Shown here: positions 1 to 64,000 of the stretch, in pieces
How positions within the stretch are numbered: position 1 is the first letter of the stretch
Layout of the letters: each line of letters begins with the position of its first letter
DNA from: Bryum argenteum
Taxonomy: Eukaryota; Streptophyta; Bryopsida; Bryales; Bryaceae
Reading direction: 5' to 3'
NCBI GenBank assembly: GCA_037043015.1
Contig: CM073325.1
Location: 9,961,001-10,025,000, forward strand
Length of the DNA: 64,000 nucleotides
Notes under the pieces: generated by a model
The model's input: only the letters and a program-made list of their open reading frames with translations
Told to the model about the DNA's origin: nothing
Databases searched by the model: none
Translations under genes and position numbers: made by a program

Positions 1-76
1 GGTGTCTCTAGCATATACCCTAAACACTTCTAGGTCAAAGTCACCGGTTTTTGAACTCACTCAGTAAGCCACACCG

Positions 77-434
77 CTAGAAACATGAAAGAATCCCTCC
101 TGAAATTTCGGAGGTCCGTGGAGGTTTGTTTGGATCATTAGGTGCCACTAAGCTTCTTCGAGGGCTGCTTCGATGATCCATGGCAGAGGGATTGTGCACC
201 AATGTGAAACTCTCCGGAATCCCTCGGCACCCTTGTGGCTCTTCATTCTGGTCCATTACGAGGGTTGCATCGTGCGAGTGCAACACGGATTTGACCTCCT
301 CCGCCACCTCGATGTCGACAGGATTCGATCCTTCGACCAGAACGACGAACGCTCGAGTGCTGCATTCATGAAGCTGCACGAATGCCAACATCAGAATTAA
401 TGAAACTGAGTACCACACCACCCCTCCCCGCCAT
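77..434 (-). pseudogene. Peptide gene copy A, frameshifted
   Basis: This is a copy of the secreted prepropeptide family, closest to copy D. The ATG at 434 opens with MAGRGG, like the intact copies. After codon 12 there is a 4-nt insertion (ATTAATT where D has ATT) inside the signal-peptide codons, so the rest lies in another frame. In that frame the signal-peptide end, the acidic middle, the Arg-Arg and the tail NDPNKPPRTSE are all readable, but the family stop is lost and the frame runs on to 77. An internal Met in the signal peptide could start a shortened product, but a pseudogene is more likely. A TIR element carrying a copia retroelement lies about 54 nt upstream of the ATG and separates this copy from its duplicated promoter, which now begins at about 6707. 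Confidence 0.75.
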
Positions 435-678
435 AGCTTGCAGCAATTTAGAGAATGATGGTGTGTACCTTCTGTATCTTAGGGTCGCTTTACACTATGG
501 ACCATGAAGATTGATCATGGCTTTTTAAAATTTGTGATTGGAGTATAAAGTCCTCTTGGTCCCATTTAGTTTTACACTACCTTGAAAAAAGGAGAATGAT
601 CTCTGCCTTTGAGGTCCCCAAAGTACGCTAAATTTTCTACCGTCGATAATGTTTTCATGGTCTTTTTGATGATAGTTG

Positions 679-1107
679 TGTTGCAAGATATTCCTTTCTT
701 GTACACGATTGACTTACTATACGTATACGATCACGTATACAAGCCAGCTAGTAGCACAGCTCCCTGCCATCATGCTAGTTACACCTGACAGCTACCGCCG
801 TCATGCTTAGTCCAGTACCAGCTTTCTGTTGTGGCATCTATGATGCTTTTCTCTTCCTGTAGCGCTAATGATGCTTTTCTCTCTCCCGTTGGAGTATGTA
901 TACTGCACCAGGCATCTTGTACATGTGCTGAGTGTATGTGTGCATGTGTTAGTGGAGAGCATCTCTTCTGTTTCGGCTTTTCAGGCTTGAGTAAAGATTG
1001 TGTCAAGGCATTTGGCAATCAGTGTGTGCATCGAATATGGGAAGCATTCGGTTGGATCTGGGTTCGTGTCTGTAACTGGGTCTGAGTTCGTGTCTGTAGC
1101 CTCTAAA
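679..1107 (+). repeat. copia 5' LTR
   Basis: It starts TGTTGCAAG and ends CCTCTAAA, so the terminus is not the usual CA. It is preceded by the target duplicate AGTTG. Inside are a palindrome around GTATACGATCACGTATAC, a doubled TGATGCTTTTCTCT motif, and a doubled GTTCGTGTCTGTA motif close to the end. The 3' copy is identical except for a T/C change near 788 and a T/C change near 952. Confidence 0.93.
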
Positions 1108-1121
1108 GGTTATGGGCCCAC
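1108..1121 (+). promoter_or_regulatory. copia primer-binding site, half-tRNA type
   Basis: GGTTATGGGCCCAC starts directly after the 5' LTR. It is the reverse complement of the anticodon stem-loop of plant initiator tRNA-Met (GTGGGCCCATAACC, recalled from known plant sequences), not of the tRNA 3' end. Drosophila copia is primed in this way by a 5' half of initiator tRNA. The match is 14 contiguous bases and then breaks off. Confidence 0.8.
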
Positions 1122-1320
1122 GATTTCTTTTTACTCTGATTCAGTCCGAAATAGCAGTATAGCTCATCATACCGTCATTTATCACGTTTTTTTTCTGCAG
1201 CATTTGGGAATCAAAAGCGTGTGAACTTTCCGAAAAGCATTAAGTCTACAGTGGCAGTGTCGATAGAGTTGTTGTCAGTCTTTGTCAGTTGAGAATTGAC
1301 CCCTTATTTCTTTCTCAAGA

Positions 1321-4300
1321 ATGGATACAAACGCTGAGTTACGTAACGTCAAAAGCTACAATGGACTGAACTTCCACCTCTGGAAGTTCCAGCTCCGAGC
1401 CATCTTGCTTGAGCAGGATCTCATGGGGATTGTCGATGGAACAGTACCGCTACCGACAGATGTCGCTCGGCAAGCATAATGGATTAAAAAGGATAATCAG
1501 TGCATTTCCTTGCTTTGCAAAGCAGTAGATGAGTCTGTCTTAGAAACTCTCATGAATTGTACTACGTCCAAAGAAATCTGGGATAAACTGAAGCTATTAC
1601 ATGATCAATCTGCACATGAGTCAGTGCATCATATTCAGCAGCGATTTTATGAATGTAGAATGGAAGGCACAGATACCATAGCATCCTTCATGGGTAAACT
1701 TGAATTGATAAAAAGCTCGCTAATTAACGCAGGTGACAACTCCATCACCGAAGCAAGCTTGATAGCGAAGGTTCTTGCAAACTGCCCGGCCGGCCTTCTG
1801 ACGCTTTCCTCATGCGCATGGGACAACGTCGATGATGCATCAAGGACTCTCAGCAACCTCACCATCCGTCTACTGCGCCATGAGATTAGACTAAAGAACG
1901 AAGATAAGGAGGAAGAGAAGGTCGCAGTGGCATATGCAGCGGCCTATAACAAGCGACCGAACGGCACCGGCAGTTTCAGCTCGTCACAGGCACAAGGTGG
2001 TGGTGGTCCAGCGCTTACGTTTGAACAACGTCAGGAGCGCCGAAGGGAGATCCATGAGCGAAAGAAGGTGACAACTTGTTGGAAGTGCGGCAAGTTGGGC
2101 CACTGGGCTCGAGAGTGCCCTTCCAACGATAGTCCAGGCGACTCATCCGAACTGCTTGAAGAGCATAAGTCAAATATGGAGCAAGTGTCTCAGCTACCGG
2201 CACCATCCAGCCATCGAGCCTGCATGACAGCGCTGACGGCTGCCGACTGCTCATCTTGGTACCTGGACAGCGGATGCACAGACCACATGACGAACATTAG
2301 GAGCCACTTCTCGACCTTCACAGACATCAGCTCCGAGAAGCGCACCGTTCAGGGAGTCGGCGGCATCTTCTTGGAAGTGGTTGGCACAGGCGACATCAAC
2401 ATTCGTGTTCATCTAGGCAACACCGAAGAGCTTGCCATACTCACAAAGGTTCTTTATGTTCCTACCTTGGGAACCAGTCTGTTTTCTTCTCAGAAAGCAG
2501 CTCAGAAGAACATCGATACAATCACGTCAAAGTCCTTATGCCGCCTCGTCACTCAATCAGGATAGATTGTCATGCGAGGCACACTAGTTAACAAACTTTA
2601 CAAATTGTCGATCACTCCTCAGACACCCAGCCGAGCTGTAGCATTTCACGTGGGAAGTTTTGGTGTGTCGACCAAGAAGGACGGCATTCAATCGCTAGAT
2701 ACTTGGCACAAGAGATTGGGTCATGTTCATTTTGACATGATCAAGAAGATGGCATCTCATCAGACCGTTAAAGGACTTGCTCTCACGGGAAAGCCTGGAA
2801 CACACCAGTTCTGCAGTGGATGCGCTTATGGCAAGAATCAACGAAGCAGGTTCCCATTCAATGAGGAACGCCAGAAAGCGAGTGTTACATGTGCTCTTGT
2901 GCACACTGACATCTGTGGGCCAATGAGCACGGCCACAGTCAACGGAGCCAAGTACTTCATTCTTTTTAAAGATGATGCTACAGGCTTTCGCGTCGTTGAA
3001 CTTCTCCAGAGGAAGTCTGACGCTTTGAGCTGCTTCAAAGACTTTGTCAACCAAGTTCGACGGGAGACTCAGTCAAGAGTGGTCAGGCTTCGATCAGATC
3101 GTGGCTCCGAATTTACCAGCCTGGCTTTTCGGGACTTTTGTCGCCAACAAGGCATTGTGCAGGAGCTTACCACTGTCTACACTCCGGAGCATAACGGGGT
3201 GGCGGAACGGGATAATAGAACGATCATGGAATCCGTCAGAAGCATGATCTACAGTGCCAATGTCCATCAAAGATTCTGGGGTGAGGCCCTACACACTGCG
3301 GTGTACTGTTTGAACAGGTCAGGGACTCGAATGCTGGATGGACTGACTCCTTTCGAGCAGTGGCACGGAGTGAGGCCCTCTGTATCACACATGAGAATCT
3401 TTGGCGCTGATGCCTTCGTCTTTGTACCAAAAGAGCTGCGTACAAAGCTTGATCCTAAGAGCACTCGAGGAATATTCATGGAATACAGTCGCCAAAGCAA
3501 GGCTTACAGAGTCTGGGTGAATGGCTCGCGAAAGATTGTAGAATCGAGAGATGTCATCTTTGACGAGTCCAGCGTACTCATTGGCGTCTATGCTGCTACG
3601 CCTGCTCAGGCACCAATACGCACACCCTCACAGGCTCCGTTACTAGAAAGCTCCATGCCTCCACCGTTTCTTGGGCGTTTGGTGCCACATGCGGTTCCAC
3701 CTCCTGCTGCCTATCACCCACAGCCGGCCACTGTTGTGGTCGACATGATGCCTCTTTCGAGGTCCAACAATGAGCAGGAAACATTACCGCCACCGGACGA
3801 TACCAGTGATGATCCACCTTCGAGTGACCCAGTTCATAACTCCAGTACAACTGCCGATGATAAAGATGGTCGGGTGATCGCTAATGCTGGAACGTCTGGC
3901 TCAGAAGGCGAAGAACCTGAAGAAATCTTTGGCGGCTTTCGCACCATCTGCGACAGCACACTTGCGACTTGGGAGCAAGTTACGCTTGCCGATGAAAACT
4001 TTGACTCGTTCTCTTCCGAAATCCAGTTGGGACTGGAACTTGCAGACGGTCAAGAATTGCCTCGATCTCAAGTGGAGTTAACGATCAGTGGGAGTCGGGA
4101 CAAGCTCCAGTCAGAAACGGCACCAGTAGAGCTTGGTCAGCCGGTGGGAGAGCCTGATCAGAGAATGTGCATCGACATCTGCTCCGAAGTGCCTGACGGT
4201 GAAAGAGCGCCACTCCCTCGGCCGCAACGCGAGCAGAGACCGCCCAATCGACTAGGCGAGTGGGAGTACCTGCATCCTACAAGCTCGTTCGTTGCGATGG

Positions 4301-5914
4301 CCCAAGCGGGGTTACCGCCGGTACCACTGGACCCACAGTTCTATCATGAAGCTACACAGTCTCCAGATGCCATACACTGGCAGGATGCCATGCAACGTGA
4401 GCATGCGTCACTCCTTGCCAATCGCACTTGGGTGCTGACTGAGCTACCTGTAGGACGAAGGGCGATCCAGAACAAGTGGGTGTACCGGACCAAGTACGCC
4501 ACCGACGGGTCTGTGAGCAGGTACAAGGCGCGCTTGGTAGCAAAGGGTTTCTCGCAGCGAGAAGGAATAGACTACTCTGAGACTTTTTCACCAGTGGTGA
4601 AGTTCGATTCCATAAGAACTATACTCTCCATTGCTAGCGTTGAGGACATGCATGTGCTACAGTTTGACGTTGAAACAGCATTTCTTCACGGAGCGATTGA
4701 GGAGGACATTTACATGGTCCAGCCGAAAGGATTTATCGACCACGACAATCCGACTCTCGTCTGCAAGCTCCATAAAGCACTGTACGGGCTTAAGCAAGCC
4801 TCTCGTGTTTGGAACAAGAGGTTCCACGAATTTCTCATCCAGCATGAGTTAACTCCTAGTCAGGTTGACCCTTGCGTTTACATCGGGACTGGTGCAAGTC
4901 GCCTTTTTCTCACACTTTTTGTGGATGATGGAATCATCTGCTGTTGTGATCTGGCACGTATTAACACCGTGCTTGACTCGATGAAGGGCATTTTTAGCAT
5001 CACAACTGGAGATGCCGAAGTGTACGTTGGACTCCATATCTCCAGGAATAGGAGCCGGCGCATCCTGCAAATTGATCAAAGCCGCTATATCCGACGCAAG
5101 CTGGCCGAGTACAACTTCGACACCTGCGCGCCTCTCTCGGTTCCTGCTGACCCACATGCGTCAATGAACTTTATGTCCACAATTGACGAGGCCACAGATC
5201 CGACTTTTCCGTATGCTGAAATACTTGGCGGTCTTCACTTCGCAAGTCAAGGAAGCCGCATCGACATCACTTACGCGACTGGGCATGCTTCCAAGTTCAC
5301 CAGGAACCCGACGGAAGATCAGTCACATCTCGGGAGCAAAGCGGATCCTGAAGTATCTGCAGGGCACCTCCGACTTGCGCATTACCTATTCAGCAACTGA
5401 TGAGACTAACATCCTCCATGCTTACTGCGATGCAGATTACGGAGGTGACCTTGATGACAGGAAATCTCGGTCCGGTTTCGTCATCACATTGAATGGTGGT
5501 CCAGTTGCATGGGGCAGCCGAAAGCAAGGCGCTACTGCGGCATCCACGACTGAAGCGGAATATATCGCTGTCCACTTGGCGTCGCAGGAACTTGTCTGGA
5601 TGAGACAGCTCATGCAAGATCTTGGCTATCCCCAATCGACTCCCACTCTCCTCCACAGTGACAACCAGGCCGCGATTCGACTGGTGAGAAATCCCGAGTT
5701 CCATCGAAGAACCAAGCACGTGGACATCAAATATCACGTTATCAGGGACCACTTTCAGCAGCAGCGGTTACAAGTTGCTTACGTTCCAACGACTGACAAT
5801 GTTGCTGACCTTCTGACGAAGCCTCTGCCTCGAGATAGGTTCCACCGTCTCACTAGTCTGCTTGGCCTCACGGCTACACCATGCGACTCCATCGATGACT
5901 ATGGCAGTGGCTAA
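1321..5914 (+). pseudogene. copia gag-pol, two stops and one frameshift
   Basis: The polyprotein frame starts at ATG 1321. Gag has a CCHC zinc knuckle (CWKCGKLGHWAREC, about 2077-2118). Protease shows DSGCTDH (about 2266). Integrase has an HHCC region and a DDE triad (HTD, RSDRG, PEHNGVAE; about 2900-3210). Reverse transcriptase shows ALYGLKQA and the FVDDG catalytic motif (about 4920). RNase H shows YCDADY, TEAEY and SDNQAA (about 5420-5680). Lesions: TAA at 1477-1479 in gag, TAG at 2563-2565 between protease and integrase, and a frameshift at about 5318-5335 just before RNase H. The family makes one continuous polyprotein. The reading either side of each stop is otherwise uninterrupted, which suggests single-base changes. 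Confidence 0.95.
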
Positions 5915-5944
5915 CTTCTCGGCTTCCTGAACAGTAAGTCAATC

Positions 5945-5955
5945 GTGAGTGGGAG
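5945..5955 (+). other. copia polypurine tract
   Basis: GTGAGTGGGAG directly precedes the 3' LTR. A purine-rich tract in this position primes plus-strand DNA synthesis in LTR elements. It is assigned from position and composition. Confidence 0.65.
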
Positions 5956-6384
5956 TGTTGCAAGATATTCCTTTCTTGTACACGATTGACTTACTATACG
6001 TATACGATCACGTATACAAGCCAGCTAGTAGCACAGCTCCCTGCCATCATGCTAGTTACACCCGACAGCTACCGCCGTCATGCTTAGTCCAGTACCAGCT
6101 TTCTGTTGTGGCATCTATGATGCTTTTCTCTTCCTGTAGCGCTAATGATGCTTTTCTCTCTCCCGTTGGAGTATGTATACTGCACCAGGCATCTTGTACA
6201 TGTGCTGAGTGTATGTGTGCATGTGTTAGCGGAGAGCATCTCTTCTGTTTCGGCTTTTCAGGCTTGAGTAAAGATTGTGTCAAGGCATTTGGCAATCAGT
6301 GTGTGCATCGAATATGGGAAGCATTCGGTTGGATCTGGGTTCGTGTCTGTAACTGGGTCTGAGTTCGTGTCTGTAGCCTCTAAA
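5956..6384 (+). repeat. copia 3' LTR
   Basis: This matches the 5' LTR over all 429 bases apart from two substitutions and is followed by the target-site copy AGTTG at 6385-6389. It would carry the polyadenylation signal of the element. Confidence 0.93.
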
Positions 6385-6706
6385 AGTTGAGTCGAAGCAA
6401 ATGCCTCGACTCACCTACAATCGAGAAGATCATAAGGTTCAAAAAATATTAATTGGCTAATGTTCAACTATTAAAATTAAAAGGAGGAAAAAGGGAAGGG
6501 TAAAAGAGAGATTGATGAGGATTTATATGAGAAATTTGAGCTCAAACTTATCCCAGTCTAAATTCACTTCACACTACAAGAGTGACCAAGCCATTCAAAT
6601 AATCCATTTTTTATTTATCATGGTCACAGCTCTTGGCCAAGAGCCACCACCATGATAATAGTTTTATTTTTTTTGTCATGTCTCAGTCTCGGTCCATAGT
6701 GTAAAG

Positions 6707-8260
6707 GGTGATAGCTTACAGTGAGCTTCGAAACTCTTCTCTATGTGAAAAGAGGTTTTCTCAAGTTCACCCACAAGAGGCTTCCACGGTTGAGTGTTTG
6801 AATCAGTTTCATTGACAAGGGTGAAAAGGAGTTCAACACACTTTAGCACGCATGCTTCGAACACCGAACTCATTTGTTACGTATTTTCAAAGCACTGTAA
6901 CTTCTGAATATCTGAAAAGCCAATGCATGCAAGGTTACTACAGAGCATAAAAATTAAAGCTCAAATACCATCTTAGAGGAGATGCATCCTGGAGACTGAG
7001 GAGATGCACCACGATTGTCTCAAAAGGAGCACAGTACAGTTCTCCAGGAATCGACCTGTAGTCAGCTAGTTCGTACGATAAATTGCACTTTCCGGAATCA
7101 TGATGTGAATGATGGTATCTATGAATGTGATGGTCTTTTGAATATACTCTGCCGACTGTCTGATTGAATCAATGAAAAGTACTTCGTTGTTGAAACTATG
7201 TGAAGGTGCCCGACAATTCTTGTTCATGGAAGTACACATTAAAGCTCTGTGACTTTGTTGCTCAAGAGAATCTATAGAGGTGTCAGGATATTTTTGAGAT
7301 TTTGCAATGTTGTTATGGTGAGAAATACTAGAGTAGGTAGTGTTCTTGGTTGCGTATGTTGAAACCTAATCGAATCATGATGTCGTGTACCACAGAGATG
7401 TTGATAAAAGTAGCATTTGAATATTGAAGTGTTGTGATGAATAGGTGTTACATTCAGGGTGAGTCCACATGGCCACTTTTAGATTTTATAAAGGTTTCAA
7501 ATGTTCTCTAAATTAGACGTCATGTTTGTGATGCAACCAATATTTTATGGAAACCCATCTTCACACGTCACCTTGGTCAAGGAAGTTTAGTTTGGAGAAT
7601 GTGCAAACTTTGTGATGTCATAGGTGTTTCTAAATTGATGAAGGTGTGATGTACATTTTAGGAGGAACTTGAAGGCTAGAGTTATCTTCAAATTTACAAT
7701 CTTACAGTCCTACATAACTTTATCTCCTTGATATTTTGGTGATGAATCTACAAAAATGCCAGCCCCATGATCCGTCAGCACTTGATAATCTATATATCCA
7801 AATATTTTATCTATATAATTTTTTAATGGGTGTCGGGGTTTTAGTGATAACTAAGGAGACTATAGTTTGCAATATTAACTGCTAAGGGCACAATGAACAG
7901 TGATAAGGGAAGAGTTTCAGGGGCAGAGTGGTACACAATGATACAGTCTCTGAATCACATGATCAAAGGTTTACTTGAAGATATGATAAAAATTGGATGT
8001 GTACAAGGGACATAGATACATTCTAGTCTTTCATATAAATGTGTACAAAAACAGGTGTTTACCTATGTTTGAAGTGTGTGGATTGCTAGAATGGCAGCAG
8101 ACGCTCATCCCAATTCCACACTCTAACGACCGACAATTAGTAAGAGCATCAAAAATGCAAGGTGAAAACGTCTGTAGAACCAAAGGTGAGGTTGGGCATC
8201 TATGAACGGCGCAAATTTCGAAGTGGAAGTCACTTGTTTCTTAGGCACTCGGTAAGCCAG
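6707..8260 (-). repeat. Duplicated 5' flank of peptide copy A
   Basis: No gene is seen here. The stretch matches the DNA upstream of copy D (24230-25300) at about 90 percent by eye near the gene. Landmarks are GTGAGCTTCGAAAC (about 6719), CACTTTCCGGAATCATGATG (about 7086) and a block around GATGAAGGTGTGATGTACATT (about 7636). It is the original promoter side of copy A, now cut off from it by mobile elements. Short open frames here align with non-coding flanks of other copies and are not genes. Confidence 0.7.
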
Positions 8261-8291
8261 TTCGCCAGAAAACATGCAACTGACGATCTCC

Positions 8292-8633
8292 TCACGGGCT
8301 TACGGTGGGGTTTGCATCCGGAGGAGGGTCTTCTTTACATGCACAGTTTAAGATTCTTGCAGTTCTGCTTGGACGATCCATGTCGTGGGAGAATTTGTCT
8401 ACCGACATGGAATTCTTCGGCATCCTTCGGCTCCCCAGTAGCTCTTCATCGTGGTCCAATACCGGTGTTGCATCGTGCGACTGCTCCACGAATTTCAACT
8501 CCTCCTCCACCTCGATGTCAGCAGGAACCGATCCTTCGACCGGAACAATGAATGCTCTGCTGCTGCATTCATGAAGCTGAGCTAGTGCCAACAACAGAAT
8601 GAAACTGAGTGCCACACCACCCTTGCCCGCCAT
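8292..8633 (-). CDS. Secreted prepropeptide, copy B
   Basis: A 113-residue precursor with the family layout. Residues 1-27 are a signal peptide with a Leu-rich core ending near HECSSRA. The middle is acidic and contains the block SHDATPVLDHDEE and the dibasic GSRRMP (about 67-72). The C-terminal tail after Arg93 is ILNCACKEDPPPDANPTVSP, with two cysteines and a proline cluster. The start is ATG 8633; the open frame continues upstream but other copies begin at the same MAG. A TATA box lies about 90 nt upstream. With copy F it forms a subtype whose tail has an NCxCK motif instead of RR followed by PDxPP. Function is unknown; a processed apoplastic signalling peptide is the inference. Confidence 0.72.
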   Translation of the reverse strand: MAGKGGVALSFILLLALAQLHECSSRAFIVPVEGSVPADIEVEEELKFVEQSHDATPVLDHDEELLGSRRMPKNSMSVDKFSHDMDRPSRTARILNCACKEDPPPDANPTVSP

Positions 8634-8721
8634 GGCTAGCTGAGTGCAACTAATCTGCTGAGGGGAAGAATGTGCGCAGTTCTCCCGTGTATCTGATTGA
8701 CTGTAAGCTTTGCAGCTAATC

Positions 8722-8729
8722 TCTTTATA
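8722..8729 (-). promoter_or_regulatory. TATA box of copy B
   Basis: TATAAAGA on the minus strand, about 90 nt before the ATG, followed by GATTAGCTGCAAAGCTTACA. The same TATA and downstream words recur upstream of copies E and G, so the proximal promoter was duplicated with the genes. Confidence 0.65.
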
Positions 8730-9171
8730 AATGGAGACTTTCTTCTGTTCGCCCAAAATTACGTCTGAGTATTTTAAGGAGGGTCAGACAAACGAGTTCA
8801 ACGCACTTGAGCACGCATTCATCGAACACCGTACTCAATTGTCATGTCTTTTCAAAGTACGGATCTTCAATGTTTGAAAGCCGATGCATGCGAGGTTATT
8901 ATATTTAGCACAGGAAGCTTATAATATTCTTGGAGGCTCAATTGTTCGTGGAAAGGAGGTGCACCACAATTGTCTCAGGACAGCTCTCCAGGAATAGACC
9001 TGTAGTTAGCTAGTTCGTACGATAAAGTGCACTTCCGGGATCATGATGTTATGGCATTTTGAATATACGTTCTGCGGACTGTCTGTCTGCCAGGTTGATT
9101 CATTCAATGTCAACTACCTAGTTGTTGAAAATGTTGTGAGGTCCTGCGTATAGGTGCCGGACAATTCTTTG

Positions 9172-9266
9172 ATGACATCAACACCCATTGACATATGACA
9201 TCAAATCATGGTGTCATATGTCAATAAGTGTTGATGTCATATGTCAATACTAAGTGTTGATGTCAC
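9172..9266. repeat. Inverted repeat, 28-bp arms
   Basis: The left arm 9172-9199 and right arm 9213-9240 are complementary with two mismatches around a 13-nt loop. A third, direct partial copy of the right arm follows to 9266. The arms carry the palindrome GACATATGAC. Not seen in the flanks of other copies. Confidence 0.7.
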
Positions 9267-9269
9267 AGC

Positions 9270-9888
9270 ACGCATTTTAGTAAAGGCAATTTTTGTTTTT
9301 GAGTTTTCAGACATTTGACATGTTTTATCATTGCAAGCCAATTATGTTATATCAAAAATTGTTTCTAATGAAAAATATTTACATAATCATGATCCTAAGA
9401 TGAATCTTAACAACTTTCTATATAGAATATTATTGATCCAAAGAGTGATGTCATAAGTGTAAGGGGTGCAAGGGGTGTAGATTTGGACTACGTTACCTCT
9501 GTAAATTTTTTGGCAGCTTTTGCGATAGCAAGAATTTTATTCGAGCCCATAATTTGTTTGTCATAATTTTTTTTATAGGTTTTTTTTTAAGATGAAGTTT
9601 AACGATTTCATAATTGGTATATTTTTCAAAGCAATAGGTTTGTCAATAGCGTTTTCACTTCAAAGTGAAATGATGATGAGATTTTGTGATCATTTTTAGT
9701 ACTATAATTTTATAATCTTGCAATCTATGAGGTCTCATGACTCCAAATATGCCCCGCATGACCTAGAACAAGTCTACTACAAGATTTTACGATTGAGATC
9801 TAGATATCTCACTTTCATATCCATCCAAAACACTTTAGAAAAACTTGTGTTTTTGGCTCTAGACCCTTCTTGTGCGTTTAAGGGTTGA
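9270..9888. mobile_element. piggyBac-type MITE fragment
   Basis: The interior matches the element at 12624-13601 (for example CATTGCAAGCCAATT and the block ending CTCATGACTCC). The right end reads GTGCGTTTAAGGG followed by TTGA at 9885-9888, a decayed form of the family end GGACGTTTAGGGG-TTAA. The left end was not found, so this is a truncated or diverged copy. Confidence 0.55.
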
Positions 9889-10567
9889 GGAAGAACAATG
9901 ACGAAGGAATCAAATATTTCTAACTACTCTTATAGTCTTATTTAGTACTAACTTTAGACTTAAGTAATGTCATTAGTGTTCCCAAGTTTATCAAGGTGTG
10001 GTGTATAGTTGAGGAGAAACTTGAAGGCTAGAATTGTCCTCATGTAAAACTAGCTAACATGGTTTCTTGTGCTACTCGAAATCTGAGCAAGTTTTCTTAA
10101 CTTGAAGGTCGCTATTCATTCTGCCTGCTAAAATCACAAAATTAAGTGCATGGTAGAGAGTCAAGTTACTAAATCAGACAATAACACTGTTGAGTATTGA
10201 CTCTATGTTGAAAAATAAGAACAAGTACACTTGTAAAGACTAACTAAAGACATTGACAACTAGTAACTCATTGTTAGTAGCTTATAATAATTCAACACCC
10301 CCATCCTGGTTTTCTTAGAGTAAAATAGAAATCATATTCATTGAAAATGTCACAACAACCTTGTGGCACTCAACTGAAGGAGTCACTTGACACAAACAAA
10401 TCTCTTATCTTTTTTCAAAATTGAGCAAATACAAGTGAAAAACAAAGCGGGTCCAAACTCAACCTTAAATTCAGCAAGTGACAACTTACTATAGCGACAG
10501 CGAAACACCAATGCTAGTCAGTAGCAAATGCCACACGGCGAGGAAATATGACAGAAACATTCCAGGC

Positions 10568-10912
10568 TCATGGCCTGGAGGTCGATGGAGGACCGTCTGG
10601 CCCATTTTTTGGCAGTAAGCTTCTTCGACCGCTGCTTCGATGATGCATGGCAGAGGCTTTGTCCACCGACGCGGAATTCGTCGGCATCCTTCGACTCCCT
10701 TGGAGCTCTTCATTGTCATCCAATACTAGTGTCGCATCGTGGGAATGCTCCACGAATTCGACCTCCTCCGTCACCTCGTGCAACCGCTCACGGTTGTGAA
10801 CTGCTTTGGCACCATCACGCGGAAGAGTGAAAGCTCGGCTGCTGCATTCATGGAGCTGCACGAGTGCCAACAACAGAATGAAACTGAGTGCCACACCACC
10901 CCTGCCCGCCAT
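10568..10912 (-). CDS. Secreted prepropeptide, copy C
   Basis: A 114-residue precursor. The signal peptide is about residues 1-27 (MAGRGGVALSFILLLALVQL start). The acidic middle contains EEVEFVEHSHDATLVLDDNEE and the dibasic GSRRMP (about 72-77). A second Arg-Arg at 96-97 precedes a 17-residue tail, SLLPKNGPDGPPSTSRP. Copies D and E have tails of exactly the same length after Arg-Arg. The start at ATG 10912 matches the family. I infer secretion, cleavage after RR and possibly proline hydroxylation. No known peptide family is recognised. Confidence 0.75.
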   Translation of the reverse strand: MAGRGGVALSFILLLALVQLHECSSRAFTLPRDGAKAVHNRERLHEVTEEVEFVEHSHDATLVLDDNEELQGSRRMPTNSASVDKASAMHHRSSGRRSLLPKNGPDGPPSTSRP

Positions 10913-11317
10913 AGCTCGCAGCAATTGAGAGAATGACGGTGTGCTCGGTTACACTGTGTATCTGATTGTGAGATTTGAAGCAGATTTCTTTCTTTCTTAA
11001 CGAGGCAATCTCTAGTTCACCCAAAATTACGGCTAGGTATTTGATCAGTTTCACTGACAGGGGTCAAAAGGAGTTGAACGAACTTCAACACCGTACTCGT
11101 TTGTAATAGTGATATATTATTAAAGGTCAATGCATGCAGAGTTACTGTTGAGCACAGAAAAATATATAAATTAGGAGGATGGGTAATGAAAAAGGAAGTG
11201 CACCAATATTTTCTCACCACGAGCACGGTACAATCCAAGAAAACGATCTGAAGTAGCTCATCTGCGCAATCTTATGTCCTTTCCTGGATCATGCATCTTT
11301 GAAACTCTGCCGACTTG

Positions 11318-12375
11318 TTGACCCCTAGTGTCGTAAGGTCTCAAAACTGCCTTAAAAACATCAAAACAGCCCTAGGCTATTCACATGGAGGTATGTTAAC
11401 CCCTAAGAGCCCAATCGACCATTTTATGGTCGATCCCGATTTTTGAGGAGCTGTACCTGGATAAAAAAAGAATTTTTTTGGAATTATTTTTTACGTTCCA
11501 AAAGTTTGGTAAGTTGGGAACCACATCCAATTTACAGAACTCTGTTTGGATTCATAGATTGTTCATAATAAGCCTTCAAACACAAACAGGGCAAAGTTTT
11601 GTTAGTGTAAGAAAACTTACTATTTTGGGAAACTAATAAGGTTCCTCACAGGTTACTTGTGGCCTCTCTTCATGTTATCATATAATATGTGATTTTAGCC
11701 AATCATAGCAATTTTCAATTACTAATAATAGAAATTACATTTTATATTGATTTTCAAAGTTTTACTCTCTTTATTTAATTACTAAAGAAATCTTACTTAT
11801 TTTAGGAAATTAACCGTATAGATCTAATTTAGGGTTTAAGGTCTTTATACTATCTTTGGAGCGCTACTTCATAAGGGTTACCAAATTCATATTTTATAAC
11901 ACATCTAAGTTTTTCTTCAAACCCCTCGGGCCTTTAGGGGTTAAAATGCACATACAAAGACTGGTCTTTGACAATAAAATTCTGGGATTGGAATTCAAAC
12001 GGTGAGATCCTACCTTGGTATCTCTTCTACATGTAGAAAAACAAAACTCAGGAAAAAGTAAAATCTGAATTTTTTGGTAAAATTTTGAAGTTTCTGCAAT
12101 CTAATTGATTTTGGGTAATTAGATTTTGAGTATAGATGAGCATATACTGCAGTTTGGGCAGTTTTGGGAAAATTTTGAATATTTCTTTTAAAACTTCAAC
12201 CATGAATATTTTCCAAAATGTGAAGAAATTTAAGCTTGCAATGACTTTTCGAAAGATACTGAAAAACTCTCAATGTGCAAAAAAATTCTAATTCATATAA
12301 TTTATAATTAGTTGATGAGGGCATGACTAGAGTCAAATTGACCGTATTAGATTTCATTTTGACATTAGGGGTTAA
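11318..12375. mobile_element. piggyBac-type MITE, outer copy
   Basis: The left end is TTGA-CCCCTAGTGTCG (11318) and the right end TGACATTAGGGG-TTAA (to 12375). These are inverted repeats next to a TTAA-like target. Another TTAA element (11396-11944) is nested in it. The ORF at 12196-12441 shows no recognisable product. Confidence 0.65.
11396..11944. mobile_element. piggyBac-type MITE, nested copy
   Basis: TTAA-CCCCTAAGAGCCC at 11396 and GGGCCTTTAGGGG-TTAA ending at 11944 form the ends. It is 549 bp with both targets and has no coding potential. It sits inside the element at 11318-12375 and is therefore the younger insertion. Confidence 0.75.
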
Positions 12376-12623
12376 ATACTTAAATGGCACATAATGGTCC
12401 TTATTTGAGCTGTTAAAGTGGTCTTTGTTTAATGGTGCCAAACAAGTGTAGTCCTTCCATGTAAGTACACATCAAGCACATAGGATCATATGACATTGTA
12501 ATGAATAAATTGGTCAAGAAAATAGAAAATCTAAAGTAGAAATTCTTTAGTCTTTGCAATGTACTTAAATAAGTTATGGTGAAAATAGAAGATTAGGTAA
12601 ATATTCTTTAGCTGTGGTGATAC
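12376..12623. other. Spacer, no feature seen
   Basis: A short AT-rich gap between two TTAA elements. Nothing recognisable. Confidence 0.5.
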
Positions 12624-13601
12624 TTAACCCTAAACGTCCCCAATGTCGTTTTTCTACATTTTGGATGGAGGGCAGAAACTTTGAAGAGCCATAACGCCTT
12701 CATCGAAACTCCGTTTTGGATGAAATCACTTGTGTTGGGTTCCAAATCAAGTCTAGTTTGTGTTGTAAAATTTGCAAGCCCATACAATAAATTATGAATT
12801 AATGGAATGCACTTTAGTGAAGACAGCTCTTGTTTTTGGGTTTCCAAGCATGGGGCATGTATTACCATTGCAAGCCAATTTTGTGAGATTAAAAATAGTT
12901 TTTCATGATTTTTTTTCATGGTCATGATTTTAAGGTGATTTTTAACAACTTTGTAGTGAGAAGTTTTTTGATCCAAATGATTTTGCTATTGGATTTGCAA
13001 TGATGTTTTGTCAACAAAAAAAGTGAGAAAATGGATGATATTTGAGGAGCTATATCTCCTTCATCCACCGTTGGATTTCAACTTAATTTTTTGGAATGGC
13101 CTCCAATTAGAGTCTAGTCTAAGTGGTAGAAACCTTAACAAGATCGAAGATGCTTTGAAGAGAAGGCATGAAATTGAATGCAAAGGGTCTAGTTTTGGAC
13201 TATTTTTCCTTTGTAAATTTTTCGGCAGTTTTTACCATTGCATGGCTTTTATTTGAGCCAAGAAATTTTTTTGATGAATTTTTGTTGGGTAAAGGACTTA
13301 TCAAGATGAAGGTGAACATCTTTCTAGTTGGTGACTTTTTCATTGCAATAGGTATATTGGTAGCATTTCCACCTCAAAGTGAAAATGATGAAATTTTGCA
13401 GTTTGTTTTTAGTATTAATATGTTATGATCTCCCGATCTATAAGGCCTCATGACTCAAATTTTGGTCCACATGATCTTCGATAAGTCTATTACAAGTTTG
13501 TACGGTTGAGATCTTAATAGCTTCTCTTCATTTTCATCTATGACGATTTTTATGAAAATGTGCTTCTCTGCTAAAAATAGGCTGGGACGTTTAGGGGTTA
13601 A
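12624..13601. mobile_element. piggyBac-type MITE
   Basis: TTAA-CCCTAAACGTCCC at the left and GGGACGTTTAGGGG-TTAA at the right, 978 bp. ORFs at 12608-12976, 13008-13256 and 13168-13428 lie within it, have no recognisable domain, and align with decayed copies elsewhere (9270-9888; 61540-61850), so I do not call genes. Confidence 0.75.
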
Positions 13602-14480
13602 TCCCCAAAATTCCAAGCGTTTTTTTGACCTAAAACAGAAACTGCTATTCTTTACCATCTTGTTATAATTGAGGTATGGATAAATTGATTGGTTTAAAGT
13701 TTTTTAATTTGTACTTTCAAGTGTAGGGTCTTAAACCTATCTTCTATCAAAAATACCCCAAAATTTTCCATTTGTCGGATCTATACCATTTGTGAAATCA
13801 TAGAGTTCGAAGTTCATGCAGAACTTCATTTTGGCATTCTCTGAAGACAGAGTCTCCGGAGAGAGGCTTGATGATTGTTACCCCAAAACTTCTGCTCATA
13901 TACTTTTCCTTGTAGTCAATCAAGTTGAGTATGCTCATACAAAATTTAAATATCTCATTTAATTGGCTCTTCAAATGATAATACACAATTATGTGATTAA
14001 CATAATTAAATCATGTTAATCATATTTTTTCAAGAAAAAGTATGAGCGGTAAGTAGGTACCTCTATAAGTATTTGAATTTTAAACATATTAATTCTTTTC
14101 TAGAAATATTCATAGATTTTGAATTTTGACAATTTTTTGAAAGAAAAAGATGTAAAATTACCAAAAAATCCAAAACTTGGCGTTGTTAATCTTGAAGGCT
14201 GTCCTTGTGGAATCTATAGAAGCTATAAGTTAGGTCACTTGGAGATTTGAGTAGGACTTTAGACTAGGAACTACTTCCAAAGGCAAAAAATTTGATGAAA
14301 TGTTCACTTTAGAAGTTTTTTTCTGCCCTATTTGCTTGAAAACAAAAATTTGTGTTGACCTCCAACTGTCCTTGTGTGTTTCTGGAAGTATAATACTTCA
14401 AAAGTGCTATTTTTACCACATGCAATTTATAGTGTAAGGAGCATGGAGGAAAAATCCTCAGCAAAAATATCACTTTTAAC
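13598..14480. mobile_element. piggyBac-type MITE, right end unclear
   Basis: It starts at the TTAA shared with the previous element and continues TCCCCAAAATTCCAAGCG. The interior matches the element at 49740-50692, for example GCTTGATGATTGTTACCCCAAA and a following ATCAAGTTGAGTATGCTC. The homology fades near 14480 and no GGGGTTAA end was found. Confidence 0.55.
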
Positions 14481-15349
14481 CTATTACACCTTTCAACGAC
14501 GACGTTGGAAGTTAAAGTAACTATAACTCAAGAATTGGACATTGACTAGAATTATTTATCACATACACCTTGTTATATGAGGAACATTCAATAATACTCT
14601 TGAACAACGGGCGGTGGTCCTATTGGGGTGTCCAAAAGGACTGTCCCAGTGAGAAATTCCTCTCCCCCCGCCATTTGGACCACAATACCATAACTTTGCA
14701 ACATGATTCCAATGTGTGACTTCTGAAAAGTAGGTGCATCTATTCATGTAGTTTAGTTTTATTTTTTAAAAAAGTGTATTTATTGATCATCTACTATTCC
14801 ATATCCGTCCTTTTAACAATATATCCGGAATTGTCCCAGTTTAGAAAAATGGCTAAAAGGAGTGAAACGGACAAGTTTTTAATATGCCACTTCCATGAAA
14901 CTTGTGGTGGTGGTAAATGAATGTATAATGGACATACTTTTACCAACGCAAAGTGTTTTGTCCAAATAAGTGCATTACTAGGAATTTTCTAAAGTGGGTT
15001 TTTTCATGTTAATTCACACAATTGAAAATGCTTATGAAAATACCACTTTGAGTGATTTTTTTTTGCAATAACATATGAAAACTACCATACGTAGGTGCTC
15101 ATGATTGCCAAATTTCCAAGTAAGCAAAAAATCATAATATGTAGTCACAACTTAATTTAGTCCGGAAAAGGAAAGCAAAAGGATTGAGGCATTCCGGATC
15201 ACTATATGGGTGTGAAAAGGGTTGAGTGTAAGGAGAGAACTTGGGTTCTTGCCAGGACTCATGATGACTTAAGTGATGGAGGAATGGGAGGGAAAATACT
15301 TAGTCAAGGACAATGAGTGCTCTCAAGGTGGAGGGAATGGGAGGGAATG
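14481..15349. other. No gene seen
   Basis: An AT-rich spacer. Short open frames such as 14559-14747 have no recognisable content. The last 100 bases contain GGAGGGAATGGGAGGGAA-like words that belong to the tandem array continuing after the mariner-like insertion. Confidence 0.5.
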
Positions 15350-15351
15350 TA

Positions 15352-16288
15352 CAGTCGGGTACAAAAAAAATTCGAATTGCATTTGAAGGTCGTTTTTGAA
15401 AAAAGTTTGGAATGTGCTTGTATACACAAAAATGATCGGAATTGCAATCTGTTAAAGATGTTGGAACCACGTCAGAGTGTTTTATGCTATCATTGAAAAA
15501 AAAGTGCTTCTTTTTTGTAAAATTGTTCAAAGAACTAAAACTTTACATGTTCCATCCATAATTGACCATTGTCGCTTTGTGCTTCAATTACAATGTTCAT
15601 TTTCACTTGCAAAATTGATATGAGTGCCATAAGTTGTTCTTTAGATACTTGAGCTCATTGTTGAATGTTCAAAAATACTTGCTCCCTCTAAACTTTTAGT
15701 TGGAGTAGTTTCGTGATAAGTTTCCTGATCAACACTTAAGGTGGGAAATTGAACTCTGATTTAAACTTGGCGAGAATGCTAAAAGAATTTGAGTTTGGCA
15801 ATGAGCTTATGAAATTAATGACCCTAAATTTATCAAAACATCCTTTAAGTCCTTGTAGGACATTCCTAGTGGTGTGAATGGCTTCACAAAGTTTGAGAAA
15901 AATTGAATAGTTACAAGCACATTCTAAGACATTCCTCCTACCCAAGAAACAAACAAGGAACGTATCAATGATTCATTAAGCATGGGCTCAAGTATCTAAA
16001 GAACAACTTATGGCACTCATATCAATTTTGCAAGTGAAAATGAACATTGTAATTGAAGCACAAAGCGACAATGGTGAATTGTGAAAGGAACATGTAAAGT
16101 TTTAGTTCTTTGAACAATTTTACAAAAAAGAAGCACTTTTTTTGCAATAATAGCATAAAACACTCTGACGTGGTTTCAACGCCTTTTACAGATTGCAATT
16201 CCGATCATTTTTGAGTATACAGGCACATTTCAAACTTTTTTCAAAAACTGCCTTCAAATGCAATTCAAATTATTTCTGTACCCTACTG
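15352..16288. mobile_element. Mariner-like MITE with long TIRs
   Basis: The ends are CAGTCGGGTACA and, inverted, TGTACCCTACTG, flanked by TA at 15350-15351 and 16289-16290. The inverted repeats run about 300 bp on each side (for example TGCTTCAATTACAATGTTCA inverted near 16035). TA targets and CAGT ends fit Tc1/mariner-derived MITEs. The element lies within a GGAGGGAAT-rich tandem array. No transposase is present. Confidence 0.75.
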
Positions 16289-16315
16289 TACATAATTGGA
16301 CATGATGTGGAGGTG

Positions 16316-16490
16316 TGAGGTGAAGGGAAAGGGTGGGAATGTAACCGATTAGACATGTAGGACTTTGAGGTGGAGGGAAACGGGGGGAATTCCTATGATT
16401 GGGCATGTGGAACTATGAGGTGGAGGGAAACGGGGGGAATTCCTATGATTGGGCATGTGGAACTATGAGGTGGAGGGAAAGAGAGGGAGG
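16316..16490. repeat. 50-bp tandem repeat, about 3.5 copies
   Basis: The unit begins TGAGGTGGAGGGAAACGGGG and recurs at 16316 (diverged), 16366, 16416 and 16466 (partial). The copies at 16366 and 16416 are nearly identical. Confidence 0.85.
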
Positions 16491-16629
16491 TTGTTTGGTT
16501 GGCCAAATTATGTGAGAGGTTAAATTTTAAATTAAAATATTGCAATGAAAATGGAGGTTATTTAAATATACCAATAAAAAATGTGGGTATTGTGAAGGAA
16601 TTTTTCATGTTTTTATTTTTTAAAAAGGA

Positions 16630-17175
16630 AATTAACAATAAAAGAACAAAGAATTGAATAAAAGAAATAAGATTCAAATGTCAGAGAAAAGGTATTTGAA
16701 AAAAAATATAAAAATAGTCAAGAACAAAAGGAAAGGGTGTTACAAATGGAAAAGAAGGGAATTAAAAATAAAAGAAAAAGAAATAGAAAATAAAAGAAAT
16801 AAGATTCAAATGTAGTAGAAAGGGTACTTAAAAAAAAAGAAAAAATATAAATAAGAACAAAAGAGAAGGGTACTACAAATGAAAAAGAAGGGGATTAAAA
16901 ATTAAAAAAAAAAAGAAAAAGAAAATAAAAGAAATAAGATTCAAATGTAGTAGAAAGGGTACTTAAAAAAGAAAAAAATAATAATTAAGGACAAAAGAAA
17001 AGGGTACTACAAATGGAAAAGAGGGAAAATTTTATACTGAGTAGTAAGGTTATTAAAGGTAAAAGAATGGGATGTACAATAAGTGGAAGTGAGAATGTAG
17101 AATTAAAAGAAAAAGGGTGTTAAAAATAAAAGATTAGGATACTACAAATTAGAAAAGGAGAGGATTCTAAGAAAA
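16630..17175. repeat. Purine-rich tandem repeat, about 120-bp unit
   Basis: At least three copies of a unit containing AAATAAGATTCAAATGTAG, then AGGGTACTTAAAAAA, then AAGGGTACTACAAATGGAAA. The plus strand is almost all purine over 500 bases. No coding content. Confidence 0.8.
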
Positions 17176-17731
17176 GATGAGGGTACTAACAATAGACATT
17201 TTATTTAACATCTTCATCTAGGCTATCCAAAATTGCAAAATCCATTTCAACTTTCTTGGATCCTTAACCCCTAAAAATCGAGGAAAGCCGAAATGGCTTT
17301 TTGCTGTTTTGGGCATCTTCGTTTAGTGCGTTAAAATGCGATTTTGGTGTCAAATTTTTTTGTGGAGATGGGAAATTTGATAAAGTAGGTGTGGTAAAAA
17401 TTGCAATCCTAGATTCCTTTTTTTGTGGCTTGTAGAGCATTTTTTTGTTTTCGAGTCCAAATCGGGCAGAACAGGCTTACATTGTAAACCAATGAGAAGA
17501 GGGGGCGCACAGTAGGCAGCATGGACGGTCATCTAGGGAGATTGAGCAGGGGTAGGGGGTTTAGAGAGGGGTTTAGCACTAACCCATGATTCTTCAAGAT
17601 CATGGGACAGTAGTTGGCCAACTACCTCCTAATTACAATTTTCGTTAGTGTAATAGGAACCTCAATAAACCAACGTTCAAATTCACATGACAGTTGCAAA
17701 TTGAGACTTTGAATTCAAAGATCCAAGCGCC

Positions 17732-18331
17732 TTGTATATTTCAAAGATCATGGCAAACATACAGTCTCTTTGCAATGTCGCATTAGGCACCTTCATACAA
17801 GCTTCTGAGCATGAGATAGTGGGGGAACATGAGATTGCTATATGCACAACTTTGAGTGAGGGTCCAACAACTGTGTGCAGTGATGACAGCATACATGTAG
17901 TGCATGAGATTTGTCAAATTGATCAGTTCAAGGGGAGGGCGGTTTTCGACAGTAGACTTGGCAGATCCAGAACAACTGAGAGGTCGGAGGGCAAGGATCG
18001 AAGGCCCTGCAACGTCGAAGGAGGAGAACCTGCGAACTTGAATCTTCGAATGCGAGCAAAGATCCAAATGAAATGGAGCAATTTGAAGGAGCTTCGGTCC
18101 GACCCCTCGCCGAGAGCCTGGTTGCGGCGGAGGAGGACCGCCCGGCGGTTTTGGCGGCGGCGGCAAGGGGGGTCGGCAATGACGGGGTCCGGCAATGACG
18201 GGGTCCGGCGGCGGCGGGGTCCGCAACGATTCGGCGCACTCGCCACCGCAACACCTGTAGTGACGGGGGGATCCGACAAAGCGGAGCTTTCTCCCGCTTG
18301 CGGCAAAGGCTCTCGGCGGCCCAACGTGTAA
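17732..18331 (+). other. Open frame in piggyBac-like element
   Basis: A 199-codon frame that becomes GC- and Arg-rich after about codon 100 (repeated GGCAATGACGGGGTCC at 18173-18205). No domain is recognised. Strongly skewed composition makes long chance frames likely on both strands here, so I do not call a protein. Confidence 0.25.
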
Positions 18332-18761
18332 GTCTTCCTGCTCAGACACAATCTGCAAGGGCGATCTGCTCGAAGGTGGACTCGGCCACGGAGAAGACAT
18401 CAACAAAGGCGTCCAACAACAACTCGGGAAAAGAGATTTTCCGAGTCCAGCAGATGAACTTCGAGTAGGGGCAGCCAATCAAAGCCTCAAGCAAACTCAG
18501 ATACAAGATCTAGTACGGTTGCTTGATCAAAATTACCTACTTAGTCTTCCTATACGACGTAAGAGTAGAGCATGGCCAAAACAACCAATAGCAAGTAATT
18601 TTCGGCATCACTTCTACAGACAAGTAGCACACCTTCTAGGCTGGGTAGAACAGAAGAGTTTTGGAGAGGAGTTCACTCGGATTGTTAGATCCGTGTGGCC
18701 AGACAAGCAAGATGGAGAAGCGGAGATCTTCCAAACGCTCAAAAGAGGTAGGGAATTGTAA
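18290..18761 (+). other. Possible upstream exon in piggyBac-like element
   Basis: A frame of about 155 codons is open from near 18290 to the stop at 18759 without an early ATG. It includes the stretches DFPSPADELRVGAANQ and HFYRQVAHLLGWVEQKSFGEEF. Near its end a GTAGGG could be a splice donor, and TATCTTTGCAG at about 18831-18841 could be the matching acceptor. It may be a second protein of the element, an N-terminal exon of the transposase, or captured host DNA. The function is unknown. Confidence 0.3.
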
Positions 18762-18960
18762 ATTCATTCAATGATAATCAAAAGTTGGGATTCATGAGAA
18801 AGTTTGCAAAAATTCTCATGCCTACTTGTTATATCTTTGCAGATGGAATGGGATGGCATTCCTATAAGAAGAAGCAATAGACTACTACGAGAACCATCAC
18901 CAAGTTCTCCACCTCCCAACACCGGATTCAACGCCACCTGAAGCAACACAACAAACACAC

Positions 18961-19236
18961 ATGCACTGGGATGAGTTTCCAGATCTAGGTGGTGTGAATC
19001 TAACAATCCCATTGCCGGACACCGAATGCGATTTCAACCCTGAGTACTTACAATCTCAAGAAACTTTGCATGGAACTTACTCTAGTGATGAAAACGTCAT
19101 GGAAAGTGAGGATTCTGATCTTGAACGCCACGATGGTGGAGGGCTGGAAGCAATACTTTGGCCACCGAGCTCCTATTGCACTCTCAAAGCTATGGTATCA
19201 AACAACACAAGAGGCGTGGAGGCGGCGAGACCTTGA
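18961..19236 (+). other. Acidic open frame, possible transposase N-terminus
   Basis: A 91-codon frame starting MHWDEFPDLGG, rich in Asp and Glu, with MESEDSDLERHDGGG near the middle. Acidic low-complexity N-termini are usual in piggyBac transposases. Frames around 19158-19655 lie in a block of very high GC and are open in several registers by composition alone, so they are not called. Confidence 0.3.
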
Positions 19237-19713
19237 AAGGGAGTTGGGCGAGCGGAGAGGTGGTCTTTGGGCCATCAACGAAAAATGGATCAAGTCGAAG
19301 CTCTGGAGTTGGAGACGTCGACGCTGAGGGAGCGCAACGGATGGCTGCATGCGGCGCACGAGGAGGACGACGCCAGACAAGGCGCCGAGCCCGGCCAGCG
19401 TGGATCGGCAGAGGTGCCCAACGGCCGGCCAGCGGCCCGGCAAGAATCACCGGTGCGTTACCTTCCCCACCCCTTGCCCGCCAGCCCGACCGGCGGCCCC
19501 CGCCACACCTTGGCCCGCTGCCCCGGCCACGCGCCCCCGCCACCAAGCTCTCCTCTCGGCGGCGGCCGCCCGATCAAATGAGGCCGCCGAGGCTTTAGCC
19601 GGGCAGGCCAGCTGGTTGGGCGGAGAGGCCAACTGGGCCGTGGGGGCTCAATCACGAGCTTCCAAGGCGGAATTAGCGGGGAGGCCAGTGGGGGTCAGCC
19701 CCTTTGGGGTGAC

Positions 19714-21590
19714 GTGGAGGCTGACTTGGAGGTTGACTTCGAAGTTGGAGAAGAAGAGACTCCAGCAGGTTGTGACCCACTGCGAGACAACGCCTCTGCT
19801 CCTCCAGGTACGTATCCTTTACACATGAATGTGGATGACGGGGAAGATAATGATGTAGAAAATGAAATTATGATGCCTCACGATAATGGTGGAGGAAATG
19901 ACAGGTGAGAGACGATTCCAAACATAGAGAGTGAATCGATAGTGATGGAGATAACGAGAACATGGGATCAATTCATGAGCAAAGTGGGCTAAAATGGGAG
20001 TTTAGGGATGAAACATGGGGCAATACCAACTTTGCTTACAACCCACACCCCAACCCATTTAGTGGTCCTAGAAGAGGCTCCACAAGGAGATATCGCTCTC
20101 TGCCTTCTTTCCAACACTTGTTCTCTCTTTTTTGGACTATTGAGATTTTACAAAAAATTGTGGATGAGACAAACCGGTATGCCAATTGTCCAATTGATGA
20201 GAATGGAAACATTAGAGGTGGTCGATATTGGACTAATATAAAAATTTCTGAGCTTCAAGCCTTCATGGCTTTAGCTCTATACATGGGCTTGAAGCCACAG
20301 CCTAACTATTATACATATTGGATGGAAGACAAATTGTTCCATTGTCCTATTATTTCTGGAATTTTCACTAGGCAGCGGTTCCAGGAATTGAGGAGGTGTC
20401 TTCATCTAACTAATGTGGATGGAATTTCTAGAGGTGATGTGGGTTATGACAAAATAGGTCAAACCCGATGGCTAGTCAATGCTATTAGGGATCGTTGCAA
20501 ACTTGCGTGGTATCTTGGCAAACATGTAACTGTGGATGAGATGATGATACGGTACAAGGGTACCTATTCTCCCATCCGACAGTACATGCCCAAGAAGCCA
20601 CAAAAATGGGGTTTGAAAGTTTGGTGTCTTGCATGTTCTATTTCCAAATATGTTTGGAGTTTTGAGATATATTGTGGGAAGGAGGATGTTGTTGTTCCTC
20701 CACCGGTTCATGCAGATGGAGATGCTAGGCTTGCTAACAATGTAGTGGTTAGACTACTTGATGGACTTTGGAACATGTGGCATGTTGTGACTATGGATAA
20801 TTTTTTTCAGCATAGGTTTGTTTACTTCTCTTCTATCTAGAGGTGTGTATGCCACTGCACCGTGCGTGCGTGCAAACCGTGTGGGTCTCCTGTACTTTGA
20901 AGAATCTAGCAACTTTCAAGAACGTGGCTCGGGTACTATTGTGTGGAAAATGCATTTGAGCGGGACAATTTCTTGTGTCATGTGGAAGGACAAGAAACCC
21001 GTCCTACTCATTTCCACACATAGCAACTCTATTCGAGCTCCATGTGAGAGAGTTGTGACGAGTTCCTCGGCGCAATGGTCCTATCCGTGAGCTAGTGCGG
21101 ACATCACCGGTCTTATTGGAGTATACTACTCACATGCGAGGCGTTGACGTAGCGCACCAACCACGGGCCTCATAGTTGTTGTCGTGCGATCGATCGCACA
21201 AGTGGTGGCATAGGATTTTCTTTTTCTCTTAGATGTTTCATTGTCAACATGTACATCATTTACTTAGACTGTTGCGCAAATGTGAACGTTCACCGCCGAG
21301 TCCCGATCCCTCCCATGACTCACCTTCAGTTCAAGAAAGGTTTGTGTGAGGCATTATTGCGTGAATGGCCTATGAGAACCACTGAGCCTACTGACATTCC
21401 ACCACAACCACGGCGACCGGTTATTTGCACCCCATCTTATAGTAAGTTACGTCGTAAATGTGTGGTATGTAAAGTCAAGTCACCGCATTATTATTGCCAT
21501 AAGTGTGGCAACAAGTGGATGTGCCTTCATAGTGGATGCTATGAGAGGTGGCATACAGCGATTGCACAACAACGGGCGCGAAATTATTAG
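19714..21590 (+). pseudogene. piggyBac-like transposase, broken
   Basis: A DDE_Tnp_1_7-type transposase in pieces. 19714-19908 encodes an acidic N-terminal stretch. 19962-20840 (292 codons) is the longest intact part, with the first catalytic Asp in HVTVDEMMIRYKG (residue 192) and the second in VVTMDNFF (residue 279). A +1 frameshift near 20815 leads into LFTSLLSRGVYATAP, then GTIVWKMHLSG and DKKPVLLIST. The third Asp is readable in MRGVDVAHQ (about 21146), but stops and shifts interrupt this part. 21249-21590 ends with a Cys/His-rich domain (CVVCKVKSPHYYCHKCGNKW and CLHSGCYERWH), typical of the family C-terminus. All three acidic residues remain, but the frame does not. Confidence 0.88.
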
Positions 21591-21614
21591 TTTCAGGTAT
21601 GTGTTTCAATCAAG

Positions 21615-21762
21615 TACAATTTTTTCTTCTTTCAACATATTGCTACAATTTTTTCTCCTTTCAACAATTTTTTCTTCTTTCAACATATTGCTACAATTTT
21701 TTCTTCTTTCAACATATTGCAACAATTTTTTCTTCTTTCAACAACTTTTTCTTCGTTCAATT
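21615..21762. repeat. Pyrimidine-rich minisatellite
   Basis: Repeats of CAATTTTTTCTTCTTTCAAC, some with an added ATATTGCTA, about six copies just after the transposase stop. The open frames across it are by-products of the repeat. Confidence 0.8.
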
Positions 21763-21949
21763 TATATATGTTGGTCCTAGTAGCAAGACCTTATGATAAT
21801 CTAGGAAAAATATATCAAGGAATAGAAAAAACAAGGAAAACAAACAATAAAAAAACCAAGCCAAAAAAAATAATTTAAAAATAAATAAACTGCTAACAGG
21901 CCCAGTTCGATTTTCTCCCAACAGGCTCACAGTCTGTTCAGCCGAGCAT

Positions 21950-22225
21950 ACGACATGCCCGGTGGGAGGGGGGGTGCTTGTTTTCAGGCACTGCTGGACT
22001 TAGCGCCCGGGTACCGCCCCCGACGAGGTCCGGGTAACGACGTCACATCACGGCCGGGTATAGGGTCCTGGCGGCTGCGGAATCGGGGAGCTGCGGGATC
22101 GGGGAGCTGCGGCGGGATCGGGGAGCGGCTACGGGATCGGGGAGCGGCTGCGGGAACGGGGACGGGAGCGGCCGCATTGCCCAGCGCCTCCGAAGCTCTC
22201 ACAGCTGGTCACTGACAGCTCGGGG
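21950..22225. repeat. GC-rich block with minisatellite
   Basis: A block of very high GC in an AT-rich region. From about 22077 to 22168 it holds about five copies of a 15-18-bp unit of the type GGGATCGGGGAGCTGC. It lies between the transposase and the right end of the piggyBac-like element. No convincing gene. Confidence 0.7.
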
Positions 22226-22499
22226 GGTGGAGCCCAAATTTGGCCAGGGTCTTGATAGCATGTCATAGCCATAAAGGTGATTTGAGGGATCTCAGTACCT
22301 TTTCCAGCATGGGTCAGAGGGGTTGTGAGGGCACCCAATATTGCACACTTGCCCGGACTTTTTTAGGAGCCATTTCCTTAGTTTTACCCATGCAAAATGA
22401 TAAGTAAATGAGATTTTTGTATTTTTGGAATTTGTTTTAGCACAAAAATCACATTTGAGTCATAGAACAACTTCACCGTTGGGATTCTAGAAAAATAAA

Positions 22500-22957
22500 A
22501 TATTTTAGGTGCTATGAGCAAAATTGTGAAACCAAAGACTTTGCTACCTTTTAGACCTTCACCGCCTAAAGAATTTAGATGAAGGTCCTAAAATCACGGG
22601 GTGTCAAAAAAATTTTGCATGGAGGTGCCCAACTTAGTTTACTACATGAAAAAAAATGAGGGCAAAAAGTTTGGGGACACAATCTTCAACTCCCCCTTTG
22701 CACCATTTTGCCTTTGTCATTCGGGCAATGCCCAAAAAAACTTTTGCTGCAACTTTGAACGTTATAATCTCACGGACGATAAACATCCAACGGTTGAAAA
22801 TTTCATCAGTTCTTCTACAGAGGGTAAATTTCAAGATCCTACGGTTAGATGTCTAAAAAAAGAAAAAAAAACTGGTCGGACCCGCCATCTCCACAAAGTG
22901 GTCAAAAATGGCAGTTTCTGCATTTGGAGCTTCCAAAAACGGCTGGATTTTTAGGGG
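22500..22957. repeat. piggyBac subterminal region
   Basis: The right-hand 400 bp of the element match, inverted, the MITE at 49740. Shared words include CATGAAAAAAAATGAGGGCAA and TTATAATCTCACGGAC. The 117-codon frame at 22601-22954 resembles the frame at 49747-50235 (shared YMKKNEGK and YNLT.DKHPT), but both end inside the TIR, so this looks like conserved subterminal DNA rather than a protein. Confidence 0.65.
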
Positions 22958-22961
22958 TTAA

Positions 22962-23815
22962 GAAGTAAACAAAACAAGAACTCATCTGTAAGTTTTTCAC
23001 ACAAAAAGCAGCATGTACCTAGGATTGATTGAGTGTCCCTATAAATATTACTTACATTTAGGTGTGTACTTGAATGTGCCCTTAGCTTTTAAATATGATG
23101 CCTGGTCCAAGGGTGTAGATTCTTGGAACGACATCTAACGCCTAATTATCTTGATCTCACTCTAGCTACCACATACAACTAGCAATATTATTAAAGTCAA
23201 AAACCTGAAAAACATTGATATACCCAGACATGAGGTTGAGCATTTTTGATTGGTGCTTAAAATCATTTTAATCCTTGCAGACTGGACAATTTGAGTCAAC
23301 TCAACCTAAGAAAAATCAAGACTATTTAACAAGGATCATAAAATTCTGTATATCGGATTGGACTATCTGGTGAAGGTAAGTGAAGAGAATCTACTCCAGC
23401 CGCAAAATAACATGATTGCTTTACCTGTGATAATATTCACAACTTTCATACTCAAATTTAAACTATGTTATCGCTATTGGAACTCAAACAGTATCGGCAT
23501 ACTCACTTCATATATATAATCACAAGAAAAACTTCAACCTACAATCATTTGTTCAAAAAATCAATCAACCACAAATGTGAGCGGTTATTGGCATGTCTGC
23601 GATATCAAGAACTGCACACCATAGCTAACTGGAACTCGATGAGCTTGTGCGATGAGAGAGAGGGTCAATGTTCTCAGCATTGTAGTTCTTTGAACGTTAG
23701 TGTACGCAAGTGCAAGCGGGTACCAACACATCAACTAATGTGTAATTTGATTATTGTGTATATAAAAACTTGTACAAAGTTTCACAGGAAAACATTCTAG
23801 ATTTTTTGAACTCAC
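22962..23815. other. No gene seen
   Basis: AT-rich spacer between the transposon and copy D. The 111-codon frame at 23465-23800 has no signal peptide, domain or family resemblance and is not supported. Confidence 0.5.
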
Positions 23816-23852
23816 TCAGTAAGCCAGACCGCCAGAAACATGAAAGATTCCC

Positions 23853-24182
23853 TCATGGATCGGAGGACTTTGGAGGTCTGTCTGGATCATTAGGTGCCAG
23901 TACGCTTCTTCGAGGCCTGCTTTGATGATCCATGGCAGAGGGATTGTCCACCAGTCTGACATTCTCCGGAATCCCTCGGCACCCTTGTGGCTCTTCATTC
24001 TGGTCCATTACTAAGGTTGCATCGTGCGAGTGCAACACGGATTTGACCTCCTCCGCCACCTCGTTGTGGACAGGATTCGATCCTTCGACCGGAACGATGA
24101 CCGCTCGACTGCTGCATTCATGAAGCTGCACGAGTGCCAGCATCAGAATGAAACTGAGTGCCACACCACCCCTTTCCGCCAT
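23853..24182 (-). CDS. Secreted prepropeptide, copy D
   Basis: A 109-residue precursor. Signal peptide about 1-27 (MAERGGVALSFILMLALVQL). The acidic middle has EEVKSVLHSHDATLVMDQNEE; GCRGIP replaces the GSRRMP of other copies. Arg-Arg at 91-92 is followed by a 17-residue tail, SVLAPNDPDRPPKSSDP, the Pro-rich family signature. The start is ATG 24182 as in the other copies; the open frame runs further upstream. It is the closest relative of frameshifted copy A, and its upstream DNA gives the uninterrupted version of A's promoter. Likely secreted; receptor and role unknown. Confidence 0.75.
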   Translation of the reverse strand: MAERGGVALSFILMLALVQLHECSSRAVIVPVEGSNPVHNEVAEEVKSVLHSHDATLVMDQNEEPQGCRGIPENVRLVDNPSAMDHQSRPRRSVLAPNDPDRPPKSSDP

Positions 24183-24189
24183 AGCTCGC

Positions 24190-25740
24190 AGCAATGGAGA
24201 GAATGATGGGTGTGTGCCCAGTTTACTTTGGTATCTTATGGTGAGCTTCGAAACCCTCCTCTTAATGAAAAGAGGCTTTCTCAAGTTCACCCACAAGAAA
24301 CTTCCACGGTTGAGTGTTTGAATCAGTTTCTTTGACAAGGGTCAAAAGGAGTTCAACGCACTTTAGCACGCCCTTGCCTCGAACACCGTACTCATTTGTT
24401 ATAAATTTTCGAAGTACGGATAACCGCTTCTGAATATCTGAAAAATCTATGCATGCGATGTTATTATTGAGCACAGGAAGCTTAATACAATGTTCTTGGA
24501 AAGGAGGTGCACCACGATTGTCGCGAAAGGAGCACAGTACAGTTCTTCAGGAATAGACCTGTAGTCAGCTAGTTTGTACGATAAATTGCACTTTCCGGGA
24601 TCATGATGTGATGGTATTTTGAATATACTCTGCCGACTGTCTGGTTGAATCAATGAAAACTACTTAGTTGTTGAAACTGTGTAAAGGTGCCTGTCAATGA
24701 ATTCTTGTTCATGCAAGTACACATTAAAGCTATGTGACTTTGGTGCTCAAGTACTTGTACATTTGTAGAGGTAGATATTTTTGAGGTTCTGCAATATTGT
24801 CATGGTGATTAATATTAGAGTAGGTCAATGTATTTGATGGCGTATGTTGAAACCTAATCAAATCATGATGCTGTGTACCACAAAGATGTTGATGAAAGTA
24901 GCATTTGAATACTGAAGTGTTGACTTGAATAAGTGTTAGATTTAGGGTGAGTCCTTATGGCTACTTTTGAAGTTTTTATAAAATAATAGAGGTTTTATAT
25001 GTTTTTATATTAAACGTCATGTTTTTGATGCAACCAATATTTTTGAAAACCCATCTTCACATGCCAATTTAGTCAGAGATTGTTTTTATGGAGAAACTGC
25101 AAATTTTGTGAAAGAGCAATCACAAAGGAATCAAAATTTTCTAACTTAAGTTTTCTTCTCTTTAGTTATGATTCTGAACTTAGGTGATGTCATAAGTGTT
25201 CCTAAACTGATCAAGGTGTGGTGTACATTTGAGGATCGAGGAACTTGAAGACTACAATTATCCTCATGGGAACTTAGCCAACATTGTTTCTTATGCTAGC
25301 TACTCAAAATATGAGGAAGTTGACTTGTATTGTTCTTTACTATAATTTTGTTCTTCTCCCTGAAATCACAATATTAAGTATAAGTATGGTAGAGAGCCAA
25401 GTCACTTAACCTATTACACTGTTGAATGTACGATAAATCAAAGAGCAAGTAAAGTTGACAACTAATAACTCATAATTATTTAGTGCACCACTCTTGATTT
25501 TCTTAGATCAAAACAGAAAGAGTATGCAATGAAAATGGCACAACAACCTTGCGGCACTCAAGGAGTCACTTGACACAAAAAAAATGTTTTGTGTTGTTCT
25601 TAAAATTGAGCAATAATAAGTAAAGAACAATACAAGTCCAAACTAAACTTTATAAAACCTTTCAATTCAGCAAGTGACAACTTATCATAGCCTTAGCAAA
25701 ACACCAATTTTTGTCATAATTAGCAAAATCCACACCGCCA
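24190..25740 (-). repeat. Duplicated 5' flank of peptide copy D
   Basis: No gene is seen. It is a tandem unit shared with the flanks of A, B and E: GTGAGCTTCGAAACC (24241), CACTTTCCGGGATCATGATG (about 24590), CAAGGTGTGGTGTACATTTG (about 25214), and a block with CACAACAACCTTGCGGCACTC near 25542. The distance from copy D to copy E is 1.9 kb, which is the unit length. Confidence 0.7.
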
Positions 25741-25752
25741 GGAAAGGTTCCC

Positions 25753-26082
25753 TCAGGGCGGTGAGGTCGGTGGAGGTTCGTCTGGCCCATTACTGATCGT
25801 TAGTTCTCTCCGAAGGCTGCTTCGATGATGCATGGCAGAGGCTTTATCCACCGACGCGGAAATCTTCGGCATCCTTCGGCTCCCTTGGAGCTCTTCATCG
25901 TGATCCAATACTAGTATTGCATCGTGTGACTGCTCCACGAATTCGACCTCCTCATGCTCACGGTTGTGAACTGCTTTGGTACCATCACGCGGAAGATTGA
26001 AAGCTCGGCTGCTGCATTCATGGAGCTGCACGAGTGCCAACAACAGAATGAAACTGAGTGCCACACCACCCCTGCCCGCCAT
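25753..26082 (-). CDS. Secreted prepropeptide, copy E
   Basis: A 109-residue precursor, very similar to copy C. Signal peptide about 1-27. The middle contains EEVEFVEQSHDAILVLDHDEE and GSRRMP (about 67-72). Arg-Arg at 91-92 precedes the 17-residue tail ELTISNGPDEPPPTSPP. The start ATG is 26082; a TATA box lies 91 nt upstream. A few residues after the first Pro-Arg are deleted relative to C (HNREHEEVEF against HNRERLHEVTEEVEF), which shows how freely the propeptide varies while the tail keeps its length. Confidence 0.76.
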   Translation of the reverse strand: MAGRGGVALSFILLLALVQLHECSSRAFNLPRDGTKAVHNREHEEVEFVEQSHDAILVLDHDEELQGSRRMPKISASVDKASAMHHRSSLRRELTISNGPDEPPPTSPP

Positions 26083-26172
26083 AGCTGGGTGCAACTAATC
26101 TGCTGTCAGTGATGGAGAATGTTGCTGTGCGCAGTTCTCATGTGTATCTGATTGTGAGCTTTGCAGGTAATC

Positions 26173-26180
26173 TCTTTATA
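26173..26180 (-). promoter_or_regulatory. TATA box of copy E
   Basis: TATAAAGA on the minus strand, 91 nt from the ATG, followed by GATTACCTGCAAAGCTCACA. It corresponds to the TATA boxes of copies B and G. Confidence 0.65.
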
Positions 26181-26189
26181 CTACGCTGG

Positions 26190-27700
26190 AGACTTTCTTC
26201 TGTTCACCCAGAATTCCGGCTGAGTATTTTAACCAGAAGTGTCATTCTTCGAACATCGTACTCATTTGTTACGTCATTTCATAGATTGGAATTCTTAAAA
26301 GACGATGCATGCGAGGTTATTATTGAGCACAGAAAGCTTATAAAATTCTTGGAGGCCAGAAGGTTCTTGGAAAGGAGGTGCACCGCAACTGTCTCAACAC
26401 GCGCACGGGACAGTTCTCCAGGAATAGACCTGCAGTCAGCTAGTGCGTACAATAAATTGCACTTTCCGGGATCATGATGTGAATGATGGTATTTCGAATA
26501 TATTTCGCCGACTGTCTGGTTTATTACTGTCCACTGCTTAGTTGGTGAAACTGTGTAAAAGGTGCCGGACAATTCTGTTCATGCAAGCACACACTAAAGC
26601 TATCGTGTGATTTTATTTGCTCAAGAAAATCTGCAGAGGTGGATATGTTTGAGGTTTTACTATGTTGTTTTACTTTGGTGATAGATCTAGAGTAGGTACG
26701 TCAATGTCCGTCAATGTCTTTCGACGCTTGTGTTGATACCAAATGAAACCGTGATGACTTATGCCACAAAGATGTAAGTTGATAAGAGTAGCATGTGAAT
26801 ATTAAAGTGTTGTCATGAATAAGTGTTACATTTAGGGTAAGTCCACATGGCCACTTTCAGAGTTTGTATAAAACAATAGAGGTTTCAAATGTTTCCTAAA
26901 ATAAACCTAATATTTTTTATGTAACCAATATTATATGAAAAGTTTACCCATTTTCACCTGCCAACTTAGTTAAGAAAGTTTTTATGGAGAATCTGCAAAC
27001 TTTCTAGAAGAACAATTATGCCAAAGGAATCAATTTTTTCTAACTTCTCTTCTCTTAGTTAAGTTATGATTCTGAACTTAGGTGATGTCATGAGTGTTTC
27101 TAAATTGATCAAGTTGTAGTATACATTTGAGAAGCAAGGAACTTGAAGGCTAGAGTTATCCTCTTGGGAAATTAGGCAACACTCTTTCTTGTGCTAATCA
27201 AAAAATGAGCAAGTCTCTTAACTTGTCAAAGATCACTAGTTTGTATTTCTCGCTAAAATCACAAAATTAAGTGCAAGTATGGTAGAAATCCACTTAGACG
27301 ATTAATCAATTACACTATTGAATGTATGTTGAAAACCAAGAGCAAATTCAATTGTGAAGACTAAGGCATTGACAACTAATGATTCATAAAGGAATGCATC
27401 CTTCCTCATACTCAAACAACAGTACATGTTGGCTAGACTTTTATACAAAATTCTTTATGACAAATTCTAGAAGGGGTTAAAGACTCATGCTTTGGGTATA
27501 TTTAGTCTTATACTTACTTTGCCCATGCACTCAAATTGCTCACATGACTAACTTCACTACAAATTTGCCATGCTAAAATCTGAGTCAATATTGAATAGGA
27601 TATCTTAACTCGTCAGCATACATAGATAGTGGTGAAATCTACAATAGAGACAGGACCGTTATCTCATCACTGTATATCCCTAAGTATCTGGACGTCGAAG
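26190..27700 (-). repeat. Duplicated 5' flank of peptide copy E
   Basis: No gene is seen. It holds the same landmarks as the other units: AAATTGCACTTTCCGGGATC (about 26453), TTACATTTAGGGTAAGTCCA (about 26826) and a block with GAACTTGAAGGCTAGAGTTA near 27140. It ends just before copy F. Confidence 0.65.
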
Positions 27701-27738
27701 TAAGTCACTCAGTAAGCCACTGCGCCTAAAAGTTCTCC

Positions 27739-28089
27739 TCAGTCTCTCCCGCTTGTAATTGGAGTAGGGTCTTTGCATACACAATTTAAGTTTCTTCCAC
27801 AGATGTATCGATGATCCATGTCGTCTGTGGGGGTGGCAGAGGCATCGTCCACCGATATGGAACTCTCCGGCATTCTTCGGCTCCCTTGCACCTCTTCCTC
27901 AATGTGGTCCAATACTTGCGAATGCTCCGCGAATTTGACCTCCTTCGCTACCTCGTGCAGCCGCTCATGGTCGTCGACTGCTTTGGCTCCATCCCGCGGA
28001 AGCATGAATGCTCGGCTGGTGCATTCTTGAAGCTGCACCAGTGCCAACAACAGAAAGAAACACAGCGCCACACCACTACTGTCCGCCAT
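27739..28089 (-). CDS. Secreted prepropeptide, copy F
   Basis: A 116-residue precursor and the most diverged minus-strand copy. Signal peptide about 1-27 (MADSSGVALCFFLLLALVQL). The propeptide keeps the acidic block, GSRRMP (about 69-74) and SISVDDAS. The tail NLNCVCKDPTPITSGRD follows CGR and has two cysteines. It resembles the copy B tail (LNCACKEDPPP) rather than the RR plus PDxPP type. The start ATG 28089 is also the frame start. It is the last minus-strand member; the next gene, G, is divergent. Confidence 0.7.
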   Translation of the reverse strand: MADSSGVALCFFLLLALVQLQECTSRAFMLPRDGAKAVDDHERLHEVAKEVKFAEHSQVLDHIEEEVQGSRRMPESSISVDDASATPTDDMDHRYICGRNLNCVCKDPTPITSGRD

Positions 28090-29215
28090 AGCTTGCTACA
28101 ATCGATCTGCTGTGGGGGATAAAATGATGTAGTGTCCAGTTCTTCTCTGTATCTGATTTTGAGATTTGGAGACTTTCTGAAGTACACGCGGTATTGTGGC
28201 TGAGCATAGTTACTATGACAATTTCGAATGGATCGCATTGACAAGGTCAGGAGGAGTTTAACGCGCTTTGGCATGCACAATTCTCAATCGTTCCCCGTAT
28301 TCTCACAGTGTCAGTCATGTTTTCTCGATGTCGATGCGAGGAAAGGTACTATTGGGCAATCAAGCCTTATTATAAGTTAGGAGGATAGATCTCGGAAAGG
28401 AGGTGCTCTTCACTCGTCTCGGTACTCCAAGAAAGTGACCTGGATATGTGTGCACTCCAGTGTCCTTCACTTGATCCTGTCGTGATTGCAATTATAAAAT
28501 TTCATGCCCCCATGGAAATGCCCCCACAATGGTCACTCACTGGTTGTTAAAATGAATTGTCGTCGACGAGGTCACGCACTCACGCATGAAGATGCGAGGA
28601 AATGCTTGTATGTAAATGCAAGTACAAATGACGACAAACTTCACATGGTGGTCCTCGAAGTAGATTGAAGATTTTGGCAAATATTGACGAGGCAACAGCA
28701 GAAGAAAACACAGACACCAAAAACTATCACTACGGTAAAATATTCAGCCGGGGTATCACGTAAGCAAACAAGTACCGTCACAGTATATCAAAGTCTCACC
28801 CACTCATATAACAAGAAAAAGAACCAAATGAAAAATAATCACCATCGTCAAGAACAGCACAAGAAGTCAAATTATTATAATGCACTACTACTTGGACAAC
28901 AAGTTTTTCAATATCAATACCAATAACAAAATGATCATACTTGACAAATGTGTGCGGTTACTTTACCTTGGCACAAAAATTCAAAATGCCATAAGAAGAG
29001 AACTCGTAAAAGGCAGTGGAATGAGTATTGTGCATGACATTTTAATCCTCCTGATTTAAAATAAGGCGGCTTGTATGCTTATTGCAAACTTGCATAACAC
29101 ATGAGTACATAATGCATGCTAAAGTGCGAAGAATCCCTGGCTTTTGACACTTGCGAATGGAGCTCATTAAAGTGATCATGTAGAGATTTGCAACTTGAGA
29201 TTCAAAGCTCCGTTC
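28090..29215. other. Divergent intergenic region F/G
   Basis: The array changes orientation here, so the region holds the promoters of both F and G. Near F (about 28130-28260) words such as GACAAGGTCAGGAGGAGTTTAACGC match the flanks of other minus-strand copies. The 80-codon frame 28684-28926 is Gln/Lys/Thr-rich with no signal peptide and is not supported. Confidence 0.5.
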
Positions 29216-29223
29216 TATAAAGA
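29216..29223 (+). promoter_or_regulatory. TATA box of copy G
   Basis: TATAAAGA, 97 nt before the ATG of G, followed by GATCAGCTGCAAAGCTCACAG. It matches the promoters of copies B and E in mirror orientation, so G was copied from, or inverted relative to, the minus-strand set. Confidence 0.65.
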
Positions 29224-29319
29224 GATCAGCTGCAAAGCTCACAGCTAGCCAATCAAATACACAGTAGAAGTGGGTACATTAATTATCTGTCTCCCTCAAG
29301 AGATCGATTGTAGTGAGCT

Positions 29320-29574
29320 ATGGCGAGCAGGGGTGGTGTGGCACTGAGTTTCATTCTGTTGCTGGCATTCGTGCATGCAGTTTCATGAGTGCAGCAGTCG
29401 AGCATTGATCCTTCCGGTCGAACTCAAGAATCGAATCCTGTCGACATCGAGGTTGCTTCCGTGGAGCATTCTCCTGCCGTGCAGTTGAGATTTCTTTGCA
29501 GTATTCGGAGAATGTTACAACATCTTGTTAATGCTCCAGACGCGCCCCCAATCACAAGCCCGATGAAGCCATGA
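29320..29574 (+). pseudogene. Peptide gene copy G, frameshifted
   Basis: ATG 29320 begins MASRGGVALSFILLLAFV as in the family. A tandem duplication of TGCA (GTGCATGCAG) then shifts the frame and TGA at 29386-29388 ends it after 22 codons. The signal-peptide end is readable one frame over. A further 5-nt insertion near 29420 leads to the frame that carries SNPVDIEV, then Arg-Arg and the tail MLQHLVNAPDAPPITSPMKP. All family landmarks are present but in two frames. It is a recent pseudogene with an intact TATA box. Confidence 0.78.
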
Positions 29575-31790
29575 TGAAGGCGTTGTGCCACTAGAAGCAG
29601 GTCCTGGAAGCGTTTAGGAATTATACTACACTAGCCTTACACTAGTCATTGCAAATCTTGGCTAACACAAGGCACTTAAGTTTAAGAAGATTTCTACATA
29701 TTTTGTGTGTATGGGTTTTTAAATTTAGATTCTCATATGCTTTAGTTTTAGACAGACAATATAGTTTGTGGAAGTGGAACCTTGCAACAAGAATTTTTGG
29801 TTTAGGCAAGTCGAGATTAATTTTGTGTACAACAATTTCAATAATTTGACAGAGTCCAAGAAGTGCCACATGTGTGAATAAATATTTGCACTATGAATCA
29901 CATTGGTTGATGTCACTGAGATTATTGTTTCAGAGAATGTTTTTATGAGATTTGTGAAGCTTCCTCATTTTCTTGATGTTAGCATATGCTACTAACAATT
30001 CTTTGCACACTACTCCTTGACATTGCCATTGTCTGGCTCACACAAAGGCCATGGATCACCTAATGCCTTGAAGAATTCAACCATTATTACTTCCTTAAAT
30101 CAACTCACCCACCTCGGAAAATATTAGAAAGTTAGAAAATATTAGAAAATTAGAAAGTTGCAAAATGGAGGCTTTCCAATTGGATTAACTCTTGGTGCAC
30201 GCACTTCTAGAGTTGATTGAGTTTTCACTAGTGGAAACATGGCTTGCGACTATGGAGTTTTCACCAAATTTTGCACTAGAGTTTCCACCACATATAAATT
30301 TTGCTGAGTCCTAGTAAAAATGAGTAAAAAAAATATGGTAGAAACGTCAAACGTCACATGTTTTCATAGTATTGAAATTATAATATCATCAGTGACAAAA
30401 ACTTGGTAGAAACTTTACATGTTTCCATAGTATTTAAAATTATTACATCATCAGTGACAAAACCTTGTGAACTTGCTTCAAAAAATGTGCAGAAGTTTAT
30501 TTTTTTCCTCATACGAAGATTGGTAAGCTTTTCAGATTTTTCAAATATCAGAGCTGAGAATTTTGAATTTCAAAACTGTTGTTGTTTCGTCATGATTGTG
30601 AAAGCAACAGTTAGAATGTATCCTTTGAGCTCACTATATATACATGACACACTGATCATGATTGATTGTTTCCACTCTTGGACATTTTTTTAACCGCGTC
30701 CTTTTCGAGGCCCACATGTGCTCTTGAACTTCAAATAAGGTTTGTTTGCTCAACAGTGAGCTTTCCTGACTTTCATGAGCAAGTGGACACGGAGGGTAAA
30801 ATGGTCAGGCGCAAATTTTATTCAACTCACCGACTCACTGCCCAAAAATGTTTTCCTTGAATCTTTTTTGTTTCTTTGGTTGATTTCATCCTTGAAATAG
30901 ACCGTTCCCATTGGTCATCGACTAATATTGAAGATAATCTTCTTGATATGCTTTCATTAAGTAAATGGCAACCTATTACAATGAAACTCTTGCAAATTAA
31001 TCTCTTATTAGCTTTTCATAACTTGTAATCACTTTCAATCATCTTGTATATTTTTGGTCACACACTTTTTTTCACAACACAATTCTTTTAGCAAACTGTA
31101 TTCACAACATTCTCTCAAAATGCACCAAATGTCAACCAACTTTTAAGAATGTTCAACAAGATATAACGTCTACGTATACCCACAATTACTTTAGGAGTTT
31201 AGGACGAAGTATTCTATACAAAATCAGAAAAATATGCACTACTATGAAACTTAAAAACTCAACAGTGCACTCAAACCGATACAATTATGGACAAAAGTCG
31301 TATGACTAGTCAAAACTAGTCTCCGTGTATACCACAAACTTCATGTCACAAGATTCTTTAAACCACAGAATGATACAGTCATATGATAAACAATCTTAAA
31401 TAACTAGATCATGCATGACTTCTTGAAAACCAGTGAGTCATAATAGTCTCCAAGCCACACAAAAGCTACAATTCATTTTATTTAAAATTTCAAACCCCAC
31501 CTCTCTCTGAGTCAACCAAAATCACGTGCCTCCAAACACTCTCTTCAAAAAGCTAGAACCTGAAAAGGCTAGAATAGCTTATATCCATATACCCCATACC
31601 TGAGCTGACTTTAGACGTCCACATTGAAACATTGCAATACTTTCAACAAACCTCCTGAGGCCCTTTCTTCAAAGAAAATATGAACAAGATGTTCACAGTC
31701 AAAACATGCGAAAGTCTCCTCACACCAAAAGTCTATACTTCCTCTGTCCAGTCCCGTAAGTCAGACTCTCAAATCTACCTCAAGAGCTGT
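29575..31790. other. No gene seen
   Basis: About 2.2 kb of AT-rich spacer. Near 30340 and 30400 a stretch of about 60 bp with GTAGAAAC and CATGTTTTCATAGTATT is repeated in tandem. Frames at 30403-30693 and 30666-30860 have no recognisable content. Confidence 0.45.
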
Positions 31791-31924
31791 ATTTGAGAAA
31801 ACCCTATGGGACAGATTCAGTACCTTGTAACATTCTTGATGCATGTTGGAGTCCCGTTTCACTGCAATCCTTCGAGAACGACTGTCTCGCTTTGCACTTC
31901 ATCTTCCAGATCTGTGAGGGAGCT

Positions 31925-32209
31925 ATGGCGGGCAGAGCTGGTGTTGCACTGAGCTTCGTTCTATTGCTGGCGTTCGCTCAGCTCCACGAATGCAGCAGCC
32001 GAGCCTTCATTCTTCTTCCGGTCGAAGGATCGATCTCAGTCGACCACAACGCGGGAGTCAAATTCGTGAAGCATTTCGCCGCCATGCACATGAGTTTCAT
32101 TTGCTGTTTCCGAAGTGCGTTCGATCATCTTGAAGCTAATACTCCTGACCGTCCTCCACCGACCAACCCATCTATTGATGAGGAAATCACTCAATCGTTT
32201 GAGATTTAG
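31925..32209 (+). CDS. Secreted prepropeptide, copy H
   Basis: A 94-residue precursor with a short propeptide. Signal peptide about 1-27 (MAGRAGVALSFVLLLAFAQL). The middle lacks the SHDATLVLD and GSRRMP blocks. Instead of Arg-Arg there is CCFRS (Arg63), then FDHLEANTPDRPPPTNP at about 66-82, the cleanest version of the family motif. A 12-residue extension SIDEEITQSFEI follows, so processing may also occur after the motif, or the stop has drifted. The start is ATG 31925 by alignment; the frame is open further upstream. No clear TATA box was found. Confidence 0.7.
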   Translation: MAGRAGVALSFVLLLAFAQLHECSSRAFILLPVEGSISVDHNAGVKFVKHFAAMHMSFICCFRSAFDHLEANTPDRPPPTNPSIDEEITQSFEI

Positions 32210-33860
32210 AAGGAGGTGAATTCCAATTCCAAGTTACAAGTAGGTATCAAGTGGTGACACTAGAGTCATAACCACTTTAAAGATGCAGTTTTTCATACTG
32301 GAATTAAAGGATTCGTCATGCGTTAGTTCTATGAAAAGTGTTCGCTATTTCACTTGTGGATGGTGAAAAGATGTGCTTCTTCAGAACTTGTGTTTGAATG
32401 ACGTCATGGTGAACCTTAACATATGATTTTTATTTTTATTTTGGGTCTTTTAGGAGTGCCTAAATTGTTTTTTCTTGCTTGGAAATTGAATGATTTTTTT
32501 ATTATAGTAGTCTTGAGAATGTACACTTGAGTAGTTGAGTTGATTTCATAGACACAAAGTGATTATATTTTTGAGTTGCACGTCCTTTTCCAAAGCGCAC
32601 ATGTGGTCTTAAAATTTAGATAATATTTTTGTGTTCAATAGATAATAGACTAAGTATGGGTTTGTTTGACTTTCAGGCTTCAGCTTATAAGAGCAAGTGG
32701 ATGATTTTTTTTTTTTTTTTTTTTTTTTTCGTGCACTTTTCTTTCATTAGAGCCACTCACAACATAGAGTGATCACATTTAAGATTGCTTTATTATTCTT
32801 TTCCAGTAAGTTTCAGCCTCTGCAAAAAAATTCCTACATCTAACATTGAATAATTTATTACAAGTTGATCATGTTAAGAAATTACGACACTTTATATTTT
32901 GAAGAATTTATGAATTAAAATATAGATGTTAAGAATTGTGTATGCTCTCATAGTCTCATTTTAATGTCTCCAACTATTCCTTTAACTAATATTTCCCCTT
33001 TAAGATTGGATTTCAATATAATAATTCTAGACGCAAATTCTACCCAATTGTTGGTTTCTAGTTGGAACAAACTATAAACCCAAAATGAGGTAGATACAAC
33101 TTGGAGATTCTCGATGGCCTCGACGCCTCATGTGAAACGTGATGCTTTTTGTAAATGATATCATTTAGACTATAGTGGGTGACTTACCACTTGAAGATGT
33201 GTAGTGTCACTGATCATATACTATGTGTGGAATCTCAAAATAAAATAATGAAAAAACGGTACACAAGAGTTTTTAATTAGTGTTACAGACGTTGTGTGAA
33301 CCGTAACAAAGTAAATGCCACAAGTCATTATAGTGTTACAACATTAATCGTCCAACCATAACACTAAGGGCCGCTTCACACAAGGCGCAAAGCCATTGAT
33401 GGGGCCAATTCATGACCAAATTCTCTCTTGTGATTGGCTTGAGGGGCTTTACATGCGGAGTCAAGGCCAACTTTTCTGAGATTATATTATAAATTTATAA
33501 TGGATGCATGGGGAATAAGTTATGACATGGCCTACTATCCACAAGTTAGGAGATACAAAAATGGAAGCTCAATTCATGGCCATATGCCGTCTCTTGATTT
33601 CATTAAAAAAATTATTCTAAAATATTTTTTTGTATACAAATCAAAAGTATGGAATGTGGTTAATAATTCAAATTGGCCCCATGGCCCTGTTTTTCCTTTT
33701 AGAAATAATCCCAAGGACTTTCATGTGGGGAGATTGGCCCTCACTTCATTAATAATTATTGTTTGATAAGTTCTCCAAGTGGCCCATGGAGCCAATTGGG
33801 CTCAAAATATGAGTAAATTGGCGTGTAGATTTTGATGGCGCGCCTTCTCAAGTTGGTTAT
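32210..33860. other. No gene seen; long poly-T
   Basis: AT-rich spacer with a run of about 24 T at 32707-32729. From 33370 to 33800 there are several GGCCAATT and CAATTGG words in opposite orientations that may be remnants of a TIR element, but I could not fix the ends. Confidence 0.45.
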
Positions 33861-33869
33861 CGGCGTGTT

Positions 33870-34232
33870 ATGCAAATGGACACGGAACAGATACCGACGA
33901 CTTTTATTACACATCGATGTGAGGGATCGTTGCTACATGCAAAATCCTTCTATTTTATGATCTGGCGCGCGGTCTGTGCACGTTACATGGTACTACCATT
34001 CGGTGAACCAAACTTGCTTTCATGGTCACGTGACCATGGCAGCACCTCCGGCACATTCCTTCTTGAGGTCTATGTCTGGTGCGGAGCCTCCGATCCTTAT
34101 AATGTGCTCGGCACCCTCATTTGCCTACTGGAGGTTGAAGGACTAGTCTTCACATGGGCAAGAAACGCCTTGCCACGGCGTCGGCCCTTTGGCTACTACT
34201 GGCAATCTGTTCCGATTCACGGTTTGTGTTGA
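33870..34232 (+). other. Unidentified 120-codon frame
   Basis: An ATG-started open frame directly upstream of the kinase pseudogene, encoding MQMDTEQIPTTFITHRCEGS and a Trp/Leu-rich remainder. No domain, signal peptide or family link is recognised. Chance occurrence is possible. Confidence 0.2.
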
Positions 34233-34424
34233 GCTCTCACTGTCGGGTCAGCTTTCCAGGTGCAGTTGATTGAATGCGGTAGATGGTCCTGCATGCTTGC
34301 TGATTCTCCTTGCCTCTGAAAACATGCGTTACAATTGTAGTAGACATGGGTTTCCCCCAGTCTGTTTGTGTTCTTACAGTGACTCTTGTGCTTTCAGAGG
34401 TCACCGTCAGCCTCGTCGAGTGCA

Positions 34425-35625
34425 ATGGAGGAATCAAGTACGTGCAAGTATCTCTCCGCTCAGTCGATGTGTGCTCCTGCCTGTTCCAACTCGCAATATT
34501 TGAGTGCACAAGATGAGAGCATGGTGGAAAAGAGGATAGAGGATTCGAAGGTCCACTGGAGTCCGCTGTCGGAGAATACTAGCAGCTTGAGTGGGGAGGA
34601 AGTGGGAGCAGATAACAGGGAGGTCTTTAAATTTCTACAGTCGCAACCTGGATGGGGTCGCTTTTTTCGGACGTTCAATGAAGGCTCAAATGATAAGTTG
34701 GTAGTGGGTGAGAAGTTTGCCGTGGGCGGCCAAGCTGAGATTTTTGATGCGCATGTCTCTTGGAATGATCCATTTCTGTAGCAATATTTTTCGCAGAAAA
34801 AGCAGAAGTGGGTGCTCAAGGTATTCAAGGAGGGTAGTCTTTTGCGAAATTTGCATAGACAATGGCCGCAAGTATACAAATGGTACTCAGATTCTTTCAA
34901 TGATACCAGATTCATGCGAGGAGATCATTAGGTCCTTCTAAGTCCAAGTAGTACTTCTATAAGTGATACCTTGTGTGGGACACTGCTGGATGATGGTCAA
35001 TTTGCATTTTTGATGTGGAAGATGGAAGAAGACCTACGGAGTTTGATCAATCGGAAGATGTGTGCCAGGAACAGACTAGATGTTGGGCCATTTCCTAAGG
35101 AGGAAAGCGAAAGATTTATGTTTCAGATAGCACTCGGGGTTCAGGGGCTGCATAAGTATGACATTGTGCATAGGGGCCTCAAAGCAACCAATGTTTTAAT
35201 TGATGAACACAAAAATTGTTGTGTGGCAGATTATGAACATTTGTTCAATTGGTGTAGTTGGAACAGGATTTTGGAAGGCTCTTGAAATATTGCAAGCTTG
35301 CAAAGACAATACAATGAGCCAAAAACCGGAGGTATTTTCAAAAGTAGCTGATGTTTACAGCTATGCTATGATATGCTATGAGATCTTGACTGGGAATTAT
35401 CCATTTCAAAATCAAAGAGAAGTAGTGACAAGGGACTCGGTGATAGGAGGTCAACAACCCATACTTCCATCATATGTCGAAGAGTGGAAACGGACACTTT
35501 TATATAGATGTTGGGAATCAAATCCTAAAATTAGGCCCTCAATTCAAGAAGTGTTGAGTACTATTGCAGCGAATACAAGTTCGAAATGGGTCAAAGACAT
35601 GGATTTAATGGAAACGAAGAAATAG
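34425..35625 (+). pseudogene. Protein kinase pseudogene
   Basis: A protein kinase-like sequence starting at ATG 34425 (MEESSTCKYLS). The N-terminal part leads to KLVVGEKFAVGGQAEIFDAH, in the position of the Gly-rich loop. TAG at 34779-34781 and TAG near 34927 interrupt it in frame, around VLKVFKEGSLL (VAIK position). The catalytic loop reads HRGLKATN, so the HRD Asp is lost. The DFG position reads ADYEH. A +1 shift near 35270 leads to the C-lobe (VADVYSYAMICYEILTG, CWESNPKIRPS) and a stop at 35623. It differs from the K1/K2 type at 45-60 kb. Degenerate catalytic residues suggest it may have been a pseudokinase before the stops arose. Confidence 0.8.
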
Positions 35626-37250
35626 ATTATAGATCAAAAGAAATGAGATTTGAGAGCGATCATGATTCTCCACACAATGTTCAGCAAGATAGGATATATG
35701 CTAGACTATATAGATTATAGATTAGTTAGAACTCTGAATGGATTCTAAAAGTGATGATTACACTAATTCCATTGTTATGCACTTATGCCAAATTTCATTG
35801 ATGATGAATTTTCATTTATTTTTTTTGTTGCATTGACACGTAGAAGATATTTATGTGGAAGTATTTATTAACTTCTTTATAAAAAAAACTTAACCTAAGT
35901 TGTCAAAATCATTGCCTAGATTCAATCTCCCAATGCTAAGCAAATTGGTGAGTCCTTGTACTCTAGTATCAACTAAGATTTGTATGTTTATTTGAGAATA
36001 TGCTTCCAAACTGAAGTGTTTAAGAAAACAAGACATTTATTTTGAGATATTGGAAGTATACCTTATGTATGGAGTAAAAAGTACAGAGAAATATCAGAGC
36101 ATCATGGATAAGAAAACATACTCGAATAGGTAAATCATTCCAAGATTACTGTTCATTGCAAATTGCCACGGATTCTCTATGCTTTGCTTATCATATGTAA
36201 ATTAACTCATATTCCGGAAAAACGTAGCCTTCGTTTGCGCTCTTTGAATGAGATCTGTAACAATCAAATAAGCTTCCTGGATGTCTCGCCTTGAAGTAGA
36301 GGATGATAAACCAATGGGCTATGAAAAATGACAACATATGAGTATATGACATGTCCTTACCCTAAACCCCAGTCCAGCTTATGTAAACGCTTTTGTAACA
36401 TTTTGTTGAGTGTGGATGGAGATGGCAGACAACGTTCTGCACAAAGTGTCGGTAATGCTGTCAAGCATGCGCACATGTGCAGTCAATGAAATTCTAGTTG
36501 TCACGCAAGTTGCAAAAGTTGGTATAATTGTTCAAACTCGTACCACATCCACATGCATATGGCTGACAACCATCTTTTAACCAACTTGCCAAGGAAGAGT
36601 CGGGCACATATGTTACGACAGAAAGACATTTTTCACATAGCTGAGTACTTCATAGTTGTGGTGATCGATCTATGGCGTGCAGAGCTGAAACTTTAGGAAA
36701 CTCCATGGATACCTTAACAGAGATTTAACTTCTACCACTTTCACTATGGAGTCTTAATTTAGTATATCACAAAAGTCAGATAAAAAACTCTTTAGACACT
36801 CTCTCCTTGGTTTCACCTTGAGTTTCCTCGTAAGAAAGGTTTCTCTTGACTTTATGAATAACTCTAGAGATATATAATCAAGAAGAGAAAATACTTGTCA
36901 TGCTTGACACATGTGTCTCATTCCATACATGTGAACTACTGTAACAACTTTGCTGGAGAATTCAAAAGTTTAGTCAATGGGTCGGAAAAAAAAGATACAC
37001 TGAGTTGACTGAAAAGAAACTCGTGCCCCTCAAGCATTCACTTAGGCATTCTTCCAGATCCCTCCTATCCTCTCAATTCCAACAAGGTCCTCAGTAAGTT
37101 ACTAAGCAGCATCAAAGCCGATGCAATTAGCACACATTCAAACTGTTCACGTGCAGCTAGAACACTTTGACAACCCATCACAGTCAAGTCCAAGCAATGC
37201 ATTCCAAAGTGCGTTGAAATGCACTTCCATCCGCCGACAGGACCCCATCA
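35626..37250. other. Spacer with possible peptide-gene remnant
   Basis: No gene is seen. At 36671-36688 CTATGGCGTGCAGAGCTG matches the start of copies I and H (MACR) but is followed by unrelated sequence, so it may be the 5' scrap of another peptide copy. Confidence 0.35.
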
Positions 37251-37255
37251 AACAA

Positions 37256-37264
37256 CTATATAAC
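37256..37264 (+). promoter_or_regulatory. TATA box of copy I
   Basis: CTATATAAC about 90 nt before the ATG of I, the same spacing as in copies B, E and G, although the surrounding bases differ. Confidence 0.5.
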
Positions 37265-37351
37265 TATGCTCAGACAGTCAGTTCCTGTTCAGGTTAATAA
37301 GCACATCGTCTCTTACACAGCTGCAGAGCAATCCCGGGTAGCTCACTAGCT

Positions 37352-37633
37352 ATGGCGTGCAGAACTGCAGGTGTGGCGATCAGTTTCCTGTTGTTGCTGG
37401 CACTCGTCCAGATCCATGAATGCAGCGGCCGAGCTCTGATTCATCCGCCAGAAGGACCGCAAGCATTCGGCATCGATGAGCATGTGGCGAAGGCGGAGGT
37501 CAAGGTCGTGGAGGATGAAGGAGGAGATGCATCAGCCATGAAATTTTTTCGCATCTTTCGAAGATTCCTGGCTCCAGCTTCGACTCCGCCAAGGTGTAAT
37601 TGTCCGGACGGACCTCCACCGACAAAGCCCTGA
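37352..37633 (+). CDS. Secreted prepropeptide, copy I
   Basis: A 93-residue precursor. Signal peptide about 1-28 (MACRTAGVAISFLLLLALVQ, then IHECSGRA). A short acidic propeptide (KAEVKVVEDEGGDASAMKFF) precedes IFRR at 68-71 and the tail FLAPASTPPRCNCPDGPPPT plus KP at the end. The tail combines the Cys pair of the B/F type with the PDGPPPTKP motif of the C/D/E type, so it links both subtypes. The start ATG 37352 is in the frame shared by the family. Likely secreted and cleaved after Arg-Arg; ligand function is inferred. Confidence 0.75.
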   Translation: MACRTAGVAISFLLLLALVQIHECSGRALIHPPEGPQAFGIDEHVAKAEVKVVEDEGGDASAMKFFRIFRRFLAPASTPPRCNCPDGPPPTKP

Positions 37634-38020
37634 TCGATCAATCGCTTTTTTGCTGCGGCACTCACTCCTGAAGGCTGAGCAGTGGTGGTAGCTGTAATCA
37701 GGATAATAGATGATTGATTGAGTGCACCATGCTTGTTTGAGTTTTGAGATTCTACTGGATCACTTCAGGTGAAAGTTCGATACGAAATAGTATGTATCAG
37801 TAGAAGTGAATGAAAGTTCGATTCATACTTCGCATATTCTGTAGAAACTACTAATCTCAATTTCAAAAAATTGGTATATACATCATATTCATTGAATTGA
37901 GACTCTCCTAGTTGCAGCCATTGAAACATATGTAATGAGTCTCTAATGCCTCCTTCAAAAACACCTATCAAACAAAGAGTTTGTAAGCAATCGTATATAC
38001 ATGTGCATATTAAGTAAGTA

Positions 38021-38122
38021 CTCCTTTTGTCTCATTCTTATTATCCAGTAGGTTCTTTCAAATGTACCTTCCATGGTATATTTGAGAGAACCTATTGGAC
38101 AATTAGAATGGGACGGAGGGAA
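38021..38122. mobile_element. Stowaway-type MITE
   Basis: A 102-bp palindromic element with ends CTCCTTTTGTCTCATTCTTA and, inverted, TTAGAATGGGACGGAGGGAA, flanked by TA (38019-38020, 38123-38124). The right end matches the plant Stowaway end CTCCCTCCGTCCCA. No coding content. Confidence 0.85.
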
Positions 38123-38124
38123 TA

Positions 38125-38874
38125 TATGTTTGTGCCTTACTACGCCACAAGTGTATTTTCTTTCTTACGTACATTGTTTTGAACAAGGCTTTTGCTTGCA
38201 TATTTAGTTCCACTATCTTGATATTTTAGCATGTTATTTATTCACTTGTAAATTCTCTTGACATCATACGATATCCCATATGCAATCTTTGGTGGAATCT
38301 TCAAAAAACATCAAAAGCAGTTCTCTTATTTTATGCAGATTTAGCTTTCATATTAATAATTTTAATTTAAAGTCAAGGCACTAAAAACAGATCATTTTTT
38401 ATCTCTGATTTTCAAGAATACGTTGATCAATGTAGTTGGACGTCCTTGAAAATTTCCATGCTTCAAATTATCAATAGTTACATGTAGATTTATTCTTGCA
38501 CCAAAAGTTGCATACCAAACAACCTCAGTAACTAAATCCATATTTATACATAATTGTTGTGATATCACCAAAATCATTTTCATTCATAATTCTATAACAT
38601 TGTATATAGAATCATTCAATTATCTTTAGAATCAGTGCTTTCAACCTTCTAACAAGCATCATTCTCAAGTATCAACTCTGCTCACTTTTGGATCCAATTT
38701 TTGTTACCATATCATTTGGAAATATGGGTAGTTCATGATCAACACTCAAGGTAGCTTGCATATCCTAACTACAAAGATTCAATGGTTTGACTAAAAGCAT
38801 ACATCAATGTAATTGCTCGAACAAGTTGGAGTCAGTTAGTCTTTCTATATGTCGAACTTGTTGGGAAAAAGTTG
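38125..38874. other. No gene seen
   Basis: AT-rich spacer between two MITEs. Nothing recognisable. Confidence 0.5.
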
Positions 38875-39173
38875 TACAGTCGGGTACCAATGGGCTTACG
38901 ATTTTTCTACGGAAGAAGTTTTTGTGAAAAGTTTGAAAATTCACTGTATACTCAAAAATGATCGGATTTGAAAACCGTAAAGTGTTTTGGAATCAAATCT
39001 AAGTGTACTATAGTATTGTGATAAAATAACAAAATCTTTTTGTGATATCATTCATCATATTACAATTAGTTTATACATCATCTACCATTAACTACTCCTA
39101 TCTTTTGTTTCAATTACAATGAACATTTCAATTGCAAATTGAAAATGAGCTCCCAAAGTTGTTCTTGGGATAC

Positions 39174-40693
39174 TTAATCCCTATACGTCCCTGATGTCGA
39201 AAAACGACATTTTGGATGAGGCCGGGGATGTTTGAACGGCTGTCGATTTTTCATCCCGTCTTTGCTTCATCCGGTTGTTTTTCGAGGTTACTGCAGATCA
39301 AGTGTAGTTTACTGTGGGATAGTTTCCATTACCCCAATAGTTACTGTGATTTTTGGAATGATTTTTGAAAGGGAGGAGGTTTTTGTTTTGAGGCCACTTT
39401 GCAAATTTTGTCCCAAAATTTTTGGCTGCAATTTGAGAGTGGGCGGCAAGATTTAGTGCTGAAGTGAGGAAAGAAATTGTGCTGCCCTTGACGGTTTACT
39501 TCAACAAAAAGGTGATTTTGGAAAAATAGGCATTTACATAGAGCAATTACTATGTCAGGGTTGTTGGACAACCTCCATTTTGGGCTGCCCAAGTACTACT
39601 TTGGGACCCCCAAGTATTACCTTGGCACCCCCAAGTACTACCTTGGGCCCCCAAGTACTAACTTGGGACCTCCAAGTACTAACTTGGGACCCCCAAGTAA
39701 ACACTTGGGACCCCATAGTAAACACTTAGGACCCCCAAGTACAAACTAGGAACCCCTAAGTACAAACTTGAGACCCCCAAGTACAAACTTGGGACTCCCT
39801 AATAATAAGTTGGGATTCTCAAGTACGAACTTGGGACTCCCAAGTAATAACTTGAGACCCCCAAGTAAAAACTTGAGACCCCCAAGTACAAACTTGGGAC
39901 CCCCAAGTACAAACTTGAGACCCCCAAGTACAAACTTGGAACCCCCAAGTACAAACTTGGGACCCCCAAGTAAAAGTATTTAAAATTACTTCCGAGAAAC
40001 CTAAAATTACTTTCCGTAAAAGTCTGAAGTGGGCAGGGAGAGGGCATGGAAAGCACCCGCCACCACATTCTCTTTTTTCTAGGAAGTTATGTACTTGGGC
40101 ACATGCTCTTTATTAGCTAACTGACAGACTTTTATCTAATACTTATAGCATTTGTCAGATTGTCATGCCTCAAGCATGTATACCTTATATCTTTTTCCTT
40201 TTTTCCTTATGAAGCATGACTGTGTCTTCTTCTTTTTCCAGCACACAGTACCCAAAGTTAGAAGGGCAGTCTCCAAATAAAGGAAGAAATTTTGACCCAT
40301 GTGCATTGCAAAGTGCTTTGTGAAGGCATGAAAATTTCAAAATTATATTTGTTTCCGGCTTTATCTCCTTACTTTGAGACTCAAAATTTTGTAGTTTTCT
40401 GTTTCTGGAGTTCGAATTTTGATCAAGGTGTATTTCCTCCAATACCCCCAAAAGTAGGGTCTGCCCCTCTATTTTCAACCCTCAAATCTCGTTGGTTTTG
40501 GAATGGATGGAGACCCAAAAGAACTCAAAAGTACACTTGAATTGACTTGCTTATAATTTAGTTATCTTTGAAGAGGATCTTACGGTTAAAATTCTCATAT
40601 TTGACTCCTATTCATCTCTATTGTGATTTTAGTTTTTGAAGATTTTTTGCTACATTTCAGCGTTTTGACCCCCCAAGGACGTTTAGGGGTTAA
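39174..40693. mobile_element. piggyBac-type MITE with minisatellite
   Basis: TTAA-TCCCTATACGTCCCTGATG at the left and GGACGTTTAGGGG-TTAA at the right, 1520 bp. It is inserted into the mariner-like element and interrupts its GATACTT... sequence. It carries the palindromic minisatellite at 39588-39976. Frames at 40185-40540 have no recognisable content. Confidence 0.75.
39588..39976. repeat. Palindromic 21-bp minisatellite, about 18 copies
   Basis: The unit is ACCCCCAAGTACAAACTTGG (20-21 bp). Each unit contains CCCAAGT and ACTTGGG as an inverted pair around four bases, so each can form a hairpin. The copies vary in the central bases. Long frames on both strands (STNLGPP and YLGVPSL repeats) come from the repeat. 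Confidence 0.9.
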
Positions 40694-41290
40694 GTGCATA
40701 TTTGAATGATAATAATAGTTTTCTCTTTTGATTCTTTGGTTTGGAGTGGTTTCTTATGAGTTTCCAATCAAAACTCAAGGTGGAAAAGAAATCTTCCTTT
40801 GAACTTGGCAAGAATACTAAAATAATTTAAGCTAAACATGAGAGTTATTCTTCTAATAGCCTTCAACCATATTTCAGGTCCTTGAAGGACATTTGTAGTA
40901 GTGTGAAAGGCTTTGGAAAAGTTTACGATACATTAGAACTTTTCAAGGAACTCCTCCAAGCCAAAACCAAAACAAAAAGTGTGTCAACAATACCAAAAGT
41001 ATGCACTAAAGTATCCCAAAAACAACTTTGAGAGCTCAATTTCAATTTGTAATTGAAATGTTGAAACAAAAGGTAGGAGAAGTTAATCTTAGATGGTGTA
41101 TAAAATAATTGTGATATGATGAATGATATCAAAAAAAGGTATTGGTATTTCATCACAATGTTATACTACACTCCAAAACACTTTACGGTTTTCAAATCCG
41201 ATCATTTTTGAGTTCACAATGAATTTTCAAACTTTTTATATAAAAATTTCCTCCAAGGAAAAATTCGTAATCATGTTGTACCCGACTATA

Positions 41291-42230
41291 CAGTCCCCTC
41301 TAGATGATTTACGAATTCAGCATTCAAGAACAATTTTCCTATCAACTTTGAACATTGCTTGTGCACTCAAAAATGATCCGATTTCAAAACCGTGAAGTGC
41401 GTTGCAACCACAACGAAGACTACTACATCTTTGACATGATTGCACACATTCGACAATGAAAGGAATATAAACGATTAGAAATACTTCATACACTACCGAC
41501 AAACAAGTGTTACCATTCTTTGCTTCAATTTGAATGTTCATTCAAGTTTGCAAATTTGAAATGAGCTTGCAAGTTTGTTCTTTAGAAACTGTAAATCAAA
41601 CTAATGCACAATTTGTATCACTTCTACTTCATGCTACAATCTGGAGCGGAGTCTTAAATATTCTTGATACTTAAAGAATTTCTATCAAAACTTGTAGAAG
41701 CCCTTCCCACTCCTCAACAATGTTGCACTTGAAAGTAAAGGGTGGTGCATGAGACATTGAGTGATATCTCTCATGAATTGATTACTAAGCTCAGATATGT
41801 TTGTTATTCTTGTCGCTTTTAAGGAATGACTTATCAATCTACTATGAATACCATGTAATACCTTTACAAAAATTGCTCCACACCACAACACAAGAGGAAG
41901 AGATACAAATCATGCATTACAAATGAGCTACACTATTTAAAGAACAAACTTGCAAGCTCATTTCAAATTTGCAAGCTTGAATGAACATTCAAATTGAAGC
42001 AAAGAATGGTAACACTTATTTGTCGATAGTGTATGAAGTATTTCTAATCGTTTATATTCTTTTCATTGATGAAGGTGTACAATAGTATTGGAGAGGTAGT
42101 AGTCTTTATTGCGGTTGCAACCCACTTTACGGTTTTGAAATCGGATCATTTTTGAGTGCACAAGCAATGTTCAAAGTTGATGGAAAACTGTCCCTCAGTG
42201 CTGAATTCGTAAATCATCTGGAGGGTACTG
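41291..42230. mobile_element. Mariner-like MITE with long TIRs
   Basis: Ends CAGTCCCCTCTAGATGATTT and, inverted, ATCATCTGGAGGGTACTG, with TA at 41289-41290 and 42231-42232. Arms of about 300 bp are inverted copies, for example GCTTCAATTTGAATGTTCAT. It abuts the previous element, and a single TA separates them. Confidence 0.75.
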
Positions 42231-42232
42231 TA

Positions 42233-43183
42233 CAAAAAAGTCAAATAAGTCTTTACATTATCGTTACTTGAACGTTGAAATGAAAGTCAATTGGTCTTCA
42301 TGCATGACTGTTTGAGACGATTATAAGAATGAATCATTCTTCATAATATAAATTGCTGCTTGTTGCCGACAGCTTTGAACAAAAAGTGAAGATGTCATTG
42401 AAAAGGGGTTCTGAGAAAGCAATCAGCCATTGTTTATCAGATGACTATCATGCACTTTAAGGTAGACTCGGTGAGAGTACTTAGAAGGTGCACTAAGTCA
42501 TGTAGTAATGAAAATATCTTCCAAGAAGGTACTTTCTTGGATAAATAGATGTATCTACTTCTCCTCATAGGAAGTTAAGGAGAGTGCTCAATAATGGCTT
42601 AATTTTCAAGTTTCCTCGTTTGTAGTGAAGTAAACACTGTAAGCAATTTTCGTACATGGGGATAGTAGATAAAAGGATAGTTTGTATATCATTTTTGGAT
42701 TCTTCTACAATCTACTGTGAATTTTTGAAGCTGCTTTGTACCTAATTTTAAACCCTATAATGTTTGCCATGGATACATGCTACTCTTGAGTGAAGAAACT
42801 ATACAGTACATCTCGCTGAAGAAGCCTAGTGCTCCATTATTGATATTGCCCCAAATTTTATGCACTATCCCTCATGTAGAAAATGCAAACTATTCTCTTA
42901 CAGTGTTCATTTGGTCATCTACAATAAAATTTCTCAACTCATATTGCTTAGTTTACAAATCTCTCTAGCTAACACTAGACATTTGGAAGTTGACAAATTG
43001 ACTTTGATTGGGATTTGTAAACCACACTTATTGAAGTCCCCGTCCATTTGACGGACCAATTACATTCCGTAACCGGTTGGCCGTTTTGTTTTGTCGAGGT
43101 GGCAGTATATGATTGGCTCTGAGCATGCAGGTTTGCAAACAATAACCTCGCTATCCGAGTCGATTATGAACATGAGATCATAA
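42233..43183. other. No gene seen
   Basis: AT-rich spacer. Frames at 42777-42968 and 42860-43051 overlap in different registers and have no recognisable content. Confidence 0.5.
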
Positions 43184-43637
43184 CCTCAATTCCGTTAAAA
43201 TGGCACTATTCCATGTGCCATTTTAGCGGAGCTAAAGTGCCATAGTACGTGCGTATTACAGATTTACAGTGCAAACGTGCCATTTTACAAGCATATTTTT
43301 GAACTGAAGTTCAAAAGTATTTATGCCTACAAAATGGCATGTTTATTAATATCACACATGTACTTCGTAATATCACCTAAATTTCTGTAATATCACCCAA
43401 ATTTCCACAATATCACACATTTTTATGGTTTTTGGCTTTTGGACACAGTAAAAGGGCAATATTTCTCAACGGCCGTTTAGAAACATTGTTGTTTTTGAAC
43501 AGCCGTTAAGAAATTTATTTACCCTATCATGTCAAAACTCGACAAAAACTCGACAAAAACTAGCATCATTTTTTTCATTTTAAGCACCCCAAAAAGCGTT
43601 ATTTTAGCGGAATAACGTCATTTTAATGGAACTGAGG
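43184..43637. mobile_element. Short TIR element (MITE)
   Basis: CCTCAATTCCGTTAAAATGG (43184) and its imperfect complement ending TTTTAATGGAACTGAGG (43637) form inverted ends of about 29 bp. The element is 454 bp with an internal palindrome around GGCACTATTCCATGTGCC. The target-site duplication is not clear and the superfamily is unassigned. Confidence 0.55.
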
Positions 43638-44690
43638 ATTTATCAAAATCGTGATGAAGATGAAAGAAAAAATCACTTGAAACCGGTTATTTTTTGTGGA
43701 TATGGATCGTTTGCAAAGTCATCATCTCTTTTAAGCTTGCTTTGTGGTGTGCGCAACCAAACTAGTTGATCATGGTTTGGTGGAATCTCTCTATACTTTC
43801 GTGATGCTTTGATTTTTTCCTTTGTTAAATTTCAGTTGTACTCTGGTGAAAATCTTGGTATATAAGTGCAACAAAAAGAAAAGTGAGATACACAGAAGTA
43901 CACTTTATTTCAAAAATGTGCACACAAGGCACGCACAAATACACGATGAAGTGTAACCTGGGCAGGCGCAAAATGAGTACAGAGAAAAGCACTCATAATT
44001 AATACCTCAATGGACATAACACACATAACACAGGAACACAATTAGAAGCCTGGATGGACATAACAAAATTATATGGAACACAATTATAAGCCTCGGTATG
44101 AGGTTCATTCGTTCCATGAAGCGCCATATCATCATACATATCTACAGAAGGGCATTAGTTTCATGTTTAGTATTATTTTTTGATGAAGGTAGCACCCACA
44201 AAGGAACAAAAGCAGCGCCAAAATCTCAAGCAACCGCTCAAATGTGAAATGTGACACCATTGTAACCTATTGCCGAGACCACCTGCTCGGCTCAACAAAA
44301 TAGCCAACCCGTTACGTCCGGTAATAGTTTTATTGAAACCGGTCATCAGAATAAAACCGGCTCTCGCCCTCACGGGCTCGCCACCTTCACAGAACCGGTT
44401 CTGGACCGATAACCGGTCCAATAAAGCAATTACCTAATACATAATCCTTGACCATGTAAGCAAAAATCAGGTTACTCATCGACCTGGCAGATGATATTCA
44501 CGATGTGCATCGTTGGTTTACTTTGGGCAATCTCTTCCTTCAGTTGTAGGAGTAGTTAACATATTAAAGAGGTGATGAAGATTGTACATATTAACATTTT
44601 AATGGATTCTATGTTGGGTTAAAATCCTAATTCTCACCAGTTCTGAGTTTAAGCACTTCATCTCTCGCAGAGCGAAGGAATTCCAGGTAG
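43638..44690. other. No gene seen
   Basis: Spacer upstream of copy J. Around 44330-44425 there are several ACCGGT/AACCGG words. The 82-codon frame 44173-44421 on the minus strand has no recognisable content. Confidence 0.45.
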
Positions 44691-44692
44691 CT

Positions 44693-45015
44693 ATGGCGAG
44701 CAGTGCTGGTGTAAGTTGCATTGAGTTTCATTCTGTTGCTGTCACTCGCACAGCTCCATGACTGCAACAGCCGAGCATTCATACCTCGGGGATGGGGTCA
44801 ATTCAGTGGACGATGAGGGAGCTGCATCAACCATCCACATGCACATGTTGCGCACTGTTCGACGAATCTTAGCTCCAGCTCTGTATGACTATAATTGTGA
44901 AGCAAAACCTCCGACGACAAAGCCCCTGAGTGAATCTCTCATGGTTCTTGTGCTGCCATGGCTCATAAATTTGCTTCTAGTTTCAGAACAAAAAAGAATG
45001 AGAGGCTTCGGTTGA
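44693..45015 (+). pseudogene. Peptide gene copy J, frameshifted
   Basis: ATG 44693 begins MASSAGV like the family. A 4-nt insertion (GGTGTAAGTTGCATTG where H has GGTGTTGCACTG) shifts the frame, and TGA at 44759-44761 ends it after 22 codons. The signal-peptide core (FILLLSLAQLHDCNSRAF) is readable one frame over. A further shift near 44795 leads to the frame with VNSVDDEGAAS, then VRR and ILAPALYDYNCEAKPPTTKP. The family stop after KP is lost and the frame continues to 45015. It is closest to copies H and I. Confidence 0.72.
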
Positions 45016-45341
45016 TAGGTCATGCTGTAATAACTGACACTCGGTTAAGTGTGAAAAGCATAAGAGTGCTCGTTCTACAATTACAGACTAATTGTTGAAA
45101 CCATTTGAGCCAAACAAACATATCACACGAACACACTCGTAGCGCATTAACTTGAAGCAAACAAAGGTTACATCGGAAGACTACTGAGACTGGACTACTA
45201 CCGCCGACTTACAGTTCCTGATGCTCACAGGATGGATCATGCGGACTGATGGATGCCGACTGATGCATGATATTCATCCGGATGCTAACCGTCATATGCA
45301 TTGGATACCTATTAGTAGATTCTTCTCAATGATCTCCAACA

Positions 45342-48300
45342 CTAATTAGACTTGAGAGAGATCTTGTGAAGTTCCTGACAAATCTGTTCGAAGGTCGGTC
45401 TCTCCGTTGGATTCAATTGCACGCATCGTTCAACCAGCAACTTTAGGTCAAGATGAGTATCTGAAGTCCACCTCAGTGTAGCAATGCCATTCCACACCTC
45501 CTCATAATCACTTGACCCAAGGTCACAGTATGGATCTTCTCCGGTTAGGACCATATAGCAAACCATTCCGAAACTGTAGACGTCTGTTGCCTTCATCGCA
45601 TCCAAGTCCGCCTCATCGCGCAGGTTCCCTATGATCCGCTTGGCCGCTTCATTCAGTAACTCCGCTCTTCCGGAGTTTAGCACGATCCTCTTGGCCGCTT
45701 CCTTCAGTCTCTCATCGCCCGTTACGAAGGGGAACACTTCAGGTGCTCGATAAAAGCGTGAACCCACACCGTCGAAGTAGCCAAACTTTGAGCCCGTAAA
45801 CATTTTGAGGTGCGACTCACCGAAGTCCGCAATCTTGACATCGACGTCTTCACTGTAATCTACCACAAGCACGTTCCGGGGTTTCAAGTCACGATGCACC
45901 AACCCCCTTGAGTGCAGATATACCATACCCAATGCCAGCTTCGTGATAATGAGCAATGCTTTTCCAAACTTGAAAGGACCTCCCTTCGCACCTTCAGCTT
46001 TCTTCTGATCGACCAGTTCTTGCAGATTCATCTTCACATACTCCATTACAATTTCGTATTTTTCGACTGCATACTCAGACAGGCCAATCAATTGCACTGT
46101 GCAAGGATGATGGCTTACTTCAATCAGATACTGCACCTCATTCGAAGGGAGGTCCACAGACTTGAGTTTCTTCACAGCAACTGTACAGTTTAACCAAGTT
46201 GCTTCGAAAACTTCCCCAGCAGCTCCACTTCCTTTCACAGTAGAACTTCTTTCGAGACGCTCGTGCGGAATCATGGCTACGTGTGAATATTTTCCGTGAC
46301 TGCCAGAATTGACTGAGCTCGTGTTCGAACCCCACAATTTCAATAAATTCAATAGTTGGTTCAAGGATCTCCCAAAGCTCAACAAGGGTCCGCACACACG
46401 GTTCCTACTTGAAGCAGTCTTCAAAAGCTGACAAATTTCTCCAAATGTTGGCCGCTTGCTTGGCTCCTTGCTCCAGCACCGTCTTATCAGGCCCTTCAGA
46501 TCCTCACCCAATTCCTCCGGCAATTTATACTTCTCTTCAATCCGCCCATCTCGTATGTAATCCAAAAGTCCATCTTTCTCAAATACATCTTGGTAAGGCA
46601 ACTTGCCAGTCACAATTTCATAGCACGTCATTCCAAAACTATAGACATCACTTTGCTTCAACTGTTCGTTAGTGGGCCTCTCTACGCCACCATACTTGTC
46701 GATAGCTTCGGGTGCAGTCCATCGAGGTCGTCTTATCTTGCTTGCTTTGTCGAACGCCTCCCGGTTCCAGTTCTTCAGGTTTTGAGAGCCTCGAAGGTCA
46801 CCGATCTTGACTTGCAAAACCTGATCGTCAAGTTTCTTGACCAGAATGTTGGTGCACTTCAGATCTCCATGTACGTAATCCCTCTCATGCATGTAGTACA
46901 TGCCTTTCGCAATCTGGCTGATGACGTCAAGTTTGTCGAAGCGACCAACGTTCTCCGCCATGAATTTTTTGAGATCCCCGTCCATCAATTCCATGAGGAA
47001 CAAGCATCTTTCTTCATCCTGTCCGAAACCAACAAACCGGACAACATGAGGATGTTGCAACGCCACCAAGGATTGAACCTCCTTCTTCAGCTCTCGTTCA
47101 TTCCATTTAAATTTATGAGTAGCGTTACAATTGAACACCTTGATGGCGAAGTCACAACCTAGCCATTTGCCGGGATGCACAATCACCCAACCAACCTCCT
47201 CCATTGGATCCTGGCGACTCTGTGGCTTCCACTCGGGGCGGCCTGCACGCACGTTGTCAATGCCTACAGGAAAATTCCGATCAATAGCGAGATAATCCGG
47301 CAATTCGGAAACGAATTCATCAGACTTCTTGGGCTTCACTGGAACATGATGAATGACTACATCCGACGACTTGCTATCAATAGCGAGATAGCTTGGCATA
47401 TTCCCCGGCCCGAATTCATCGATGTTCTTCGTCTTGTCTAAAACCACTTGTGCTTGTTTCTTTGTAGCTTCATCCGAAGATGATTGGGATTTTCGCTGCT
47501 TCATCTTCAACTTAATCGCCTTCATGTCCTTCTCAGCATCATCTAGCAGGACCGACTCCTCCACTTTAGGCAAGCTCGGGAAGCCACTCTTCGCCCACGC
47601 ACAGTGGAGGTCGTCATGAAAATCTTTGAATTCTTCTCGGTTGTCTCCGTTAGAAATTTCACGAGCAGTGATATCTGTTGTGTCAGCATAGCCTTGTACC
47701 AAGATCTGCCCTTTCCTCAAGATTTTGAATAGCTCAGAATCTTCCTGCAGCTCCATGCTCTTCATTGCTTCGTCACTGACTGTGTTGAAAAGATCAGCGA
47801 TGCGCTTGCACTGGTTCTTGTTGGATGTCACCCGAGGCAAATCGTCGCGAATAGCAACGATCATATCGTGGACGCTTTTGGCTTGCGGCTCCATAGGATC
47901 TTTCATCATTTCTGAGCAAGAACCAGAAACTGCATGGTTTGTTAGAATGTATAGGCACTGAAAGTAAATCGAGATGAAGAGCAAGGCTAACAGACGTCGG
48001 TACAGTATGTTACTACAGCGAAAGTCTAGAGACAAGCTTGGCTTGAGGTCTATGACGTGCCACCAGAGTATAATATCTCAAGCTTCATTTTTGAAATTTT
48101 TGGACAGCCCTCATTCTTTTTTAACATGAATCTCGGATGGAGAATGTTGACTAGGCTTGAAAATTTGATCAGATGTCTACCGACAAAAACTAGGAATAGT
48201 TATCTTTTGAGAACATCCTCAGAAAAAGTCGAAGTTAAAAGCTGCCTGAAGCAGTGAGACACATACTAAATTCTGAGCCATGAGTACCAATCAACATTCT

Positions 48301-48482
48301 AAGCAAGAGTTTGAGCCCAGTACATGAAAGGATTGAAAACACGATTTCTGTATAGTAAACAACACTAACAGTGGTAGGAGAGGCCAAAATATTGTACCAG
48401 AATCCACCATCATGGGAGTTGGCATACTGCCAGAGGCAGAGGTGACTTCCTCCTCAGAGTCCACCGACATGGGAGTCGACAT
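45342..48482 (-). CDS. Tandem kinase protein K1 (two exons)
   Basis: Proposed join of exon 1 (48482-48398, MSTPMSVDSEEEV start) and exon 2 (47911-45342) through a GT-AG intron; the phases fit and give 884 residues. Residues about 29-150 are charged and probably helical. Two YLAID repeats (about 203 and 236) follow. A first kinase-like domain (about 267-525) has the VAIK-type Lys286 and APE, but no Gly-rich loop, HGD for HRD (Asp378) and DLR for DFG (Asp400), so it may be a weak or pseudo kinase. The second domain (about 582-878) is canonical: GSGAAG 589-594, Lys609, HRDLKPRN (Asp703), DFG (Asp724), APE. No receptor-type membrane segment is seen, so it is likely cytosolic. Alternatively translation could start at MMKDP in exon 2. 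The double-kinase layout recalls plant immune tandem kinases. Confidence 0.82.
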
Positions 48483-49340
48483 TGTGACAGAGCGACGCAG
48501 GTGACTTCCTGCTCAAAGTTCCACACCGACAACGCCTCTAAATCGACGATCGCTCACAAACACCTGCAGTAGGGGACAGTAAATCCGATTCGTGATTGGG
48601 AATCAGATCCAGAAGACATCTGGGACCAACACCAATTTTGGAGAGTCCGAAGGGACACAGAGCAGTTGAGCTGATCTCGGACTACAACATACAAACTGAA
48701 CCATTGAAAAAATTAAACGTTCAAGCTCAAACGATAATTCTGCATCTGAGGCATAGATACGTTCACTCAAGTTCCCTACACACCCCAAGAGCCAGAGAGA
48801 TCTAGAGTCGAAACGGCGACTACAGACTTAAAACTTCACGAAAGAAGTAAGTTTTTGCTACCTGGTGGGAATCTGGTGGCGGTCGCTGTGCACACAAAGG
48901 AAATGGCAGGGTCGCTCCGCCGCCACTCGTCCAGCCTCGATTGCTTCAGAGCACGAACTCTCGAGTCATAACTGCACCAGCATCATCGCCTCTGCAGAAA
49001 GACTTGTGCTCATCGTTCGAATCTCTCACTAAGTTGGGCTCTGACAAGAAACAAGTAATGGCTTACTCACTCTATCAGCCTCTAAAGCTGTTCTTATTTA
49101 TGAACCAGAATGAATCGGTATGTAAATAATAGAAAAGATCCATGTCCGAGACGACCTCTGTCTGTACAGAAAGAGTCTTACCGCCGATTTCATAGAAACT
49201 CATAAACTATTGCTCAGAAGGATCATGACACTTGGTGAAAGAATCCCAGCACCCGAGGTTGACAATGTGAGCCAATTCTTCAGGAATTGGTAGCCCTGTC
49301 AGAACCGCGTACAGACAGCATAATCTAATTCTTTTGGCCA
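48483..49340 (-). repeat. K1 upstream region, shared with K2
   Basis: The promoter side of K1. It aligns with 56310-57120 upstream of K2, with common words such as GACACTTGGTGAAAGAATCCCAGCACCCGAGG-like stretches near 49225 and 57020 and CACACCCCAAGAGCC near 48779 and 56578. No separate gene is seen. Confidence 0.65.
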
Positions 49341-49739
49341 TCCACCTATTTTACCGCCGAGCTCTACGAGGTAGATAGAATCGATGAGCGTGTTTCTTTA
49401 AAAATGTGTGAGACAATGCAAGATCTTCAATGATCTGCTGTTGATTGAAATGGGAGGAATCGTTTGCAATAATTGGTAAAGGAATTTATAGTTTTAATCT
49501 CCACAATATTGTTGTTTTATATATGCTAGAGTCAACACTTGTACACTTGTAGTCTTGATGTTTGTCTGTGTCAACTTAAGAATGAAAATAAAAACAGTTT
49601 ATCATGGGTCCAATTGCAAGAATCAATATTCGAGAGGGTCTACAGGTTGCCAACTTGCCATATGGCATTGATATTTTAGTTGTTGTACAGACTAATTGTG
49701 AATTGTTCTTGTGTATGTAGTACTCATGTACTATTCAAT
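49341..49739. other. No gene seen
   Basis: Spacer. TTGTCTGTGTCAACT..AAGAATGA near 49563 also occurs near 57190 beyond K2, so the duplicated segment extends to about here. Confidence 0.5.
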
Positions 49740-50692
49740 TTAACCCCTAAAAATCCAGGCGTTTCCTCAACCTCGAGAACCAAAAACTGCCATTATTCAC
49801 CTTCGTTGGGAAATGGGGAAATGGAGAAACTTTTTTTTCCTGGTTTAAGACTTTGAACCGTAAGATCTTGTACCTAACTTGTATACAAAGGACTGGACAG
49901 GTCAAAATTTCAAGCGTTGGATGTTTGTCATTTGTGAGATTATAACAATCAAAGTTTGACCAACACTTTTTTTTGCCGCTGCGTAAGAGGCATTGTCTAA
50001 ATGGTGCCAAGGGCAACTTGATGATTGTTACTCCAAACATTTTTCCCTCATTTTTTTTCATGTAGGTAATCAAGTTGGGTACGCTCTGAATGCAAAATTT
50101 TAGAGACCAATTCCACTTTTTGACCTTAATGTAAAACATTTTATGAAAGAAGGTTTGAAAACAACCATATAGTAAAACAAGCACCACATATGATATATTT
50201 AGTTTGAGAAAAATCTGGACAATGAGTAGGTGCATTTATGATAATGTGAATTTCGAAAAAAAAAATCTTGGAAAAAATCCAAAATCTCGAATTTCGGCAA
50301 TTTTTTAAAGAAAAAATTGTAAAATCATTAGAAATTGTGAAGATTGTTTTTGAAAGTTTTGGAGGCTGCCCTTGTAAAATTGGTAAATTTTTTGACTTTG
50401 GATTCTTTGGAATTTTAATAGTAATTTGGTAATGAACATATTTCAAAAAAATAAAAAATAAAAACTTAAAAAAAATTATTTGTAACTGCCCGTTTTGGAC
50501 TTGGAACCTAAAATTTCTAGATGAAGGTTATAAAATTAAAATTTAGTTTTACAAATTTTACCACATACACATTACGGTATGGGGAGCATCCAGTAAAAAT
50601 CTTAGGCAATAATATCAATTTAATTCCTTAAAATGAGCTGCCCCCAAAATGTCAGAAAATCAAATCGGTTTTCCTGAATTTTTAGGGGTTAA
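49740..50692. mobile_element. piggyBac-type MITE, derivative of the 17-kb element
   Basis: TTAA-CCCCTAAAAATCCAGGCG and CCTGAATTTTTAGGGG-TTAA bound 953 bp. The left 400 bp match the right end of the piggyBac-like element (22500-22957) in inverse orientation. The 162-codon minus-strand frame 49747-50235 is part of this conserved subterminal DNA and is not called as a gene. Confidence 0.8.
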
Positions 50693-51668
50693 CTATAGTA
50701 CAATGTGTTCAAATAAGTTAAGATACTGTGAGAATTTGTTACATATAGTTATGTTAATGTGCACTTCAAAATTCTTAAGTGTCAATAGAGAGTGAAAGTA
50801 TGTCTTAGTTATGGATTAACAATCATGTTCTGAGCATTGGATTAGATATGCTTTTTCAAGCACAATACTTTTTCAAATGCTTTTAAGTGTCAACTTATGT
50901 ACTGATTTCACACTTTAGCATTGAAGCTCTACATATGGAATTAAGAATTTCAAACCAACCATTCTATCACACAAAAGCTTGCATTTGTATAACACCAAAT
51001 TGGCCACATTTTGTAGCCTATGTTTAGTCATTGATCCAAAGATTGCTTGTTGGATGTCTATCATTTGCAAGATCATAACATTCGTAAACTAGTAGAAATG
51101 TGCACAAAAGGTGACTGTTGCACTTTTCGCTTAACCCTTAATTGACATCCTTGTTTTCCACAAATTGGAGAGAAATGCAACCTTATTATCTTATGGCCTT
51201 ATTTGTGCACTGAAGGTAAAAAAATTTTGAGAATCGGGAACGGTGGTTATCAAGGTAACTTGGTGATGTGACCAATGCAAAAAAGATCGATCACATCGGA
51301 TAAAATCTCAAAAAATGGCACCGTTGAGAAAAAAATGTTTTGGTTGCTAAAACAAAACACATAATAGCAAGCCACTCTCATGCTCCCCAACCCGTAATTA
51401 GCTTTACAGGATCCCCTAATATTTCAATGGCTTGCTAAGGGGAGGTGATATACTTAAATTGGTGATATTAAGTGTGCTTATCCTGACACGAAGTTATGGA
51501 TGCGCTTTTTTTTGTGTCAACTCTTGAGACATTAAGATGCTCACTATTGTAATATATTACATAGTATGTATTACTACAAAAAATCCTCTCAGCACTTTCT
51601 AGTTGATCATTCACCATCTTTCTTTCCTTTTTATTGATAAATCCTTCGATGATATAAAAGAAAGGTCA
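50693..51668. other. No gene seen
   Basis: AT-rich spacer. TTAACCCTTAATTG at about 51133 looks like another TTAA element end, but no partner was identified. Confidence 0.45.
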
Positions 51669-52037
51669 TTAACCCTTAAAGGTCCTTCCACTCCTATATG
51701 GGCAGCCCGAAATTGGATCTCAGCATCTTTTGCACTTGGGCAACATGAATGGTGCAATTTTTGAACTTGAGCAGCATGAATAAACCAATCAATGATGAGT
51801 TTGCAACCTCCTAAAAGGTTTTGTGCAATCCCAACCTACCTACCGCAATCCTTTCAAAGCACAAATCACTCATACAAATTGCGATTTGAATTGTAGGATT
51901 TCACTTTGTAGATGCATCACAAAAAGGTGACTAGAATGATATTAAAAAATAAGTGAAAAATTGAGAATCTAAAGAGCTACATGCAAGATTCTATTGGAAA
52001 ACAGCCCGAGGGGCTGACAGGCGCCTTTAAGGGTTAA
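51669..52037. mobile_element. Short TTAA-flanked MITE
   Basis: TTAA-CCCTTAAAGGTCC and GGCGCCTTTAAGGG-TTAA bound 369 bp with no coding content. The ends are variants of the piggyBac-type ends in this window. Confidence 0.65.
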
Positions 52038-52957
52038 GACTGCTTATTGGTAAAGTTGAGGTCAGAGGGTACTAGTAATATCACTAATTTGAGTTGTCAC
52101 ATGCAAAGAGGGAAACTCATTCCATTTTTGTAAGAAAAAGGTGAGCCTTGATTTGGAAGATGCCAACTCATAGTTTCATTCTCTTATGCTCGTATTTAGC
52201 AATTTTGTTTTACGGAAGCTCAAAGATTTGTCTCATACTTAGTTGGATCACAAATTCTAAACGTGGAGTAGGTCTCTGAAGAGTAGACTCGAATACTCTG
52301 AATATGAGGGTAGACTTGAAGTGCTTCATACAAGATTTTTCTAGAGAATAAGACAAAAGTGAGCTGAGGGCAAAAATCTAGGATCATGAACCTCTCAATC
52401 TTGTGTTAAGCAAACCTCATTCCGCACTGAGCTTTACTTTCCGTACAATCAAATAATTGTTTTTCTAAAATATCACCACTATTTTGTACTTTATCATCCA
52501 ATCTCAAAATAGCTCTCAAAATAGCCATCGTGAAACGTTGAAGTATTTAGCCCAAAATGACTTGATTTCACAAATTTTAGAAAAAACCCTAATCTTATTA
52601 CTTTCACAAAATATTGCCATTCTCATGAAATTGAGGTTTATAGTAATTTTTAACCAATTGAAAAAGCAAAGGAAAGGGTGATAACACTAAGTGCACCATA
52701 ACACTAGATTCAATATTTTCTAGAGGGATGTCATGTCCTATAAGAGTGTCACATCTCCATCTTGTGATGAAACATACTCTTGTAACTCTTTTGTCACTAT
52801 AAAGCATAGAACTCATACATAAATTATTTATTATCAATATTTAAGCAAAATAAACATTTCATTGTAGTAATATGGTTCTCACTATAGTAAATACAATTTA
52901 CTCCACTTAGTGTAAGACTATTCATCCAGTGGATCCATACATTAATTGCATAGCTTA
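52038..52957. other. No gene seen
   Basis: AT-rich spacer between MITE and SINE. Short frames at 52484-52837 have no recognisable content. Confidence 0.5.
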
Positions 52958-53275
52958 GGCACCACAAGCCTTGGCTTGGTGGTTAGGGCTTAGGCCCCCA
53001 ATGAGGAGGTCGTGGGTTCTATTCCCCATGCCGGCGTGGTGCTCACCACTATAGTCCACCCAACTATTGTGGGGGGTCTTTGGACCTTGTTGTATGGGTA
53101 CCTCAAAGCCCTTTGGGGGGATACTATGTCAAGTATCTTCAAGGCATTAGTAACTAGGCTAGAAACTAGCGTAGGCGGCCCCTTAGAAAGAGACCGGAGT
53201 TTCTATCTATCTTGCATAGCTTCCAACTGGTACTACCTTTGCTCAGAGACGGTCTACAGCTTTAAAGATTGAGTG
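52958..53275 (+). mobile_element. tRNA-derived SINE
   Basis: The head has an A-box-like TGGCTTGGTGG and a B-box-like GGGTTCTATTCC at tRNA spacing, the pol III internal promoter of tRNA-derived SINEs. The body includes GTGGTGCTCACCACTATAGT and CTTGTTGTATGGGTACCTCA. Relatives lie at 57995-58250 and 61120-61444 (both minus) and 62165-62290 (partial). The apparent frames through these copies are by-products. Confidence 0.75.
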
Positions 53276-53604
53276 ATAAAAGCACCAATCGGGCACATGA
53301 AATGCAAATTACCAGACTGACCCAGTATCAGAACGTAAGCAACTTGTCTACACACTCCATTCCACTTTTACAAACTGCATGATTGTAGATCGATCGAGTA
53401 AAAATGACTCAGACAAGCTGAAGCCTGATATACCTCACCAAGATTATACTAAAATACTTAAATGTTTGTTATTCTGAGCTAGCACCATAGCCTTCAGATA
53501 AACATGTAAACTTTGGTTTAAAGGCCTGCAATGCTATAGATGTTAACTAAATAATGCGGCCAAGTCAGTATGAAAAGCATATACAGAATATGTTCGTTTT
53601 GCAA

Positions 53605-56309
53605 CTACAGGTTATCAGAGGCTTCGGTTCGGTAAATTTTGTCGAGTGCTTCGCAAATGACTTCGAAAGTCGGTCTCTTGACTGGATCCAAGGATAAGCA
53701 TCGTCTTACAAGCGACTTCAGATTAGGAAAGCGATTGAGATGCGAAGGCCAATTGAGTTCATCATCATTCCAAACCTTAAGATATGACTCAGTTCTTCGT
53801 CCATCTTCGGGGTATACAGTTTCTCCTGTCAAGACCTTGTAACATACCATTCCGAAACTGTAGACGTCTGTCGCCTTCAATGCATCCAGGTCGAAAGCCT
53901 GGTTCGGCGTTTGACTAGCCTTCTTCGACAGCATGTCAAAGACCAGCTTGGCCGAGTCTGATTTGAGTTGATCGAATTTCGGCTTAGCCATCACCTCAGG
54001 TGCTCGATAAAAGCCTGTACCCTTCTGGTCGAAATAGCGATCAACTCCTCCCAGTCTCCCCGCGAGATACGACTCACCGAAGTCCACAATCTTGACATCG
54101 ATGGTATCAGCGTACTTTCGCACAAGCACGTTCGCAGGTTTCAAGTCACGATGCACCAACCCCTTTGAGTGCAGGTATAACATACCCAATGCAATCTTCG
54201 TGATAATGACCAGATTTTCTTTGTGCATATTCTTCTGTCGAACTAAGAGAGTCCAAGCTTTCTTTCGATTTTCGACCAGTTCACTCAGATTTTGGTCCAT
54301 GCACTCCATTACAATCCAGTAATCTCCGTTTGAATCATCACATAAACCTATCAACTGCACTATGAAAGGATGATAGCTTACTTCGATCATGTTACTCACT
54401 TCGCTCTGCAACATGTCAGGAATTTTGAGTTTCTTCACAGCAAATGTACAATCCAACCAAGTTGCTTTATGAACTCTCCCAGCACTTCCTCTGCCGAGAG
54501 GACTTAATATTTGAAGACGGGCAGATGGAATGATGGTCACGTGTGAAGGTACCTGTCGAGAAACGTATAAAGTTGCCTGAGGAACGTATGAAGGTGCCTG
54601 AGGAGGTGGTGGGGGTGGACGTGTTCCAGAAGAACTCGTCGAACTCCGATGCTCGGAATTCAAAAAACAGATTTGACGTAATAGCGACTTCGCAGCATCT
54701 TTGCAGTCACTTCCCCGATCAGGCTCAGTCCTCAAATGAAGACAAATTTCCTCGAATGTTGGCCGCTCGCTTGGTTTCTTCCTCCAGCACTGTCTTATCA
54801 TGCCGTTGAGAATAAGATCCTTATCTGAGTCATCGGGCAACTTATTGAATTCTTCAACCCGCCCTTCTCGTATGTACTCCAACAGTCCGTTTTTCTCAAA
54901 TATATTTTGGTAAGGCAACTTGCCAGTCACAATTTCATAGCACGTCATTCCAAAACTATAGACGTCACTTTGCTTCAATTGTTCGTCAGTGGGCTTCTCC
55001 ACCCCACCATACTTGTCGATAGCTTCGGGTGCAGTCCATCGAGGTCGTCTTATCTTGCTTGCATTGTCGAACGCATCACGGTTCCAGTTCTTCAGGTTCT
55101 GAGAGCCTCGAAGGTCACCGATCTTGACTTGCAAAACTCGGTCGTCAAGTTTCTTGACCAGAATATTGGTGCACTTCAGATCTCCATGTACGTAATCCCT
55201 CTCATGCATGTAGTACATGCCTTTCGCAATCTGGTTGATGACGTCAAGTTTGTCGAAGCGACCAACGTTCTCCGCCATGAATTTTTTGAGATCCCCGTCC
55301 ATCAATTCCATGAGGAACAAGCATCTTTCTTCATCCTGTCCGAAACCAACAAACCGGACAACATGAGGATGTTGCAACGCCACCAAGGATTGAACCTCCT
55401 TCTTCAGCTCTCGTTCATTCCATTTAAATTTATGAGCAGCATTACACTTGAACACCTTAATGGCGAAGTCACAACCTAGCCATTTGCCGGGATGCACAAT
55501 CACCCAACCAACCTCCTCCGCTGGATCCTGGAGACTCTGTGGCTTCCACTCGGGGCGGCCTGCACGTTCCTTGTCAATGCCTACAGGAAACTTCCGATCA
55601 ATAGCGAGATAACTTGGCAACTCGGAAGCGAATTCATCAGACTTCTTGGGCTCCACTGGAACATGATGAATGACTACATCCGACGACTTGCTATCAATAG
55701 CGAGATAGCTTGGCATATTTCCCGGCCCGAATTCATCGATGTTCTTCGTCTTGTCTAAAACCACTTGTGCTTGTTTCTTTGAACCTTCATCCGAAGATGA
55801 TTGGGAGATGCGCTGTTTCATCTTCAGCTCTATCTCCTTCTTGTCCTTCTCAGCATCAGCTTGTAGGACCGATTCCTCCACTTCAGACAAGCTCGGGAAG
55901 CCACGCTTCGCCCACGCATAGTGGAGTTCCTCATGAAACTCTTTGAATTCATCTCGGTTGTCTCCGTTGGAGATTTCACGAGCAGTGATATTTGTTGTGT
56001 CAGCAGCATAGCCTTGTACCAAGATCTGCCCTCTCCTCAAGATTTTGAATAGCTCAGTGCAATGAGATACATACTCATTTTTTGGCCACGCACACCAATC
56101 AACCTTCCTTGCATTCATACATTCAACTGCACTCGTTACGTTGAATTCCAGTACACGGAAGTAACGCAGAAATAGTAAAACAACACTAACATTGGTAGGA
56201 AAGGACAAAGCATCGTACCAGAATCCACCATCATGGGAATTGGCTCACTGCCAGAGGCATTGCAGCTGACTTCCTCTTTAGAATCCACCAACATGGCCCG
56301 AGTCGACAT
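53605..56309 (-). CDS. Tandem kinase protein K2, N-terminal deletion
   Basis: A paralogue of K1. Exon 1 (56309-56219, MSTRAMLVDSKEEV start) is conserved with its GT donor. A deletion of about 517 bp relative to K1 has removed the K1-type acceptor and about 58 N-terminal residues. One workable model uses a new acceptor, GAGTGCAG, with exon 2 from 56126, giving 870 residues. The first kinase-like domain is almost identical to that of K1, with Lys254, HGD (Asp346) and DLR (Asp368). A linker has six prolines (534-539). The second kinase domain has GRGSAG 575-580, Lys595, HRDLKPAN (Asp691), DFG (Asp712) and APE, and is well diverged from K1. If intron 1 is retained, a stop follows at 56136, so expression depends on the new splice or a downstream start. 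Confidence 0.75.
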
Positions 56310-57130
56310 CCTCACAAAGAGGCGCAGGTGACCAAATCTCCACACCGACAATGCCTCTGTATCGAAGATCGCTCGCAAATGTCTGAAATAACTCCGTTGC
56401 GTAATCAGAAATTAGATCCAGAACACATCCGAGACCAACACCAGGTTCCCAGAGCCAGAATGGACACAGCTGATATATCTTGGACAGCAACGAACAAACT
56501 GACCCATTGAACAAATCGTTCAAGCTTAGAAGATAGTGCTGCATCTGAGGCATAAGCACGGTTACTCCAGTTCCCTACACACCCCAAGAGCCGGAGAGAC
56601 TCGACATGACGATCACCGACTTGAACCTTCACGAAAGATATTACCTGGTGGGATTTGGTGGCGTTCGCTGTGCATACACTGGATATGGCAGTGTCGTTCC
56701 GCCTCCGCTCGTCCCGTCTCGACTGCTTCAGAGCATGAATTTTCGAGTGGTCAGTGAACCACAATCGATCATGGCCTCTGCGGCAGATATGTGCTCAACA
56801 CAAGAATCTGTCACTAAGTTGAGCTATGACAAGGAATGAATAGAATGGCTTCCTCACTCTATCAGCTCTCGAAGCGCCCTCATTTATGAACCAGAAAGAA
56901 TCGGTAGGGAAGTTCCATGTCCGGAGCGCACCCAGGGGAGGGCGGTGTCTGTACAGAAGGAATCTTACCGCCGAATCCATGGACATTCATAAACTATTGC
57001 TCAGAAGGTATTCAATGATGACACTTGGCGAAAGAATCCCAGCACCCGAGGTTGACAATGTGAGCCATTTCTTGATCGAAATTTCTTGAAGTACCGCGTA
57101 CAGACAGCATAATTTACTTCTTTCGGCCAT
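56310..57130 (-). repeat. K2 upstream region, shared with K1
   Basis: Promoter side of K2 homologous to 48483-49340. Small frames here (for example 56405-56764) also exist in diverged form upstream of K1 and show no coding signature. Confidence 0.65.
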
Positions 57131-57994
57131 TCACCGCCGAGCTCTACGAATATCGTAGAGTCAACATTTGTTCATTAGAACTAATGTTTGTCTGTGTCAA
57201 CTCAAGAATGAGAATAAAAACAGTTTTATTATATTGTGGGTCTAATTGCAAGAGGGTTTGTTACTACATGGCATTGATATTTCAGTTGCTGTTGCCAAGT
57301 ACGAGCTACTTGTGAATTGTTTTAATTTGTGTACTTGTGAATTGTTTTAATTTGTGTATGCAGCACTCATTCAAGTACAACCGATCTTAATTACAATACA
57401 AGTTAAGTTTTAATACGATGTTTCAATTTCCCATTTAGCATGCCATTCTAGAATTTTTGGGCCACTTACCATATAAGGTAGGCAGTCCTAAAAGCGCTCT
57501 GTACCCAAAACCGATCTCTACCTCATTTGTAGATTGTGAAAATACAGATGTACCTCATTTGTATATAACGCATTTGGGTCAAATCTTACTTAGCACTTTG
57601 GAATTTTGTATAAAATTCACAAACGCAAATTACATGTTGCAAATTTTTGAAATCCTCCCGAAAACCTATTTGGAATGTGGTCATAATTTTATTTTGATGT
57701 TACTAGTGCTAAAAATAGGTCAGATCTCTTAAGTTGGTGCTTTTAGGACACTACCATAGTGAGTGAAAACATGTCTTCGTTATGGATCAACAATCATATG
57801 GTAATCGGTAGAGTAGATATGCTTTTGAAGCACCATACTTTTTCAAATGTTTTTTAGTTGTCCAAATCAACCTCTGTATTCACATTTTAGCATACCTCCA
57901 CATAAGAAATAATTAATCTTCTTCAAATATTATATGTCGTACGGAGGACAATATAGAAGAGAAAATCTAAACTATCCAAAGGGTGACATGAATA
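57131..57994. other. No gene seen
   Basis: Spacer. A direct repeat of ACTTGTGAATTGTTTTAATT occurs twice near 57310-57355. The 91-codon frame 57457-57732 has no recognisable content. Confidence 0.5.
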
Positions 57995-58250
57995 GAGTCT
58001 TCGTTCAACCTATCCATGGATGTATGCCCGCAAGTCATCACACCAATGGTTGAACTACTAACCTCTCTAGGGTGAACACTACGCTAATTCTTACCTACCC
58101 ACTAGTGCCTTAGAGATACCGGACATGGTATCCCCATAGGTCTTTGAGGTACCCATACAACGAGGTCTAAGAACCCCCCACCATAGTTGGGTGGACTATG
58201 GTAATGAGCACCACACCCCAATGCAGAATAGAACCCACGACCTTCTCATT
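57995..58250 (-). mobile_element. SINE copy, head truncated
   Basis: Minus-strand relative of the SINE at 52958. The B-box region (GGTCGTGGGTTCTATTC on the minus strand, about 58227-58243) is present, while the A-box end is missing. Confidence 0.65.
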
Positions 58251-59085
58251 GAAAATTTTCCAAACAAGTCATTCTATCACACAAAAGCTTGCATCTCTGA
58301 GTGTGCCTCCAAAATTGCCGCATTTTGTATCATCACTATCTTTGTTATGTAGACAAGTTTATATATTATATCATGAAACTTATTTAAAATTCATTAGTGA
58401 GACTGGGGGGTCAACTTACCGCCGAATCATTTGAGTCACATGAATTATTGCACTGATGGTAACTATATAATATGTACTGAAACTCATTCAGCACTCCAGC
58501 ACCTTCATGAATACCCTAATAAATACCAAAAAACAAAACCCTTGATTGGATGCTGCTTTCTATACTTGGCGAAATGAAGCAGCCCTACCACGTACAGACA
58601 CCATTGTCGTCACCGGTTGTGCTTTTGCGTTCATTATATTCCCATTTAAAGACCTAGTAAACGTCTCCTTAAACCGTACACCCTAGATTCCAACCTACTC
58701 CCTAGATTTCATACATACACGAATGTACGAATGTACCTCCAATGCTAAGACGGAGATGCCCATTTTCATTCAGGCCTACTTATATTCGCAGTTTGTGGGG
58801 TCATTATTACGTTCCTGTGAAGACTTTGTTTGTTTACATGTATTCATGCCAAGTTGGTATCTTGATTGGTGATTACTTGTCACCAGGCTAGTGTTAGGTT
58901 GAGGATTAAGTTTCTCGCTTTTTAATGACACTGAGCACAATATCCATTATCAATAATATTCATTCATTACTAGTGTTTTCTCTACCGTAGCAAGCCAGAT
59001 GAATATTCCTTTTAAAACTCCCCAATTGCATGTTGAAATCCTTAACCTTAACGATTCTTTCTGGTTCATAAATAATCTTGAGCAG
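58251..59085. other. No gene seen
   Basis: Spacer between the SINE and the kinase pseudogene. Nothing recognisable. Confidence 0.5.
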
Positions 59086-59211
59086 CTTTGGGAACCGATA
59101 AAGTGAGGAAGCCATTGTAAACTTACTTCCTCGCTCGCGATCTTCGATTCAGAGGTATTGTCGGTGTGGAATTAATTTTGAGGAGGACGTCACCTGCGCC
59201 TCTCTGTCAGT

Positions 59212-60546
59212 ACGTCGACTCGTGGAGTTGAGAAACTTGACGATCGAGTGGTTGACGACTCGAGGACGTCACCTGCGCCTCTCGTGAATTCTTAACTCTC
59301 TGTCAGTATGCCAACTCGTGGAGTCGATCTCAAAATTCCTAGAGCAAGCGAACATGCCTCATTTTTCTTCAACATGCCTCCTGGAGTTCGAACACGAGCT
59401 CAGTGGATTCTAGGAGTCACGGAACATATCCACACGTAGCCATCATTCCGCACGAGCATCTCAAACGAAGAATCATTTTGTTCGAAAGTGATGAGGCTGT
59501 GGAAGTTTTCAAAGCAACGTGGTTAAACAGTACAATTGCTGTGGAGAAATTCAAATGGTCGTCTTCAAAAAGCCTTGAGGCAGAAGGATCTTCAAATGCT
59601 CAACAATACCACTGCGAGGTGCAGTATTTGATTGAAGTAAGCCATCATCCTTGCACAGTGCAGTGCTGAATATCCAGTCGGAGAATAAGAAATTGTAATG
59701 GAGTATGTGAAGATGAATCTGGGAGAAGTAATCGATCAGAACAAAGAATTGAAGAAAGCTGGAGGTGCGAAGGGAGGTCCCTTCAACTTTGAGAGAGCAT
59801 TGCTCATTATCACGAAGCTGGCATTGGGTATGGTATATCTGCACTCAAGGGGGTTGGTGCATCGTGACTTGAAAACCCAGAACGTGCTTGTGGTAGATTA
59901 CAATGAAAACATCGATGTCAAGATTGCGGACTTCAGTGAACTCGTCGCATCTCAAAGTGATCACGACGAGCTCAATGTTTGGCTACTTCGACGGTGCGGG
60001 TACAGGCTTTTATCGACCACCTGAAGTGTTCCCCTTGGTATCGAGCGTTGACAGACTGAAAGAACCGAATGAACCGGCTAAGCGAATGGTGCTAAAATCC
60101 GAGGAGGCGAATACCGTAAAAGCGGAGTCCAATGAAGCGAAGTTACAGAACAAATCAGCGGAACGGGCGACCATAATTAGAGGTGGAGTTACTGAATGAT
60201 TCGGCCCTACGGATCATAGAGAAACTAGCGAATAAGGCGGACCTGGATGCGATGAAGGCAACAGACGTGTACAGTCTCGGAATGTTTTTCCACAAGGTCT
60301 TAACCGGAGTGGATCCATACTCCCACCTTAAGTTTAATGTGTCACATGATTGTGTGAAGGTGTAGAATGGCCTTGCTTCGCTGGAGTCGGCCCCTTCAGA
60401 TTCGCATCCCCACCTCAGGTTGCTTGTCGAACAATGCGTGCGTTTGGATTCAACAGAAAGACCGACCTTCGAACAGATTTGCCATGAACTTCACGAAATC
60501 CGCCGGGAACTTCACAACACTTCTGATCATGAACCCAAGCCTTGAT
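59212..60546 (+). pseudogene. Kinase pseudogene K3 (K1-like)
   Basis: An inverted relative of K1. The region from about 59089 matches the K1/K2 upstream DNA, but the start codon reads ACG at 59212 where K1 has ATG in the same context. The helical region and the whole first kinase domain are missing; the sequence passes to the linker GSRSHGTYPHVAIIPHEHL and then to the second domain. There the Gly loop reads ESDEAVEVF, HRDLKTQN is kept, and DFG reads DFSE. Frames change near 59670, 59940, 60030, 60190 and 60365, and a stop interrupts near 59668. The end EQICHELHEI-like is readable near 60475-60500. Non-functional. Confidence 0.85.
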
Positions 60547-61119
60547 AATCCGTAGTTGTAGAATCAAATTTATGCATTTTATACTTGACCGAATTATCTT
60601 TATCAACTTGTCTATATGTAAATTTGAACTACAGTTTATGAAGAATCTCAACTTCGTAAACCTGGCAGTCGATTTAGAAGAATGGCACTTTCGACTGTGA
60701 TCTATTTCGGAAGAACGAGTGCCGTGGGTTCTCGGCAGAATCTAAGGTGGGTGGTGTCAATTTACATGTCATTTTCCTAGTCCTCATGGCTCAAAGACTC
60801 TGTCAGTTCTTAACACATGAAATGTTAACAATTTCACATGATAGGAGTTTTGAACTCCATTTTCGCACATCTCAGAATGGCGTGTAGTATCACCAGTTTA
60901 ATGAATTTTAGGTCATTCGAGGTGAGATTAATTTTTCATGGATTTTTAGGGTTTAGGGTTTAGGGTCCAAATTATTATTCATGGATTTTTTTACGTTGGT
61001 ATAGGCTTAGCATGAAGTTGAACGACTTTCTAGCTAAAGTTCATTGAAAGTAGATATTACAATATAAGAAGTTCAATGATGACTTGATGTAAAATAAAAC
61101 CAAAATATGCATGGTTCAA
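60547..61119. other. No gene seen
   Basis: Spacer containing the telomere-like run at 60945. Nothing else recognisable. Confidence 0.5.
60945..60965 (+). repeat. Three TTTAGGG repeats
   Basis: Three exact copies of the plant-type telomere unit TTTAGGG in a row. It is a short interstitial run and not a chromosome end. It supports a plant origin. Confidence 0.8.
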
Positions 61120-61444
61120 CCTATTTAGAGGTGGGCATGAATTGAGTGTTCGTTCGACCTATCCTTGGATGTATGCCTAAAGGTCATCACATCATTGGCG
61201 GGATTACTAACCCCTCCCACAGTAAACACTATGCTAGTCCTACCTAGCCACTAGTGTCGTAGAGATAAACGACATGGTATTCCCCCAGAGCCCTTTGAGG
61301 TACCCATACAACAGAGTTCAAGAACCCCCTACCGTAATTGGGTGGACAATGGTGGTGAGCACCACGCCAGCATGTGGAATGAAGCCCACGACCTCCTCAT
61401 TGGGGGCCATGAGCCCTAACCAACAAGCCAAGGGTTGTAGTGCC
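61120..61444 (-). mobile_element. SINE copy, near full length
   Basis: Minus-strand copy of the SINE at 52958. On the minus strand it starts GGCACTACAACCCTTGGCTT, has the A-box TGGCTTGTTGG and the B-box region GTGGGCTTCATTCC, and extends to the region GGCATACATCCAAGGATAGG. Confidence 0.7.
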
Positions 61445-61499
61445 TTTTGGATTTTAACATTATTTATTGGGTTCGATTTCAATTTAATTTTAGTTTTTG

Positions 61500-61860
61500 T
61501 GATACAAATCTTTGCTTGATCCACTATGTTCTAAAGACATGGCATGCATTGAATGCAAGGGGTTTAGTTATGAACATTATTTTCATTGTAAAATATGGAG
61601 CTTGTTGCATGTGAACTATCGCAAGGTAATTATTTGAGTTCAAATTTTTTACATGTTTTTTGTTGGTAGAAGGTGTGCTTTATGAAAGTTAACAAGTTTT
61701 TTAGTTGGAGATTTCATCACAATAAGTTTGTATAAGTAGTTCAACTTCAAATGATGAACTCAAATTATTTTTTTCGGGGACAAGTATTTCTATGCTCTTG
61801 CAATCTATGCACCCTCATGGCTCCAAATTCTATTCACATAATTGACAGTATGGTTAATAA
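61500..61860. mobile_element. Fragment of piggyBac-type MITE
   Basis: Similar to the interior of 12624-13601, including TGAATGCAAGGGGTTTAGTT, CTTGCAATCTATGCACCCTC and ATGGCTCCAAATT. The ends are not found. Confidence 0.5.
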
Positions 61861-62164
61861 AAAATTCTATACTTGAACCTTATGGCAGGACTCAATGTTC
61901 CCATAAGAATTCTCAAAATGAACCTTAAATGGCAAGACTCTATGTTCTCATAAGAATTCTCAAAATCGGAAAATGGCATCTCTTCATCAATATTTGTAAG
62001 ACTCAAAAACCAAATGTTGTGTTCTTTATTCTCCTCATTTAAATGCACTCACAAACATAGAGATCCTTTCCACTTGAATTGATGGATTAATGATGTATGA
62101 CTCGAATGTGATGTTTGGTTTATTTGGGACCCTAGGCTCTTACTACCAAAGGGTTCATTTACAG

Positions 62165-62290
62165 GTCGATTATATGGGTATTTGGACCTTGTTGTATGGA
62201 TACCCAAAAGCCTTTCAAGAAGATTAATATATCATGAATCTCCTAGGCATTAAAGGCTAGTTAGAAACTAGTTCAATGTTCATCATTGAG
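62165..62290 (+). mobile_element. SINE fragment
   Basis: TTTGGACCTTGTTGTATGGA and the following AAAGCCTTTC, then GGCATTAAAGGCTAGTTAGA and AACTAG, match the middle and 3' part of the SINE at 52958. Confidence 0.55.
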
Positions 62291-63015
62291 GGGTTACTTA
62301 CTAGTAGTCACGTCCCTGGTGCCATAAAGTTCGGCCACAAACATCCAAGGATATTCCACTAAAATCTCACTTTTAACACCTTGGTACACAATTAGTTAGT
62401 TTTTGAGTTTAATTGCTTTCAATGCAACTCAAATTGAGTGTTTGACAATAGGAAATTGGTGCTGTTTACACGCAATAATTTTTAGGAATTTTTGGACATG
62501 CATTAATTTCAATGAAATATGTACAAATATAAAATTGACTTATACTGGTAGGTTAAACAAATACTCATTTCATGCATGCCTAAAGATTAAGATAGGTTGG
62601 TCTAATCCGAGACACACTCAATATGGCTCACTAACCTCAACCATTCAAATGTACATAATAGCTACAATTTATGATTCTCCATATACTCACCATGAACACC
62701 ATTTTAGAACACACATTTTAATAACACCTGCAAGCTTAACTTCAAAAGTTCACACCAAATTAAAAGAGTCCAAATTTGATGATTCCACTTGATTAGAAAT
62801 TTCACATAATCTGTGCATACACAAATTTTGCTCACATGGTCGACTCAACTCCAAATTTTTCATATTAAAATTCGCACCATTGTAAAGTAGTCCACCATAA
62901 GTTCGGGATTCCTCTTCTACTTTACCTTCAGATGTTACAGAATGGTTACCATCCATAACTTACTCTCTGGAATCTTCTAATATCTACAGGTCTTTATCTT
63001 GGTTAGCATATTTAC
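62291..63015. other. No gene seen
   Basis: AT-rich spacer. The 129-codon frame 62403-62792 lacks a recognisable domain and is probably chance. Confidence 0.45.
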
Positions 63016-63283
63016 TTAACCCCTAACTTTCCTTAAAACCCGAAACGGGTTTTGGAGGTTCCCGCAGGAGAAAAACTCAGTCAACTTTGACCATTATAAT
63101 CTCACAAATGAGGAAGAATGAACGGTTCAAATTTGGCATGTGAGTGGAATGTCAAGTGAACTTTGAGATCTTACGGTTGAATCTTGTAAATAATGCTTAG
63201 ATTAAGATTTATAAAGCTTAATCTAAAAGAAGGTCAAATTTTGTGACTTAGACTGTTTTGCAACAAGAAAATTGAGGGGTTAA
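63016..63283. mobile_element. piggyBac-type MITE, 268 bp
   Basis: TTAA-CCCCTAACTTTCC and AAAATTGAGGGG-TTAA. The interior contains ACTTTGACCATTATAATCTC, a subterminal word of the larger TTAA elements, so it is a strongly shortened member. Confidence 0.75.
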
Positions 63284-64000
63284 CTTTAATTAACTCATAT
63301 TAAGTAGTTGTATTCAACTATCATATATATACATATACATATACATATATATGATCCAATAGAACTCCAGCTCATTATTATTTTGATGCTCATACTTGTA
63401 TATGATTTTGCTTGTCTCTCAACACCTTATCAACATTGTTAGCTATTTCTCGTTCATGTTCTTTTTCATCTGCCATAGCTCTTTGTAGTTATTTGCCAAA
63501 CTTGTTATTCCTTTCTTTCACCCTCTTCTTGTTCTTTTCTCCTCCTTTTACATCATCTCCCACGTAAGACTAGAGAAGATGACTATACGGTAATGACAAC
63601 ACCAACTTGACACAATAGAGCCTTAATCGGGGTTGAATTTCCCAACACCATTCTTTATGTTGTTTTTTCATTGATAGGTTCAATGAGATACTATATTCCA
63701 TTTGCTCGTATAAAACTTATAATTAGTAAGTTAGTTCCACTACCTAACTATACACAAGTAGCTAGTTTTTTGCTATTTGTGTTAGAGTAGGTAACAATGT
63801 CAACAAGGAGACAAAAAATTAAAGGAGGAAGTCACCAATCAACCTATGTAGTTTGAAGACCAAATGACGAAATGTTGTGCTTCTTGTTATGTCATTGTGT
63901 TAGGTTCAGTCATGTGTTTGGTATGAATTGCTGCACCGCAATAGATCAAGATTTTATGACTATGGAAATCATATCGGCTATGAATAAATAGCGGCATATT
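63284..64000. other. No gene seen; TA-rich microsatellite
   Basis: A run of ATATAC/ATATAT repeats at about 63322-63352, then AT-rich sequence with no recognised feature to the end of the window. Confidence 0.5.

Follow-up and report, generated by a model that had tools for sequence, protein, structure and literature searches.

A fast-diversifying cluster of small precursor genes in an apparent bryophyte looks like an undescribed family of signalling or defence peptides

Excerpts of the literature on PROSCOOP, a family limited to the Brassicaceae, describe small precursors with a signal peptide, a tandem array with transposon remains, an RxLx/RxxL site in many members and a divergent C-terminus with two conserved residues (PMC6382344, PMC13082318, PMC9784617). 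For SCOOP10, hydroxyproline is reported in apoplast peptides in the excerpted part of one of these papers (PMC9784617). The plant subtilases SBT6.1 and SBT3.5 are described in the same way as cleaving R-x-L and R-x-x-L (PMC13082318), and the sites cut by subtilases include RRIL in RALF23, GRRLM in PROSCOOP12 and RRAL in CLEL6 (PMC13082318, PMC7162652). The precursors of RGF/GLV/CLEL and RALF peptides, processed by S1P/SBT6.1, carry an R-x-L-type site before the C-terminal peptide (RRAL, RRIL; excerpts of PMC7162652 and PMC13082318), a feature shared with the genes presented here. HypSys peptides are confined to the Solanaceae according to an excerpt of PMC13157962.

The closest analogue of our locus is PROSCOOP/SCOOP, likened by layout alone. 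Both have a signal peptide-like start, a small precursor, a tandem array with transposon remains, the RxLx/RxxL site in many members, a C-terminus that varies around two fixed residues, and probably a limited lineage. Unlike in PROSCOOP, whose peptides are perceived by MIK2, the fixed pair is D-x-x-P instead of S-x-S, the PROSCOOP criterion, which only 9 of 23 members show in their last 25 residues; judging by its plastid contig, the host probably lies outside the Brassicaceae. That contig (114.6 kb) has the gene order rbcL-trnR(CCG)-accD, with 21-30% G+C in three stretches. It suggests a bryophyte when taken with 11 contigs of 7-44 Mb and the presence of GRAS genes (57 matches, many being fragments of a single gene); the best PDB match of rbcL was 9chz. 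The family is probably new and lineage-specific, while its general type is already known.

The window, by which we mean the whole stretch of 64,000 nucleotides analysed, holds ten copies. An earlier note on this DNA had claimed at least ten copies and seven intact genes, and a complete ATG-to-stop frame is indeed present in seven (B, C, D, E, F, H and I), the other three (A, G and J) being broken. The 17-residue tails that the note quoted after Arg-Arg in C, D and E match the sequence letter for letter, and so does the TPDRPPPTNP that it gave for H.

Copy A, about 77..434, reverse strand: broken by a frameshift near the start; tail RRSLVAPNDPNKPPRTSE, with the core Asp changed to Asn.
Copy B, 8292..8633, reverse strand: intact, 113 aa; ARIL site; tail end CKEDPPPDANPTVSP.
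Copy C, 10568..10912, reverse strand: intact, 114 aa; RRSL site; tail SLLPKNGPDGPPSTSRP.
Tail module of copy C, 10571..10621, reverse strand: 17 codons downstream of Arg-Arg.
Copy D, 23853..24182, reverse strand: intact, 109 aa; RRSVL site (R-x-x-L); tail SVLAPNDPDRPPKSSDP.
Copy E, 25753..26082, reverse strand: intact, 109 aa; RREL site; tail ELTISNGPDEPPPTSPP.
Copy F, 27739..28089, reverse strand: intact, 116 aa; GRNL site; tail end CKDPTPITSGRD.
Copy G, 29320..29574, forward strand: broken by a stop and frame changes; remnant SIRRMLQHLVNAPDAPPITSP.
Copy H, 31925..32209, forward strand: intact, 94 aa; without R-x-L; core NTPDRPPPTNP, then 12 more residues.
Copy I, 37352..37633, forward strand: intact, 93 aa; RRFL site; tail end NCPDGPPPTKP.
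Copy J, 44715..45015, forward strand: broken by a frameshift past the signal peptide; core Asp lost.

A paralogue of J at C5:18092650 is also split across two frames. Searches of the window's own genome extended the family beyond the size first noted, to at least 34 places, with 29 in one 131-kb cluster and 5 outside it; these genome-wide counts are lower bounds. Intact single-exon ORFs occupy 23 of the places, and 11 of the 34 are broken or partial; transposons are present within the array. The copies are clearly related, with pairwise tblastn E-values reaching down to 1e-53 (C versus E). We also screened 4261 stop-to-stop frames (220 kb) by motif only, requiring a hydrophobic start and D..P..[ST]..P close to the C-terminus; all 22 matches were also matches to the family profile, and one intact member, Q9936, was not picked up. 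To judge from these sequences, the cluster appears to encode peptides for signalling or defence, in a family that has not been described before and is diversifying rapidly.

All 23 intact ORFs begin like a signal peptide as judged by hydropathy only, with a hydrophobic N-terminal stretch peaking at 2.4-3.6 on the Kyte-Doolittle scale, followed by a mostly acidic propeptide. Near the C-terminus, an Asp and a Pro three residues apart are invariant (23/23) and Asn stands at D-3 in 20 genes, giving the pattern [N]-x-x-D-x-[P]-P-x-[T/S]-x-P. When each of 16 subfamilies, a grouping made in this analysis, was represented by a single sequence, we found N..D..P within the last 25 residues in 13 of 16, where shuffles lead one to expect 0.39, and D..P in all 16, against 5.5 expected. 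Around this core, the C-terminal 14-mers are distinct in every one of the 23, some by a single residue. The last residue is neither His nor Asn in 22 of the 23, while such an ending is found in many ligands of LRR-XI receptors.

Tails with 15-50% Pro and SP, TP and PP pairs would also suit small, Hyp-rich glycopeptides of the cell wall, similar to AG-peptides or extensins, in which the tail is a glycosylation module. We regard this as distinctly unlikely: a glycomodule needs neither a fixed D-x-x-P nor R-x-L, none of the 23 intact ORFs has a GPI-type hydrophobic C-terminal signal, and the four members searched against Pfam gave no match. A GPI-anchored AG-peptide in particular was rejected on the missing hydrophobic C-terminus (23/23).

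The earlier note had placed Arg-Arg before the tail in C, D, E, A, G, I and J, which is correct. It is missing from B (ARIL), F (GRNL) and H (no site), and RR occurs within 25 residues upstream of the core in only 11 of the 23 intact genes. R-x-L occurs in B, F, Q, U and V even though RR is missing there, and a dibasic RR was rejected as the general processing site. R-x-L itself precedes the tail in 21 of 23 genes, against 5.6 expected from shuffles, a count that does not amount to 21 independent cases because the genes are related; the PROSCOOP-type RxLx/RxxL site is found in 22 of 23, against 9.25 expected. On these counts, the usual pre-tail feature is R-x-L, and RR is not general. Among the nine long-type genes having the site, its Leu lies 6-9 residues upstream of the core Asp; in W9876, R-x-L is 31 residues away from the core. 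R-x-L is a weak motif, and copy H lacks one while copy D has only R-x-x-L.

The short Pro-rich C-terminal peptide behind a signal peptide and a variable region is reminiscent of CLE, CEP, PIP and IDA precursors, and GPD in some tails resembles CLV3-type CLE peptides. Unlike in these families, it is the tail, not the propeptide, that varies fastest among close paralogues. The CLE 12-mer (RxVPxGPDPxHH-like) and the cores of CEP (RPTxPGxSPG), IDA (PIPPSxPSxRHN), PIP (SGPSxxGxGH) and RGF/GLV/CLEL (DY...PP.HN) were each found in none of the 23 members, which in contrast to RGF have no Asp-Tyr/PPxH core. The RALF domain has four Cys, whereas our precursors have at most three after the signal peptide. 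HypSys precursors, which likewise yield Pro/Ser/Thr-rich peptides from a secreted precursor, each hold several peptides, unlike the single C-terminal tail here. Altogether, none of eleven loosely written peptide-hormone motifs fits any of the 23 members, and membership in the known hormone families was rejected on that basis. Pfam returned no match for the four members tested, of 23. The claim that the tail motif is none of those known therefore stands as far as tested. A PDB profile search gave no match, and a scan of prokaryote genomes, in effect a weak search with one signal-peptide pattern, returned 23 stretches, none of which encodes a relative. No description of such a family was found among the literature matches listed, most subscription papers lying outside that scope.

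A constant carrier with a variable mature region in a birth-and-death array, where 11 of 34 places are broken or partial, could also arise if the tail or the whole propeptide were a direct antimicrobial or anti-herbivore peptide, diversified in an arms race and not a receptor ligand. The composition of the tails makes this unlikely. Besides being short and rich in Pro, they have a net charge between -6 and +1, counted over the stretch that starts eight residues ahead of the core Asp and runs to the C-terminus, with 19 of 23 at or below zero. Cys is absent downstream of the signal peptide in 13 of 23 precursors (maximum 3). Defensins, thionins and cationic antimicrobial peptides differ from this.

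The earlier note had described a divergent propeptide and a conserved C-terminus. This is true only between subfamilies, where identity is 0.40 in the core, 0.17 in the middle and 0.65 in the signal peptide. The six closest paralogues show the reverse: no other part changes as quickly as the tail, with amino-acid identities of 47-88%, compared with 78-96% in the propeptide and 82-100% in the signal peptide. The tail dN is 0.35 versus 0.06 upstream, a non-synonymous excess reached in none of 5000 permutations, and synonymous sites are also faster in the tail (p 0.013). The tail dN/dS of 1.13 compares with 0.36 and 0.61 upstream, with a bootstrap range of 0.51-2.84 and no significant difference from the rest (p 0.175), and positive selection on the tail is for these reasons not established. 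Equal divergence of tail and propeptide had been named as grounds for rejecting the family; the two proved unequal, but in the reverse direction, the tail being faster at both site classes.

A tail ratio near 1, the broken or partial places (11/34), the transposons in the array and a core Asp kept in five of the eight broken copies with a readable tail could all be expected of decaying or non-functional ORFs, spread by local duplication and transposons, whose tails vary neutrally. We nevertheless find this highly improbable. In two dispersed paralogue pairs, dN (0.067-0.084) is below dS (0.17-0.23), with p values of 0.009 and 0.018 singly and a pooled Fisher p of about 0.001, and the reading frame is under purifying selection in both. 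Further, the core Asp and Pro are fixed in 23/23 intact genes versus a core Asp lost in three of the eight broken copies (A, J and the J paralogue, which are not independent), and a TATA-like hexamer lies 82-105 bases before the ATG in 10 of the 23 intact genes, a raw count without chance expectation. The proposed secreted prepropeptide family thus survives as a real gene family of prepropeptide-like layout with a selected frame, and fails in its conservation layout among close paralogues.

We lean towards these genes encoding secreted precursors that release a Pro-rich C-terminal peptide via R-x-L cleavage. The precursor would enter the ER and lose its signal peptide, an S1P/SBT6.1- or SBT3-like subtilase would cut it at R-x-L, and proline would be hydroxylated and perhaps arabinosylated. 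A peptide of about 10-17 residues would thereby reach the apoplast and may act there as a phytocytokine-type ligand or in defence. The Asp and Pro that never vary would then anchor recognition, and the variable positions would confer specificity. What the sequences themselves show is the family and its layout, the fixed D-x-x-P, the enrichment of R-x-L, the fast tail and one replaced tail; secretion, cutting by a subtilase, hydroxylation, activity outside the cell and the role are inferred. Counting against this reading are the weakness of the R-x-L motif, the 11 of 34 places that are broken or partial, and the 22 of 23 tails that end in neither His nor Asn. A more tentative and rather doubtful extension is a signalling repertoire of the bryophyte lineage, in which a near-constant signal-propeptide carrier takes alternative tail modules to yield 23 ligands on one D-x-x-P core, perhaps in immunity, self-recognition or gamete attraction. 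If expressed and released, these peptides would form a lineage-specific, fast-changing phytocytokine-like family in an apparent bryophyte, and a compact test case for ligand diversification with the presumed receptor contact, D-x-x-P, held fixed.

Under the preferred reading, the array would evolve by birth and death together with replacement of tail modules behind the near-constant carrier. One gene, P9946, would then, with the same proviso of expression and release, be a direct record of one route to a new ligand. Judging from the bases on either side of its stop, the tail of this gene has been replaced and the previous one left behind the stop. Its present tail is 87% like that of P9958, while the old tail past the stop is 98% like P9950 and 96% like P9955, and the 220 bases past the stop are 99% like P9955 with gaps left out.

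The window (C5:9,961,001-10,025,000) contains ten copies (A-J) of one small gene, with the frame complete in seven (B, C, D, E, F, H and I) and broken in A, G and J. The coordinates, tails and Arg-Arg statements of the earlier note were right for C, D, E, A, G, I and J. We searched the genome (258.8 Mb, 25 contigs) with six single-copy queries and a family profile applied over 220 kb, and located at least 34 places of the family. Of these, 29/34 lie within C5:9,874,667-10,006,015, a cluster interrupted by ∼53 kb without copies, and five lie outside it:

C5:18.09 Mb, one place
C1:23.32 Mb, one place
C4:7.38 Mb, one place
C2:12.83 Mb, two places

A match at C2:140637 (E 0.155) was excluded as chance. 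Eleven large contigs (7.0-44.1 Mb), GRAS matches and an A+T-rich plastid contig with the gene order trnS-rps4-trnT-trnF-ndhJ-ndhK-ndhC-atpE-atpB-rbcL-trnR(CCG)-accD (protein genes putatively named) point to a probable bryophyte. Intact ATG-to-stop frames of 75-116 codons are found at 23 of the at least 34 places, and the remaining 11 are broken or partial.

This family of prepropeptide-like genes is real. In an alignment of all 23 intact members, mean pairwise identity is highest in the signal-peptide region (0.68), lowest in the middle region (0.18) and in between in a 13-column C-terminal core (0.44); the conserved tail and divergent propeptide proposed in the earlier note hold only between subfamilies. 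Two core columns are invariant, an Asp and a Pro three residues later (23/23); an Asn stands three residues N-terminal of the Asp in 20/23, and a Thr or Ser two residues past the Pro in 19/23. The middle region has a negative net charge in 20/23, and none of the 23 members has a hydrophobic C-terminus. N..D..P occurs within the last 25 residues of 13/16 representatives of the subfamilies we defined (0.39 expected from same-residue shuffles), and D..P in 16/16 (5.5 expected). Because the members are related, the following motif counts are weaker than their face value: R-x-L before the tail in 21/23 members (5.6 expected when each middle region is shuffled), and R-x-L or R-x-x-L in 22/23 (9.25 expected). 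Copy D has only R-S-V-L, and copy H neither motif. The Leu of R-x-L lies 6-9 residues before the core Asp in the nine long-type genes having the motif, 8-16 in other subfamilies and 31 in W9876. Arg-Arg occurs at most 25 residues upstream of the core in 11/23.

Within the group of six nearest paralogues, made up of C and E together with P9946, P9950, P9955 and P9958 left of the window, the proposed pattern fails, the tail being the fastest region. Here dN/dS was 0.36 for the signal peptide (bootstrap range 0.09-2.57), 0.61 for the propeptide (0.33-1.19) and 1.13 for the tail (0.51-2.84). In column permutations, the tail excess in dN was matched in 0/5000 and that in dS had p 0.013, so the tail is faster and has in part another history; the excess in their ratio had p 0.175 and does not demonstrate positive selection. 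The carriers (signal peptide and propeptide) of C and P9958 are 96% identical, their 3' regions only 70%. All 23 C-terminal 14-mers are distinct, some by a single residue.

One visible cause is a tail replacement in P9946:

C5:9946938-9947340, P9946, with a second, older tail module directly behind its stop codon

Its current tail is DLLMPNEPDRPPPTSPP; the second, complete tail, SLMNVNEEDPPPSTSPP, is in another frame and overlaps the stop of the first. The current tail DNA is 87% identical to the P9958 tail, the second 98% to the P9950 tail and 96% to the P9955 tail, and over the 220 bases past its stop P9946 matches P9955 at 99% (gaps excluded). A tail module was therefore inserted between carrier and old tail. 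The family combines a near-constant carrier with variable tails in close copies and a fixed D-x-x-P, with one tail replacement caught.

Two dispersed pairs show purifying selection on the reading frame, R9941 with its C4 partner (dN 0.084, dS 0.232) and T9938 with its C2 partner (dN 0.067, dS 0.171). The core Asp, present in 23/23 intact members, is retained in 5/8 broken copies with a readable tail and gone in 3/8 (A, J and the paralogue of J at C5:18.09 Mb). J (C5:10005712) and that paralogue (C5:18092650), 8 Mb apart, both change frame past the signal peptide, and between the same two frames; the break thus seems older than the duplication, or the shifted frame was somehow kept.

Searches of Pfam (four members) and of PDB by profile returned no match, and a scan of prokaryote genomes with a single signal-peptide pattern found no relative. 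As far as these and the literature searches reach, the family is undescribed. None of the 23 members matched loosely written motifs of CLE, CEP, PIP, IDA, RGF, PSK, PSY, Pep, CTNIP, CAPE or CIF. By layout, the nearest known system is PROSCOOP, whose genes were initially reported as 14, forming two tandem clusters that contain remnants of transposons, and later counted as at least 50, all with a signal peptide and without a highly conserved C-terminal region (PMC6382344, PMC13082318). The S-x-S of SCOOP occurs in only 9/23 members, so the present family is not SCOOP.

The best-supported reading is that the precursor would be secreted and cut at R-x-L by an SBT6.1/S1P- or SBT3-type subtilase, freeing a putatively active C-terminal Pro-rich peptide. 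RxxL/RxLx are cleavage sites of SBT6.1 and SBT3.5, with RALF23 cleaved after RRIL and PROSCOOP12 after GRRLM (PMC13082318). SBT6.1 cleavage of CLEL6, which requires the RRAL site, is an obligatory pre-processing step in the Golgi (PMC7162652). The mature peptide here could thus begin some way C-terminal of the R-x-L cut. Hydroxylation of proline, reported for apoplast SCOOP10 peptides (PMC9784617), is plausible at TP, AP and GP pairs.

The window also contains (kinase regions of the first two from Pfam, the rest by eye):

45342-47909, minus strand, 855-aa protein with two kinase regions
53605-56118, minus strand, 837-aa protein with two kinase regions
34425-35625 and 59698-60199, kinase-like fragments
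∼678-6388, Copia-type LTR retrotransposon, gag-pol frames over several ORFs
19962-21590, PiggyBac-like transposase frames

The two kinase-pair proteins are alike and soluble-looking; the 837-aa protein is canonical, and the 855-aa protein is pseudokinase-like (HRD to HGD, DFG to GDL). The pair resembles the tandem kinase proteins known from disease resistance in cereals. The Copia-type element lies near copy A, and its LTR stretches are 99.3% identical over 434 bases, pointing to a fairly recent insertion.
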